Positions 1 to 64,000 of a stretch of DNA of 64,000 nucleotides are shown piece by piece. Each line of letters opens with the position of its first letter. Position 1 is the stretch's first letter. The notes under the pieces were generated by a model. That model was not told the origin of the DNA. It was given only the letters and a program-made list of their open reading frames with translations, and made no database searches. The translations under genes and the position numbers were made by a program. The stretch is from Thelephora terrestris (taxonomy: Eukaryota > Basidiomycota > Agaricomycetes > Thelephorales > Thelephoraceae): positions 248,001 through 312,000 of the forward strand of contig WIUZ02000009.1 in assembly GCA_015956445.1 (NCBI GenBank), given 5' to 3'.

Positions 1-700
1 GACGAACTAGGAGACAAGTGGATCCCTGACGCTTTCACGACCATGCTTTCCAAGGTTTGGAAATAGGTCATCCTTCTTCAACTCTCCCTGCTTACAGACA
101 GCTATCGTGGAAATTTAGGGCACAAAGGTTCGCGAAAGCCGGGAAATTCGAACGAAGATGCACTTGCTCCATGAGTGCTCTCCAGCGGGGACTGCATTTG
201 CGGAAGTCATCAAGTACGATGGCGATCAAAAGGAACCACGGTGGATGGACGTTGAACAGAGTACGACGTTAGATTTGATGGCGCGATCCCCCGCTCACAT
301 CCTCAAAGATAGGTTTGAGACCCTGTGCCATGTGCACGCTGATGTTTCCGCGGCACAGTACACGACCAAAGTCGGGAGTTCTAGGGCAGTGTGCTACTAC
401 AGAGAGTACGAGGTGGTGCTGTTGGTAGGACTTACGGAACTGAAGGCACAGATCCGTTGGACCGATACAGAGGTGCGTATTCGTGAGTAGTCCTCGTTAA
501 ACTACCACCACTGACCTGCTTGCCGCGAATATAGGGAGTAGAGAAGAGGTAATTCATCACGTTTCCTACACGCACATTATACCTTGAACTGATCGGTTTG
601 GTCGGACCACAGCAGCGACGCAGTTATCGTATACAACGACGCGTCGGAGAGTAGTTACGCTGGCCCAACGGTCGCTCCTCCTCTCCGTTATGGCGACTAG
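1..700 (+). CDS. Hsp70-like (HSPA12-type) ATPase, 3' end only
   Basis: This is the C-terminal part of a gene cut by the left edge of the window. Three or four exons can be read. The first encodes DELGDKWIPDAFTTMLSK and stops at a GT donor near base 55. The next carries VIKYDGDQKEPRWMDVEQ. The third, near 307-472, carries FETLCHVHADVSAA and LLVGLTELKAQIRW. The last exon begins near 612, reads SDAVIVYNDASESSYA and ends at the TAG at 698-700. The motif LLVGLTELKAQ(I/V)xW recurs in the last-but-one exon of every Hsp70-like gene in this window, which fixes the family. The ATPase half lies outside the window, so activity cannot be judged. The tail resembles subtype A (genes at 2365, 6559 and 19566). 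Confidence 0.85.
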
Positions 701-903
701 GATTCCTGGGCTCTCCTATTTCACGGTAACAATTGATTTTAAAAGACGTCTGAAGGGGTGCGAATGACTTCATGAGGATATCGGACGGTCCGATGCTCTT
801 ATTTTGCCAAAACAAGAGTACACAAGAAACACACGAGTTTCGCTCATTTCATCGCAATGCCTTCCGCTATACTCTCCGTTCCTTCAACCTCGTCGATCGA
901 CCT

Positions 904-2166
904 TCATGAGTCTGTGAAATCCGCCTCCAACACTACCGTTGCTTTCAACAGAACTTCCATGCGCATACCTTCACCCCTCCACCCCCACACTCTTTTTACA
1001 ACACCCACCGCTGTTGTCCCCGCCACTTCATCCCGCCTCTGAGGAGAGGAAGGCCCGTCGGATTCGAACTCTTTGGACATTGTCGTATTGTCAAAGGCGG
1101 TCCCTGGCTCTTCGCAACGAAGGTACATATCAGTGGATGTGACGTCAACTATAAACACAGACTCCAAGCGCGATGCGACTTGGCAGATGGTTTCTATCCG
1201 ATTGGATGCCTTCGCCTTGACAAAATCCACTGAATGCTGAATGGATTGGAACGACCCTGTAATCATCAGAGTATTCGCAACGTAGTTCGTGATCGAAGTG
1301 GAATCATAAGGTGACGAAGGTTTAGAGAGGTGGTTGTGAGTTAGGGATCTCCACCTGGCTGAGATTGCTTGCGCCTCTGCTACACATGAGTTGCGTCGCA
1401 ATGGTCCCGGGTGTGATGTGTACTTACCGGAGGTGGATAGGTGTTCATAAACAGACCTCAGTATTCCCAACTCCCCACCATCATCATGTCCGCGTCGCCA
1501 GCCTGATGTAATTTGTGCCGCAAGGTAACAGAGGCAAGACTGAACCAAGTAATTTACGGCTGCGGGGTCCAAGTTGAAGGCCCGATGCGTGAGGGTACGC
1601 CCGTAGAATTGCGAAAACGCATTGAGGGTCTCTTCGGTCATCACGACTCTAGTGGATTGCATCGAGACCAGCTTCTCCCATTCTTCAGTCAAGTTGGCCG
1701 CAGCTTGAAATATGTTCTCGTTCAGGTCACGGACGATACCCAACACCTCTGCCCCGGATAGGCGATCTGTAGTCGACAGAAAAGATTGTGCGCCGGAGAG
1801 TTCTTTCGTTCGAGCGGACAATAATTCCTTGGCTCGTGCGAGCTCGTCTTCCGCCGCTTGAATACGCTTGTCCCGCTTCTCCAAAGTTGCCTGACGAACT
1901 CTAGAGGTCTTTTGTATCTCGCGCTCCAATCTCGCAATCTGCTCCTTGGTCACTTTGTGCTTTCTCGCATACTTCTCCTTCGAAGTTCTCAGCCTGCGGA
2001 TTTCAACTTTTTGAGCGTCGATCCTGGCCCTCTGCCTTTCCACCAGGCCCCCTGCCGTTTTCTGTAGCCCCTCGTTTTCTTCAGATTCCACCGTTTCCTC
2101 CGCCTCTAAGAAGAGGAAGGATACTTGGGATTGTGTCTCCAGCTGCTCGGGATGGGGCAAGCGCAT
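904..2166 (-). CDS. Coiled-coil partner protein, subtype A (pair 1)
   Basis: The product is a protein of roughly 400 residues. An acidic N-terminus is followed by a long charged coiled coil (heptad-rich, about residues 25-115, rich in R, K, E and L). After it come the conserved block ELSGAQSFLSTTDRLS and VLGIVRDLNENIFQ, then a C-terminal domain with QAISARWRSLTHNHL. I recognise this as an unnamed family common in Agaricomycetes, and no biochemical role is established for it. The best ATG is at 2166 (MRLPHPEQLE), because the equivalent ATG is kept in pair 2 and in-frame codons further upstream are not ATG. One intron near 1373-1430 (GTAAGT..GTAGCAG) is inferred from the paralogue. The gene is divergent from the Hsp70-like gene at 2365 and 198 bases separate the start codons. 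Reading looks open throughout. Confidence 0.8.
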   Translation of the reverse strand: MRLPHPEQLETQSQVSFLFLEAEETVESEENEGLQKTAGGLVERQRARIDAQKVEIRRLRTSKEKYARKHKVTKEQIARLEREIQKTSRVRQATLEKRDKRIQAAEDELARAKELLSARTKELSGAQSFLSTTDRLSGAEVLGIVRDLNENIFQAAANLTEEWEKLVSMQSTRVVMTEETLNAFSQFYGRTLTHRAFNLDPAAVNYLVQSCLCYLAAQITSGWRRGHDDGGELGILRSVYEHLSTSGKYTSHPGPLRRNSCVAEAQAISARWRSLTHNHLSKPSSPYDSTSITNYVANTLMITGSFQSIQHSVDFVKAKASNRIETICQVASRLESVFIVDVTSTDMYLRCEEPGTAFDNTTMSKEFESDGPSSPQRRDEVAGTTAVGVVKRVWGWRGEGMRMEVLLKATVVLEADFTDS

Positions 2167-2364
2167 GAAGTATTCGTTCGACGGTGTGTAGAGGCACAGA
2201 GATGGGATGTGTAGAGGAAGCCAAATGAACACTACCCCCTAAATTGTAACGGATATCCTCAATCGCGTGGCGGCGTCTCCCTGATAGGAAAGTGTGGCGG
2301 GGTCGGTGGGACATATATAATCTTACCCTATACAGGCGCTGGTGTTCTGCGTTGCCGTTCCCTC
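2167..2364. promoter_or_regulatory. Bidirectional promoter of pair 1
   Basis: This 198-base gap lies between two divergent start codons. It contains AGTGTGGC at 2291-2298 and a TATA box (TATATAA, 2314-2320) about 45 bases before the Hsp70 ATG. The same element, spacing and TATA position recur in pair 2. No clear TATA is seen on the coiled-coil side. Confidence 0.6.
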
Positions 2365-4874
2365 ATGTCACCCTCACCTTACAACGGTACCTCCAGAAAG
2401 CTCGTTCTCGCGTTTGATATCGGCACCACGTACAGCGGAGCCGCATACGCGTTCCTTGACCCCGGACAAGTCCCACAAATCAACTCCGTCACGAAGTGAG
2501 TGCTACTATTATCTCACTGCACAACAACCATGGGGAACTGAAGACAGATACCTCGACAACCCGAATGTTGGGTCAGCGAAAGTCCCCTCAATCTTGTACT
2601 ACGATAGGAGGGGTAACTTCCGGGGTGTTGAGAACGGGAAAGGGCTCCAGGATGACGAAAGTCTCATCCAAATGCGATGGTTCGTAACACCATAACACGC
2701 TCATCCCCGTCGCTCACGGTCACAGGTGGAAGCTTCTGCTCGGACCCACAGAACCGCCTGCGGCACTGAAGGATCAGATGAGCGCAGACCTCCCGATGGG
2801 AAAGACGATAGTCGACATTTTCTCGGATTTCATTCGCTACCTATTCGATTCGACAAAAGCGCTGTTCATTTCCTCCGATCACAACGGAGAACACCGCTGG
2901 AACTCTGTATCTCGCAACATTGAGCTCGTGCTGACCCACCCCAATGGATGGGGCGGACCGCAACAAAGTCAACTCCGGACGGCGGCCGTCCGAGCGAACA
3001 TCGTCCCCGACACCCCAGAGGGACATGCCAGGGTCCACTTCGTGACGGAAGGGGAGGCGAGTTTCAACTTCTGTGCTACCCACACTCAGTCCGGTGAAAA
3101 CCTAAAGGTTTGGGATTGCTGCCTCTACTTACTACTATTATGTTTTCTGATCTACCGGTAATAGTACGGCGACAAGGTGTTGATTGTCGACGCGGGCGGC
3201 GGAACGATCGATATAAGTTCCTATGCGGTGACCAACCGTGGACCCCTACAAGTCGAGGAGCTGTTCCAGCCTGAATGTCAGTTGATCACCTCTCAAGTGT
3301 ATGTTAGATCATTGACACATTCCTGGAAAGGCTTGCTACACGGTGGAGAGTTCGTCACCGCGAGGGCAAGAGAAATGGCCTCAGGTAGGTTCAAATATAT
3401 TGGTCATTGGTCGCGCCTCCCGCTCAACCCTCACCAGAAAAACTGAAAAACTCGAGGTTTGACACCCCTGAAGACATCGCAGCTTTCGCCCAAAAATTCG
3501 ATGAAGGCTTGAAAAGGATATTTTCTGATGACAACGGAGCGCAGTTCGTCAAGTTTGGTTCTCCCAGAGACAATGACCCCGGACACGGTATCAAGGCGGG
3601 AAAGTTAACACTAACAGGGTGATCCACTGGTAACCTCCACCTCCCCATTCATTTCCGCTTACAGCCCCGCCTTCTCACAGGGCACAAGTGTCAAGACTTT
3701 TCGAACCTTCGATTCAGTCGACCGTCGATTCCATCCGGGCAAATTTCACAGAAATTCTTTGCATGAACTCGGTAGGTAGATGTAGGATCTCTCGACCTGC
3801 ACATCTGAAGACCTATGCCTAGTTCGCTTTCCTCGTTGGCGGATTTGCTTCGAGCCCGTGGCTTTCTGGTCAGCTTAATCAACGGCTTTCCGATCTTGGG
3901 TTGAAGTTTTTCAAGCCACAAACGAACACGTAAGAGTGGCTGTTCTACTCGCCGAAGCTTTACTTGATAATTCCCAGTGACAAAGCGGTCGCAGTAGGAG
4001 CGGTCTCGTTTTACATTAACCGTTTTGTGAAGGGACGCATTTCGAGATTCACATACGGTCACCCGTGCGCTATACTCTACATACCCTCCAACCCGGAGCA
4101 CACCAAACGCGAGCATAAAACCTTCATAAACCCTCTTGGGGGCAGATATGTCCCTGGTGCCTTCAAGAGCATGCTCCCAAAGGTTCGGTGTCAAATCGAT
4201 CCCATGTGATCTATCCTGCTTAAAGAGATGGCGTGGAATTATAGGGTTCCAAAGTCCTCGAAAGTCGAGAAATTCGGAAAACCACAGCTGTGATTTGTGA
4301 AGGGGACCCACCAACAGAAGTACGCACGCGAATCATCAAGTACGATGGCAATATAAGGGAACCAAAGTGGATGGATGTTGAACAAGGTAGGGCTTTCGGT
4401 TCCGTGGCACGGTTTCTACATCCGGCACTCATAATTCAAAAAGACAGGTTTGAGACTCTGTGCTATATTTCTGCTGACGTATCTGGGTCACCGTGTACGC
4501 TCAGACGTGGAAAATCTGGGAAAATGTGCTATCACCTGGAGTTGGATGTGGTGTTGTTAGTGGGCCTTACGGAACTAAAGGCACAGATCCGTTGGACCGA
4601 CTCCATAACTGTGCGTATTCACGTGGAACTTTCGTTAGACCGCCTTTACTGATTTCCTCGTCGCAAACGTAGGGGTTGGAGAAAAGGTAATCCTTCGCGC
4701 TTCGCACACGTTGTACTAGACTCTGAGCTAACGTGGATTCATGCGGTTCACAGCAGCGACGCTGTCATCGTGTACAATGACGCGTCAGAGAATAGTTACG
4801 CTGACCTGGGAAGGGTCAGGGTTCCCAGATTCACTCCCCCTCCCCGTTATGAAGATTTCGATCCGGATTGGTGA
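2365..4874 (+). CDS. Hsp70-like (HSPA12-type) ATPase, subtype A (pair 1)
   Basis: About 12 exons encode a protein of roughly 600 residues. The actin-fold ATPase signatures are all present. Phosphate-1 is FDIGTTYSGAAYAFLDPG near residue 17. The phosphate-2 loop is IVDAGGGTIDISSY near residue 220. The adenosine motif VGGFASSPWL lies in the exon near 3826-3930. The order matches the HSPA12 branch of Hsp70, which lacks the classical substrate-binding domain. Here the C-terminal region instead carries KYDGNIREPKWMDVEQ and LLVGLTELKAQIRW and ends in PPPRYEDFDPDW. Introns are short, for example 2496-2547 and 2680-2725. The gene is head to head with the coiled-coil gene ending at 904. The 5' half is nearly identical to the gene at 6559, while the 3' half differs clearly. 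Substrate and cellular role are unknown. Confidence 0.88.
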
Positions 4875-5097
4875 ACCCTCCTAGATAGTATGACCACATC
4901 CAGTCGAATCACATGTTGATTTAGTCAATGTCCAAGTGGATGTCTGGGCGGGTTGACCTGCGGTTAACGTTTGGCAGGGCAACTGTTGGAAACGGCAACC
5001 AGCTTTCACTGGTGGGTGGGTGCCAATACTTGCTGACCGGGATTTTCCGGGCGGCTCGGGCAATCACTACCCTCACTTTCATAAGGTCGATCGTCCT

Positions 5098-6227
5098 TTA
5101 TGAGTCTACGAAGTCTCCCTCCAACACCACTGTTGCTTTCAACAAAACTTCCACACGCAACTCCTCGCCCCTCCTTCCCCACACTGTTTTCTCAACGCCC
5201 ACTCCTGTTATCCCCGCCACTTTATCCCGCCTCTGAAGAGTGCATTCGAATTCCCTGGTCATTCTCGTGTCGTCAAAAGCGGTCCGTGGGGCATCGCAAA
5301 GAAGGTACATGTCACAAGATATGAGGTCCACCATAAACACAGACTCCAAGCGCGATGCGAGTTGGTAGACGGTTTCCAGTCGATTGAATGCGTTCGCCTT
5401 CACAAAATCCAGTGAATGCTGAACAGATTGGAATGACCCCGTGATCCACAGGACGTTTGCGATCTGTTGCACAATCGAAGTAGAATTATAGGACGACGAT
5501 GGCTCAGAAAGGTGGGCGTGGGTCAAGGATTTCCATCTAGCTGAGATTGCTTGCGCCTCTGGCATACGTAAGTTGTAAGTATTTCAGTGGCTGCTGCTTG
5601 TGACGAATACTTACCGGAGGCGGATAAGCGCTCGTAAACGGATCCCAGTATCTTTAACTTCCCAACATCATGCCCCCGTCTCCAGCTCGATGTGATCTCC
5701 ATCGCAAAGTAACAGAGGCATGACTGAACCAAGTAAGTCACGGCTGCGGGGTCCCGTTGGTAGGCTCGATCGACGAGGATCGGTCCGTAGAATTGCGAAA
5801 AATGAACGAGGGACTTTTCGTGTATTGTAAACCTGGTGGACCGCGCCAATGCCAGCTTCTCCCACTCTTCGGTTAAATTGGCCGCAACTTGGAACACGTT
5901 CTCGTTCAGGTCACGGACGATACCCAACACCTCTGCCTCGGATAGGCGATCTGTGGTCGACAGAAAGGATTGTGCGCCAGAGAGTTCTTTCGTTCTCGCG
6001 GACAATAACTCCTTGGCTCGTGCGAACTCGTCTTCCACCGTTTGAATATCCTTGTCCCGCTTCTCCAAACTTGCCTGACGGTCCCTGGAGGCCCTTTTAA
6101 CCTCGCGTTCCAATCCCACAATCCGCTCCTTGGCCTCATCGTACTTTCTCGCATACCTCTCCTTCGAAGTTCTCAGCCTGCGGATTTCAGCTTTCCGAGC
6201 GTCGATCGCGGCTGTCTGCCTCCCCAT
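5098..6227 (-). CDS. Coiled-coil partner protein, subtype A (pair 2), 5' end damaged or shortened
   Basis: This is a close paralogue of the gene at 904-2166, with the same coiled coil (MGRQTAAIDARKAEIRRL onward), the ELSGAQSFLSTTDRLSEAE block and a C-terminal domain (QAISARWKSLTHAHL). One intron near 5561-5615 has a clear GTAAGT donor and joins the two coding blocks as SASEAQAIS. The ATG equivalent to the paralogue's lies at 6348-6350 (MQFSHPGKLETRS). It is followed in frame by TAA at 6309-6311 where the paralogue has CAA, and the frame is otherwise conserved on both sides. Either translation starts at the next ATG (6225-6227), giving a protein about 40 residues shorter, or the copy is a young pseudogene. 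The pair partner at 6559 looks intact. Confidence 0.7.
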
Positions 6228-6350
6228 CAGGTCCTCTGTCGTTCTTCGCAACCCCTCGATTTCTTCAGGTTCCGGCGTTTTCCCCGTCTCTGAGACTGGG
6301 AGGGGATCTTAGGATCGTGTCTCTAGCTTGCCTGGATGGGAAAATTGCAT

Positions 6351-6558
6351 GACGTTCTCGTCCGATGGAGTGGAGGAGCAGTGAGATGGGTTGTGTAGAG
6401 AAAGCCGAACGAGAATTACACTGAATTACCTCCTAAATCATAACGGATATCTTCGATCGCGTGGCGGCGTCTCCCCGATAAGAAAGTGTGGCGGGTTCGG
6501 TGGGACATATATAATCTCACCACGTACAGGCGCTGGCATTCTGCATTGCCGTTCCCTC
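6351..6558. promoter_or_regulatory. Bidirectional promoter of pair 2
   Basis: This 208-base gap lies between divergent start positions. AGTGTGGC is at 6485-6492 and TATATAA at 6508-6514, in the same order and spacing as in pair 1. Most of the Hsp70-proximal half is nearly identical to 2240-2364. Confidence 0.6.
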
Positions 6559-9062
6559 ATGTCACCCGCACCTTACAACGGTACCTCCAGAAAGCTCGTT
6601 CTCGCGTTTGATATCGGCACCACGTACAGTGGAGCCGCATACGCATTCCTAGACCCCGGACAAGTCCCACAAATCAACTCTGTCACGAAGTGAGTGTTAC
6701 TATTATTCCCCCAGCACGACAATTACGAAGAACTGGAGACAGATACCTCGATAACCCGAATGTTGGGTCAGCAAAAGTCCCCTCAATCTTGTACTACGAT
6801 AGGCAGGGTAACTTTCGGGGCGTTGAGAACGGGAAAGGGCTCCAGGATGACGAAAGTCTCATCCAAATGCGATGGTTCGTAACACCATAACACGCTCATC
6901 CCCGTCGCTCACGGTCACAGGTGGAAGCTTCTGCTCGGACCCACAGAACCGCCTGCGGCACTGAAGGATCAGATGAGCGCAGACCTCCCGATGGGAAAGA
7001 CGATAGTCGACATTTTCTCGGATTTCATTCGCTACCTATTCGATTCTACAAAAGCGCTGTTCATTTCCTCCGATCACAACGGAGAACACCGCTGGAACTC
7101 TGTCTCTCGCAACATCGAACTCGTCTTGACCCATCCCAATGGATGGGGCGGACCGCAACAAAGTCAACTGCGGACGGCCGCTGTCCGAGCGAACATCGTC
7201 CCCGACACCCCAGAGGGACATGCCAGGGTCCACTTCGTGACGGAAGGGGAGGCGAGTTTCAACTTCTGTGCTACACACACTCAGTCCGGTGAAAACTTGA
7301 AGGTTTGGGATTGCTGCCTCTGTTTGCTACTTATATTATGTTCTCTGACCTACCGGTAATAGTACGGCGACAAGGTGTTGATTGTCGACGCGGGCGGCGG
7401 AACGATCGATATAAGTTCCTATGCGGTGACCAACCGTGGACCCCTACAAGTCGAGGAGCTGTTCCAGCCTGAATGTCAGTTGATCACCTCTCAAGTGTAT
7501 GTTAGATCATTGACACATTCCTGGAAAGGCTTGCTACACGGTGGAGAGTTCGTCACAGCGAGGGCAAGGGAAATGGTCTCAGGTATGTTCAAACATATTG
7601 CCCGTCTGTGCACCTCCCGCTCATCTCTCACCAGAAAAATTGAGAAACTCAAGGTTCAATACCCCTGAAGATATCGCAGCATTCGCCCAAAAGTTCGATG
7701 AAGGCTTGAAAAGGGTATTCTCTGAAGACAACGGAGCGCAGTTCATCAAATTTGGTTCTCCGAGGGACAATGATCCCGTACACGGCATCAAGGCGGGAAA
7801 GTTGGCATTGACAGGGTAACCCACTGGTCACCTCCACCTCCTCATCTATCTCCACTTATATCCCCGCCTACGCACAGGGCACAAGTGTCAACGTTTTTCG
7901 AACCCTCGATTCAGTCCACGGTGGATTCAATCCGTGCCAACTTTACGGAAATCCTTTCCATGAACTCGGTTCGTAGCTTGGGGATATCTTGACTTGCGCA
8001 TCTGAGGGTCCACGCATAGTTTGCCTTTCTCGTTGGCGGGTTTGCTTCGAGTCCGTGGCTGTCTGGTCAGCTTAATCGACGGCTTTCCAATCTTGGATTG
8101 AAGTTTTTCAAGCCAGACACGAACACGTGAGAGTGGCTGTTCTCCACGTCGAAACTTTACCTGATGATTTTCAGTGACAAAGCCGTCGCAGTTGGGGCGG
8201 TCTCGTTTTACATCAACCGCTTTGTCAAAGGACGCCTTTCAAGGTTCACGTATGGCACTCCATGCTCTAAATTCTACAGGCCCACCGACCCAGAGCACGC
8301 CAAACGCGAATACAAAACGTACTTAAACGTTCTCGGGAACAAGTATGTCCCCGATGCTTTCATGAGCATGCTCTCAAAGGTTTGGCGTCGAATCATTCTC
8401 ATGAGATCTACCCTGCTCAAGGGGACGTCATGCAAACGCAGGGCACCAAGGTTCTCGAAAACCGAGAAATCCGGACAACGATAAATGTGATTCGCGAAGG
8501 GGCCCCAGCAACCGACATATACGCGGGAATCGTCAAGTATGATGGCAAGATAAAGGCGCCGGAGTGGATGGATGTCGAACGAGGTAGGACCCTTAATTTC
8601 ATGGCGCGATTTCTGCATCCGACATTCACAATCCAAAAGACAATTTTGAGACTCTGTGCCATGTTTCCGCTAACATTTCCGAGTCACCATCCACGCTCAG
8701 AGTTGGGAAAACCGGGAACATGTGCTACCACCGGGAGTATGAGGTGGTTCTATTAGTGGGCCTTACGGAACTGAAGGCACAGATCCGCTGGACCGACTCT
8801 CTAACTGTGTGTATTATTGTGCGACTCTCGTTGGGCTGCCTTTGCTGATTTCCTCATCGCAAATCTAGGGGTTGGAAAAAAGGTGACCTCTCGCGCTTTA
8901 CATGCGATATTGTACTTGAGGCTCATGCGAATTTGTTCGGTTCACAGCAGCGACGCAGCTATCGTGTACACGTCAGAGAACGGTTACGCTGACACGGGAA
9001 GGGTCAGGGTCACCAGCTCCACTCCCCCTCCGCGTTACGAAGACTTCGATCCGGATTGGTGA
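6559..9062 (+). CDS. Hsp70-like (HSPA12-type) ATPase, subtype A (pair 2)
   Basis: The architecture matches the gene at 2365. FDIGTTYSGAAYAFLDPG lies in exon 1, VDAGGGTIDISSY in the exon after 7370, VGGFASSPWL near 8030, and an LLVGLTELKAQIRW exon near 8750-8805. The last exon starts at about 8950 (SDAAIVYTSENGYAD) and ends PPPRYEDFDPDW with TGA at 9060-9062. The first seven or so exons and their introns are close to identical to the pair 1 gene. The C-terminal exons differ in many codons, for example PTDPEHAKREYKTY against PSNPEHTKREHKTF. That fits a gene-conversion tract limited to the ATPase half. I see no premature stop in the exons read. The role is unknown; it is presumably expressed together with the coiled-coil neighbour. 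Confidence 0.87.
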
Positions 9063-9751
9063 ACGTTCTCGTATATAGCATGACCACATCTATCGAATCA
9101 CCCATTGTAATTTAGTGCAGAGGTCCAAAATTAAGCTTGATACGCAGTCAATTACCAGGCACTTGAGCAAGGCCTTGTTGGGGAGTGGCAGCACAGCTAT
9201 TGACGTTGGGATGTGGAAACGGCAACTAGTTTTCACGGTAGTGGAAGCCGGTAGTAGTAACTACTATCGTGGCTCGTTGGCCAGTATTTTCCGGGCGGCC
9301 CGTGCAATTCCGTGCCCGGACCGCTAGGGTCTGCGCGATGCTGCTTGGAGTCTTGCCGTCGCCCGAGTTCCTTAAAAGACATAGTACTGACTCCAAGGTT
9401 CATAGCCACGGTCATGCGGCTGGTAGGCCAGCTGTCAGGGAATCACGTCCCCAGGGAGAAACCACAAGCTTGTCCAAGGCCAACGCAAGACATGAATCTT
9501 TGCGTGCTCTGAAGTTCCATTGTACTAGGGTCAGATATATATATATTTGAAGTATGGACTGGTTACAAGATAGCGTAGGCAAGGAGTGGAAGTGTCGGGC
9601 GGGAGCCCCGAAGGGCTCTCAGGCCTCGAGATGTGGAATCCGGGGTTAGAGGCAGCTGCGTTACCCGTGAATCAGGAGAGTCTCTGTCGACGCATTAGTC
9701 AGAATGGCTTGGATACCCGGATTTTAGGAGATGAGGATCTCACGTTGTGCC
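9063..9751. other. Intergenic flank and left edge of the retroelement
   Basis: From 9063 to about 9315 the sequence is homologous to the interval after pair 1 (4875-5085), including ATTTTCCGGGCGG. It is therefore old array spacer. From about 9320 on it has no counterpart in the array and probably includes the left flank and terminal part of the element described next. A short TA run lies near 9536-9546. No gene is visible. Confidence 0.5.
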
Positions 9752-12700
9752 TCAGCGTACAGGCGGCATCGAGTAGCGAATGACGGTGTCGTACGGAACT
9801 ACGTTCTTCTGAATGTACGGGCCCATGATTTCAGCGTGTTTGCGGAGGTATCCCTTGAAGGCGTCGCTTTGCCAACGGCCCTTGGCCTTGACAACGTCGA
9901 AGGGGACACCTCGTAGGAGGTACTCTAGAGTTGAGCCGACGCGAATTCCATGGCCTTGCAATTTGGGAAGATTGTTGTCCTTGATGATCTTGTTGATTCG
10001 TGTTAGAAAGATGTTCTTCGTCATGGGCCGCATAGTGTTCTCGTGCTTGTAAGCAAAAAGGTGGCTGTCTTTGGGCGGGTTGTTGATCCTTAGATGGTTT
10101 AGGAGAGCGCTCTTCGGGTCGGTGACGCCATCCTGCTCGGCCCAAAAGATGTCTTCACCTTTTTCTCTGGCGGCCTTGGTCCAGGGTATGAAGATGACGG
10201 TCTGTTTGAGCTCGTTCCTGTCAGGTACGTCATGTTTGACGTCTGAGACTTTGACGTGCGTCTCGGGATTGAAGCCGTCCAATTTTGGCACGGTTACTTC
10301 CCCGAGTCGTGCGGTTCCCCAGAAGGCGGTTGTTAGACAGGCAAGAATGGCGGCGTCCTTCGGGTCGTTCGTTTTCAGGATCTGGCAGATGGCGGTGAGG
10401 ATGTCCATGGTCCAAGGTTTTTTCTCCTTTTTCCTCGACTCTTTGGGCGAAAGCTTGTTACCCGCCTTAAATAGCGCTTCTATTTCATTGGAGTTTAGGT
10501 CCCATGTGATGCCATGTATGATGTGCCAGGCTCTGATGCCGTAGACGTAGTTCCTTATTGTGGACCCGCCGTATGTGCCAACGCAGTCTGCTATGAAGCT
10601 GGCGAGGACTGTTGGGTTGACGGGTGATCGATGGTCTTCGTCGATGTTTCTGAGGTCGCAATAGTCGTGGAAGGCGCCCAGACCGGTTCCGTACGTGGCT
10701 CGTGTGGTGGGGGCAAAGGCGTCTTCTAGAACGGCCTTGATGCGTTCTAGGTCTCGGTTTTGGAGGTTGGTGGGACGTCCTTTTATGTCCAGTGTGTTCC
10801 GCGCGTTGCTGGGTGTCCATATGCGGAGACGTTCGGGTATGGCGCAGTCGGGTCGCAGGGGTGAGGGTTTTATCGGGGCTAGCTGAGCACTGTCTCTGGC
10901 TGCAACGTGGTCTTGCGACACGAGAGATGCGCTTATTGCTTCTACGATCTTAGAGCGCTTGCGTTGCGGGATCTGACTGATCGTCCGCACTGCGGTTCGC
11001 TTGGTGCCTCCTGAACCGTTCGAACTGGGGAATGGGGAGTTTTGGTTCTGGAGGAACGCCGTCAGAAGAAGATTGCTCGCAAGGATGGCGGGGGGCATCG
11101 AAATCGATGACAAAGGGTTCGAGCTCCTTCGGGAGTTCGATTTGGGGGAGGAGGAGGTGTCTGGGGGGGTATATGCCTCTCGAGGGACCGTCTGCTGGGT
11201 TCTGTGAGGTGTTGACGTATCTTGTGGTGAGAACTGTGTCGTGTTTTTCCAGTAGGCTGTGAATTCGTTTGAAGACACGATTGGTTTCGATGTTTCTGCT
11301 CCTGCCTGTCCACCATCCTTCGACGACCCCGTTGTTGTCGCCGTGAATTTTGATACCTGCGAGAGACTGATGTTTGAGAATAAGTCTGACGAGGAGTTCC
11401 ATTGCAACGGCTTCGGCCCATCCGATGTCACGGCCTTGGCTTTTCCAGCCTGGGAGAAGTCTCCATGCTCGCCATTTGTTGCCGAGGATAACGCCAAGGC
11501 CAGTGGATGAACTGGCGTCCGAGTAGCCATGGACGTCTGTGATCTGTCGGTCGCCTGGGATCTCTCGAGAGAGGGATGGGCGTGAGAACGTTCTCTGCCA
11601 CCAGATCAAGTCTTCGTTGAGAAGTTTGGGTGCATGACGTGGCGTGAATGGGCGCTCGTGAAACGAGGCCATCATTTTTCGAAGATGGTGAGGTACGCTC
11701 TCCCTTGCGGGACAATGTGACAGGCGTATAAGAGTTTTCCATACAACTTCTCCGTGTCCTCTAAGGTGTGCGCTGGCCTTTGCCTCCATTCCATTATTGC
11801 CTGTATGTACTTTTCCTTCTTCGGATTAGGTAGAGCGACCCTCTTTTGGTCTAAGTCCCATGACAGGCCGGCGAAAACTATTCTTGAGCTAAATCATAAT
11901 GGCACGTCTTTGGAGTGTTCCCAGGGGATTCCCAACGGTCTGGTGGTTTCGTCTATTTCACTGAAGCCGTAGGGGTACGTCTGACCCTCGTCTTCCTGCT
12001 CGCGGATTAGTTGCAGGGGGAAGGCGAGACTTTCTGCGAAATGTTCAGCGCCCGTTTCGGCGAGTGTTTGGCCCTTAAACCATAGGCGCCCTCCGGTCTG
12101 AATCTCCCCTCCGTTGAGTTCAAGGGTTTTTCGGTTGCGCTCTCGTTGATCATTGTATGCATCAATGGCTTCCTTTGGGATTCTGATAAAAATGAAGTCG
12201 TCTACCCATTTGAGTATCGGGCCGATTCCCTTTGCCCGGAGGATGTCTGCGAGAGCGTCCCCGAAGAGGCCAAAAAGTCCCCCTGCGGTTGCGCACCCAA
12301 AACTGTTGCTCGTGTTGAGCGCGAACTGATCCTGATCGTTTGAGATGCGGATTACCACCCCAGGCCATTGATTTTCGTGCAAGGGTATGATCCTGTACGC
12401 TTCGGCAATGTCCCTGGTTGCTGCTTGCGAACCTGGGGGAAGGTTTCTTATCAAGGTGCACATTGTCTTGAACGTGCCCCACGTGCATGGGAATTGGTCC
12501 GAGTTGAGAGAGGCATTAATCGAGGGAATTGGGTGGTTGTTGTGCGGATGAGATAGGTTCTGTATTAGACGATATTTGCCTGGCTTTCCGGCTTTTGGAA
12601 CAAGCGATAGGGGAGAGGATTGGAAAGGGCCTATTTCGGCTTCGAGTTCCTCCCTCGAAAAGGGGCCGAGGTATCTTCCTTTGTCAAATTCGACTTGAAT

Positions 12701-14165
12701 CATGCTATTAAACGCTTCGCGCAATGTTAGAGTAGATTGTTTATTAGGGGGCGTGTAGGTTTGGCGTAGTCGTGGGATGCCGGCGTATGCGCCGCAACGT
12801 ATGTACTCGTGTATCTGCGGGTATCTCTTATGTAGACATGCTTTGCGTAATTCAAGATTCCATTGCTCAGCGACGAGCGGGGTCCGTGGGTAAAGCCTTC
12901 TGCGCGCGATCGCAGTCTTGGGCTCCGTGGTCCTTGTTGCCGCATCCTGAGCATTCGTGGATATGACCGGATGATTTTTCGCGGCATCCGACGAGTTGGT
13001 TCCAATTGCTGCATAAGATACGTCCCTTGCCGTCGATGATACGCCCGTCCTCTGATCGGGAACAGACAGTATGGGTCTTGCCGTCCCAGAGGAGAGCAAC
13101 TCGGCAGTTACGTAGCGAGTGTTTTTTCCTCCCGAGGCAGATGGGACAGGCGGGGACGGCGTACGTCGCTTGCTCTGTGCTGGACCTCCGAAATCGGCGG
13201 TTGGGGGATCTTTCCCTTGGGGACCTTGATCTGGAGGACCTTTGTCTTCCCATGCCTCTATCGCGTTTCCTTGTTCTACCCCTATCCCTTTGACCGGGCT
13301 GCGTCTCGATAGTTTCCCTGCGAGATAGCATTGCTACCTGTCTCTGGAGTTCGTTGGCTTGCCTCTGAGACTCCATTGCTATTCTCCGCATGTCTTCGTG
13401 GTCGCTGTCGCGTACCTTGTTTTCGAGCTCGGCGAGGAGTTTTTCGCTGATGCGGCTGATGTTGAAGGGATCACCCCTTCCTCTGAGGGCCTGGTGCCAT
13501 AGTTTGCGTGCGACGGCGTGATATAGGATTAGTGCTCTCGTGTTTTTACCACTGGCTTTGAGACCTTCTAAGCCGATGTAGAATTCTGCGAGGGCAATTG
13601 TGAGCTTTTGATTCCAGCCGACTTGGTTCGCTGTGGCGATTAGCTTGTGTCGGGCCGTCATGATCTGTTCCCATGTGAGGTGCTCGTCTGTGATGGCGTT
13701 AGGGGAGGCTTTGGTGGCTTTCATTGGTTGTAGCGAGACGGGTCCAGTTCCCGTCCCGAGCAAGTTGAAGACGTTGTCGGCGGCTGTGAGAGTTGTTTTG
13801 CTTGCCTCGTTGCAACCCTCGGTGGTGAAATACCAGAGTTCTACGTATTCGATGTTCTCCGTCCGTCTGATTGCAAACTCGCACGGATGGTGTGGGATTT
13901 GACTTGAGATGGTGGCATCTTGATCGAAGTCAACAAATGTAGCTTTTTTCCTGGGTGGCGACCTGGGCTCTTCATTCGCCGGGGGTGTGAGGGGGCGTGG
14001 GGGTTCCCGAGGTGGTTCTGGGATTGGATCTTCTAGCAAGGCTTGAATGGAAGCTCTCAACCTTGTATCCGCCTCTTCCTCGGTGCACTGATGCCTTTCC
14101 ATGAGTCTTTCTCTGGCGCGTGTTAGGATGTCCATGTTCTCTTCAGGAGGATCCTGGTCTGGCAT
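9752..14165 (-). mobile_element. DIRS-superfamily (Ngaro-like) tyrosine-recombinase retrotransposon fossil, core
   Basis: The parts, in transcription order on the minus strand, are as follows. A Gag-like protein (12867-14165) has a basic RS-rich stretch and Cys/His clusters. A reverse transcriptase (11894-13099) has a WVDDF-type catalytic box. An RNase H-like segment spans 10950-11789. A tyrosine recombinase (9752-11530, catalytic part in its C-terminal half) has HGIR and a GRW..Y pattern. The gag, RT, RH, YR order and the recombinase in place of a DDE integrase point to the DIRS superfamily, Ngaro-like branch, known from Agaricomycetes. Coding blocks are long, so the copy looks largely whole and fairly young. 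I could not find the terminal split repeats; the outer limits lie somewhere between about 9320 and 14600. It sits between array pairs 2 and 3. Confidence 0.82.
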
Positions 14166-14635
14166 GCTTCAGGGGGGGGGGAAGTGGAGTGTTTGGAGGT
14201 GAGGTGGTTTGGTGACGTGTGAGCGGAACCGGTGTTCGATTGGAGATATTTCGGGGATGCAGAGGTGCGGGAAATTCTCTTAAAGAGTGTGGTGTGTAGT
14301 ATTGATTCGAGTATGATAGGTATATGATTATAGGAGAGAAGAGGGAAATAATAAAGAAAACGAGGGCGATGGAGAGGCGACCGAGTGTGAGGAGGTGGTG
14401 ATGCTCTCGAAAGAGCAACACGTGCCGAATCACACTCGATTCGCAAAGACATAAGTCTTTTGCTTCCGATCGTGCCTCACTGCACCAAGACTCGCAAACT
14501 AGGGTAGCGCCCAAAAATGAAAATTTCGCAAGCCCCATCCACATCTCTACATCATACCACAACCGATTCGTTATCAGTGAAGGTACAGGGTTTGCTCAGT
14601 CCAACTTTTGGCGGCGGAGGTCACCCTGGTTTCTC
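14166..14635. other. Right part of the retroelement and flank, no host gene
   Basis: This is non-coding sequence between the Gag-like block and the end of the next coiled-coil gene. It starts with a G run (14169-14178). It probably contains the 5' untranslated and terminal part of the element on its right side. No repeat matching the left flank was recognised by eye. Confidence 0.4.
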
Positions 14636-15951
14636 CTAATCTATGTCGCTATCACGACTCTCAGGCATCCCCGAGCCCATAACGTCCTTCTCCAAAACAA
14701 CTTTGGTTTTTAGCAGAACGTCCACGCGCCGAGTCTGGCCTGGGCCCCCGCATACACTCCTACCGACACCTAGTTCCGTCACCCCAGCAACCCCGTCCCC
14801 TTGATCCGGATTAGCGGGAGAACCGTTGGGTTCAAATTCATTAACCATCCTTGCGCTATCGAACGCGGTGCCTGGGGTTTCGAAAAGGAGGGACATGTCG
14901 CTGGATGAGACATCCTTCATAAACGCACACTCTAGACGTAGTGCAATTCGGATGATTGATTCTATCCCTCCAAGTGCCAAGGCTTCGACCAATTCGAGCG
15001 ACTGCTCCTTGGACGAGAATGATCCTGTTTCGTCGAGGATATTCGCCAACTCCTCCACCAACGGTGCGGAATGGGGTGGTGGTAGAGAAAGATAGGTGTG
15101 GGTCAACGACCTCCACCCGGCAGAAACCGCTTGCCCCTCTACCAATTGTAAGTTACGTGGTGCAAGTGTACAGCCTGGTGCAGGGTATTGCGATGCTCAC
15201 CAGAGTCAGACAACCTTTGATAAACTGATCCAAATGGGATCAACTCTGGGTAGTGAGCCCATCTCGACGTCATTCTTGCCACCTGGTAACAGAAACAAGA
15301 CTGTAGCTGGAAGGTCAAACCCACGGGGTCTCGGTTGCGGGCGAGTTGAGCAAGGGCGGGAACGTGGGCCAGGGGAGCGGAATCGACGTTCACTGAGTTG
15401 GTGGCCTGGGAAGATTGAGACTTCTCCCATCCCTCTGTTAGGTTGACTGCGACCTGGTAAATGTTCTCGTTAAGATCACGGACGATATCCAACACTTCCG
15501 CCTCAGACAGGCGGTCGGCCGTGGATAGGAATGCCTGTGCCCCGGTGAGCTCTGCGGACCTCGTCGCCAACAGTTCTTCGGTTTGTTCCAACCGTTTCTC
15601 CGTCGTTCGAAAGCGTTGGGTTCGTCTCTGCGCCTCCTCCTCGTAAAAATTCTGCATCGCCTTGATCTGGTGCTCCAGTTCCGCAATCCGACCCCCACTG
15701 CTCTCGTACGCCTCCCTCAGCTCCTCTTTCTCCGTTCTCAGCCTTGCAATTTCAGCGTCCCGTCTCTTGACTCGTCTCTTCAGTTCACCTACCTCCCTTC
15801 GCAATTGCCTCACCTCCTCAGCCCCCGCGTCATGCGGTCTCTCCTCTTCCTCCGTGCCATTTCCTATTTCTTCGAATGATTCGGACGGCGAAGCAGGTCG
15901 ATCCCGGGCGTTGCCAAACAGAAGATCGGAGAAAGTGCCGACCAAACCCAT
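14636..15951 (-). CDS. Coiled-coil partner protein, subtype B (pair 3)
   Basis: The start is ATG at 15949-15951 (MGLVGTFSDLLFGN), directly preceded on the coding strand by GCCACACT. Upstream in-frame codons are not ATG. An acidic linker leads into a long coiled coil (roughly residues 40-130, pattern REVGELKRRVKRRDAEIARL). It is followed by ELTGAQAFLSTADRLSEAE, DIVRDLNENIYQVAVNLTE and the C-terminal domain (GQAVSAGWRSLTHTYL, then LLKTKVVLEKDVMGSG). An intron near 15150-15200 separates the two blocks. The product is about 420 residues, the usual length in this array. It shares a 218-base promoter with the Hsp70-like gene at 16170. The molecular role is unknown; the coiled coil suggests oligomer or partner binding. 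Confidence 0.82.
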
Positions 15952-16169
15952 AGTGTGGCTGGTGGGGAATGGCTCATGCAAATACGCACAATCGGAGCAC
16001 GTGGGAGTGTACCCTTCCACTTTCGAAACTTGACGGGATCAAGTACCGCTGATAACCGCGGCTGACCATCGTGCTTCACTTTTACGTAAAGCCAAAGTGT
16101 GGCCGTGTTCGAAAGAAACATTTAAAGTCGCTGGCCACTGGAGGAGGTCGCCTTCCCCAAACAACCATC
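15952..16169. promoter_or_regulatory. Bidirectional promoter of pair 3
   Basis: This 218-base gap has AGTGTGGC twice in the same orientation. One copy (15952-15959) abuts the coiled-coil ATG and the other is at 16096-16103, upstream of a CATTTAAAG TATA-like box near 16119 on the Hsp70 side. Confidence 0.6.
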
Positions 16170-18591
16170 ATGGAAGCAGCCCGCAACGCTTATACCGGGG
16201 GTTCACGAAAACTTGTTGTCGCTCTTGACATTGGGACTACGTTCAGCGGTGCAGCGTACGCGTTGTTAGATCCCGGGGAGGTTCCAAAGATCCAATCTGT
16301 CACAAGGGAAGTATTCACTACAACCTCTCAGGTAACAACGGCGACGATTGAGATACAGGTACCTGAACACTCCGAACCTTGGATCTGCAAAAGTCTCCTC
16401 TGTATTGTATTACGACCGCGACGGCAACTTTTGCGGCATTGACAACGGAGTGGATTTTCAAGATGATGACGCTTTCCTGAGGATCAAATGGTGAGTGGCT
16501 CTAATATAATCGGCTACCTAAGACGCTGAAATACGGCAGGTGGAAGTTACTGATCTCGCCCACTGAACCATCTGCCGCGATGAAGGATCAAACGACCACG
16601 GAACTCCCGAAGGGAAAAACCATAGTTAACGTCTTCGCAGATTTTATGGGTTATCTTTTTCAGTCGACCAAGGCATTGTTCAAGACATCGGAGCCGAATG
16701 GAGACCTCAGATGGGACTCCGTTTCGAACAGCATCGAATTGATTTTGACCCACCCCAACGGATGGGGGGGTCCACAGCAAGCACAACTGCGGACCGCGGC
16801 GATCGAAGCAGGAATCGTCGCTGACACTCCCGTCGGACGGTCTAGCGTTCACTTTGTGACAGAAGGCGAGGCAAGTTTCAACTTCTGCGCCACCAATACT
16901 CAGGCGGGGAAAGACCTAAAGGTGTGTTGCGCTGTCTCTATCCAATGCTGGACGTTTGACACGTCCTTAGCCTGGCGAGCAAGTCTTGATCATCGATGCC
17001 GGTGGCGGGACCATCGACATCAGTACCTACACAGTTATCAACAATGAGCCATTGCAGGTAGAGGAGCTGTATGAATCCGAGTGTGAGTTGGATGCATCAC
17101 GGCGTCGGTCGCTCCTTTTGAAAAAGGCCATCTTAGGTTTGCTCCAAGGTGGGGAATTCGTTACTGCGAGGGCAAGGGCGATGGCAAAAGGTGCGTCTGG
17201 GACCCTTTCCCTAGACCGATCGCTCACCAATGATCCAGAGAAGTTGAGAGGCTCCAAGTTCAACACCCCCGAGGATTTGGACGCATTCTCCCTAAGGTTC
17301 GACGAAGGAGTAAAGAGGGTTTTTTCGAGCAATCAGGCGGTTCAACACGTCAAATTTGGTTCCCCGAGGGATAACGATCCCGAGTGTGGAATCAAGGCCG
17401 GCAGGTTGGCGCTGACAGGGTGAATCGTACTCGCCCAATCTGAAGAACGGAGTCTAAACATTCATGCATCCAGATTGCAGGTGTCGGAGTTCTTCGAGCC
17501 CTCGATCCAATCCACAGTGGATTCTATCCGAGAAAACTTCAGCGAGCGCCTTGCCGCTGATTCGGTTTGTAGCTTCAGGTTCTCTCAAAGTTTTCTTAGT
17601 GCTGATTTTTCTTGAACAGTTCGCGTTTCTGGTCGGTGGCTTCGCCACGAGTCCGTGGTTTTCAGCACAGCTTGAGGAGCGGCTCCTGAACATTGGGTTC
17701 AAGTTCTGCAAGCCGGAGACGCATACGTGGGTGGTTTATCTATGTGGTCGAGGCAGGCTGTAACTGCATTTGTCTTATAGCAATAAAGCCGTCGCGGTCG
17801 GGGCAGCCGCATTCTATGTCGATCATCTCGTGATAGGCAGGATCTCAAAATTCACATACGGTGTGCCTTATGGCATCACGTACGAACCCTCCGACCCAGA
17901 GCACGTCCAGCGTAAGCATAAGTCATACATTGATCCTTTGGGAGAAAGGAGCGTTCCAGGTCGCTTCAAGAGAATGCTCTCGCGGGTTGGTCATGCACAA
18001 TCCCCACCCAGTTTTCCCAATCAGACTCCTCCCTGTAGGGCACTAAGGTTCTGGAGGATCGAGAGATTAGAAGAAGCTTCTGCTGGTTGTCCGAGGTCTC
18101 CCCAATTCAACACATTTACCCACAAATATTCAAATACAAAGGGACTGCAGATGCGCCCAAATGGGTTGACACGGAACAAGGTAAGGCATCAAGCCTCCCC
18201 TACTACGTTGCGAAAACTGCTTAGGGCCAAAAATAGACAAGTTCGAGACGTTATGCTCCGTCAAGGCGGACCTCTCTAGCGCCCCGCACCAAAAGCCCAA
18301 GCACAAAGGAAAGACGTGCTACGTCACGGAGGCTGATGTGATTTTACTTGTGGGCCTCACAGAGCTCAAGGCCCAGGTCAGCTGGATTGACTCCGAGACG
18401 GTAAATACACATTTCGTTCTACGCGTGTGCAGCTACCTTACCCAGTTCTGTGCGACCTCAGGGGAAAGAGAGAAGGTTTGTGGCATGATTTACTGAGTTT
18501 CTTCCCCAGGCTGAATTCGATCTTCAGAAGCGATGCTGTGGTTGTCTACGACAACCCTTCGGAGAGGATCACTGAAAGTGACACCGAATGA
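16170..18591 (+). CDS. Hsp70-like (HSPA12-type) ATPase, subtype B (pair 3)
   Basis: The start is ATG at 16170 (MEAARNAYTGGSRKLVVALD). ATPase signatures are ALDIGTTFSGAAYALLDPG, IIDAGGGTIDISTY (near 16986) and VGGFATSPWF (near 17630). An exon ends with the conserved FGSPRDNDPECGIKAGRLAL. The C-terminal exons include FKYKGTADAPKWVDTEQ and LLVGLTELKAQVSW. The last exon starts with SDAVVVYDNPSER and ends at TGA 18589-18591, without the PPPRYEDFDPDW tail of subtype A. About 12 exons. I saw no internal stop in the exons read. It is paired with the coiled-coil gene at 14636. Within the array it is closest to the genes at 30199 and 34711. Confidence 0.86.
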
Positions 18592-18907
18592 TGTGTGGAG
18601 TGACTGGCTTAGTTACCAGTTCTGCCTTACTTTTGTGATAACAACGGTTGACTCATCCATATCACCGGCCAATGGCCAATCGCGAGGAGTATGGTACTGT
18701 CGTGAGCTCGAGGGAGACTGAGAGAAGGCAAGCTGACAAAATCCATGCGGGGGTTCCCCTTCGGATTCAGACTCAAAACAGAAACATCGTGGTGACTCAA
18801 CTACCCTCGCCGGCCTCCCTGTTACTACAAAGGTCCCAGAAAGATGAACCTGAGCCAGTGATGTGCGGTTGATGGCTGATACTACGTACGGCCAGCCTAT
18901 CATGACC

Positions 18908-19099
18908 TCAAGTGGCATAGCGTCCCCGGTCGAATAGATTTTCTAGATGAGATCGTGACGACCTACATTTCTCCCAATCTTTGGTCGAGTTTACCGCAGC
19001 TTGAAATACGTTCTCGGTCAGGTCACGAATGGTGATCAACAGTGTGCCTTTCTCACCCGTCATCGAGGACTCAAGGATCGCGAACTCCGTCGACGTCAA
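18908..19099 (-). pseudogene. Relic of a coiled-coil partner gene
   Basis: Only a short piece is recognisable. On the minus strand IRDLTENVFQAAVNSTKDWE matches the core LGIVRDLNENIFQAAANLTEEWE of the coiled-coil family. It lies about where a partner of the Hsp70-like gene at 19566 would be expected. The rest of 18592-19565 shows no coding block of the family, so this partner has been lost by deletion and decay while the Hsp70 gene remains readable. Confidence 0.65.
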
Positions 19100-19565
19100 G
19101 CTCGCTCCCCCTTTGGTTCTTGTGGGCTGGTCTGCCTAGTGACTCTGGACGGAAGTCTTCCTAGTCTCGGGTTTCCCCTATCTGAACGTCGGTTTTGGCC
19201 TCTATCCTACCACGACGTCCCCCCAACGTTAATCTGTTTCTTCGGATTCTGGTATTCTCCACTCCCTAAGGTTTGGTTGGTGTCACATCACTGGCTTCTT
19301 GCAGTACGAGCGCACGATGCTGTCGCTGAAATGGGGTTTGAAGCGTGGGAGGTGGAACAGGAGTGAAAAGCCGGGCGTAGCACTATTCCTCGCGGGGTGG
19401 CAGACAACTTTTGAGGCTGAAATGAATCACGTCAAGAGCCTTCACATTCGTAGGCGCCCTTGGTAGGTCGCCCGCCCGGCAGCACGTGCGGCGCTCTCCC
19501 TTGAGAGGAAGGCGTGGCGGATCCCGGTGAATATATATAGTCTTCTACTTCGTCGCCGTTTCCTC

Positions 19566-21968
19566 ATGACCCGTACGCCATATACCGGTACCACTCGAAA
19601 GCTCGTTCTCGCGTTTGATATCGGCACTACGTACAGCGGTGCCGCGTATGCGTTCCTGGACCCTGACCAAGTTCCGCAAATCAACTCGGTGAACAAGTGA
19701 GCTCTTCCACTGCTCTGCTGCCTGATAACCGTGAATAACTGGAGGCAGGTACCTCGACAACCCAAACATTGGATCGGCGAAAGTTCCTTCAATCTTGTAT
19801 TACGACCAAGACGGAAACTTCAAGGGCGTCGAGAACGGAACGGGGCTACAGGACGACGAAACTCTCCTTCGGTTGCGATGGTTCGTCTCCACGAAATATC
19901 CTTCTTCCCCGTTATTCACGGTCACAGGTGGAAGCTCCTGCTCGGACCCACAGAGCCGCCTGAGGCCCTGAAGAAATACATGAGTAAAGACCTCCCGAAG
20001 GGGAAAACCATCGTCGATGTCTTCGCAGACCTAATGCGTTATCTCTTCAATTCTACGAAATCCCTCTTCATTTCCTCCGACCAGAACGGAGAGCTCCGCT
20101 GGAACTCGGTCGCTGACAAAATTGAACTCATATTGACCCATCCCAACGGGTGGGGTGGTCCGCAACAAAGTCAACTCCGGACTGCAGCTATAAGAGCGGA
20201 GATCATCCCTGACACCCCAGAGGGACGCGCCAGGGTCCACTTTGTGACAGAAGGAGAGGCGAGCTTCAACTTCTGTGCTACTCACACTGAGGCGGGCGAA
20301 AACTTCAAGGTTTGGCATCTCTTGTGTTACTTTTCACTCGCATTGAACTTTATGACGCGTCAATAGCACGGCGATAAGGTGCTAGTTGTCGACGCGGGCG
20401 GGGGAACGATCGATATAAGTTCCTATGTCGTGACCGACGTTGAACCCTTACAAGTCGAGGAGCTGTTCCAGCCTCAATGTCAGTCAACTTTTTACTTTTG
20501 CTTGTTCAATCACTGAGATACCCCGTAAGGTTTGCTAGAGGGCGGAGAAATCGTTACAGGGAGGGCAACGGAGATAGCCTCAGGTCGGTCCAAATAATCT
20601 TCCGTTGTACTTCGTGCTCAACCGCGAGTAGAACAACTGAAAAAATCAACGTTCAATACCCCTGAAGATATCGCATCTTTTTCCCAAAAGTTTGACGAAG
20701 GCTTGAAGAGAGTATTCTTCGACGACAAGGGAACGAAGTACGTCAAATTCGGTGGCCTGAGGGACCACGACCCCCAGCATGGGATCAAGGGGGGGAAGCT
20801 GGCGCTAACAGGGTAATCCACTGGACATCCTCTCCCCGCACTCATCCCTGCTCACATCCCCCGTGTGCAGGATGCAAGTGTCTTCGTTTTTCGAACCCTC
20901 CATCAACTTCACAGTGGAATGCATCCGGGAGAATCTCACTGGAGTCCTCTCAATGGACTTGGTTCGTAGATTGGGAACCTGTTGACCTACGCACCTGAAA
21001 ATCTCTATCCAGTCTGCTTTCCTCGTTGGCGGGTTTGGCTCAAGCCCGTGGCTGGCCGATCAACTCAACCACCGGCTTTCCGATCTCGGATTGAAGTTTT
21101 TCAAGCCAGACACGAATACGTGAGAACAACCCCTCCACTTGCTGAGCGTTGAAGCCTTATCTGATATTTACGCAGCGGCAAGGCGGTTGCCGTTGGCGCT
21201 GTCTCGTTCTACATTGACCACTTTGTCAAAGCGCGGATTACAAGATTTGCATACGGCACTACGTGCTCCACCATCTACAGGCCCTCCAACCCGGACCACG
21301 TCAAACGCAAGCGCAATGCGTTCGTAGACGAGCTAGGTCATACATATGTCCCTGACGTTTTCACGACCATGCTCTCCAAGGTTTGGCACAAGATCCTCTC
21401 GGCTCACCCTGCTTACACTCATGGGAATATAGGGTACCAAAGTTCTTGAAACCCGCGTAATTCGGAAACGGGTACGCGTGACTCGTGAACGGGCTCCGGA
21501 AACCGCTGCGTACGCGCGAATCATAAAATACGACGGCAGTGAAGAGGAACCCCGGTGGATGGACGTTGAACGAGGTTCGACTTTTGGTCTTCGTGGTGAT
21601 TCCTGTGTTCGGCGCTCACGATCCGACAGACAAGTTTGAGACCTTGTGTCATGTGCATGCTGATATTTCTGCAGCACCGTCTATACCCCAACGTGGGAGT
21701 TCTGGGAAAATGTGCTATTATCGAGAATTCGACGTTGTGCTGTTGGTAGGTCTCACAGAACTGAAGGCGCAGATCCGCTGGACCGACTCTATTACCGTGC
21801 GTATCCATGAGTGGTTGCTGTTATACCACCTTTACTGACTTCCCCATCGAAAACATAGGGAATAGAGACAAGGTGACCCCTCGCGTGTCGCGTATCATAT
21901 TATACCCTGAGCTGACTTGGTTATTTTCTGATCACAGCAGCGACGCAGAGATCTTGTACGACTTGTAA
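19566..21968 (+). CDS. Hsp70-like (HSPA12-type) ATPase, subtype A, partner lost
   Basis: The start is ATG at 19566 (MTRTPYTGTTRKLVLAFD), preceded by a TATA box (ATATATATA near 19531) and a degenerate GGCGTGGCGG in place of AGTGTGGC. Exons carry FDIGTTYSGAAYAFLDPD, a THPNGWGGPQQSQLR segment, VVDAGGGTIDISSY near 20390, VGGFGSSPWLADQL near 21030 and LLVGLTELKAQIRW near 21745. The last exon reads only SDAEILYDL before TAA (21966-21968). It is therefore about 25 residues shorter than subtype A paralogues at its end. No intact coiled-coil gene faces it, unlike its relatives. Whether it still works, or works with another pair's partner, cannot be told from sequence. Confidence 0.8.
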
Positions 21969-22452
21969 GAGAATAGGTTCACTGGCCTTAAGGGTCATCC
22001 TGTTTTGTCTCTGTGGCGATTTGAGGTTTTCAACTTTTCTGTAACCTGTACCACAGTTGAACGACTGTCTAACACTCCGTTTGGCGCCTCCGGCGGAATG
22101 TAAAGAATGCACGCGCAGACCAGATGTGTACTTACGGAAACGCCACGGAAAATGTGCCACTCTCACAAACTGTGGGCGGTCTCCTCCAAGAGCTGCGACG
22201 AATGCAGGTTACCAGCTGCAGAGCATAGGCAAGAATTACCCGCAAGGCACTCATGAAGTGGGTATGTGATTAAAGCGGTCAAGTAGAAAACATCGCGCGG
22301 TACAAATAGATGGTCATTGATACAACTACTTGCTTGAACAGATAACGATCCTTCAAGGTGTTCGATAATTGGATCGGAGTGCGATGGGGGGTATAGTACG
22401 AACACGGCGATGCCACTGATACGCGTCGAGCGTCGGAACTGCGACCACATCC
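21969..22452. other. Spacer between Hsp70-like and PARP-like genes, no gene supported
   Basis: Convergent 3' ends of the Hsp70-like gene and the PARP-like gene. Minus-strand reading frames exist here and in the duplicate (25376-25843), but their starts and lengths are not conserved between the two copies, so I do not call a gene. Confidence 0.5.
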
Positions 22453-23951
22453 TTACATATCGGGTGAAGAAGAGCTCGGCGTTCGCCCCGGTATGTCGTA
22501 CATTACAAGATACGATGGCCGGATGGCGTCGTTGTCATACACCACGAGCTCGTCGTAGTTCAGGCGACGGCCGACTTCTCCTATGACCTAATTCTCGTCA
22601 GTACCCCTCGCCGAACCATCACTGGGCACGAGGAACTCACAGAATCGTAACCAGCAGGTGGCTCAGTCAGAGATGTATCATCAACAAGGGTCTTGTATCC
22701 CTCCCCGACGACCACGTTGTTTAGCAGCATGGCCTTCCAATTGGAGGTGCAGTCGTTCTGTGAATATGAGTCCGACCTAGGGAACCAGACCAAAGCCGTC
22801 AGACAGTAGCTCCGATGCGCCGGGTGGAGATTGTGAGCACAGACTTTGATGACGTCGAAGAGGTGTAGATCCCCGCTCCGAATCTCCCGAAATTGGTTCT
22901 CCACGAAAAGAACGAGAGGTCGAACGAAGTCTTCATGATGCAACACAGGGAACAAAAAGGGTCCGAACAAAACCTGGTCACGCCTTTGTCTCCAATGTTA
23001 CAGGTCCTCGTCGTCCCGTGCCATCTGCGTCTCTCGTTTCCACGGAATTCACCCCGTAAAACAAAGTTTCCTTTTGCTTCGACTTTCTCGCTGTATTAAC
23101 GTGTGTTAATCAAGGCGAAGGTACTTGCGATAGTCAACGATACGGACAGGTACTGCTTGTATTTTGCTATGCCAAAATCTGTGTTCACAATCTTGTAGAT
23201 CGCACGGACCTCGGGGCATCCCTCGTTGTGCAGCCATTTCTGTCGGAACTGGTCTCTAACTTGAATCATGCGTCAGTCACATTGTCAGACACTACGAAAT
23301 CCCACTGGTTGACTGACCGCTCTTGTACCTGTTGTGGTCTCCGGGAATTTCGGCAATCATTGGCGCCTCGTCAATGGCCTCGAGATAACAAGGTCGGCAG
23401 AAGGGGAGTGAACCGCCTGTCGGGGCCCTGCGACACAATATGCAACCGTTTTCTCCCAGCCTGTGCATTGTTGACACGTTGTCATGAGGTAGGACGGAGG
23501 GCGAGATACGCACTGTTTGTGCCTTTTGCTACAGTATTTCCGAGTGATTCCGTCCTGGTCGGCGTGCGCGAGAGATACGCATCCGGGAGTCTGACAAATC
23601 CGGGCTGAGGAAGCAACTAGCTGTACGAAGGATGCATTGCCTCTAGTGCTTGAGCCGCGGGAGACACTTGGGACAGCCGGTAGGCCTCGCAATATCTTCG
23701 GCGCAGCACATTCGTTGGAACAAAAGAGGTAGTAGAGTCCGGTGATTGGATCCCGCGCTTGCAGCTCGGTGTTGCATTCCTGCGAGGACGCGGATGAGAA
23801 AGCTCGATGGTTGTAACCTCTGCAAAAAACTTGGCCTTGTACTTACGATACATAGGTCTGGCCACGAGTTGAGAGGGGCCGAGGAGTCAAAGGACCGACG
23901 TGGGCCTTGGTACGGACCGAAGGAGGACGCGTTGAAAGATTGGGGGTGCAT
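22453..23951 (-). CDS. Zinc-finger protein with C-terminal PARP-like ADP-ribosyltransferase domain
   Basis: The start is ATG at 23949-23951 (MHPQSFNASSFGPYQGP). Cys-rich fingers follow: QECNTELQARDPITG with LFCSNEC, then CQTPGCVSLAHAD with KYCSKRH, then GCILCRRAPTGGS with LPFCRPCYLEA. The PARP fold is in the second half. It runs from QFRQKWL and AIYKIVN through GNERRRWHGT (His of the triad), CSLCCIMKTSF and FGRFGAGIYTSSTSSK (Tyr), to AMLLNNVVVGEGYK, PPAGYDSV and LNYDELVVYDNDAIRPSYL (Glu). It ends at the TAA 22453-22455. The H-Y-E triad is that of canonical poly- or mono-ADP-ribosyltransferases. It is a fungal family I know from Agaricomycetes; target and role are unknown. Several short introns split the coding region. 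It lies antisense inside the Hsp70/coiled-coil array, and three partial copies lie to its right. Confidence 0.82.
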
Positions 23952-24307
23952 GGTTAGGATGCTGATACTTAGTCTTTGAACGTTTACGAGTAAAAAGGTG
24001 TAGCAATGGGATGGTCAAAAACCGTCTTGGGACGCGAAGATAACCGATCCAAGCCGGTTGAGTCATCAACCATTCTTTGTTTTTACCACGTGTCTACCAA
24101 CAATACGGCCAACCACACCCAGTGCGCGGAGGCCCAGATTTACAGAGGATTTCAAGGCGAGCCTCCCTGACGTTCGCTTCACCTCTTCGCCTCCTTGAAG
24201 GGGGATCAAGGGTACCCGGAAATTACCGAACAGTCTGATCTCCCAAGCTGGACTCGCTGAGAAACTTGTTTGCTTGAATCGTTACAATGACATCCACTAC
24301 ACTACCC
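23952..24307. other. Spacer between PARP-like gene and coiled-coil fragment
   Basis: It contains a conserved 3' flank of coiled-coil genes (CCCAAGCTGGACTCGCTGAG near 24242), also found near 28590 and 33168. No gene is visible. Confidence 0.5.
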
Positions 24308-24937
24308 CTACTTCTGAGCTTCGTGGCCTTCATCTCCAACAACGTCCCTCTCCAAAACCACTTTGGTCTTCAACAGAATTTCCACACGTCGAGTGTCACC
24401 TGATCCCCCGGATATGCTTTTCCCGACTCCTACTTCCGTCGTTCCCATAACGTTACAACGCGTCCCAGGAGAAGAGCCACTGTCGGCCCCAAACTCACTG
24501 GTCATCCTCCTAGCATCGAACACAGTATCTGGGGCTTCGAATAGCAGAGACATGTCGCTGGATACGACCTCCACCATGAACGTATACTCTAGGTGCATGG
24601 CAAGTCGGGTCATTGATTTTATTCCTTCGAGGGCCACGGCTTGGACGAATTCGATTGAGTGCTGGGGAGACGAGAATGATCCCGTCTCGTAAAGGGTCCT
24701 TGCCAGCTGCTCAACCAATGGGCTGGAATCAGGCGGGGGTGGGAAGAGGTTGCTGTGGGCCAACGACCTCCATCTGGCTGAGATTGCTTGCCCCCCTGTG
24801 ACAGGTGAGTAAAATATTACCCGGGGTGGGAGAAATGATGCTCACCTGATATAGATAAGTTTTCGCGAACGGATTTGAGGACCGCCAACCCCGGGTGATC
24901 ACTCCAGCGCGAAGTCATCTTCACTGCTTGTGAACAG
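24308..24937 (-). pseudogene. 3' half of a coiled-coil partner gene (truncated by duplication)
   Basis: The C-terminal domain reads through (RWRSLAHSNLF, SFSSPQHSIEFVQ, LLKTKVVLERDVVGDEG, stop at 24308). An intron and a short upstream exon (AVKMTSRWSDHPGLA) can be seen. The coiled-coil half is missing, because at about 24937 the sequence switches directly to Hsp70 tail sequence. It is almost identical to the matching part of the gene at 28655-29985. It cannot make the normal protein. Confidence 0.8.
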
Positions 24938-25375
24938 AGGCAGCGAAGAGGAACCCCGGTGGATGGACGTTGAACGAGGTTCGACTTTTGGTTTTCGTGG
25001 TGATCCCTGTGGTGTTCGGCGCTCACGATCCGACAGAAAAGTTTGAGACCTTGTGTCATGTGCATGCTGATATTTCTGCAGCACCGTCTATACCCCAACG
25101 TGGGAGTTCTGGGAAAATGAGTTATTATCGAGAATTCGACGTGGTGCTGTTGGTAGGTCTCACAGAGCTGAAGGCGCAGATCCGCTGGACCTACTCTATT
25201 ACCGTGCGTATCCATGAGTGGTCCATGTTATACCACCTTTGCTGACTTGCCCATCGAAAACATAGGGAATAGAGACAAGATGACCCCTCGCGTGTCATGT
25301 ATCATATTATACCCTGAGCTGACTTAGTTGTTCTCGGATCACAGCAGCGACGCAGAGATCTTGTATGACGTGTAA
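24938..25375 (+). pseudogene. Hsp70-like gene tail fragment (duplicate)
   Basis: The segment repeats 21535-21968: EEPRWMDVERGSTFG, FETLCHVHADISAAPS, LLVGLTELKAQIRW and a last exon SDAEILYDV with TAA at 25373-25375. There is no ATPase part upstream, where it is fused to the truncated coiled-coil fragment. It is a by-product of the tandem duplication rather than a gene. Confidence 0.82.
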
Positions 25376-25843
25376 GAGAATAGGTTCACTGGCCTTAAGG
25401 GTCATCCTGTTTTGTCTCTGTGGCGATTTAAGGTTTTCAACTTTTCTCTAACCTGTACCACAGTTGAACGACTGTCTAACACTCCGTTTGGCGCCTCCGG
25501 CGGAATGTAAAGAATGCACGCGCAGACCAGATGTGTACTTACGGAAACGCCACGGAGAACGTGCCACTCACCGACTGTCGGCGTCCCTTTCAAGAGTGAC
25601 AAAGACAGGTTACCAGCAGAGTACGGGCAAGAATTACCCATAGGGCACTCACAAACGATTCCCGGAAGTGCGTATGTGATTAAAGCGGTCAAGTAGAAAA
25701 CATCGCGCAGTACAAATCGATGGTCATTGATACAACTACTTGCTTGAACAGATAACGATCCTTCAAGGCGTTCGATAATTGGATCGGGGTGTGATGGGCG
25801 ATACCACTGGTACGCGTCTAGCGTCGGAACTGCGACCACATCC

Positions 25844-26870
25844 TTACACATCGGGTGAAGAAGAGCTCGGCGTTCGCCCCGGTATGTCGTACATTACAAG
25901 ATACGATGGCCGGATGGCATCGTTGTCATACACTACGAGCTCGTCGTAGTTCAGGCTACCGCCGACTTCTCCTAGGACCTGAATCCTCGTCAGTACCCTC
26001 ACCGAACGATAACTGGGCACAAGGAACTCACAGAATCGTAACCAGCAGGTGGCTCAGTCAGAGATGTATCATCAACAAGGGTCTTGTATCCCTCCCCGAC
26101 GACCACGTTGTTTAGCAGCATGGCCTTCCAATTGGAGGTGCAGCCGTTCTGTGAATATGAGTCCGACCTGAGAAATAAGACCAAAGCCGTTAGACAGTGT
26201 CTCCGATGCGTCGAGTGGACTGTGAGCACAAACTTTGATGACGTCGAAGAGGTGTAGATCCCCGCTCCGAATCTCCCGAAATTGGTCCTCGACGAAAAGA
26301 ACAAGATGTCGAAGGAAGTCTTCATGATGCAACACAGGGAACACATAGGGTCCGAACAAAACCTGGTCACTCCTTTGTCTCCAATGTTACACGTCCTCGT
26401 CGTCCCATGCCATCTGCGTCTCTCGTTTCCACGGGATCCAGCTCGTAAAACAAAGTTTCCTTTTGCTTCGACTTTCTCGCTGTAAGAACGTACGTCAACC
26501 ACGGAGAAGGTACATGCGATAGTCAACGATACGAACAGGTACTGCTTGTATTTTGCTATGTTCAGATTTGTGTACACGATCTTGTAGATCGCACGGACCT
26601 CAGGGCATCCGTCGTCGTGCAGCCATTTCTGTCGGAACTGGTCTCTAACTTGAAGCACGCGTCAGTTACTCCGTCAGACACTACGAAATCCCACTGGTTG
26701 ACTGACCGCTCTTGTACTTCTTGTGGTCTTCAGGAATTTCGGTAATCGTTGGCGCCTCGCTGATGGCCTTGCGATAACAACGCCAACAGAAGGGGAGTGA
26801 ACCGCTTATCGGAGCCTTGCGACACGATATGCAACTGTTTTCTCCTGGCAGCCTGCACATTATTCGATGC
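25844..26870 (-). pseudogene. PARP-like gene fragment, 3' part
   Basis: It matches the gene at 22453 from the third zinc finger onward: KAPISGSLPFCWRC, QFRQKWLHDDGCPEVRAIYK, GNERRRWHGT, FGRFGAGIYTSSTSSK, PPAGYDSV and LNYDELVVYDN, with TAA at 25844-25846. The catalytic H, Y and E are kept, but the N-terminal exons with the first two fingers are absent. Homology ends near 26870. It may be transcribed, but it lacks a recognisable start. Confidence 0.75.
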
Positions 26871-27049
26871 TGTTGAGAGCCAACGGCGTGTTAGTCAGAT
26901 GAATGAAAACAGGTCTGAGGAGTGGCGAAAGGTTGTCCGAGCGATTATCAGCCCGAGCGGGTGCCAAACAAAGGTAACTAGTACGGCCCGGGAGTGATCG
27001 GGGCGGAGGAATGTGCGAAATGCTAGAATTTTCAACACTACCTCTTGTT

Positions 27050-27245
27050 TCATGTTTCCGGAGCATCGTCAGAGGCAGGAAGAAGAGAAGAAGAAGTATC
27101 TACCAAAAATTCATCAACCCTTTCAAAACCAATATTGTTGGTGTGATACCGAAACAATTGATGACCCAAACTCTTAGTCAAGATGTCGGTGTGATTATCT
27201 TCAGTGGGCACGCGCCGCATGTCGATTTTTTGGTGTTCGACCCTA
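27050..27245 (-). mobile_element. Ty1/copia-type LTR retrotransposon fragment (fossil)
   Basis: A minus-strand stretch resembles the end of a copia-type RNase H domain: RRVPTEDNHTDILTKSLG, like the V/IPT..N.AD..TK.L motif of the family. Only this small piece of the element is present; it is an old or truncated fossil. It borders the inverted PARP-like piece, so it may mark or have caused the rearrangement. Confidence 0.6.
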
Positions 27246-27557
27246 TGTGTTCCATCATGAAGACTTCGTTCGACCTCTCTTTCTTTTCGTGGAGGACCAA
27301 TTTCGGGAGATTCGGAGCGGGGATCTACGCCTCTTCGACGTCATCAAAGTCTGTGCGGCTCACGATCTCCACTCGGCGCATCGGAGCTACTGTCTGAAGG
27401 ATTTGGTCGGGTTTTCTCAGGTCGGACTCATATTCACAGAACGACTGCACCTCCAATTGGAAGGCCATGTTGCTAAACAACGTGGTCGTCGGGGAGGGAC
27501 ACGAAACCATTGTCGACGATAGATCTCTGACTGAGCCACCTGCTGGTTACGATTCTG
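27246..27557 (+). pseudogene. Inverted PARP-like fragment, catalytic part
   Basis: On the plus strand, opposite to all other PARP-like copies here, it reads SIMKTSFDLSFFSW, TNFGRFGAGIYASSTSSK and PPAGYDS. It stops abruptly near 27557, where minus-strand PARP sequence resumes. It has neither start nor end of the gene. The neighbouring copy in the opposite direction makes an imperfect inverted repeat with 26030-26340. Confidence 0.75.
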
Positions 27558-27559
27558 GA

Positions 27560-28297
27560 TCGCACGGACCTCGGGGCATCCCTCGTCGTGCAGCCATTTC
27601 TGTCAGAACTGGAATTCAACTTGGAGCATGCGTCAGGTACTCCGTCAGACACTACGAAATCCCACTGGTTGACTGACCGCTCTTGTACCTGTTGTGGTCT
27701 CCAGGAATTTCGGCAATCATCGGCGCCTCGCCAATGGCCTCGAGATAACAAGGTCGGCAGAAGGGGAGTGAACCGCCTATCGGAGCCTTGCGACACAATA
27801 TGCAACCGTTTTCTCCCAGCCTGTGCATTGTTGACACGTCGTCATGAGGTAGGACGGGGGACGAGATACGCACTGTTTGTGCCTTTTGCTAAAGTGTTTT
27901 CGGGTGATTCCGTCTTGGTTGGCGTGCGCGAGAGATACGCACCCAGGAGTCTGACAGATCTGGGTTGAGGAAGCAACCAGCTGTATGAAAGATGCATTGC
28001 CTCTCGTGCTTGATCCGCGGGAGACCCTTGGGACACCTGGTAGGCCTCGCAATATCTTGGGCGCAGCACATTCATTGGAACAAAAGCGGTAGTAGAGTCC
28101 GGTGATTGGATCCCGCGCTTTCAGCTCGGTGCCGCACTCCTGCGAGGACGCGGATGAGGAGGGTCGATGGTTGTAACCTCTGCAAAAAATTTGGCCTTGT
28201 ACTTACGATGCAGAGTTAGAGGGGCCGACGAGTCAAAGGACCGACCTGGGCCTCGGTACGGACCGAAGGAGGATGCGTTGGAAGATTGCCAGTGCAT
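27560..28297 (-). pseudogene. PARP-like gene fragment, 5' part with zinc fingers
   Basis: The start is ATG at 28295-28297 (MHWQSSNASSFGPYRGP). The Cys-rich fingers follow as in the gene at 22453 (CQTPGCVSLAHAN, KHFSKRH in place of KYCSKRH, GCILCRKAPIGGS). The finger cysteine is therefore changed to Phe in KHFSKRH. The sequence ends at the junction with the inverted fragment, before the catalytic core. It probably encodes at most a short finger-only protein. Confidence 0.72.
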
Positions 28298-28654
28298 GGT
28301 TAGAATGCTGGTCCTTAGACTGTGAACGTAATTTAACGCGAACGAGTAAAGGGTGTAGCAACTAAAACTGTCTTGGGACGCGAAAATAACAGAGCCCGGC
28401 CGATCCAAGCCGGTTGAGTCATCAACTTGATCATCAACCATTCTTTGTTGTTACCGCGTGTCTACCAACGATACGGCCAACCACACCCAGTACGAGGAGG
28501 CCCAGATTTACAGAGGATTTCAAGGCGAGCCTCGCTTCACCTCTCCGCCTCCAAGCGCGGTACCCGGAAATTACCGAACAGTCTGATCTCCCAAGCTGGA
28601 CTCGCTGAGAAACTTGTTTGCTTGATCGTTACAATGACATCCACTACACTACCC
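28298..28654. other. Spacer, duplicate of 23952-24307
   Basis: It carries the conserved 3' flank of coiled-coil genes (CCCAAGCTGGACTCGCTGAG near 28590). No gene is visible. Confidence 0.5.
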
Positions 28655-29985
28655 CTACTTCTGAGCTTCGTGGCCTTCATCTCCAACAACGTCCCTCTCC
28701 AAAACCACTTTGGTCTTCAACAGAATTTCCACACGTCGAGTGTCACCTGATCCCCCAGATATGCTTTTCCCGACTCCTACTTCCGTCGTTCCCATAACGT
28801 TACTACGCGTCCCAGGAGAAGAGCCACTGTCGGCCCCAAACTCACTGGTCATCCTCCTAGCATCGAACACAGTACCTGGGGCTTCGAATAGCAGAGACAT
28901 GTCGCTGGATACGACCTCCACCATGAACGTATACTATAGGTGCATGGCAAGTCGGGTCATTGATTGTATTCCTTCGAGGGCCACGGCTTGGACGAATTCG
29001 ATCGAGTGCTGGGGAGACGGGAATGATCCCGTCTCGTAAAGTGTGCTTGCCAGTTGCTCAACCAATGGGCTGGAATCAGGCGAGGGTGGGACGAGGTTGC
29101 TGTGGGCCAACGACCTCCATCTGGCTGAGATCGCTTGCCCGCCTGTGACACGTGAGTGAAATATTACCCGGGGTGGGAGACATGATGCTCACCTGATATG
29201 GACAAGTTTTCGTGAACGGATTTGAGGGCCGCCAACCCCGAGTGATCACTCCAGCGCGAAGTCATCTTCACTGCTTGTGAACAGAAGCACGATTGAAGCA
29301 AAAATGTCAAGCCCGTGAGGTCTCGGTTGCGGGCTAGCTGGATAAGGATCGGACTGTATGGTAAAGAAGCGGGGTCGATATCCATTTGACTGGCTGCTTG
29401 CAACGGCTCCAATTTCTCCCATTCGTCGGTTAAGCTGACTGCGACCTGGAAGATATTTTCGTTAAGATCGCGTACGATGCTCAACACTTCCATTTCGGAT
29501 AGGCGGTCTGTCGTGGATAAGAATGTGCGGGTCTCAGAAAGTTCTGCTGATCTCGCGGCCAAGAGTTCTTCTGTCCGTTTCAACCGTTCTTCTACCGCCC
29601 GTGCCTGTCGTGCCTGTTCTTCCAAAATTCCCTGGTGGAGGCTACGCATCTTCTCGATCTCCTGGCACAACCTTGTGACTCGATCTTCCCTGCGCTTGCA
29701 CGCCGCCATTAAATTTTCTTCGACTTTTCTTAACCTTCCAACCTCGACCCTCTCCCTGTCAAGCTGCCCTTTCAAGCCTCCCACATCTCTTCGCAACCGC
29801 CTCACCTCTTCGGATTCATCCCCTCCTCTTTCCCCCTCCTCTCGCGGTCTCCTAGTCGGTCTGGGTGTCGAAGTATGACCATCGCGGGGTCTTGCTGGCA
29901 GCTCGACCGCACTCTCGAGTGGGAGAGGGAGGGAGTTGGTGAGGCCGGCCTCGAGATTGGAGCTGACTGCGGACCTTTTACTCAT
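28655..29985 (-). CDS. Coiled-coil partner protein, subtype B (pair 4), with internal stop
   Basis: The start is ATG at 29983-29985 (MSKRSAVSSNLEAGLTN), preceded by GCCACACT as in pairs 3 and 5. A coiled coil (REEGERGGDESEEVRRLRRD onward, about residues 50-150) leads to ELSETRTFLSTTDRLSEME, SIVRDLNENIFQVAVSLTDE and, after an intron near 29155-29200, the C-terminal domain. In that domain TAG at 28934-28936 replaces the GAG found at the same place in the fragment at 24308-24937 (HLEYTFMVEV). Translation would lose about the last 90 residues. The downstream sequence is still well conserved, so the change is recent or the shortened protein is tolerated. Confidence 0.75.
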
Positions 29986-30198
29986 AGTGTGGCTGGCAGG
30001 TCGTAACTGGAAGATGTCAAAGGCATCCATTCGAAGCCTTAAGTACGTTTTCCTCGTTCTTGATGCCATCAACCTTGGTGTGGCTTGCCTCGGTCTTTCA
30101 TTTCCGTCCTGTATGTAAAGGAAAAAGTGTGGCTGGACTCGAGGCAATATTTAAAGTCTCTGAGGTTTTTAAATCCTCTTTGTCCTCCATCCCCCACC
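29986..30198. promoter_or_regulatory. Bidirectional promoter of pair 4
   Basis: This 213-base gap has AGTGTGGC at 29986-29993 against the coiled-coil ATG, GGTGTGGC at 30077-30084 and AGTGTGGC at 30126-30133. A TATTTAAA box (30148-30155) lies about 45 bases before the Hsp70 ATG. Confidence 0.62.
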
Positions 30199-32615
30199 AT
30201 GGACATAAACCGCGCTCGATACTCTGGCCCCTCGCGAAAGCTCGTCGTCGCTCTCGATATCGGGACTACCTTCAGTGGTGCTGCGTACGCCTTCCTGGAT
30301 CCTGGGGAGGTCCCCCGGATTCAATCTGTCACAAGGCGAGTTTTCCATGCATTCGCTAATCTGGTAACAATCAGTGACGAATGAGAGGTAGGTATCTAAA
30401 CAACCCGAACCCTGGGTCCGCAAAGGTTCCCTCCATATTGTACTACGATCAAAATGGGAAGTTTCTTGGTGTCGAGAACGGCGTCGATTTCCAGGATGAC
30501 AATCTCCTGAAGATGAGATGGTAGGAGACAGTGTTAAGTTTGACTGCAGGGTACTGACAATACATCAGGTGGAAGTTGCTTCTCTCACCTGCAGAGCTGC
30601 CTGTTTCGATAAAAGATCAGATGATCTCAAAGCTCCCCAGGGGGAAAACCATCATCGATGTATACGCAGATTTTATGACCTACCTTTTTGAGTCGACCAA
30701 GGCACTATACAAGTCCTCGGAACCGAATGGGGAGCTTAGATGGGAGACCGTATCCAAAAACATTGAGCTGGTATTGACCCATCCGAACGGGTGGGGCGGT
30801 CCACAACAAACGCAGCTGCGAACTGCTGCCGTCAAGGCGGGTATTGTTCCCGACACTCCTACCGGACATTCCAGGGTTCAATTTGTGACTGAAGGCGAAG
30901 CAAGTTTCAGCTTCTGTGCAACCCGTACCCAGGCGGGTAGAAACCTCAAGGTCAGGTACACCACCTTTCACAGAACGGGTTTATTGATATCTTCGCAGAC
31001 TGGTGAACAAGTCTTGATCATAGATGCAGGAGGTGGAACCATCGATATAAGCACCTACAAAGTCCTCAGCAACACGCCATTAAAGGCTGAGGAGCTGTAC
31101 GAATCTAAGTGTAAGTGAGATCAACCATAATGACTCGCCGTTTGACAACATCTACTCCAGGCTTGTACCAAGGCGGAGAGATCGTTACGGCGAGGGCAAC
31201 AGAGAAGGTCAAAGGTAATATTCCATGCTCCACCCACAGACAGATCACTCAACCTCCACCCAGGGATGTTGACAGGTTCTAGGTTCAATACCTCCGAGAA
31301 TCTGGCAGCGTTTTCCCAGAGGTTCGACGATGGAGTAAAGAAGGTCTTTTCGAATAACCAGGGGGCTCAATACGTCAAATTTGGCTCCCCGAGGGATAAT
31401 GACCCCAACTATGGAATCAGGGCCGGAAGGCTGACGTTGACAGGGTAGGTTTCCCCGCCCGTTCTGCTTACAAGTTGACACTAAAACTTCCGTGCATACA
31501 GCACTCAGGTCGCTGAGTTCTTCGAACCGTCCATTCAGTCTGCTGTGGATTCTATCAGGGATAACTTCAAGTATCGCCTTACCACCAATTCGGTCCGTAT
31601 ACCCTGACAATTTCGAACAACCCTCCTGATTATTCGCGAACAGTTTGCATTCCTCGTTGGTGGGTTTGCTACGAGCCCCTGGTTATCCGAACAACTTCAA
31701 CAGCGGCTTTTGAGCATCGGATTTCAATTTTCCAAGCCAGAAATGGATACGTGAGTGATCTGTTTCAGTTCTCAAAGCAGACCGTGACCGTGCCCGTCGC
31801 ACAGAAATAAAGCCGTCGCTATTGGGGCGGTTTCATACTATGTTGATCATTTCGTAACAGGGAGGGTCTCCAAATTCACGTATGGTGTGCCATGCATCAT
31901 CCGATACAATCCCTCGGATGTAGAGCATTCCCGGCGCGCACACAAGTTGACAACTGACGCGATTGGGGAGAAATATGTTCCAGACAAATTTCAAACAATG
32001 CTGTCGCGGGTTTGTCGCGTGGAACCTTCACTTGGCTTCACGGATTGAACTCTATTGTTGACAGGGCACCAAGGTCCTGGAGGACAGAGAAATTCGGCAC
32101 GCCTTCTACTTGGAGTCCGAGGGCACTCCTCCCCAGGAGGCCTCACCAAGAATCGTCAAATACACGGGGTCTCTGGTTTCCCCCGGGTGGGAGGACGTAG
32201 AAAAAGGTATGATACTGCCTTTCTTGGTATTTTGCGATGGATGCTTAGAGCCGAAAAGAAAAGTTCGAAACATTGTGCTACGTCAAGGCCGACATCTCTG
32301 CCGCTCCGTATACATCAAGATACGGAACGAACGGAAGAATAGGTTACCGACGGGACTTCGAGGTGATCTTACTTGTAGGTCTCACAGAGCTCAAGGCACA
32401 AGTCTGTTGGACCGACTCCGCAACCGTAAGTGCATACACGCCTCCTATATCCACCGTATCGATTTCTCACGCCATCCCGACTTCTGTGTATGTAAAATCC
32501 AGAGGACAGAAAGAAGGTTGGTAATATCCCATTCTGAGCGTATCCTCTCCGTCTGAATCTGGTTGCTAGGAGCAGTGCCGTGGTTGTCTACGACAACCCC
32601 TCGGAGAGGACCTGA
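30199..32615 (+). CDS. Hsp70-like (HSPA12-type) ATPase, subtype B (pair 4)
   Basis: The start is ATG at 30199 (MDINRARYSGPSRKLVVALD). Motifs are ALDIGTTFSGAAYAFLDPG, THPNGWGGPQQTQLRTAAV, IIDAGGGTIDISTY near 31018, FGSPRDNDPNYGIRAGRL and VGGFATSPWLSEQL near 31660. The C-terminal exons show LESEGTPPQEASPRIVKYTG, LLVGLTELKAQVCW and the last exon SAVVVYDNPSERT with TGA at 32613-32615. About 12 exons with introns of 45-65 bases. Its divergent neighbour has a nonsense codon, while this gene looks intact. It is closest to the gene at 34711. Confidence 0.86.
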
Positions 32616-33236
32616 GGGGATGTCTCAATCTGATGTTCTGAGAATAATTTCGAGGTTATTGTAACCTCTCACTTCCGTTGTAAAAGCCCACGTTCTTCCA
32701 TATCAATCAATCGCGAGAAAAGGGACACCCTTGAATTGAACCATCTTGAGATCGGGAGAAAAACCTCACTCTCGTAGCAGCCATAGAGACTTTCACAAAC
32801 AACGCTACGCTAAAACAGTACATAACTCATGGGCAGTTATAAACGACATGCGAACCTACGGGTGCGTGGGCGTCTGGCAAATCGAAGGAAGAATAGCAGA
32901 AGCCACGGAGGGAAATGGGTGAAGATGAAGACAGAAGGATATGACGGCCTAAAGAGGCCCTGGCCGCTGCAAGCGAAAGGGGGGAAACCGCTGAGGCTGT
33001 AGTCGCGATTCGGAGTATGCGTGGACGCGGTCAAGTGTCCGGCATTTGGAGTGGGCAGCCCAGAGTTGCGGAGGATACTTGGGATAAGCCTACTTGGTCT
33101 CCGTTCCACCCCTTTTCCACACCGAAGGGATCGAGCGCGCTCGGAAGTTACCGAAAGGTTTGATCTCCCAAGCTGGACTCGCTGAGAAACTTGTTTGCTT
33201 GAATCGTTACGCTGTATTCCACTACATTGGCTACCC
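32616..33236. other. Spacer between pairs 4 and 5, no gene seen
   Basis: Minus-strand reading frames here have no family resemblance and no conserved start. The right end (33168-33236) has the conserved 3' flank of coiled-coil genes. Confidence 0.5.
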
Positions 33237-34495
33237 CTACTTATGAGCTTCACTGACTTCATTTTCTACAACGTCCTTCTCCAAAACAACTTTGGTCTTC
33301 AACAGAATTTCTGCACGTTGGGTGTCACCTGATCCCTCGGATATTCTTTTCCCAACCCCTACTTCCGTCGTTCCCACAACATTACCACGCGTCCCAGGAG
33401 GAGGAAAGTCACTGTCGGATCCAAACTCACTGGCCATCCTCGCTTCATCGAACACCGTATCGGGGGCTTCAAATAGAAGAACCATGTCGCTGGACACGAC
33501 CTCCACCATGAACGTGTACTCTAGGCGCATGGCAAGCTGGGTCATTGATTGAATCCCTTTGAGAGCCACGTTTTGAACGAATTCAACTGAGTGCTGGGGG
33601 GACGAGAACGATCCCGTCCCGTAAAGGGCGCTTGCCAGTTGCTCAATCAACGGTTCAGAACCAGGCGGGGGTCGGGGGAGGTGGCTGTAGGCTAGTGACC
33701 TCCACCTGGCTGAGATTGCTTGCCCGCCTGTGACAGGTGAGTGGAATATTACTTATGGCGGGAACCATGATGCTCACCTGATGCGGATAAGCTTTCGTGG
33801 ACGGATTTGAACGTCGCCAACTCCGGGTGGTTACTCCAGCGCGAAGTTATCTCCACTGATTGCGAACAGAGGCACGACTGGAGCAAAAATGTCAAACCCG
33901 TGGGGTCTCGGTTGCGGGCTAGCTGGATAAGGACCGGACTGTATGGTGAAGAAGTGGGACTGATATCCGTTTGACTGGTTGCTTGCAACGGCTTCAATTT
34001 CTCCCATTCGTCGGTCAAGTTGACTGAGACCTGGAAGATATTTTCGTTAAGATCGCGTACGATGCTCAACACTTCCATTTCGGATAGGTGGTCTGTCGTG
34101 GACAAGAATGTGCGGGTCTCGGAGAGCTCTGCTGATCTGGCGTCCAAGAGTTCCTCTGTCCGTTTCAACCGCCCTTCCACCGCCCGTATTCGATCGTCCC
34201 TGCGCGTGCCCGACGCCATGAGTGTTTCTTCCACCTTTCTTAACCTCACAATCTCGACCCTCTCCCTGCCAAGCTGGCTTTTCAAGCCCCCCACATCTCT
34301 TCGCAACCGCCTCAACTCTTCGGATTCACCCCCTCCCCTTTCTACCTCCTCTCGCGACCTTCTAATCGGTCCGCGTCTGGAAGTATGACGATCCTGGGGT
34401 CTTGCTGGCGACCCAACCACACCCCCGAGTGGGAGAGGGGGGGAGTTGCTGAGACCGGGCTCGGGATGGGAGTCGACCACGGAGTTTTGACTCAT
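33237..34495 (-). CDS. Coiled-coil partner protein, subtype B (pair 5)
   Basis: The start is ATG at 34493-34495 (MSQNSVVDSHPEPGLSNS), directly preceded by GCCACACT. The coiled coil (GGGESEELRRLRRDVGGLK onward) is shorter than in pair 4, which has an extra stretch after RREDRV. It is followed by ELSETRTFLSTTDHLSEME, SIVRDLNENIFQVSVNLTDE, then an intron near 33735-33780 and the C-terminal domain (GQAISARWRSLAYSHL, SFSSPQHSVEFVQ, LLKTKVVLEKDVVENE). The frame is open to the stop at 33237. This is the best-preserved subtype B member, and a suitable reference for judging the damaged copies. Confidence 0.84.
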
Positions 34496-34710
34496 AGTGT
34501 GGCTGGCAGGTCGTAACTAGAAGATATCAAAGGCATTTATCTGAAGCCTTAAGTACGTTTTCCTCGTCTCTGATGCCATCAGCCTCGATGTGTGGCTGGC
34601 TTCGGTTTCGTCTCCGCACTGTATGTAATGGGAAAAGTGTGGCTGGACTCGAGGCAATATTTAGAGTCTCTTCAGTTTCAGACCCTGTCTGTCGTTCTCT
34701 GTCTCACATC
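34496..34710. promoter_or_regulatory. Bidirectional promoter of pair 5
   Basis: This 215-base gap has AGTGTGGC at 34496-34503 against the coiled-coil ATG, GTGTGGC at 34590-34596 and AGTGTGGC at 34636-34643. A TATTTAGA box lies near 34658, before the Hsp70 ATG. Confidence 0.62.
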
Positions 34711-37139
34711 ATGGACATACCCCGCATCCGTTACTCTGGACCCTCGCGAAAACTTGTCGTCGCTCTCGATATCGGGACTACCTTCAGTGGTGCTGCGTAT
34801 GCCTTCCTGGATCCTGGCGAGGTCCCTCGAATCCAACCTGTCACAAGGAAAGCGTTTCTTGTGTTCATTGATCTAGTACCAAACAGTGACGGATGAGCGG
34901 TAGATATCTAAAAAACCCGAACCCTGGGTCCGCCAAAGTCCCCTCCACATTGTACTACGACCAAGATGGAAATTTCCTGGGCGTTGAGAACGGGGTTGAT
35001 TTCCAAGACGATGACTTTCTGAGGTTGAAATGGTAGGAGGTTACTACGTTCAACCGTGCAAGGCACTGATGGTACCTTAGGTGGAAGTTACTTCTCTCGT
35101 CCACAGAACTGCCTATTGCAATAAAGGAACAGATGATAGCAGAACTCCCTAGGGGGAAAACCATCATCGACGTGTATGCAGACTTTATGGGCTACCTCTT
35201 TGAGTCGACCAAGGCACTATTCAAGACCTCGGAACCGAATGGGGAACTTAGATGGGACTCCGTATCTGAAAATGTGGAGTTGATATTGACCCATCCAAAT
35301 GGGTGGGGCGGCCTACAACAAACCCTGCTGAGAAGCGCTGCAGTCAAAGCGGGTGTTGTGCCTGATACCCCCGCTGGACATTCCAGCATTCACTTTGTGA
35401 CAGAAGGCGAAGCGAGCTTCAGCTTCTGCGCAACCCGTACCCATGCAGGTAGGAACCTCAAGGTAAGTTATGACATCCCCCCAGAACTGGTTTATCGATA
35501 CGTTCACAGCCTGGCGAACAAGTCTTGATCATAGACGCGGGCGGTGGAACCATCGACATAAGCACCTACAAAGTCCTCGACAACACGCCACTACAAGTCG
35601 AGGAGTTGTATGAATCCAAGTGTGAGTGGGATCAGGCGGGATCATTTTGTCGTTTGGTAACATTCGTTTCAGGCTTGTACCAAGGCGGTGAGATCGTTAC
35701 AGCAAGGGCAACGGAGATGGTCAAAGGTACGTTCTCGCGCTTCACTCGCAGACAGATTACACAACTCCCACCAAGGGGCGTGGAGTGGTTCCAAACTCAA
35801 TACCTCTTGGAATCTTGAAATGTTTTCCCAGAGGTTCGACGAGGGTCTAAAGAGGGTCTTTTCGGACGACCACGGGTCTCAATACGTCAAATTTGGTACT
35901 CCAAAGGAGAATGATCCTAGCTGTGGAATCAAGGCCGGGAGGTTGGCGTTGACTGGGTAAGTCACCGCTCGCTCCGCTTATAATCTGTCACCCAAACTTT
36001 CATTCGTACAGCGCTCAAGTCGCTGAGTTCTTCGAACCCTCGATTCAGTCTACTGTGGACTGTATCAAAGATAACTTCAAGCATCGTCTTTCTGTCAATT
36101 CGGTTCGTGCTCCCTGACGGTTTGGAACACCCTTGATTATTCGCGAACAGTTTGCGTTCCTTGTTGGTGGATTTGCCACGAGCCCGTGGTTGTCCGAACA
36201 ACTCCAGAGACAGCTTTTGGATATCGGATTCCAGTTTTCTAAGCCAGAGATGGATACGTGAGTGATCTGTCCCCCGTGTTTGAGTCGGTCATGACGGTGA
36301 TCATCGCACAGAAATAAAGCTGTTGCCATTGGAGCAGTGTCATACTATGTTGACCATTTTGTGACAGGCAGGGTCTCAAAATTCACGTACGGTGTGCCAT
36401 GCGAGACCCAATACAATCCCTCGGATCCCGAGCATATGCGGCGAGCGCATAGGTTAACTACCGACGCCATGGGGACGAAACGCGTTACTGGCGGCTTTCG
36501 CACCATGCTGTCGCGGGTTTGTCACGTTGAACCTTCCCTCAGCTCCTTGAACTAATTGCTGTTCGTCCGCAGGGCACCAAGGTCCTGGAGGACCGAGAGA
36601 TTCGGCACACCTTTTACATGGCGTCCGAAGGCGCTCCTCCACAAGAGGCACTGCCAAGAATTGTCAAATACACGGGGTCTCTGGTTTCCCCCGAGTGGGA
36701 GGACGAAGAACAAGGTATGGTATATGCCTCTCTCGACACCACTATGTGATAGGTGCTTAGCGCCGAATAGAAAATTTTGCGACGTTGTGCCATGTCAAGG
36801 CAGATATCTCCGCCGCTCCCCACACATCAAAACGTCCAAAACGCGGAAGAATAGGTTACCGGCGGAATTTCGACATGATCTTACTTGTAGGCCTCACAGA
36901 GCTCAAGGCACAAGTAAGCTGGGTTGACTCTGCCACTGTAAGTGCACACATGCCACCTGCTGAGTCCCGCGTACCTGTTTCTCACCCCACCCCGACCTCC
37001 ATAAATTCAGGGGAAAGAAATGAGGTTGGTGGTATCCCGTCTCAAGTGTATCCCCCGTCTGAAATCAGTTGTTAGGAGCAATGCCGTGGTCGTCTACGAC
37101 AACCCCTCGGAGAAGACCCGAGGGGATGTCTCTATCTGA
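34711..37139 (+). CDS. Hsp70-like (HSPA12-type) ATPase, subtype B (pair 5)
   Basis: The start is ATG at 34711 (MDIPRIRYSGPSRKLVVALD). Motifs are ALDIGTTFSGAAYAFLDPG, LTHPNGWGGLQQTLLRSAAV, IIDAGGGTIDISTYKVLDN near 35526, GTPKENDPSCGIKAGRLALT, and VGGFATSPWLSEQL near 36166. C-terminal exons include ASEGAPPQEALPRIVKYTG, LLVGLTELKAQVSW and the final SNAVVVYDNPSEKTRG with TGA at 37137-37139. About 12 exons. It is paired with the coiled-coil gene at 33237, the only subtype B pair besides pair 3 in which both partners look intact. Its 3' end converges with the TMEM184-like gene. Confidence 0.87.
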
Positions 37140-37533
37140 TGACCTTGAGATGATTCTGAGGTTTATTGCGACTTCCCACTCCCGTTGTAAACATGTGTTC
37201 ATCCCTACCCCCGGTCAACAATCTGTTGCGCGAGGACATTCACTCAGGGATTCCCTCAACTTGAGGCATCTCGGGATCGGGAGAAAACCCTCATTCTCAT
37301 AGAAAGAAGCTAGATAGAGCACAGCAACAGAGGAAGCACAGATGGTCGTGATAATACTGATCGTGAGATACAAATACCTAGTGTACGCTAAAACAGGCCA
37401 TGAGTCGTAAGTGGTCGTAAGTAATGCGTTGAGCTACAGGTCATAAAATGCGTGGGAGTCCGGCCAGAAAGAAGCGAGAAATAGCAAAAAAAAAGCTGCG
37501 GAGGGAAAGATACATAACGCCAGGCCAGGAGGG
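37140..37533. other. Convergent spacer at the right edge of the array
   Basis: This lies between two 3' ends. Nothing coding is recognised. Confidence 0.5.
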
Positions 37534-40500
37534 TCATGTTCGCTGGGTTTTCACACTAGGCGAAAACGAAGAAACTGCTGAAGCCCATTCCTCCGCATCA
37601 CTTCGTGGGCTGTTCGTTTGCGGCGGCAGCATGTGGGTGTTAACAAAAGTCGGCGTCCTCGGAGACGGCGGTGACTTCGTACGACTCCTCCTCGGCGGTG
37701 AACTAATCCCAGAACCGAGTCGCGATGAAGGGTACCTCGTGAGATCGGCACTGTCCAGTGGTGGTGCAGTCCTCAACTCCGACAACAAACTCACGCGGGA
37801 ACTCATCGCTCGAGCGGGAGAATGGGTACCCGGAGACTGGGACTCCCGACGGATAGCGTTTGATCGGCGTGGTTTATCAGGAGGGAGCGTTGACAGTGGT
37901 GGAGAGGAGAGTCGCCGAGGTGGCCGCTGCGGAGGGCTCGGTGGAGGACTCACGTTCGGGTGACTCGCTTCTTGAAGTACGGCAAGCGGTTGCGAGGCTC
38001 TGCGGGTTCGTGAGGAAGGATGTGGAGGGCGAGGCACGCGATTAGGGTCAGTTGTGTGACGGGGGGCTGGAATCGGCTGAGAGTGTCTTCGTGAACTACT
38101 CGGAGGTCCCCGATGCTGTCTCCCGCTGGGCAACACCCGCTGTTTGGGAGGTGGGAGGGCATCTGTCTTGTTCCTCTTCAGGCTCCCACTTCCACGCGGT
38201 AAGGGTTGGGCGAGAGGGGCCGGGATCGTCCATTTACTCCGAGGCGGTGCGATACTCGCTGGCCCCACGCTAGGAGGGAGATGCTGCGCAGGGTCCGGAA
38301 ATGGTCGAATCAGGGTTTCATTGCGGATGGCTGGAGGTCGTCTCGGGAATTCTGGAGGTGAACTCCGACTAGCGACGGGGTGGCGTTGCTGGGGAGGCGG
38401 ACAAGATCGAGGGTCCAACGTCGGGAATGGGCAGAATATCCTCGGATCTACATGTCCTACTTGTTCAGGCGTATATCTCTGAGGGTCGAAATCCGCACGA
38501 AGAGGGGGTAGAGGGAACGAAAGGTCATAGGCAGCACTTGGTCCAGGGACACCGGGTGGCTGGAGAGGCAACACAGGAGGGGCTGGTGGGTGATTGCGTA
38601 CAGGCGAATCGTTGACAACTGGGGTTAACCGCTGCGGCGAAGGCGAGTGTGGTGGAGTCATGGAATGATTTGCCCTCTCCCGTATGTGAGACCTCCTCGG
38701 TGGAGGTGTGGGGGGTTCCTCATCCTGACCCGGAACACAATCTGGTCTAACATCACCCCTAACTGGCGTAACGGGTCGCGGATAAACACCATCACAGACA
38801 TTCGCCTGCGTCACGCTCGACCTTTCTTCAACATGCTTCGGGATCACATCGGCACTTCCCGCTCTCCACAAACTCGTCGGTCTGCTAGGCTGGGACTCTG
38901 TGCCGTGATCCAAGTCCGTGTTCGTCGCGTGTGCGTCACTCCCGAGGTAGGTAAACACCCGCTCGAGGAGACTATCCGATCGACCAAGTGGGACCGGAAG
39001 GTTAGATGATGGCCTTACGGGCTCGGGAGATTGAATGACGATGTTCGGGGTGGGTAGAGTTGTGCGGGGAGGTCCCTCGCATGGGATCTCCTGTCCACTA
39101 TTGGACCTACTCAGACGATATGCACCCAGCGCTGAAGGGGGAGGAGGGTCCTCGTAAACGTAAACACCTAACGGCATTTCCTGGATAAGAGGGAGAGCTT
39201 GAGCCGGATCCTTAGTTCGAGAGACCGATTTGCGTTTCGGATGAGGTGAAAGATGTTTCTCTGGCTCATCATCGGCACCGGATTGTGACACTCGTTGGTA
39301 GATGGTTTGCCACCAAGACCGACGACTGCTACCGCCACGGGCGTGACCCTGCTCAACGTCTGCGTCTCGAGAGACAGACCTGCCCTTGTTGTGCTTGCCT
39401 GCCTCTATCATTATCATGGGGGTGAGCGTCACATCCAAAGTGAAGGCCGGGAATAACTTTACCCCTCAGCGTGTAACCTCTCTCGTATAGCTCCCTGACA
39501 ACTTGATCCTCAAATCCCTCGCTCTTCTCCCGCGTGACAGCTCCAAGGACGTAATCACGACCGTTACCAACCCCTAGCCACTGCCTTTCGGAGCCCAGAT
39601 AAATCTCCCTTTCCACGTCAACAAGGACTTCGTCCAACCTTCCAGACTCTACCTGGCTCAAGGGACTCGGGGCCTTCTTCTCCCGCTTCTTTTCTTGACC
39701 GGCGCGGGTCAGGGAGTTACTCTGGGTGGGACTATCGCTCAAGACCATCGATCGTGAATGGCCGAACACGCCTTGGTGAGCAGCGATCCTTCGAGCCTGC
39801 TTGTCTGTCTCCTCCCCTCTCCACCTTTGAACCATGTAATCGATCCCAGCCCGTAGTTCTCGGAACGTCTCCATCGGGTTCATCGCATGACTGAGAGATT
39901 TGAGCCAGGGTGTGCGGTGGTCATTCAAGTCGCCTTCGATCGTGGATGGGTTGGGAACGTAGACCTTGTAGGTGAAGCATTTGACGTGCAGGAAGGCAAA
40001 CATCCTACATGTATCAAAAGTTAGTCAACGCAAAAAAAGCAGAGACATTTTTCACATCATCTCGAGGCACTCCAAGATGGCACCTATGCCAATGCTGACA
40101 TTCTCCGCCGTCATGTACTCGGTCTGGACCTTGCGGTCAGGAAAGGCACAAAACATAGGGAAAAAATGATCGCTCACATCCTTAATCAGGCCGAGCGTGA
40201 CAAGAACTGAAAGACCAGCAGCTTGCCAGAACGTCAGGAAAACTGTAACCATCCGTGAACAACGTGTTCGTAGTGAATGCCAAGATGAGCACTCACCAAC
40301 CGCCTTCAATGAGAATAATTTCAGCAAAGGTTGGTGTGGCTTGAGCTGCTCGGAGATCACGACGTAGAGCTGAATTAGACAATACACGGCGATAGTCACT
40401 GATATCGAGACGATCACGGTAATCTAGAAAGTCGATAAGCACCGTCTCATCGACTACAATCGATACAACTGACGTAGAGATGACCCCACCCAGGAGACAG

Positions 40501-41430
40501 AGATGCTTCGCAATAGAGGCCCACGTAATCAAGAATCACGGCAGCCAAGGTGGTCCTGAGACGGCTTGAGTGGCCTCGTAACCAACCAATAGAAAAGTTT
40601 CACATACACTGGTCGAATCACACAATACTGCAGCACGGCCCACTTCATGATTTGAAGAAAGTACAACCCGTCCTGACGGAACCCATCTCAACGGGATACC
40701 TGACGCAGCTGGTGGGAGGGGCTTACCGCTGGCTTGGACTTGATGAAACCGAGAGGTAAAAGCCATTTCCGAGGCTTCAGTCCTCTTCTCTTGCGCTGAC
40801 GGTCGTTTTCGCGGGACAACCCGTTGAGGCGAAAGATCTCCTTTTGTTGATCGGGGATCGGAGAAAGGTAGGCAAGCAGGAGATAAAAGAACGAGGTGAC
40901 GACGATGCCTTCGTAACAGTCTCGAATGAGAATAAGGGGTGTGGAGTGATTCTGTTCGATATGCGGTTCAGTGAAACCAAACGGTAGCTGTCCAGGGTTT
41001 CCTCTTACCCAGAACAAGTATGACGCAAAACTGGTCAGAGCGTAAATGGAAACCATGAACAGTAGCCGCACGATATCTGCAGACGTTTTTCAGATAACCA
41101 GCAGATAACCGTGAGGAGGGCGCTCACATCTTTGTTCCGTCGGCTGGGAAAGAGTGTCAGTAACGAGATCGAATACACATAGAGGATGTCTAGGGCGCAC
41201 ATTGGTGTACCATTGGAGATGTTTGTTGACGAGCCAGACAGACACAATCGTCGATATCAGGGCAAAAGTTCCTGCGACAATCCATCCCACCTACACGCGG
41301 AGTTAGCACTATTCGGCCCAGATACGGAACATTGCTTCACTTGGTGAGCTAAAAATGCCCAAATCAGCTGGCCCGTGACGAAGTATGCTGCTCTGCTAGC
41401 GAGACGCACCTTGGAAATGAAGGTCTCCAT
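37534..41430 (-). CDS. TMEM184 / OST-alpha (Hfl1-like) multi-span membrane protein with long proline-rich tail
   Basis: Exons in order encode METFISK, VGWIVAGTFALISTIVSVWL, LLFMVSIYALTSFASYLFWV, NHSTPLILIRDCYEGIVVTS, QDGLYFLQIMKWAVLQYCVI, VSISVTIAVYCLIQLYVVIS, VFLTFWQAAGLSVLVTLGLI and SVGIGAILECLEM followed by MFAFLHVKCFTYKVY. This is the seven-span DUF300 organic solute transporter-alpha/TMEM184 fold. Family members in yeasts (Hfl1) sit in the vacuole membrane and bind lipidated Atg8. After the membrane domain comes a conserved cytosolic block (NPMETFRELRAGIDYMVQRW). An intron with donor GTAAAG near 39450 leads into a tail of about 620 residues rich in P, S and R, probably disordered. The start at 41428-41430 is the best fit by splicing, but further upstream in-frame sequence could add residues. 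Confidence 0.8.
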
Positions 41431-42482
41431 TGTAATACAAGGGCGGCCCAGCTTGGACGGCTTTCTTGGTGTAACATCGCCCGTTGACGAACCCTCCGGA
41501 GTACTGAATTCCTTCTGACATTGGGAAGAGATAAATAAAATACAGTAGTTAGAAAAGATTGTTGGCTTTCCCGAGCCAGAAGGAGACTCGAGGTCGGAGG
41601 GGCCGTGGTGGCTTAAGGCCACCAAATCGCCTGAGGGTGGAGACGAAGGTGAGGCGGGATGTGCTTTATTAGGAAGGTATTTCCCATCGTTATAGGCGCC
41701 CACCCCCACAGTTCCGCAATTGCAACACTTCGGTGATGGGCGCCGCCTCAGCCCATCCTCTCCGCGAAACGTTACTTGTACTGAGAGCGCCGCAGGATCC
41801 TGGGATTTGATATCAAGATTTCCCTGCGAGATCCAGAGGCCCTGAAGATCGTCCAAGAATGACCGCACGAACGGTTAGCGTATGAGGCTTGAAGATACCG
41901 TAAATCTTTCACATAACATTTCACAGTGCGGTGGCTCACATCCCCTATGCTTAGTGTTGTCGTGTTCCACGCCTTCTTCCTGAACAGCATTTCCCCCTTG
42001 CCGCGGCGCGAAGTCTCTCACGTTTACACCGATGGCCAACACGGAATGCATGTGAGAGCTTCGGCGGTTACGGGGTCACAAGGGCCCAGGAATCACTCCG
42101 CCGGTAAGCGGAACCTGGATAAGCCGCAGTGCGGTTACATACCTCGAATCACACCAACCACGGGACTTCCTGGTTTCTGGGTAAAAGGATCGAAGCCTTC
42201 CATGAGCGTATGCAAGTGTTTGGTGACGGGTCCCTGGCATCGGGATGTGTCCGAGATCGCCGCAAACTTAAGCTCAGCAATCGGCTTGGCGGCCAGGGCG
42301 CTGCTGATCCAATTCAGATTTCTACGCGGACCGCTCCGGCGTACGTAAACAAGGCGCGCGAGTGCCTGATTCGGCGGTATCCTGTGTGCTTCATGGCCAA
42401 TCACGTCAAACGCTAGCCATATAAACCAGCCAAAGGTTCTTCGACCCCTCGGTTCCCATCCTCTGGCCGCTACTCTCAATCC
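41431..42482. other. Intergenic, no supported gene
   Basis: A plus-strand reading frame (41926-42348) has neither recognisable domain nor conserved context. The stretch contains both 5' regions of the divergent genes at 37534-41430 and 42483. Confidence 0.4.
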
Positions 42483-43063
42483 ATGAATCCCACCGCTTGT
42501 ACGCTTTTGGCGTTTTTCTTGACGGTTTCCCAAGCCGTCGCCGTCGCGGCCAAGTCGAAGACCAGTAAAAAACCATCCAAATCCAAATCCAAAATATCGC
42601 TGGGTGTGATTATCGTCATCGTCGTTTTGGTCGTCATCCGTACGTGCACACTTTTTTTTGTCACCGTACGCCTGCCTTATCTCACAAATCCCATCCTGTA
42701 GTCCTCGTCCTTGCTGGCGTGGCCTTTTTCGTCTTCAGGTGTCTCCGCAGGCGGAGAAAGTCCAATTTCCCTCTCAAAACCCAGGAAATGCCAATGTTCA
42801 GCGGAGGGCAACCCGCAGACCCCGAACAAGTCTCTTTCCTCCATCCTCCTCCTCCTCCTCCTCTTCCTCCTCAGGATTCCACATTCGTAAGAATCCCACG
42901 CTCGTCTCCTCGATACGCCTCCATGACCTGATCTATTGTAATACAGCTCCCCGCCCAACCCCAGGTTCCATACGATCAGGCTAGCTGGAGACCAGAGTCT
43001 CCTCAGCCACAGTTCAACAACGGCCCATCTTTCCCAGCTCCTTATCCCCCGACTCATCCATGA
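42483..43063 (+). CDS. Small single-span membrane protein with signal peptide and proline-rich cytosolic tail
   Basis: The start is ATG at 42483. Residues 1-23 (MNPTACTLLAFFLTVSQAVA...) look like a signal peptide. They are followed by a short Lys/Ser-rich outer segment, a transmembrane helix (ISLGVIIVIVVLVV continued after an intron by VLAGVAFFVF) and a stop-transfer run RCLRRRRK. The tail contains a run of eight or so prolines encoded by CTC/CCT repeats (about 42840-42870). After a second intron (donor GTAAGA) it ends VPYDQASWRPESPQ...PYPPTHP with TGA at 43061-43063. I know no named family. It resembles small Agaricomycete surface or sensor-like proteins only in layout. Confidence 0.62.
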
Positions 43064-43706
43064 AAATAACCCAACTCCGTCACCGAAGGGGATGCTAACC
43101 ATCCAGTGGGATGTTCTGTCAGTTATTGCTAGGATTTAAACCCGATGTGTCTTTTATGTATGTAGAACATTCTCTCTGGATGAGTGCACCCTCAGTACTA
43201 GTACTACGTATACCTCATTACCTGCGCAGTGTGCTCAGTGCTGGTGCCATCGGTATCAGGCCCGCACGTGACGATGCCAAGAAATCGCGCGTCCGGGAGA
43301 TTGGCGGGTGCCAGACAACTTTCAGCTCTCAACAAGTTTCCCACTACCTCCAAGCCGGTCCTACAATGGTCGACACCGTACTCTGATTATTACCTGCAAC
43401 ACCCGCAGCCACCTCCGTCCACATCTCGATCGATACAAGGGCACTCGGTGTTCCCGGGGTAACCCTCGAACCCGATAGCAGGTGATACATCGAGGATCCT
43501 AGAGCCCATATTTTCCCGCCCCTGTCACGACACCCACGCGTACATATGCAAACTGCTCCCCAAGCAGGACCACAGTCGAACCTGCTCCGTCTCATGAACA
43601 GGCGGTGGTTTTGGTGTGGCTCTCTCTACCCCAGCTGGTCTGCACTCCCTTGCACACACCCTGCGTCCTCAGGTTTGTTTCGCGAGTCACCGTTATACCC
43701 CCCGAG
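43064..43706. other. Intergenic, no supported gene
   Basis: Short reading frames only, none with recognisable features. Confidence 0.4.
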
Positions 43707-44030
43707 ATGACCAGGAAAGACGCTCTGAAACATGTGTTCTGCTATTCACTTGCATTGGCGTCTGCGCTTTTTCTCGCCATCGCCGAGGTCGAAGGTCACA
43801 GCAGTAGAAGGGAATTAGGGTCTCCATCTGGGAACCGTTCCTCATCTGAAAAATATTTCGCCCAATCTCCAACTCTCAGTTCGCGCACTCCTGAATTCAT
43901 TCGTTGACCAGCAAAAGGTACACGTGAACCTCTCAGGTTTGCAGTCCAGGTCAGACTAGCATCCTTTTTCGTTGTTGCAGCTATTATAGGTTGGATCGCA
44001 GGATGGTGTGAGATCCTTGCCCGCCTGTGA
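43707..44030 (+). pseudogene. Possible small secreted/membrane protein, interrupted by a stop
   Basis: ATG at 43707 opens MTRKDALKHVFCYSLALASA, a plausible signal peptide. It is followed by a short Ser-rich outer segment and TGA at 43905-43907. The same frame then continues with a strong hydrophobic helix (RLASFFVVAAIIGWIAGW) to TGA at 44028-44030. The layout (signal, short segment, one helix) equals that of the neighbours at 42483 and 46031. It may be a broken copy of such a gene, or a 66-residue secreted peptide with a chance helix downstream. Weak evidence. Confidence 0.3.
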
Positions 44031-44355
44031 ACATTTCTGGCCAACGGAGAGGCCCCCAGGCCGAGGATACTAGCTGTATTTGTCACTAAGGACTCGGCTC
44101 AGCCAACCTTAACTCCCTGCAGGCTGTAGCTCGAAACGTCGCTGGAAGGGTTCAGCGGGTTGTCGAGAATTTATGTGGAGAATCAAAATTTAGTGCTGCC
44201 TACCATTGGTAGAATTCCAGATCCTGTCGAGTTACGTGGATCTCGCCAGAGCCGTTATCAAATCAGCGCAGTCTCATGTCCACCACCTTGCTTAAGTATC
44301 ACCACGCCGTTCGAATTCGCTTCGCTACCAGCTACTTACATCCAACCTCTCGAGC
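44031..44355. other. Upstream region of the first short-chain dehydrogenase
   Basis: No gene seen. It presumably holds the promoter of the gene at 44356. Confidence 0.35.
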
Positions 44356-45805
44356 ATGGGCCAATATCTCTCTGCTCTCGACGTCTTCGGGCGATTCCTG
44401 TACGAGACCACCTTGGGCTCTTACATCTTCGTTCCAAACCCAACATTCACGGCAAATGACGTCCCCGATTTAACCGGGAAGGTCGTCATCGTTACCGGAG
44501 GAAACACTGGCATTGGTAAGGAAACTTGCAAGGTACATATTCGACTTTCTATAAGTATAGCTTGATTCCGCTGGGCTCATCGCCGTGTGCCCGTCAGGTA
44601 CTTCTGCAGAAGAACGCGAAAGTGTATCTCGCTGCGAGAAATGAGGGGCGGGCCAATGCTGCCATCGCAGAGTTGTTGGCGCAGACCGGGAAGGAGGCCA
44701 TCTGGCTCGAGTTGGACCTTTCTTTTTTCCAGAGCATCGAAAGCGCAGCCGCAGAGTTTCACAGGTACGTCACACCCTCGCGTGATGCTTCGTCTGCTCC
44801 TGACCGGTATCTTGTTTAAAGTAAGGAAACGGAGCTGCACATCCTGTTCAACAATGCGTAGGGTCTATTTTGCTCGTGTCATTGAACTCCGAGACTCACC
44901 CATCCGCTACTAGAGGCTTGCTATCTCCCCCAGAATCACTCACCGCAGAGGGGTACGATATGACTTTCGGCACAAACGTCGTCGGTCAGTTTATCCACGT
45001 CCTATCTAAGGTGGAAACAGGGTTCCTGAGGCTCCAATTCGCAGGACCCTACTATTTCACGGAGCTGCTCCTACCCGCGTTATACAAAACTTCCACCTCA
45101 GAGAACAAGCCGCGGGTCGTGAACCTCACCTCGCAAATGGGACTCATAGGCGCATCGGCCTTTGGTTCCGGGCTCGACTTCTCGACCTTCAAAGACTCGC
45201 CAAAAAGGAGGAAGATGTCGGGCACGGCGTTGTATAGTCAAAGCAAACTGGTTGGTTGACAGAGAGGATTTCACATTTCCGATGAGACTTGATTGATTGC
45301 GACGGGTACCTAGGGGAACGTCGTTTACGCGCAGGAGTTCGCCCGACGGTATGGCGATAAGGTCATCTCCATCTCCGTTCACCCAGGTCTCTAGTGTCCA
45401 CTTAGACCCGTGTCATCCCACACGCTGATTGAATCCTCACGTCCAAATAGGTCCCATCCTCAGTGAGCTTCCGAGGAACGATTTTGATCCGAACAGTGAG
45501 CTCCAAACTTCTTATCGTAATCATTCACGACGCTTTCAACCCATCGTACAGACCCCGTCTTTCGGTTCTTTTTCAAACTGGTCACTTACCCAACTCCCAT
45601 GGGTGCCATCACCCCGCTCTACGCCGGAACGTCCCCCGAGGCTGAAAACCTCAACGGCGAATACCTGACGCAGTGGCATCGGGTGGGTACCCCGCGTAGC
45701 AAAGACCCAGTGCTGGGCAAGGAGCTTTGGACGTGGCTTGAAGAGCAGGTAGCAGGAAGAGAGTACCTCAACAAAATACGGGCCCAGATAGCCTCGTTGA
45801 AGTAG
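44356..45805 (+). CDS. Short-chain dehydrogenase/reductase (retinol-dehydrogenase-like)
   Basis: The start is ATG at 44356 ([20 protein letters not shown]). The NAD(P)-binding Rossmann motif is [15 protein letters not shown] (TGxxxGIG) near residue 45. The strand [11 protein letters not shown] points to NADP use. LFNNA-G is split by an intron. Catalytic YxxxK is in ALYSQSKL. Then come SVHPG, a substrate loop, and [19 protein letters not shown], with [13 protein letters not shown] near the end and TAG at 45803-45805. At least six short introns. These soluble or membrane-associated SDRs reduce or oxidise small lipophilic carbonyls. The closest relative in the window is the gene at 48040. Substrate unknown. 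Confidence 0.85.
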
Positions 45806-46030
45806 GCGCTTTGGGCACAGCCGATGCCAAAACGTACAAGTGAGTGGAGCTCTCGAGAGAATGTACCAATTTGATCCGGAGGGATCTACGTCGATATCGC
45901 GATCTCGTTTTCATTCAACGATACAAAAAGTTTTACACATGTGAACGTAGTGAAGATGATACATATATCTGATAAAACAGGTGGCCGGCGTCTGATGTTT
46001 TGAGGGTTGTGCAGGCTCAACGCCCAGCGC

Positions 46031-46694
46031 TCAGGCGTTACTGACGAGCTTCTGCATAACTTGGGAGGCCCGACATGGAACTCGTCGCGGACAAAGACAT
46101 TTGACTTGAATTGCTGAGATGAGCTCGTAGCGGCGGTAGCATCTATAGGGTTCATGGTTATCAGAACCTCGTGCGATTCCGCGATAAGGAGGACGCACTA
46201 TTAAATAATCCCCATCCCCCGTAGTATGAGCTATCACCTTGCCCTCCTCAGCGGCTCCAATCTCATTATCAAAAATAGGTTTTGTCCGGCTACTCTCACT
46301 CAACGGCGCGCGCTCCTCCGCGGCGGTGGTGCGAGTCTTGATTCTTCGGTTGTTTCGCCAATCTGCCCACCTTTTCCGCCACTTGAGCCGCTTATCAGAT
46401 ATGTAGATTCCTCCCACTAACACTGGCGTGGCAGATCAGCGGAACGACAAGGCATGAACGCGCACCGCTCGGCGACTTACCTCCCAACACGACGAGAAAA
46501 GCCGCGGCGTAGATTCCCATAGCTATCAGGCAACTTCGAGTCCACCTGTGAGAGTACCGCGGGTCCTTGTTAGCCCTACGCGGCAGAAAGATCAAGCGGC
46601 GATTCCCTCACCAATGTGGTTTACAGTTCTGGGCCTCGACATTTGGGGCAGCGAGCAACGCCGTGAGCGCGAAAGCGAGGGATCTGAGATACAT
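46031..46694 (-). CDS. Small single-span membrane protein with signal peptide
   Basis: The start is ATG at 46692-46694. MYLRSLAFALTALLAAPNVE is a good signal peptide with a cleavage site near VEA-Q. Exon 1 ends at a GTGAGG donor after QNCKPH. Exon 2 encodes a transmembrane helix (CLIAMGIYAAAFLVVLGG). An intron (GTAAGT) follows, and exon 3 continues VLVGGIYISDKRLKWRKR with a basic stop-transfer. The tail of about 100 residues includes RTTAAEERAPLSES, and the stop is at 46031. An in-frame ATG at 46721 is an alternative start. Family not recognised; the layout is like the protein at 42483. Confidence 0.55.
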
Positions 46695-47416
46695 CGTACC
46701 CGCAAGTGGCCTGCGAGTCATGGTTGGGAGAGCGGAGTGATGGTACGTAGGTTCGTCGCTGGGAGGATGGTGTTGGTTTTTATGGGGCAAACGGAAAAAA
46801 AGGACGGCTGGGCCCCTGATAGACTATAAGTACACGGTCAAGGATCTTGGAGGACCAGTGGCGCGGACAGATTTAGATTCTTGCTTAACAACTTGCTAGG
46901 TCATGACAAGGTCATGATGACAGTGATCGATCGTGATTGGTGGCGTGCTACTCACGACTTGCAGTGGGGACCGGGCCCGGAACAACCCTCTAGACTCTAG
47001 TCAAGTCCCCATAGGACTTGGAAACCCGTAAAAGAAACATGCATACTCAAGTACTAAAATACAGTTACCTTGCTTGTAAGGTTTCCCTGACCCACCTAAA
47101 TTTCAAGTGCTGTGCCAGGGCTGAGTAGGTTTTTTCAGTTGAAATCACTGAATTTAACGCGCGGTATTTTGAGTGCAAAGGTATCGGGAGGGCTCGATGA
47201 CTCGAGTTCCAGAGAAGATCCTGTGTTTAGTCGTTTGTTGATTAGAGAGGATGTCGACCACACACTCGGAGAACCGGGACATGGCCTCGGCCCTCGAGTG
47301 CAAAATTAAGATTCCTGCTGGGTCCACTTGCGAGATGCGCCGGGATCCACCCATCATATGTCAACCTGGTGACTCATAGGCTATGGGCCCAATTCCCAAC
47401 GTGCTGAAGGTCAAAA
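46695..47416. other. Intergenic, no supported gene
   Basis: Nothing recognised. It lies between a small membrane protein gene and a tRNA gene. Confidence 0.4.
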
Positions 47417-47498
47417 TGTTTCGGCCCGGGGTCGAACCGGGGACCTTTCGCGATGGCTCAATGTGAGGCGAAAATCATAACCACTAGACCACCGAAAC
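47417..47498 (-). tRNA. tRNA-Val(CAC) with a 9-base intron
   Basis: Read on the minus strand, a 7-bp acceptor stem GTTTCGG pairs with CCGAAAC. A D-arm GTCTAGTGGTTATGAT follows. The anticodon stem TTCGC/GCGAA encloses C-T-CAC-A, and TTGAGCCAT lies between positions 37 and 38 as a short intron. The T-arm is CCCGGTTCGACCCCGGG and the discriminator is A. Total 82 bases, 73 without the intron. A T run follows (TTTTGACC on the minus strand), suitable for Pol III termination. The TTCG/GGTTCGA B-box is intact. The anticodon assignment depends on the intron placement. Confidence 0.8.
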
Positions 47499-48039
47499 TA
47501 TACTCAGTTCGCCCAAATGACCAAAATTTCAATATGAGAGGCGGCAGTTGACATCGTTTTTCATCAAAAGGTATTTAGATACCCCGCTCATCGTGGGAGC
47601 TGCCATCACATCACCGTAGCTCGGTGGCGGGAAGAGGTGCGTGTTCACGCTTCCGCCAGAACTCAGCATCCGGGGCCAAGTGCTTTGAAGCAGCAAGCAG
47701 CCAAAGAACTCGAGGACGGCATCGGCTCACCAGGAGTGGCGAATCATTCCTTATAGTCTGAGATTCCCAGCCGCATTCTCCTCGTCGAGGTAATCTGCGC
47801 AAGATCCACGAAGATCACAGAAGGAACGTACTCGTGCTGGCGGCCAAAGCAAATACTAGTTGGCATACCGGTCTTTCGATTCGCGGCTGAAGCGCTGGCA
47901 ACATGACGAGAGCTAAAGCAGGAGATCGATCAGATCATGCGTTTGTGTTGCGGTCACCCATAGTCACCGTTGGGGACACACTGCCGCCTTCTGCTCCCCT
48001 CTGTAACCCCCATCTCCTTTTCACACTTTGACCTCCAAC
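47499..48039. other. Intergenic between tRNA and second short-chain dehydrogenase
   Basis: No gene recognised. The part before 48040 has a CT-rich tract typical of fungal transcription starts. Confidence 0.4.
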
Positions 48040-49483
48040 ATGCCCGACTCCGGCGCTCTCAGCGTCATCTGGAAGATGATCCTCTCTGTTTTTGAGGCTT
48101 ACTTCGCTCCAAAGTCAAAGTTTTCCGTTGAGGACATTCCGGACCTGACCGGAAGAGTCGTCATCGTCACCGGAGGAAACACCGGTATCGGAAAAGAGAC
48201 CGTCAAGGTATTTTACGCGCGAACTTGTTCTTTGTCGGAGACATTACTCAACGCGTCCCCGTGTGTTCGAATGCGCATAGGCATTGTTATCCAAGAATGC
48301 CAAAGTGTACATTGCCACCAGAAACGAAGACAGGGCTAAGGCAGCCATCGAAGACCTCAAGCGGACGACCGGGAAGGAAGCAGTTTTTCTGAAGCTGGAC
48401 CTTTCTTCATTGAAGAGCGTCAAGGCTGCGGCTGAGGAATTCCTTGAGTGCGCTATCACAACGACCATGAGCCAGGAGATATCTGATTCTTGCTCTCATC
48501 AGGAAAGAATCTGCGCTTCATATCCTTTTCAACAACGCGTGCGTCCCGCTCCCTCGCTTTCGGGGCTGAAACGAATTTATACCAGAACAGTGCCGTTATG
48601 TGTCCACCGATCGACCAACTTACTGTCGATGGGTATGATATGACTTGGGGAACCAACGCCCTCGGTATGGAATTTTCCTTCCGTCAGCGAAACAACGCGC
48701 CGTGCTGAACATCTACACACCAGGCCCGTTCTACTTCACAAAGCTGCTTCTTCCTGCGCTATTAAAGACGTCCTCTCTCGGTGATAAGTCTCGAGTGGTC
48801 AACGTCAGCTCCGCTGGGAGCCTACATGGCGCATCAATTTCTGGTTCCGGCCTTGATTTTGCAACTTTTAAGGATTCTCCGGTCAGGCGCAAGTACCCCC
48901 CGAGAGCACTGTATGATCAAAGTAAACTGGTACGTTCCGCAATCACGAGGAGTGGATCTGCCCACGAAACCAACGCATCTCGATCCATTAGGGAAATGTT
49001 GTATTCACCCAGGAATTGGCCCGGCGCCACGGCGATAAGATCGTGACTAACGTTGTTCATCCCGGTCAGTTCACGATGGAAAACTCTTGGGCTGCGGCGA
49101 ATTTATCATTTCGCTTTGAACAGGCTTTATCAAAAGCGAACTTGGTCGCAACTTCGCCGATCTCGAGAGTGAGCCTTCCGGCTACTTCTTGCACTTGCGA
49201 CATTGACCCGTTCCCTAGGTTCGTTCATCCAATTTGTGATGGACGTGGTGCTCTTCCCAGCCTCGCAAGGTGCACTCACCCAGCTCTGGGCCGGTACGTC
49301 ACCTGAAGCTGCCGATCTCAGTGGCGAGGTAAGTACATCGGCTCCGACTCTCGCCAACGAAATTAACGCTGTATGGTGCAGTATCTCATTCCGTGGGCCC
49401 GGGTCGGAAACCCTCGCAGCAACGATCCAGAGCTCGGTAAAGAGCTTTGGACTTGGTTCGAGGAACAGGTTGTGAACGTCTGA
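48040..49483 (+). CDS. Short-chain dehydrogenase/reductase, paralogue of the gene at 44356
   Basis: The start is ATG at 48040 ([20 protein letters not shown]). Motifs are [61 protein letters not shown], catalytic ALYDQSKL (YxxxK), [23 protein letters not shown] and, after an intron, [19 protein letters not shown]. It ends [13 protein letters not shown] with TGA at 49481-49483. Exon layout follows the gene at 44356, so the two arose by local duplication. The C-terminal WARVG and LWTWFEEQV pattern is typical of fungal retinol-dehydrogenase-like SDRs. Substrate unknown; it is next to a halogenase gene. Confidence 0.86.
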
Positions 49484-50008
49484 TCTGCTTTGCTTCTGTT
49501 GGCTTTGTACGCTCGAATCTTAATGTTCCAGTGAAACCGCTTGCCTCCACGTATGCGCTTCCCCTCGCTGAGACCAACTCGTTATCCTCGCGCGAATCGG
49601 ATCTTGGGGGGGGGGGGGGTTCCCTTCCAAGCGCTCCGTTCACTGTGCGATAGGTTGAGATTGTACCTGCTGTTCCCGGGATGACCACCACAACTGAATC
49701 GATTGGATGTCTCTGATTGGCTGGGCGGTCATCGAGTCGATTGGCGCGAAAATCATCGGTCTCGGGTTAACCGCACCTTTGCCGCCACGGATTTCACTTT
49801 TGGTGGTTCTACAGTCAATTTGAGCTCCCCGCGCCTAATCTTAGACGAACCCTACATCTCTCGTATCTTCCGAGTCGGTTGAATCCGAACATCCCGCCCT
49901 CTCTATGTCCTACCCGCGGCTTCTTATTTCTGCCCTGATAAATGAAAATACAGATATAAATGCAAACGTCCCTGTACGGGGACCCGCTGCTGTGTCTCCC
50001 ACTCGTCC
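49484..50008. other. Intergenic between dehydrogenase and halogenase genes
   Basis: It has a G homopolymer of about a dozen bases near 49607-49619. Otherwise nothing coding. Confidence 0.45.
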
Positions 50009-52226
<2,218 letters not shown>

Positions 52227-52710
52227 GCTCGCCAGACAATCCGCATATAACGTTGACTTGTCGAAACTTGGAATACATGAGTTCCTAGTGGATGGGGCCA
52301 AATCCTTGGTTGCCGTGCTCGAGGGATGGGAGTCGGAACAGGCAGCCCGTAGCGGAAGCAATGGCCTCAACAAAGCCGAAGCCGCAGAACGGAGGACACA
52401 AAGGAACAGACAAGTATCTGTGCAGGACCGTTGCGTCGCTTGACTGATCCTTTGTTCACTGATGACAGCAAGAGCGTCTTCTACGTCTTCTCTTTTGTAG
52501 GAAAACCCTCGAGCGCTCACTGTTGCTCGTCAACCTTGCTCGGGCCAGACCACGCGATTCAGCGGAAATGAAAGGGGAGAGAAGCGGGTGTATCCGATCG
52601 GGTCGACCCTTGCGGTTACCTCGAGGCCTATAAAACTTCCTGGTGAACTTACATGGGGGACTGGTTTTGTGACCCCCCTCTTTCCCTCGTTTCTCGTGTT
52701 TGAACACTAG
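52227..52710. other. Intergenic, no supported gene
   Basis: A reading frame over 52177-52443 continues past the halogenase stop in another frame. It could be an alternative last exon, but nothing else supports it. Confidence 0.35.
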
Positions 52711-53757
52711 ATGGTCTTGTCGGCGATGCCAGTTTCATGGTCGACTACGTTGCTGAGGATGGATGCGTTCGCCGTCGAGTTCCTGCCTTCTTTGGAACTT
52801 CCGCTCGAGGTCTTTCGGAAGTGTTCGCCGCTTATTACGATTGTCGGGTTGGGTGTGGTCGTTTGGTGGAGGAATCGCCGTGACGGAGCGGGGATGAGGC
52901 GTTGTTTGGAGGTCACCGTCGAAATGGTATGTTTCCGTGGTCCATCCTGTCTTGGAGCTCGCCCACTGACGCACACATAGCCGACCCTGCGCTCGCTGTC
53001 CTGTGTTCTCGGGTACTTGACAGCGACCCTGCTCGTCTGGGATGTCTGGATCCTAGCGTTGTTACTTCCGGTTGCGCTGCTCGGCTCATGTACCTTCCGT
53101 CTGTCAGCGCCGAGATCGATGGATGCCGAGGGTGGATCGAGGATCCCGGGGACCCCGCTTAACGTGACTGGTGGTGGGCTTTTATTCCGATTCCTCTTAT
53201 CCCTGAAGCTGTAACTCATCTCCGGATCAGAGTCACCCTATAACGCTACGCCTCTGAGCAGCCGCCGCTCGAAGTTGTTCCATATTCACGATGAGGGCGA
53301 GAGTGAGTGTATACGGTCGGTAGTTTGCGAAACCTCTGACGAGGTTGTGATAATAGCCATTCGACCACCCGTACGCCAAGGGACTCCGAGTTCATCGTTA
53401 CTGACCCCTCCTGCGACTCTTCCACGACGAAGACACGTCTCTTATGCTCCCCAAACCCAAACTCCCCCGGTCCTTCTCACAGAGAGGCCATCTTTCCGGA
53501 CTAGAGTTTCATCCACGCCATCCGACGAGATCCGCCGGACACGAAAGGGTTCGAACAACCGAAGGCATGCCTCTGAAAGTTGCGAGGATAATTTGGTTCC
53601 GAAGAAGGAGGTCTGGGATACCTCCTTTGAACTACTGCTTTATAACCTCTCCAAGTCGAGATCTAGAAATTCTTCCCTCGTCGAGTCGCACCCTAGATTT
53701 GATGTTTCCTCGTCGATGCCTCCCTTGGCTCCTTCACCTCTCATAAATTCTTCATGA
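52711..53757 (+). CDS. Predicted membrane protein with Ser/Arg-rich tail
   Basis: The start is ATG at 52711 (MVLSAMPVSWSTTLLRMDAF). Exon 1 holds a first hydrophobic helix (CSPLITIVGLGVVVWW) and ends VTVEM at a GTATGT donor, with the acceptor CACATAG near 52980. Exon 2 carries a second helix (LGYLTATLLVWDVWILALLL). A third exon from about 53231 (ESPYNATPLSSRRSK) encodes a tail of about 175 residues rich in S, R and P and ends at 53757. The join between exons 2 and 3 (donor near 53171) is my inference; exon 2 could instead end at the stop at 53214. A minus-strand frame covers the same stretch and is probably a shadow. Family not recognised. Confidence 0.45.
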
Positions 53758-54021
53758 TACTCATGCTCAAGGATAGAACCGTTTATGCCACGATTTAAGT
53801 ATACGCGTTTACGTACAATATTTTTCCTGTATTTTTTACCTTTTTTCCACCCCGAACCGGCGCGTGTGCCAAGCGAGGAAGGTCGGAGCAAACAAACGAA
53901 AACAACAACGACGCGACGGGTCGAATGTTCAATCAAAAGCCACAAAGCTGGACCATCCATCGACGACCTCTGCATCTTGTTCTTTGTTTCCCTCTTTTCT
54001 CACTCTGGACGACGACCAGTT

Positions 54022-57000
54022 ATGGTCGACAGTGGGAAGCGCAGTACGCGCTCTCAGATAACTATTCCAGTTGATTACAAAGTACTCTTGGACCAATCGC
54101 CTCTCAAGCAAGCACGATCTGCCATGCGGAACGCGGACGTCATAGTGGCGACGGACTCATCGGACGCGGACTCTTCTGCTGGGGTCGGAAGTGGAAAGAA
54201 ACGGTCGGCGTCGCCCCCCACGGTTGACAAGGAGGAGACTATCGAGAGGGAGTTAAAGAGGTACAAGATATCTCCAGACGAGAACGAGGTGCACGAATCA
54301 TCGACTTCCGGTTGGAGGCCTCGACCCTTTCCTTCTTCGAGTACCCCTTTGACGCTCCCCCCGCCCTCCACTTCTGGTTCGACCACCCCGACGAGGAGCT
54401 TCGATTCGTCGCCGCGGGCCAGATCGGTACCGCCCTCGATACCCACCACGCCCGGTCTAGTTCCGTATCTGGATTTGTCAAAGTACCGGTCGCCGGCGAA
54501 GAGCGCACATCGGGTGCGGGTGATGTCTGTGCCACCTTCGTCTCCGCCGATACGAGACGCTGAAGAGGGAGGGGAATGGATTGGGAAGGGGAAGGCTGTG
54601 GACAGGGATTTGGATAAGACGCCTGTTCCTAGGATGGTGGTTGAGAAGGTGGAGAGGGCTCGAATGGTTCAGGATCATCCTCTGCCCGCTTTGGTGGTAG
54701 CTTCGGGTTTGGGCTCACAGAACGACGATCCATTCAGTCATGAACTCTATGCGCTACAGAAGACGCCGGTACAGAAGACCCTGTCGGTTCGGGGATCTAT
54801 GTCGCCTCTGACGCCTCTGAGCTCCTTTGACCCAGATAGTGAGCTTTTACCATCGACTTCACTTCTTCCGGATACCCAAGCCCCCGCGGATCCCATGAGC
54901 ATCGACACTCCTACTCCCTCACCACCTCCACCACCCCGATCAGAGGTTCTACTGGAGCCGAAACGAGAACCAAGACCGATTATGACCCAACAATCCTCAC
55001 ATCTCATCCCGCCACAGCCAAAACCGCTATCCTTCCGGCTACCCTCAAGGTCCCCTACACCCCCTTCCCAACGAGCTTCCCGGTTCAGGTCCGTTTCCGT
55101 GGAACCACCTATATCTGTACTCCCATACCCACTAATTCCGTCGACTTCTGACGCCTCGAAAGACCCCGCGCCGAAGCCAGAACTGGTCCTTCCGGTTGCC
55201 CCGACAATATCGGAACCACAACTGCCAGAGGAGCAAGATTCGTCCGAGTTGCCCCCATCCACTGAGCCGCCAGATCCAGGGGCTGTAAATCCAACTCCGG
55301 TACCGCCTCCTGCATCCGACGCGGCGACCATACCTGATGAGAAGGGGAAGGGTAAAATCAAAGAACCAGCTCCAGGGCCTTCTAAGCTTCCTACCGTAAA
55401 GTCGACCAAAACCTCGAGGTTACGCTCTAATACGACGGGTGCTGGTCCCAGTGGTGTGACGCGGACGAGGGCTACGAAGGGTAATACGCGACCTACGCCT
55501 ATATCGAGGGAGGGAAGGGTCACCAGATCGTCGACTGCGAAGACCAGACAGGCGGATGCGCTGAAAGAGAAGGGGGTAGGACTAACAAATGTAGCGCCCA
55601 AACCGAAGGAGAGCACCAAGGAGACAGAGAAGGATGGCAAGGATGACAGGACCCCAGGTATAAATATCATTCACTTGTCTTTGGTTTTTGGATGCCAACG
55701 TGTATCTCGGTTTCAGTCGTTTCGTCGACGCCGGTTACGCCCAAGCCGCGGAAGTCGATGGGTTTTGCGTTACCCACCGCCAGTTCGCAGGCGAAATCGA
55801 GACCTTCCTCTCCAACGAAGCCCAAATCAACCGCGGCTGCGTTCCAGACCCCTGGAAGGTCCCGTGAACCTGGCACTTCGTCCTCCATGATCCCTTTGTC
55901 GACCTCGAAAAACAGGATGAGGAGTAAATCCGTGGATGCGACCTCTCGTACCCCCGCCCCAGAACGTTCGATGTCGACCCAATCCAGCGAACTTTCTCAA
56001 ACAATAGCTCGAACCGCGTCGGGTAGTTCCGACGCCTCTGCCGTTTCGGCCACTTCTCTGCTCTCTTCGGTATCTAATCAGAAGACGCCCATGCCCGGCC
56101 GTCCCCCACCTTCTACCGGATACCAACGACCGGCGAGCTTGATCACCCTATCGAACGCTTTGGATCGGCTGAACGCACCTATCCCGTCCCGGCCGAATAC
56201 GAGCTTGGGTTTCAATGCTACCTCCGCGTCCAGCACCACGACGACGGTCATAGATAATGCTAACAGCGATGGGAGCGTTAAGGGCAAGGAGAAAGTGAAG
56301 AATGTTCCGAGTACTGTAGGTCGTGTTGGGACGGGCAGCACTTTGAAGAAGGTGGGATCCGTGACCCTCACTTCGGGCCCTTCGACCACGAGGCCTTCAT
56401 CCGCGAACGGTAAACGGCCGGAAGCGAAGACGGTGCTTGCCACGAAGTCTGTATCTAATGGAGCGGTACCGAAGCCCGGGGCAACCGGGCTTGCGGCACG
56501 ACTAAACAAGGTCGGAACGTTCATTGTAAATCCGAATGTTGCAAAGAGAGTGTTTGGAAGCGGGGTTGGACCCCCGAAGCCTTCGGGGGTTATGGGAAAT
56601 AGGGTGTTTGGGAAGGTGAGCCAGAAGAGTTCGTTGCCTGTCGTTGAAGGGAGTCCAGTCAAGGGAGCCGGGACTCCAATGGACGTGGATGAGGCCGCGG
56701 AGCCGGACGACGAGGTGGAAGTGACAGGGGGGACTATGCCTCCCCCGCCGATACCGTTCAATGTGTACCGCGATCCTCAACCGGAAGCTTCGACATCCAA
56801 ATCCCCGGCCGTTGCTGGAGCCTCTTCTTCGCCGTCGACGGGTGATCTCGGCGACATATTCTTTGATCCTATGGACGTCGAGTTTGATGCGAAGGTTCAC
56901 GACGAGGCTTGGAGGAGGCACGCGTCGAGACGAGCCTCGTATGTCATGCATAACCTGTCACAGTCCTTGTCCGCTCTTCCGGACTCTCCGCCAAAGCGGA

Positions 57001-57889
57001 AAGAGAAGGCGCCCATGGGACCTCCACCTGTTCCCGGGACACGAAAGGGGCTGAGGTCTGCGAGTGCAGTGGCTTCTACTTCATCGAAGGACTCACAGTC
57101 GCAGGCAAAGACGACGCCTGGTGCATCGGAGAAGAGCAAGGAAGAGACGAACGGTTCCGGTGGATCCGGGAAGAAGAAAGCGCCGGTGCTCAAAATTCTC
57201 AAAAGCTGTATTGTCTTTGTGGACGTGAAGACGGACGAAGGTGATGAGGCGGGAGGTTTGTTTGTGGAGATGTTGAAGGGACTTGGTGCTAGAGTGGGTT
57301 TTGACGTGACATCTCGTGTCGCTTGCACTAATTGATATTGCAGACGCTGAGTAGTGTGGGTCAAACTTGTACACACATCGTATTCAAGAATGGCCACACA
57401 AATACTGTGAAGCGGTATAGGTAGATTGCTCCAACCGTGGTGTCTTGTTCATCGGGTGACTAACGTACGTATGGCCTCAGGGAGCTGGAACACAAACCCG
57501 AGGTAGTTGGAGTGGCGTGGGTCGTTGAGTGCGCGGAGCGACGAACCAAGGTGGACGAAGAAAAGTTCAGAGTCGACCTGAGTTTGGTCCATATACCCAA
57601 CTTTGCATCCCGACGGAGACGATCTATGCTGCCACAACCTCCTAAAATACAGCCTGGGGATGTCGCTGACCTTGGGGAGTCGCTAGGGCAAGCTTCGAAC
57701 AGCTTTGAGAGCGCAATCGAAAGCGAGCCGTCCACAGAAGGTAAGGGGACGATCTGTAAGGAGCGCCTCAGCGTTTCTGATCAAACGACTTTCTCTTTAT
57801 CAGTTGATCTAAGCGACCTACCTCCACTAGAGAGGGCTCGCCGACGGAGTATGCTCGCAAAACCGCACGGGTTCGGCAGTCGAGCGTGA
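54022..57889 (+). CDS. BRCT-domain protein (microcephalin-like), chromatin or DNA-damage related
   Basis: The start is ATG at 54022 (MVDSGKRSTRSQITIPVDYK), chosen because the upstream in-frame extension is low-complexity. A very long Ser/Pro/Thr-rich disordered region (about 1,000 residues) runs through one intron near 55655-55720. The BRCT domain is at the C-terminus: LKILKSCIVFVDVKTDEG, GGLFVEMLKGLGARV, then after an intron TLSSVGQTCTHIVFKNGH, and after another ELEHKPEVVGVAWVVECAER with DEEKFRVDL. The conserved WVVECAE Trp is present. This pattern is like the N-terminal BRCT of microcephalin and of fungal BRCT proteins. The tail RRRSMLAKPHGFGSRA ends at 57889. Nuclear action is inferred from the family. 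Confidence 0.82.
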
Positions 57890-58022
57890 TTTTAACTTAC
57901 GAATATCATATTTTCACGTCATTTCATTTTCTTTTCTCACTTGCATTCGACCATTGCGCGTACTATACAACGGAATTCTGCATTTGGACAAATGATCATA
58001 CTAGCCTCACCTTTTTTTCGCA

Positions 58023-60640
58023 ATGGGCGTCCACGGACTCTCGACGTACTTGAGAGAAAACAAGGCGTTGCTCTTCAAACAGTTGCGATTCGAGGCGTCA
58101 GACGAAAATCCTACGAACCTTGTGGTGGATGCTTGGTCGTGAGTCCCTCCGGGATGTTTCTGGGTGATTAACTTGACCCACGATCGCCCCTTTCTCGTCG
58201 TGCTCTTAGGTTCATCTACGAGCTTATCCACTGCAAAAAATTGGATTGGGTCTATGGAGGGGAATATGGCGAACTGTATAGGCTCATCGCCGTCGTGGTG
58301 AAGGCCTGGTTGGCGGTTGGGCTGAGACCACACTTTGTCTTTGATGGTGAGCGTGTATTAGATTCTAGTCATCTTGCGTGAACCGAACGTTTTTGCGCAT
58401 GTACAGGCCCCTCCCCCCCTCTCAAGTTCGGAACTGTGATATCACGGATGAGGGATAACATCGTCCGCAGATCCGAGCTTTTCTTCCGAACCTCACCACC
58501 TGCACGATCCCACCCCCGATTTCTCAACGAGAACAGGATTCTCCCCCCGCTAGTCTGCGTAACGTCCGTGGAAGCCCTCAAAGCGCTCGCGAAAGAGGGC
58601 CTTCCGATCGAGCTGTACTTTGCCGATGAGGAGGGGGACCCTTACTCGGTCGAGTTGGCGGGGAAGTTGAACGGATACGTTACCGGCACGGATTCTGACT
58701 TTGTCGTTCTCAATGCGGAAGGGTATAAAGGGTATATCCCCATGGACGATTTCCTTTGGGATACGTCGGCCCTGGGCGACTTCGCGCCTCAACCTGAGCC
58801 GGAGCCCGTGGACGATTTCCAGCCGATCAAACGAAAGAAGGGGAAAAAGCATTTCGAGGTCAACCACGGGATAATCCCGCCGCCGGTGGAAGACGTCTCG
58901 CGGATTTCGCTGACTTGCACGGTCATCTCTCCGGCGGTGTTGGCCTCTCACCTCGAACTTCCGATTTCGCTCTTACCTCTCCTCGGAGCGTTGGTCGGGA
59001 ACGACTTTTCTGCCTCCCCATCTGCAAGGTTTGGCAAACAATCGCTGTTCTTTGATAGGAAGGTTTCGTTGTCGCAGAGGATCACGCGGGTATCTAACAC
59101 CGTTCGCGATACGATTTCCAGTCCCGCACAGAACAAGGCCAAGAAACAGGAGGGATCAGATGGAGTCATTGACCTCATCCGCCGCGTCGTGCACACTTTA
59201 CTCTTACAAGGCGTCTCGAGTCTCGCTTTGGGTGAAGAACCTGCGATCATCGAGAAGATTGTGGAGTCGGCGCTACAGTATGCTTTGCCTGTCCGCGAGG
59301 ATGGCGCTTTACGGTCGCCCGGTCCTTCATGTCTCCTTGGGAACCCTGGGGACGTAAACCTCTACGGGAGAGAGAAAGGGAAGGCCGTTCGAAGACTGTA
59401 TCTGGACGGGTACCATGGTGGGAGCGTCTCTTCGAAAATGCTGGATCCCCTCCACACTGGGACGATGTGGCCGCGTCCTTTTTTGGAGCACCCGGAAAAG
59501 GAGGCCGTGCATCGGAGCATTGGTCGACCTATTAGAGAGTGGATATATGCTATACTGGATGATGGTGTGGGATTGCCGGTGCGGCCGGAGAAGGAAGAAG
59601 CCAAGGCGGAGAATGGGGCGGGCAAAGAGGAGGAAGGCGACGATGACGATGACGATGACGATGACGACGACGACGACAACGAGTTGATTGATGTTGTGGA
59701 GGAGAATTCGTCGGACGAGGATAGCGTCACCAAGGATCCTTTGGCTCCGCTGAAGGGTGCTCTGAGGCGGCTGAGCGGTGTCGAAACGCCTCAGTCGGAG
59801 ACGCCACCACCCGAGGTCAGGAAGAGAAAAGTCATCACAGAGTACGTCCGTCGCGGGCAACGTATCGATCTTGAAGACCTTCAAGTGGGGTTCCTCCCCG
59901 AGCTTCTGGAGGAGGTAGAGATCCCGCTCGAAGGACCGATTCAGCTGGCACCGGAATCCACCCGATTGCGCTTATTCTTGACGATAATCGACGCCGAGGA
60001 AGCTGCAGGGAAGTTGAGAGGCATTTCACCGGAACAGATCATACCCGCGTTGGCTGTCAGATGGGTTGTGTCAGTGTTGTACGACAGGACGTCGGAATCG
60101 GAGGGGAGTAAGGATCGGTTTGCGGAAAAGTGGACGAGGACAGAAGTCAAGGCGCTGTTGATGGCTTTCATTCGGCCTACCGTCTCGGTAGCTGAAAACG
60201 AGGATGGGGAAGTACCTTCATCCACTGCCACCGAAATCCTGGACAGACACGTGCAACTTATGGCGCAGGTGTTGGCGTCTTTAGAGGCCATCATCCTCTT
60301 GGCACAAGCGCTTCTGCTGGATTTCGACCGTCGAGTGCCCTTGAACCTCGTCGCTTCCTTCTCCGGGAAGAGATTCCACCAGCTTTTGAGCGACGGAAAC
60401 GCTACAAAGTCCTCTTCAGAAGAGCTGGACTCCCTCATGGACGTCGTCACCGCTGGACTTGACGCGGAGGCGTTCACGGACGAGGCTTACAAGAAACGAA
60501 AGGTGAGGAAGGAGCAACAGAAAGAGAAAAACTTACCTCAGGCTTTGCCAGCTGGAGCAAAGCTGAATGGGAAGGGTGGGTTTGCTGCAGGGGGGATGTT
60601 TGGTGTGCTTGCAAATGTTGGAGAGGACGATGACCTCTGA
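58023..60640 (+). CDS. Asteroid-type XPG/FEN-like nuclease-domain protein
   Basis: The start is ATG at 58023, with the classic MGVHGLSTYLRENKALLF N-terminus of the XPG fold. Exon 1 ends LVVDAWS, exon 2 is FIYELIHCKKLDWVYGGEYG with FVFDG, and exon 3 continues PPLKFGTVISRMRDN to the end. The asteroid-family block is ELYFADEEGDPYSVELAG with GYVTGTDSDFVVLNAEGYKG, which keeps the acidic residues expected of the XPG I region (E in DEEGDP, DSD). A run of Asp/Glu (about 59640-59700, GATGAC repeats) lies in the middle, followed by a helical C-terminal region. The product is about 830 residues. Asteroid proteins are linked to DNA repair or signalling in animals. The fungal role is not established. Confidence 0.88.
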
Positions 60641-60900
60641 AGAGCGACCTTTCGTCCCCATCTTCCCATTGGACCTTGTTACTTCCTTGGTCGCTGAGTT
60701 ATGTCTAATTGTAACCTGTTTTATCGAAGTGTATCATCTAGTGTTGTTGCTTCTGTATGAATGACTACAGAGGCGCCCTCCTGTGTCCTCCCGCCCTGAG
60801 CTTGAGGTCGGGTCCCGGCCAATGCCTTGATGGCAGGCCCAAAACATTCAACTCCGTTCGGCAATCTCCGTTTGTTGCTCCTCTCAACCACCACGCTCGG

Positions 60901-63505
60901 ATGCCCCGCCCCAGCCAGGAAGGTGGCCCTGACACAAAGGTGCATGAACATCTCACCGTCTCAAAGTCATTTCGCGCTGCCAATCTGCAACAAGCTCGTT
61001 CCATACTTGCCGACGAGGTCCCCTACTTGTTATGCCTTCCACTCAAAGAGATGTGGATATCGTATCCAGTAGATGAATCCGACCTGAAAAAGGCAAAGAA
61101 ATCCCTCATTCAGCAGGGACTGCTCTCCGACGAGCAGAAATGGTCCCCCACTGTCATCCGCGAGGAAAACTTCAACAGCAGGATAAATGGCTCCAACGAG
61201 ACACGCGTTTTCCAAGTCTTTTCACACATCTTCAATGTGATAATGTCTTCCCTTGCAAGTGGCGACAAACAGATGCCTGGATGTGTCGACAGGATGGTCC
61301 ACGCTGGCTCCATCGAACCAAAATCTGACCGGCAAAGTTCTCATAGACCGGATGCCTTCCTTATCGCTCACAGTCAGACATCCCCGAAGCCCACCGAGAG
61401 TGAAATGCGTTGGAGGGACGTAACTTGCCCTTTTGAGTATAAGTTCGGGAATGGTGACGCGACCGATGTATGTCACATTCTATTGTCTCCCGGGAGTGGC
61501 TAGGCTCATGGTATGCAGAACGACGTCAAAGCGCTGTGGAGCCTTCACCATATCATGCGCAGTGATCCTCGTCGTATCTTCTCATTTGGAGTCACCGTGC
61601 GCGGGACGGCATTCACCATCTGGTTGTTGTGCCGTGCTGCCCCTTTCCTCTTCGACCCTTTCGACTGGTTCAAGGTCAGTGCCACACGCAAATGACTTTG
61701 TTCGTTCCGCCTAATGTGACGTAGGACCCTGATTCCCTCATCCGGTTTTTCGTTCTCCTTGCCACCTCTTCAGCGACTGATCTTGGCTTTGACACCACTA
61801 TAAAGAGGGTCGGACCTGGCGATTTCAACCTCCAGTACGATATCGAAGGGTCCAAGTACAATTTCTCAAGGTTGCTTTATGACATCGGGGCTGACGCACC
61901 GTGCGGCCGGGGAACGTGGGTGTTTGAGGTGAAAATCGAAGGGGAAAATGAGGCGCGCGTCCTCAAGGACTGCTGGGTCGAGAATCGCGAGGGGAAGCAG
62001 ATGGAACACGAGATCGTTGCGGGAATCAGGGAAACCATGAAGCACGATGATTTCCACAGGCACTTCGTTAACATCTGTGGACATCTCAAAACGGAGACTT
62101 CTGGTTGGTTCCGCGAATTTTGCAACATCCTCAACGAAGGCACGTTCGAAGCGAAGGATAATTTCAGGCCCCAAGCACTCATCCTGATTCGTCCCAATTC
62201 GAAATCGATCTATGATCCTATGTCAACCGGGGGCTCCGTCCCGAATCAGAATCGCCACCCAGATATGTTAGCGCCCACCACACGGCCAGCCCCTGAGGTC
62301 CCTCCGCACTCTCGATTCCGCTACCAAGTTGTCTACCAAGAGGAGGGAACAACCCTCTATGGTGTGACCTCGTTGGAGAAGGCGTTCAAATACCTTGGAC
62401 AGACAGTGGACGGTATGCATCGACATTCAGTAAATCAGGGCGTTCTCTAAACTTTAATTCAGCGGCACAGTGCTTGCACGAAGCGGGGTGGGTACATAGG
62501 GATCTTAGCCCGGGAAACGTCATTGTGGTTGGAGACGTAGCGAAGATATCAGATCTGGAATTCGCGAAAAAGCGGGCAGCCCGAGACCTGGAGACGTTGA
62601 CAAGATCAGACGGCCTACCTAAACTCAACGCAAGCGACACTCGCACGGTGAGTCATGTTTTGACGCCTCGTGGGTCGAACTGAAACCTCGATTAGGGCAC
62701 CCTGCTTTTCACAGCAATTGAGGTCCAATTGGGCGCATATGAGTTCCGACAACCGGGAAAAAAACCGCTCCGACCTCTTGATGGCGGATCTTCCACCGAC
62801 CACCGGATCTTCCTTTACAACCCACTTCACGACTACGAATCCATCTGGTGGATGGCCGTCTGGTTCGTGTTCAACTCCAAAATCGATCTCAATGGATCAA
62901 CCAGGAGTGCGTCAGATTCCTTGCAGGAAACGTTACACAAAAACCGTAGTGGCACTTTCAGGTCTCCCGGTTTGTTTCAACAAGCCTGCAAGCGGCTCCC
63001 TGCAGAACTGGAGGACATTTGCCTTTGGTTAGACTGGATGAGGGAGACACTCTGTTCCGCTTATCATGAATTCGAAATGACTTTCGACGGCTCCGATATG
63101 CTGTCGGTCGTCGCGGATCTTAGAGAAGGCCTGGAGCGCATAGAGGGCCTTGCTAGGAACGTGAACACAGCACTCCCAGAGGTGCGCATGAACCGGACAA
63201 GGAATGAAGCCGATCAGGTTGTTCAATGCCTGGAGATCCGCGAGGAGCTGCTTGTCGATGATGGGGTGGAGGGGATGTCATCAGACGACAAGATGGAGGA
63301 GCTGCCGGTAGACTGTATGGTGGGGAGCGGAGGTGGACCATCATCACCAGGTGATGATCTGTTCATCAGTGGTCCGCCAACGGCAGAGCCCGGCACGGAA
63401 TTCGTGTTACACTCAAACAAGAGAATTCGGGACCCTGAGTCACCAGATCTCCGAGACCCCTCTCGGGCCGCAAAGTACAGGATCAAGCTCCCCGACGGCC
63501 CGTAG
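60901..63505 (+). CDS. FunK1 fungal-type protein kinase
   Basis: The start is taken as ATG at 60901 (MPRPSQEGGPDTKVHEHLTV); an in-frame ATG at 60757 would add 48 residues. The N-terminal FunK1 region includes SFRAANLQQARSILADEVPY and WRDVTCPFEYKFG. The kinase domain is split by introns and contains the catalytic loop WVHRDLSPGNVIVV (HRDxxxxN), then ISDLEFAK, where DLE replaces DFG. Later blocks are GTLLFTAIEVQLGAYEFRQP and HDYESIWWMAVWFVFNS, both typical of the family. A C-terminal acidic and Ser-rich tail ends KLPDGP at 63505. FunK1 kinases are much expanded in Agaricomycetes, and most have no known substrate. All key catalytic residues seen are kept, apart from the family-typical DLE change. 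Confidence 0.87.
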
Positions 63506-63682
63506 CTGTAGAATGGTGGAGGGTTTCACGAAAGAGAAATCTTTTGCTAGTAAAATCTGTGAGGCATGCGGCATTATGCGTACAAAAAATCATCATGGCG
63601 ATAATTGCGTGATTCTGCCCACAACCTATACGGTGGCCTATTTTGGGGAGTTGGCAACCGTGGGAAAGTCTAATCGCCTCAG

Positions 63683-64000
63683 ATGAAGGCGAAAACGCTG
63701 GACGTCGTCGACTCCGCCATCGATCCCAAGGAGTTCTTCACGAAGTATGTTCAGACGCGGACACCTGTCGTTATAAAAGGTCTCGTTCGAGATGAAGGGT
63801 TTCTGGCTTCCCGCTGGGTCTGTGTCCCTCCAGTATTGTTCTCTTCACATGCCCCAGAGACTCACGCAGACGTTTGGAAAAGACAGACCTGGAATACCTC
63901 TCTGAAAAAGCCGGTCACGTAAACGTCCAGGTCGAACCGATTCATCCGGGCTTGAAACAGTTCGGTACGGATGTCGAACGGATCGAGATGAAGTTTTCCG
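63683..64000 (+). CDS. JmjC/cupin-8-like oxygenase, 5' end only
   Basis: The start is ATG at 63683 (MKAKTLDVVDSAIDPKEFFT). It continues KYVQTRTPVVIKGLVRDEGF, the typical opening of JmjC/cupin-8 proteins (a residue block that ends ...TPVVIKG). After SRW an intron (donor GTCTGT) is predicted, with an acceptor near 63881, and then TDLEYLSEKAGHVNVQVEPI. The metal-binding HxD..H motif would lie further right, outside the window. Fe(II)/2-oxoglutarate oxygenase activity is inferred from the family only. Confidence 0.7.

Follow-up and report, generated by a model that had tools for sequence, protein, structure and literature searches.

The repeated head-to-head arrangement of two gene families at this locus raises the question of whether their products work together or whether one arrangement was simply copied. 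The window, the whole 64,000-base stretch of apparently fungal DNA analysed here, carries an array of six plus-strand Hsp70-like ATPase genes (AT), together with the 3'-terminal part of a seventh. Five of the ATPase genes have a divergent minus-strand coiled-coil (CC) partner, with start-codon gaps of 198, 208, 218, 213, and 215 bases.

Layout and decay of the array

Gene models were homology-guided, curated by alignment, and transcript-free. The features are as follows.

1..700 (approximate), plus strand: AT0, 3' end of the seventh ATPase gene, truncated by the window edge (tblastn matches 7-469; stop placed by eye)
904..2166, minus strand: CC1, intact coiled-coil gene for 403 aa with a single intron (1377-1427)
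2167..2364: intergenic promoter 1, 198 nt; AAAGTGTGGC at 2289, TATA-like box at 2314
2365..4874, plus strand: AT1, Hsp70-superfamily ATPase gene, model with 13 exons, intact
5098..6350, minus strand: CC2, coiled-coil gene; the frame from ATG 6350 meets a stop at codon 14, and the ATG at 6227 opens a 357-aa frame
6351..6558: intergenic promoter 2, 208 nt; AAAGTGTGGC at 6483
6559..9062, plus strand: AT2, ATPase gene, intact
14636..15951, minus strand: CC3, coiled-coil gene, 417 aa, intact
15952..16169: intergenic promoter 3, 218 nt; AAAGTGTGGC at 16094, second GTGTGGC 1 base off the CC3 ATG
16170..18591, plus strand: AT3, ATPase gene; modelled first-intron donor GG
18950..19105, minus strand: CC4, relic with at most 51 recognisable codons (tblastn E 3e-06)
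19566..21968, plus strand: AT4, ATPase gene, partnerless, frame intact
24278..24942, minus strand: relic, duplicated 3' end of a CC gene
24939..25311, plus strand: relic, duplicated 3' end of AT4
28655..29985, minus strand: CC5, coiled-coil gene; in-frame stop in exon 2
29986..30198: intergenic promoter 5, 213 nt; AAAGTGTGGC at 30124, more GTGTGGC at 29987 and 30078
30199..32615, plus strand: AT5, ATPase gene; GC-AG first intron
33237..34495, minus strand: CC6, coiled-coil gene, 402 aa, intact
34496..34710: intergenic promoter 6, 215 nt; AAAGTGTGGC at 34634, more GTGTGGC at 34497 and 34590
34711..37139, plus strand: AT6, ATPase gene; modelled first-intron donor GA

All tblastn matches of the four query proteins (E up to 0.01) were confined to positions 7-36937 of the 64,000 bases, and the clustering of both families in this interval exceeds chance. 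An earlier note on this DNA had described five such modules, a sixth ATPase gene with a mere relic of a partner, and a seventh cut at the window edge. The five spacings were reproduced exactly, and both incomplete members were recovered. The layout of the five modules thus stood, but the modules differ in intactness: judged by in-frame stops and first-intron donors, pair 1 is the sole clean pair. In-frame stops occur in two of the five CC partners (CC2 and CC5), and the 208-base spacing of module 2 is counted from an ATG that precedes such a stop, the next usable ATG being at 6227. In the gene models, the first splice donors of AT3 and AT6 are not of the usual type; the GC donor of AT5 belongs to a rare but known type.

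The stop of AT3 and the start of AT4 are only 974 bases apart, with the CC4 relic in between. Despite this relic neighbour, AT4 retains an intact reading frame and a pairwise omega of 0.17-0.18 against AT2 and AT1, values that also average over the time preceding partner loss. A gene without an intact neighbouring partner counts against obligatory pairing. Relics of the 3' ends of both genes lie at 24278-25311, a feature absent from the earlier description; they are best explained as the product of a 3.4-kb tandem duplication. The array is most likely under birth-and-death evolution. Read-through retroelement ORFs in the window gave no credible Pfam or PDB match.

Identity of the two proteins

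Sequence profiles place the ATPase as a very divergent member of the Hsp70 superfamily, with a match that is weak but lies over the expected lobe. The family profile matched three DnaK chains (E 0.0032-0.01) over profile positions 216-406, the nucleotide-binding lobe, with AT5 outside the alignment; its fourth and final match was an unrelated prefoldin (E 0.045). PF00012 was matched by four of the five ATPases scanned, below the Pfam cut-off (best E 0.0011). For the first ATPase, the score was 17.7 bits against a gathering score of 20.6, and the alignment extended no further than profile position 368 of 599, leaving the substrate-binding domain unmatched. Canonical Hsp70 membership was rejected on these two grounds. 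The chaperone model PRK11678 was matched at E 0.01 by all five scanned ATPases. The array ATPases are putatively HSPA12-like. DIGTT, GGGTID, and LVGG, present in all six aligned ATPases, correspond to motifs DxGTT, GGxT, and LxGG, which are listed in PMC12692333. Where the earlier note had spoken of an HSPA12-like ATPase, the Hsp70-like half of the name is borne out by the sub-threshold profile matches, and the HSPA12 half draws on motifs of that subfamily and on the three motifs in PMC12692333.

The partner is predicted to be a coiled-coil protein. In its AlphaFold model, a helix of about 99 residues spans positions 35-133, with pLDDT 85-92 over 51-110, and a keratin coiled coil matches the protein over 54-136 (E 8.8e-05). 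The model is weak overall (mean pLDDT 59.9, pTM 0.43); its middle part is helical, and the predicted C-terminal beta hairpin lies in a low-confidence part. Foldseek with this model returned no match at E ≤ 0.001, the best being 0.1. Searched with four of the five genes (CC5 omitted for its stop), the C-terminal domain gave a single PDB match up to E 10, a CsgD-type regulator (0.6), and a single Pfam match, DAZAP2 (E 0.03, in one of the four members), neither of them credible. Assignment to a known fold was therefore rejected. The layout of a coil plus a beta hairpin had suggested a GrpE-like exchange factor, a candidate that was likewise rejected: hhalign against one E. coli GrpE gave a probability of 0.1, no better than the RecN, Ffh, NadK, and RimM controls (0.1-0.2), and PF01025 was matched only at E 0.23, within the coil of CC3.

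Descent of the modules and their shared spacers

The ATPase and CC trees are congruent, (1,2),(3,(5,6)), with an ultrafast-bootstrap support of 100 at every node in both families. This agreement points to a single ancestral pair from which all modules were copied, so that the orientation was inherited from one independent origin and does not represent five events. Both genes are under purifying selection, with omega at 0.10-0.19 in the 11 of 15 ATPase pairs for which dS is finite, and at 0.22-0.48 in 9 of 10 CC pairs. At the recent splits, however, the members of a module are mismatched in divergence: dS is 0.32 for AT1/AT2 against 0.43 for CC1/CC2, and 0.60 for AT5/AT6 against 0.28 for CC5/CC6. 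Furthermore, the 5' halves of AT1 and AT2 are nearly identical in protein, whereas CC1 and CC2 differ, a pattern expected of gene conversion that likewise counts against obligatory pairing. The C-terminal part of the ATPase evolves at 1.5-4.4 times the omega of the nucleotide-binding domain (NBD), with a bootstrap interval above 1 in four of six non-independent pairs. For both CC1/CC2 and CC5/CC6, dN equals or exceeds dS over the first 60 columns of the alignment.

The decamer AAAGTGTGGC is exact in all five spacers, 75-77 nt ahead of the ATPase ATG, whereas the longest word common to ten introns has 4 bases, the introns measuring about 40 bases and the spacers about 210. A spacer shuffle test (0 of 20,000) takes no account of the relatedness of the copies, and the intron control is the fairer one. 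Ten of the 14 occurrences of GTGTGGC in the window fall in the 1,052 bases of the five spacers. An exact 8-mer scan gave 8 matches against 1.63 expected, a count reached in none of 100 shuffles; a 12-mer scan with two mismatches gave 24 against 16.9, not clearly above chance, with as many in 7 of 100 shuffles. A TATA-like box, found with a search pattern drawn up after viewing the alignment, lies on the ATPase side of the spacers. In the three of six cross-clade pairs compared, spacer identity (0.42-0.44) resembles intron identity (0.39-0.46). Because the decamer is invariant while the spacers between clades diverged like introns, neutrality fails to explain the promoter. In modules 5 and 6, the spacers are more alike (0.82) than the introns (0.68), as constraint or gene conversion would give. 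Taken together, these spacer sequences suggest joint regulation of the two genes. The element may nevertheless serve the ATPase alone, since its position is fixed relative to the ATPase start and a copy beside the CC start occurs in modules 3, 5, and 6 only. The earlier claim that co-expression matters thus keeps its shared-regulation part through the invariant decamer, but loses its argument from fixed orientation and spacing, which the copying of one module would yield.

Readings of the pairing and known systems

We favour, with a probability of roughly 40%, a co-regulated unit of ATPase and adaptor that arose from one ancestral head-to-head pair and evolves by birth and death. The pair of an ATPase and a CC protein with an orphan C-terminal domain would have undergone several whole-module duplications, and its two members would be co-expressed from a common promoter, the CC protein serving the ATPase as a putative dedicated adaptor or co-chaperone. 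The long helix at the N-terminus of the CC protein would mediate dimerisation, and its C-terminal domain may present clients or dock on the nucleotide-binding lobe. The faster-evolving C-terminal part of the ATPase could set the target choice of each copy, with ATP binding and hydrolysis as the switch of the complex. Given the ongoing loss of several copies, the advantage would come from a shifting set, not from any single copy. The in-frame stops of CC2 and CC5, the partnerless AT4, the mismatched dS at the recent splits, the control-level GrpE comparison, and the placement of AAAGTGTGGC by the ATPase start count against this explanation.

Alternatively, a chance head-to-head origin may have been carried along by tandem copying, with the proteins acting apart and the orientation providing a compact promoter at most. 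The single origin, the intron-like divergence of the three cross-clade spacer pairs, the survival of AT4 alone, and the ATPase-centred decamer all fit such inherited linkage. We nevertheless consider it rather unlikely, because five of the six complete ATPase genes still have their neighbour at 198-218 bases after near-saturating clade divergence, both families are constrained, and the module 5 and 6 spacers exceed their introns in identity. The birth and death of tandem copies, with their relics and stops, and the elevated dN at the CC N-terminus would also suit a self/non-self or conflict module in which the ATPase would serve as recognition switch and the CC protein as signalling or toxic arm in a diversifying tandem set; the faster ATPase C-terminal part is compatible with it. 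This proposal appears quite improbable: whole-gene omega is far below 1, no effector domain was found, and PADLOC, which covers prokaryotic systems, matched nothing in the five ATPases scanned. Moreover, the fast CC N-terminus may be disorder, and that of CC2, upstream of its likely start, may be untranslated. The Hsp70-type NBD would likewise suit a stress-chaperone module, in which a lineage-specific Hsp70 and a co-chaperone of its own are induced by heat or another proteotoxic stress. We regard this as improbable, since the strict two-unit heat-shock forms GAAnnTTC and TTCnnGAA occur in none of the five spacers, a substrate-binding-domain match and a GrpE match are absent, and the Pfam matches of the CC C-terminal domain include no chaperone-cofactor family.

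Returning to the ATPase-adaptor unit, a bolder version of it, at long odds, would be an undescribed fungal two-component system in which an HSPA12-like ATPase and its dedicated adaptor, a coiled-coil protein of new fold, share one bidirectional promoter with its own element in a diversifying array. Recognition would be set by the C-terminal part of the ATPase and by the N-terminus of the adaptor, in a system analogous but unrelated to NLR repertoires. Pattern searches of viral contigs (both families) and genome contigs (ATPase only) gave 13, 42, and 43 matches and no confirmed relative; the collections are non-fungal, so this blank says nothing on mushrooms. Among the matches listed for open PMC papers, by titles and the starts of abstracts, none concerned this ATPase/CC pair. 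Both families are abundant in mushrooms. Should the pairing prove recurrent in fungal genomes, it would offer a partner, and hence a functional handle, for two families without known fungal function, of which the ATPase can escape a standard HSP70-model search. The promoter element AAAGTGTGGC is a concrete sequence open to testing.

Among known systems, we liken the CC proteins to an uncharacterised Agaricomycete coiled-coil family, presumably frequent in mushroom genomes, whose members have an LNE-IFQ-AA core and terminate in VVL; we know of no pairing of this family with an Hsp70-like gene. GrpE has a long N-terminal coiled coil and a C-terminal beta hairpin. The array resembles DnaK-GrpE in combining an Hsp70-type ATPase with a protein whose N-terminal part is a long coiled coil and whose C-terminal hairpin is predicted at low confidence, but this partner has about 400 aa and a helical middle, and its sequence shows no similarity to the single GrpE used for comparison. 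HSPA12 (Hsp70-12) genes with a divergent coiled-coil partner have, to our knowledge, not been described. HSPA12 shares with the array ATPases a divergent Hsp70 NBD with DxGTT, GGxT, and LxGG and many-exon genes, but its motif 2 is EPxAA, and the corresponding site, located by eye, reads EGEAS in all six array ATPases. Human HSPA12A/B have 12 coding exons, according to PMC2266713. In bivalves, an Hsp70-family orthogroup, OG10, has expanded to 68.1 genes per bivalve, compared with 4.4 in others (PMC8382680, the available text of which does not name HSPA12). Canonical Hsp70 (PF00012) is matched by the array ATPases partially, over the second NBD lobe. A Lentinula edodes survey (PMC9858218) searched PF00012 at p<0.0001 and obtained six HSP70; ATPases of the array type, scoring below the gathering threshold, could be missed by such a survey.

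Gene models and condition of the copies

Gene models were built from the DNA sequence alone with a splice-aware script that took the paralogues as its guide, followed by alignment curation. They yielded six complete plus-strand ATPase genes of the Hsp70 superfamily (AT1-AT6), each of 13 modelled exons. A seventh, which the earlier note had described as cut by the window edge, is represented by its 3' end (about 1-700). Five of the six have a two-exon, minus-strand coiled-coil neighbour in head-to-head orientation (CC1, CC2, CC3, CC5, and CC6). The distances between start codons are 198, 208, 218, 213, and 215 bases, reproducing exactly the five spacings noted earlier. The ATPase gene said to have a relic partner is AT4: the 974-base gap between the AT3 stop and the AT4 start contains a coiled-coil relic (CC4), of which tblastn recovered at most 51 codons (18950-19105). 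The presence of short GT-AG introns shows the window to be eukaryotic. All six ATPase models include a 14-base microexon, picked among candidates by conservation:

4673-4686, plus strand, microexon of AT1
8869-8882, plus strand, microexon of AT2
18462-18475, plus strand, microexon of AT3
21859-21872, plus strand, microexon of AT4
32503-32516, plus strand, microexon of AT5
37011-37024, plus strand, microexon of AT6

CC2 has a stop at codon 14, counted from the ATG behind the 208-base spacing, and a downstream ATG at 6227 opens a 357-residue frame. Exon 2 of CC5 carries an in-frame stop that is absent from a duplicated fragment at 24.3 kb. The donor of the first ATPase intron is GT in AT1, AT2, and AT4, and GG (16307), GC (30336), and GA (34848) in AT3, AT5, and AT6, respectively. 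Judged by partner relics or stops and by the first donor, pair 1 alone is clean.

In a self-BLAST of the window, 21535-24942 matches 24939 to 29289 with about 90% identity over most of the length; the two matches share four bases (24939-24942) and the latter stretch holds additional sequence (26865-27557). The simplest reading of 21535-29289 is a tandem duplication of 3.4 kb that broke within an ATPase gene and a coiled-coil gene and left their 3' ends as relics. A repeat of about 310 bases occurs at 22640-22947, 26031-26336, and 27246-27557, the third copy being inverted and 89-93% identical to the other two. Minus-strand ORFs between modules 2 and 3 (9752-14168) resemble by eye a DIRS-type tyrosine-recombinase retroelement (gag-like, RT, RNase H, tyrosine recombinase); Pfam and PDB searches with them gave no credible match and leave this reading unconfirmed. 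Elsewhere, 61725-62450 matches a fungal protein kinase family often expanded in mushrooms (PF17667, E 1.1e-10), and ARAGORN reports a tRNA-like match with a four-base anticodon at 47417-47498.

Descent, probable gene conversion, and selection

In maximum likelihood trees on codon alignments, with ultrafast bootstrap, the coiled-coil genes group as (1,2),(3,(5,6)); the ATPases share this topology, with AT4 joining (1,2), and every node had a support of 100. Because the trees match and dS between clade A (modules 1 and 2, with AT4) and clade B (modules 3, 5, and 6) is near saturation (1.6 to infinite), the modules are old copies of one pair. At the recent splits, partners disagree in dS (AT1/AT2 0.32 versus CC1/CC2 0.43; AT5/AT6 0.60 versus CC5/CC6 0.28). 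Between AT1 and AT2, introns 2 and 4 show no difference (46/46 and 54/54 columns identical), the remaining eight being 69-87% alike. From these two observations we infer gene conversion between modules. The region with the identical introns is:

2548-3276, plus strand, in AT1
6743-7474, plus strand, in AT2

dS was finite in 11 of the 15 ATPase pairs, and in these omega was 0.10-0.19; for the coiled-coil genes it was 0.22-0.48 (9 of 10 pairs). The top two coiled-coil values belong to CC1/CC2 and CC5/CC6, comparisons that take in possibly untranslated stretches of CC2 and CC5. The value for AT4 against AT2 and AT1 (0.17-0.18) averages across periods before and after loss of its neighbour. Relative to dS, the ATPase part past the nucleotide-binding domain changes 1.5-4.4 times faster. 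The bootstrap interval of this ratio excludes 1 in four of six pairs, whereas it reaches 1 in AT5/AT6 and spans it in AT2/AT4.

The shared promoter and the case for co-regulation

The earlier note took fixed orientation and spacing as a sign that co-expression of both proteins matters. Since the modules were copied from one pair, this arrangement counts once, not five times. Overall spacer identity was 42-44% across clades, versus 39-46% for introns (three of six pairs: 1-3, 1-5, and 2-6); within clades, spacers and introns gave 83 versus 80% (1-2), 54 versus 52% (3-5), and 82 versus 68% (5-6). Shared regulation is nevertheless likely on sequence grounds, because an element is kept in the spacers of all five modules, unlike in introns. 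Each spacer carries AAAGTGTGGC at a distance of 75-77 bases to the ATPase ATG, and a TATA-like box begins 23-26 bases past the start of this element. In none of the ten introns, which are shorter than the spacers, do the five copies have a word of more than 4 bases in common. GTGTGGC occurs 14 times on both strands of the 64 kb, 10 of them within the five spacers (1,052 bases), all on the plus strand, and AGTGTGGC occurs 8 times (1.63 expected), always in a spacer. A search confined to strict heat-shock units (GAAnnTTC/TTCnnGAA) found none in the five spacers.

The ATPase may depend on the element more than the coiled-coil partner does. Partnerless AT4 has a two-mismatch version of it; modules 3, 5, and 6, but neither 1 nor 2, have a further GTGTGGC copy at the start codon of the coiled-coil gene. 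The array is best read as a unit of ATPase and adaptor that is co-regulated and evolves by birth and death, in which the two proteins would interact; the main rival explanation is simple inherited linkage of the two genes. Scans of viral contigs with both families and of prokaryote contigs with the ATPase gave no confirmed relative. No description of such a pair was found among the matches listed in the open PMC literature.

The encoded proteins and their relation to Hsp70

The AlphaFold model of the coiled-coil protein shows a helix of about 99 residues, then a helical middle part and, at the end, a predicted beta hairpin; the model is weak, with a mean pLDDT of 59.9 (below 60 in the C-terminal part). 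Foldseek, PDB, and Pfam searches gave no credible match for the C-terminal domain.

For the ATPases, earlier called HSPA12-like, HSPA12 is probably the nearest Hsp70 subfamily. The Hsp70 likeness itself is supported by sequence matches: a profile of five members (AT5 left out) matches DnaK in PDB (E 0.0032 to 0.01), four of five scanned ATPases match PF00012 (best E 0.0011, under the gathering score), and all five match the chaperone model PRK11678 (E about 0.01). Single models before curation gave no match at the cut-offs used. DIGTT, GGGTID, and LVGG are present in all six ATPases. Of five Hsp70 motifs given in PMC12692333, these correspond to three; the second motif there is unmatched, with EGEAS instead of EPxAA. 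PMC2266713 (2008) describes HSPA12 as the human Hsp70 group that has diverged most, gives it 12 coding exons, and reports homologues in vertebrates only.
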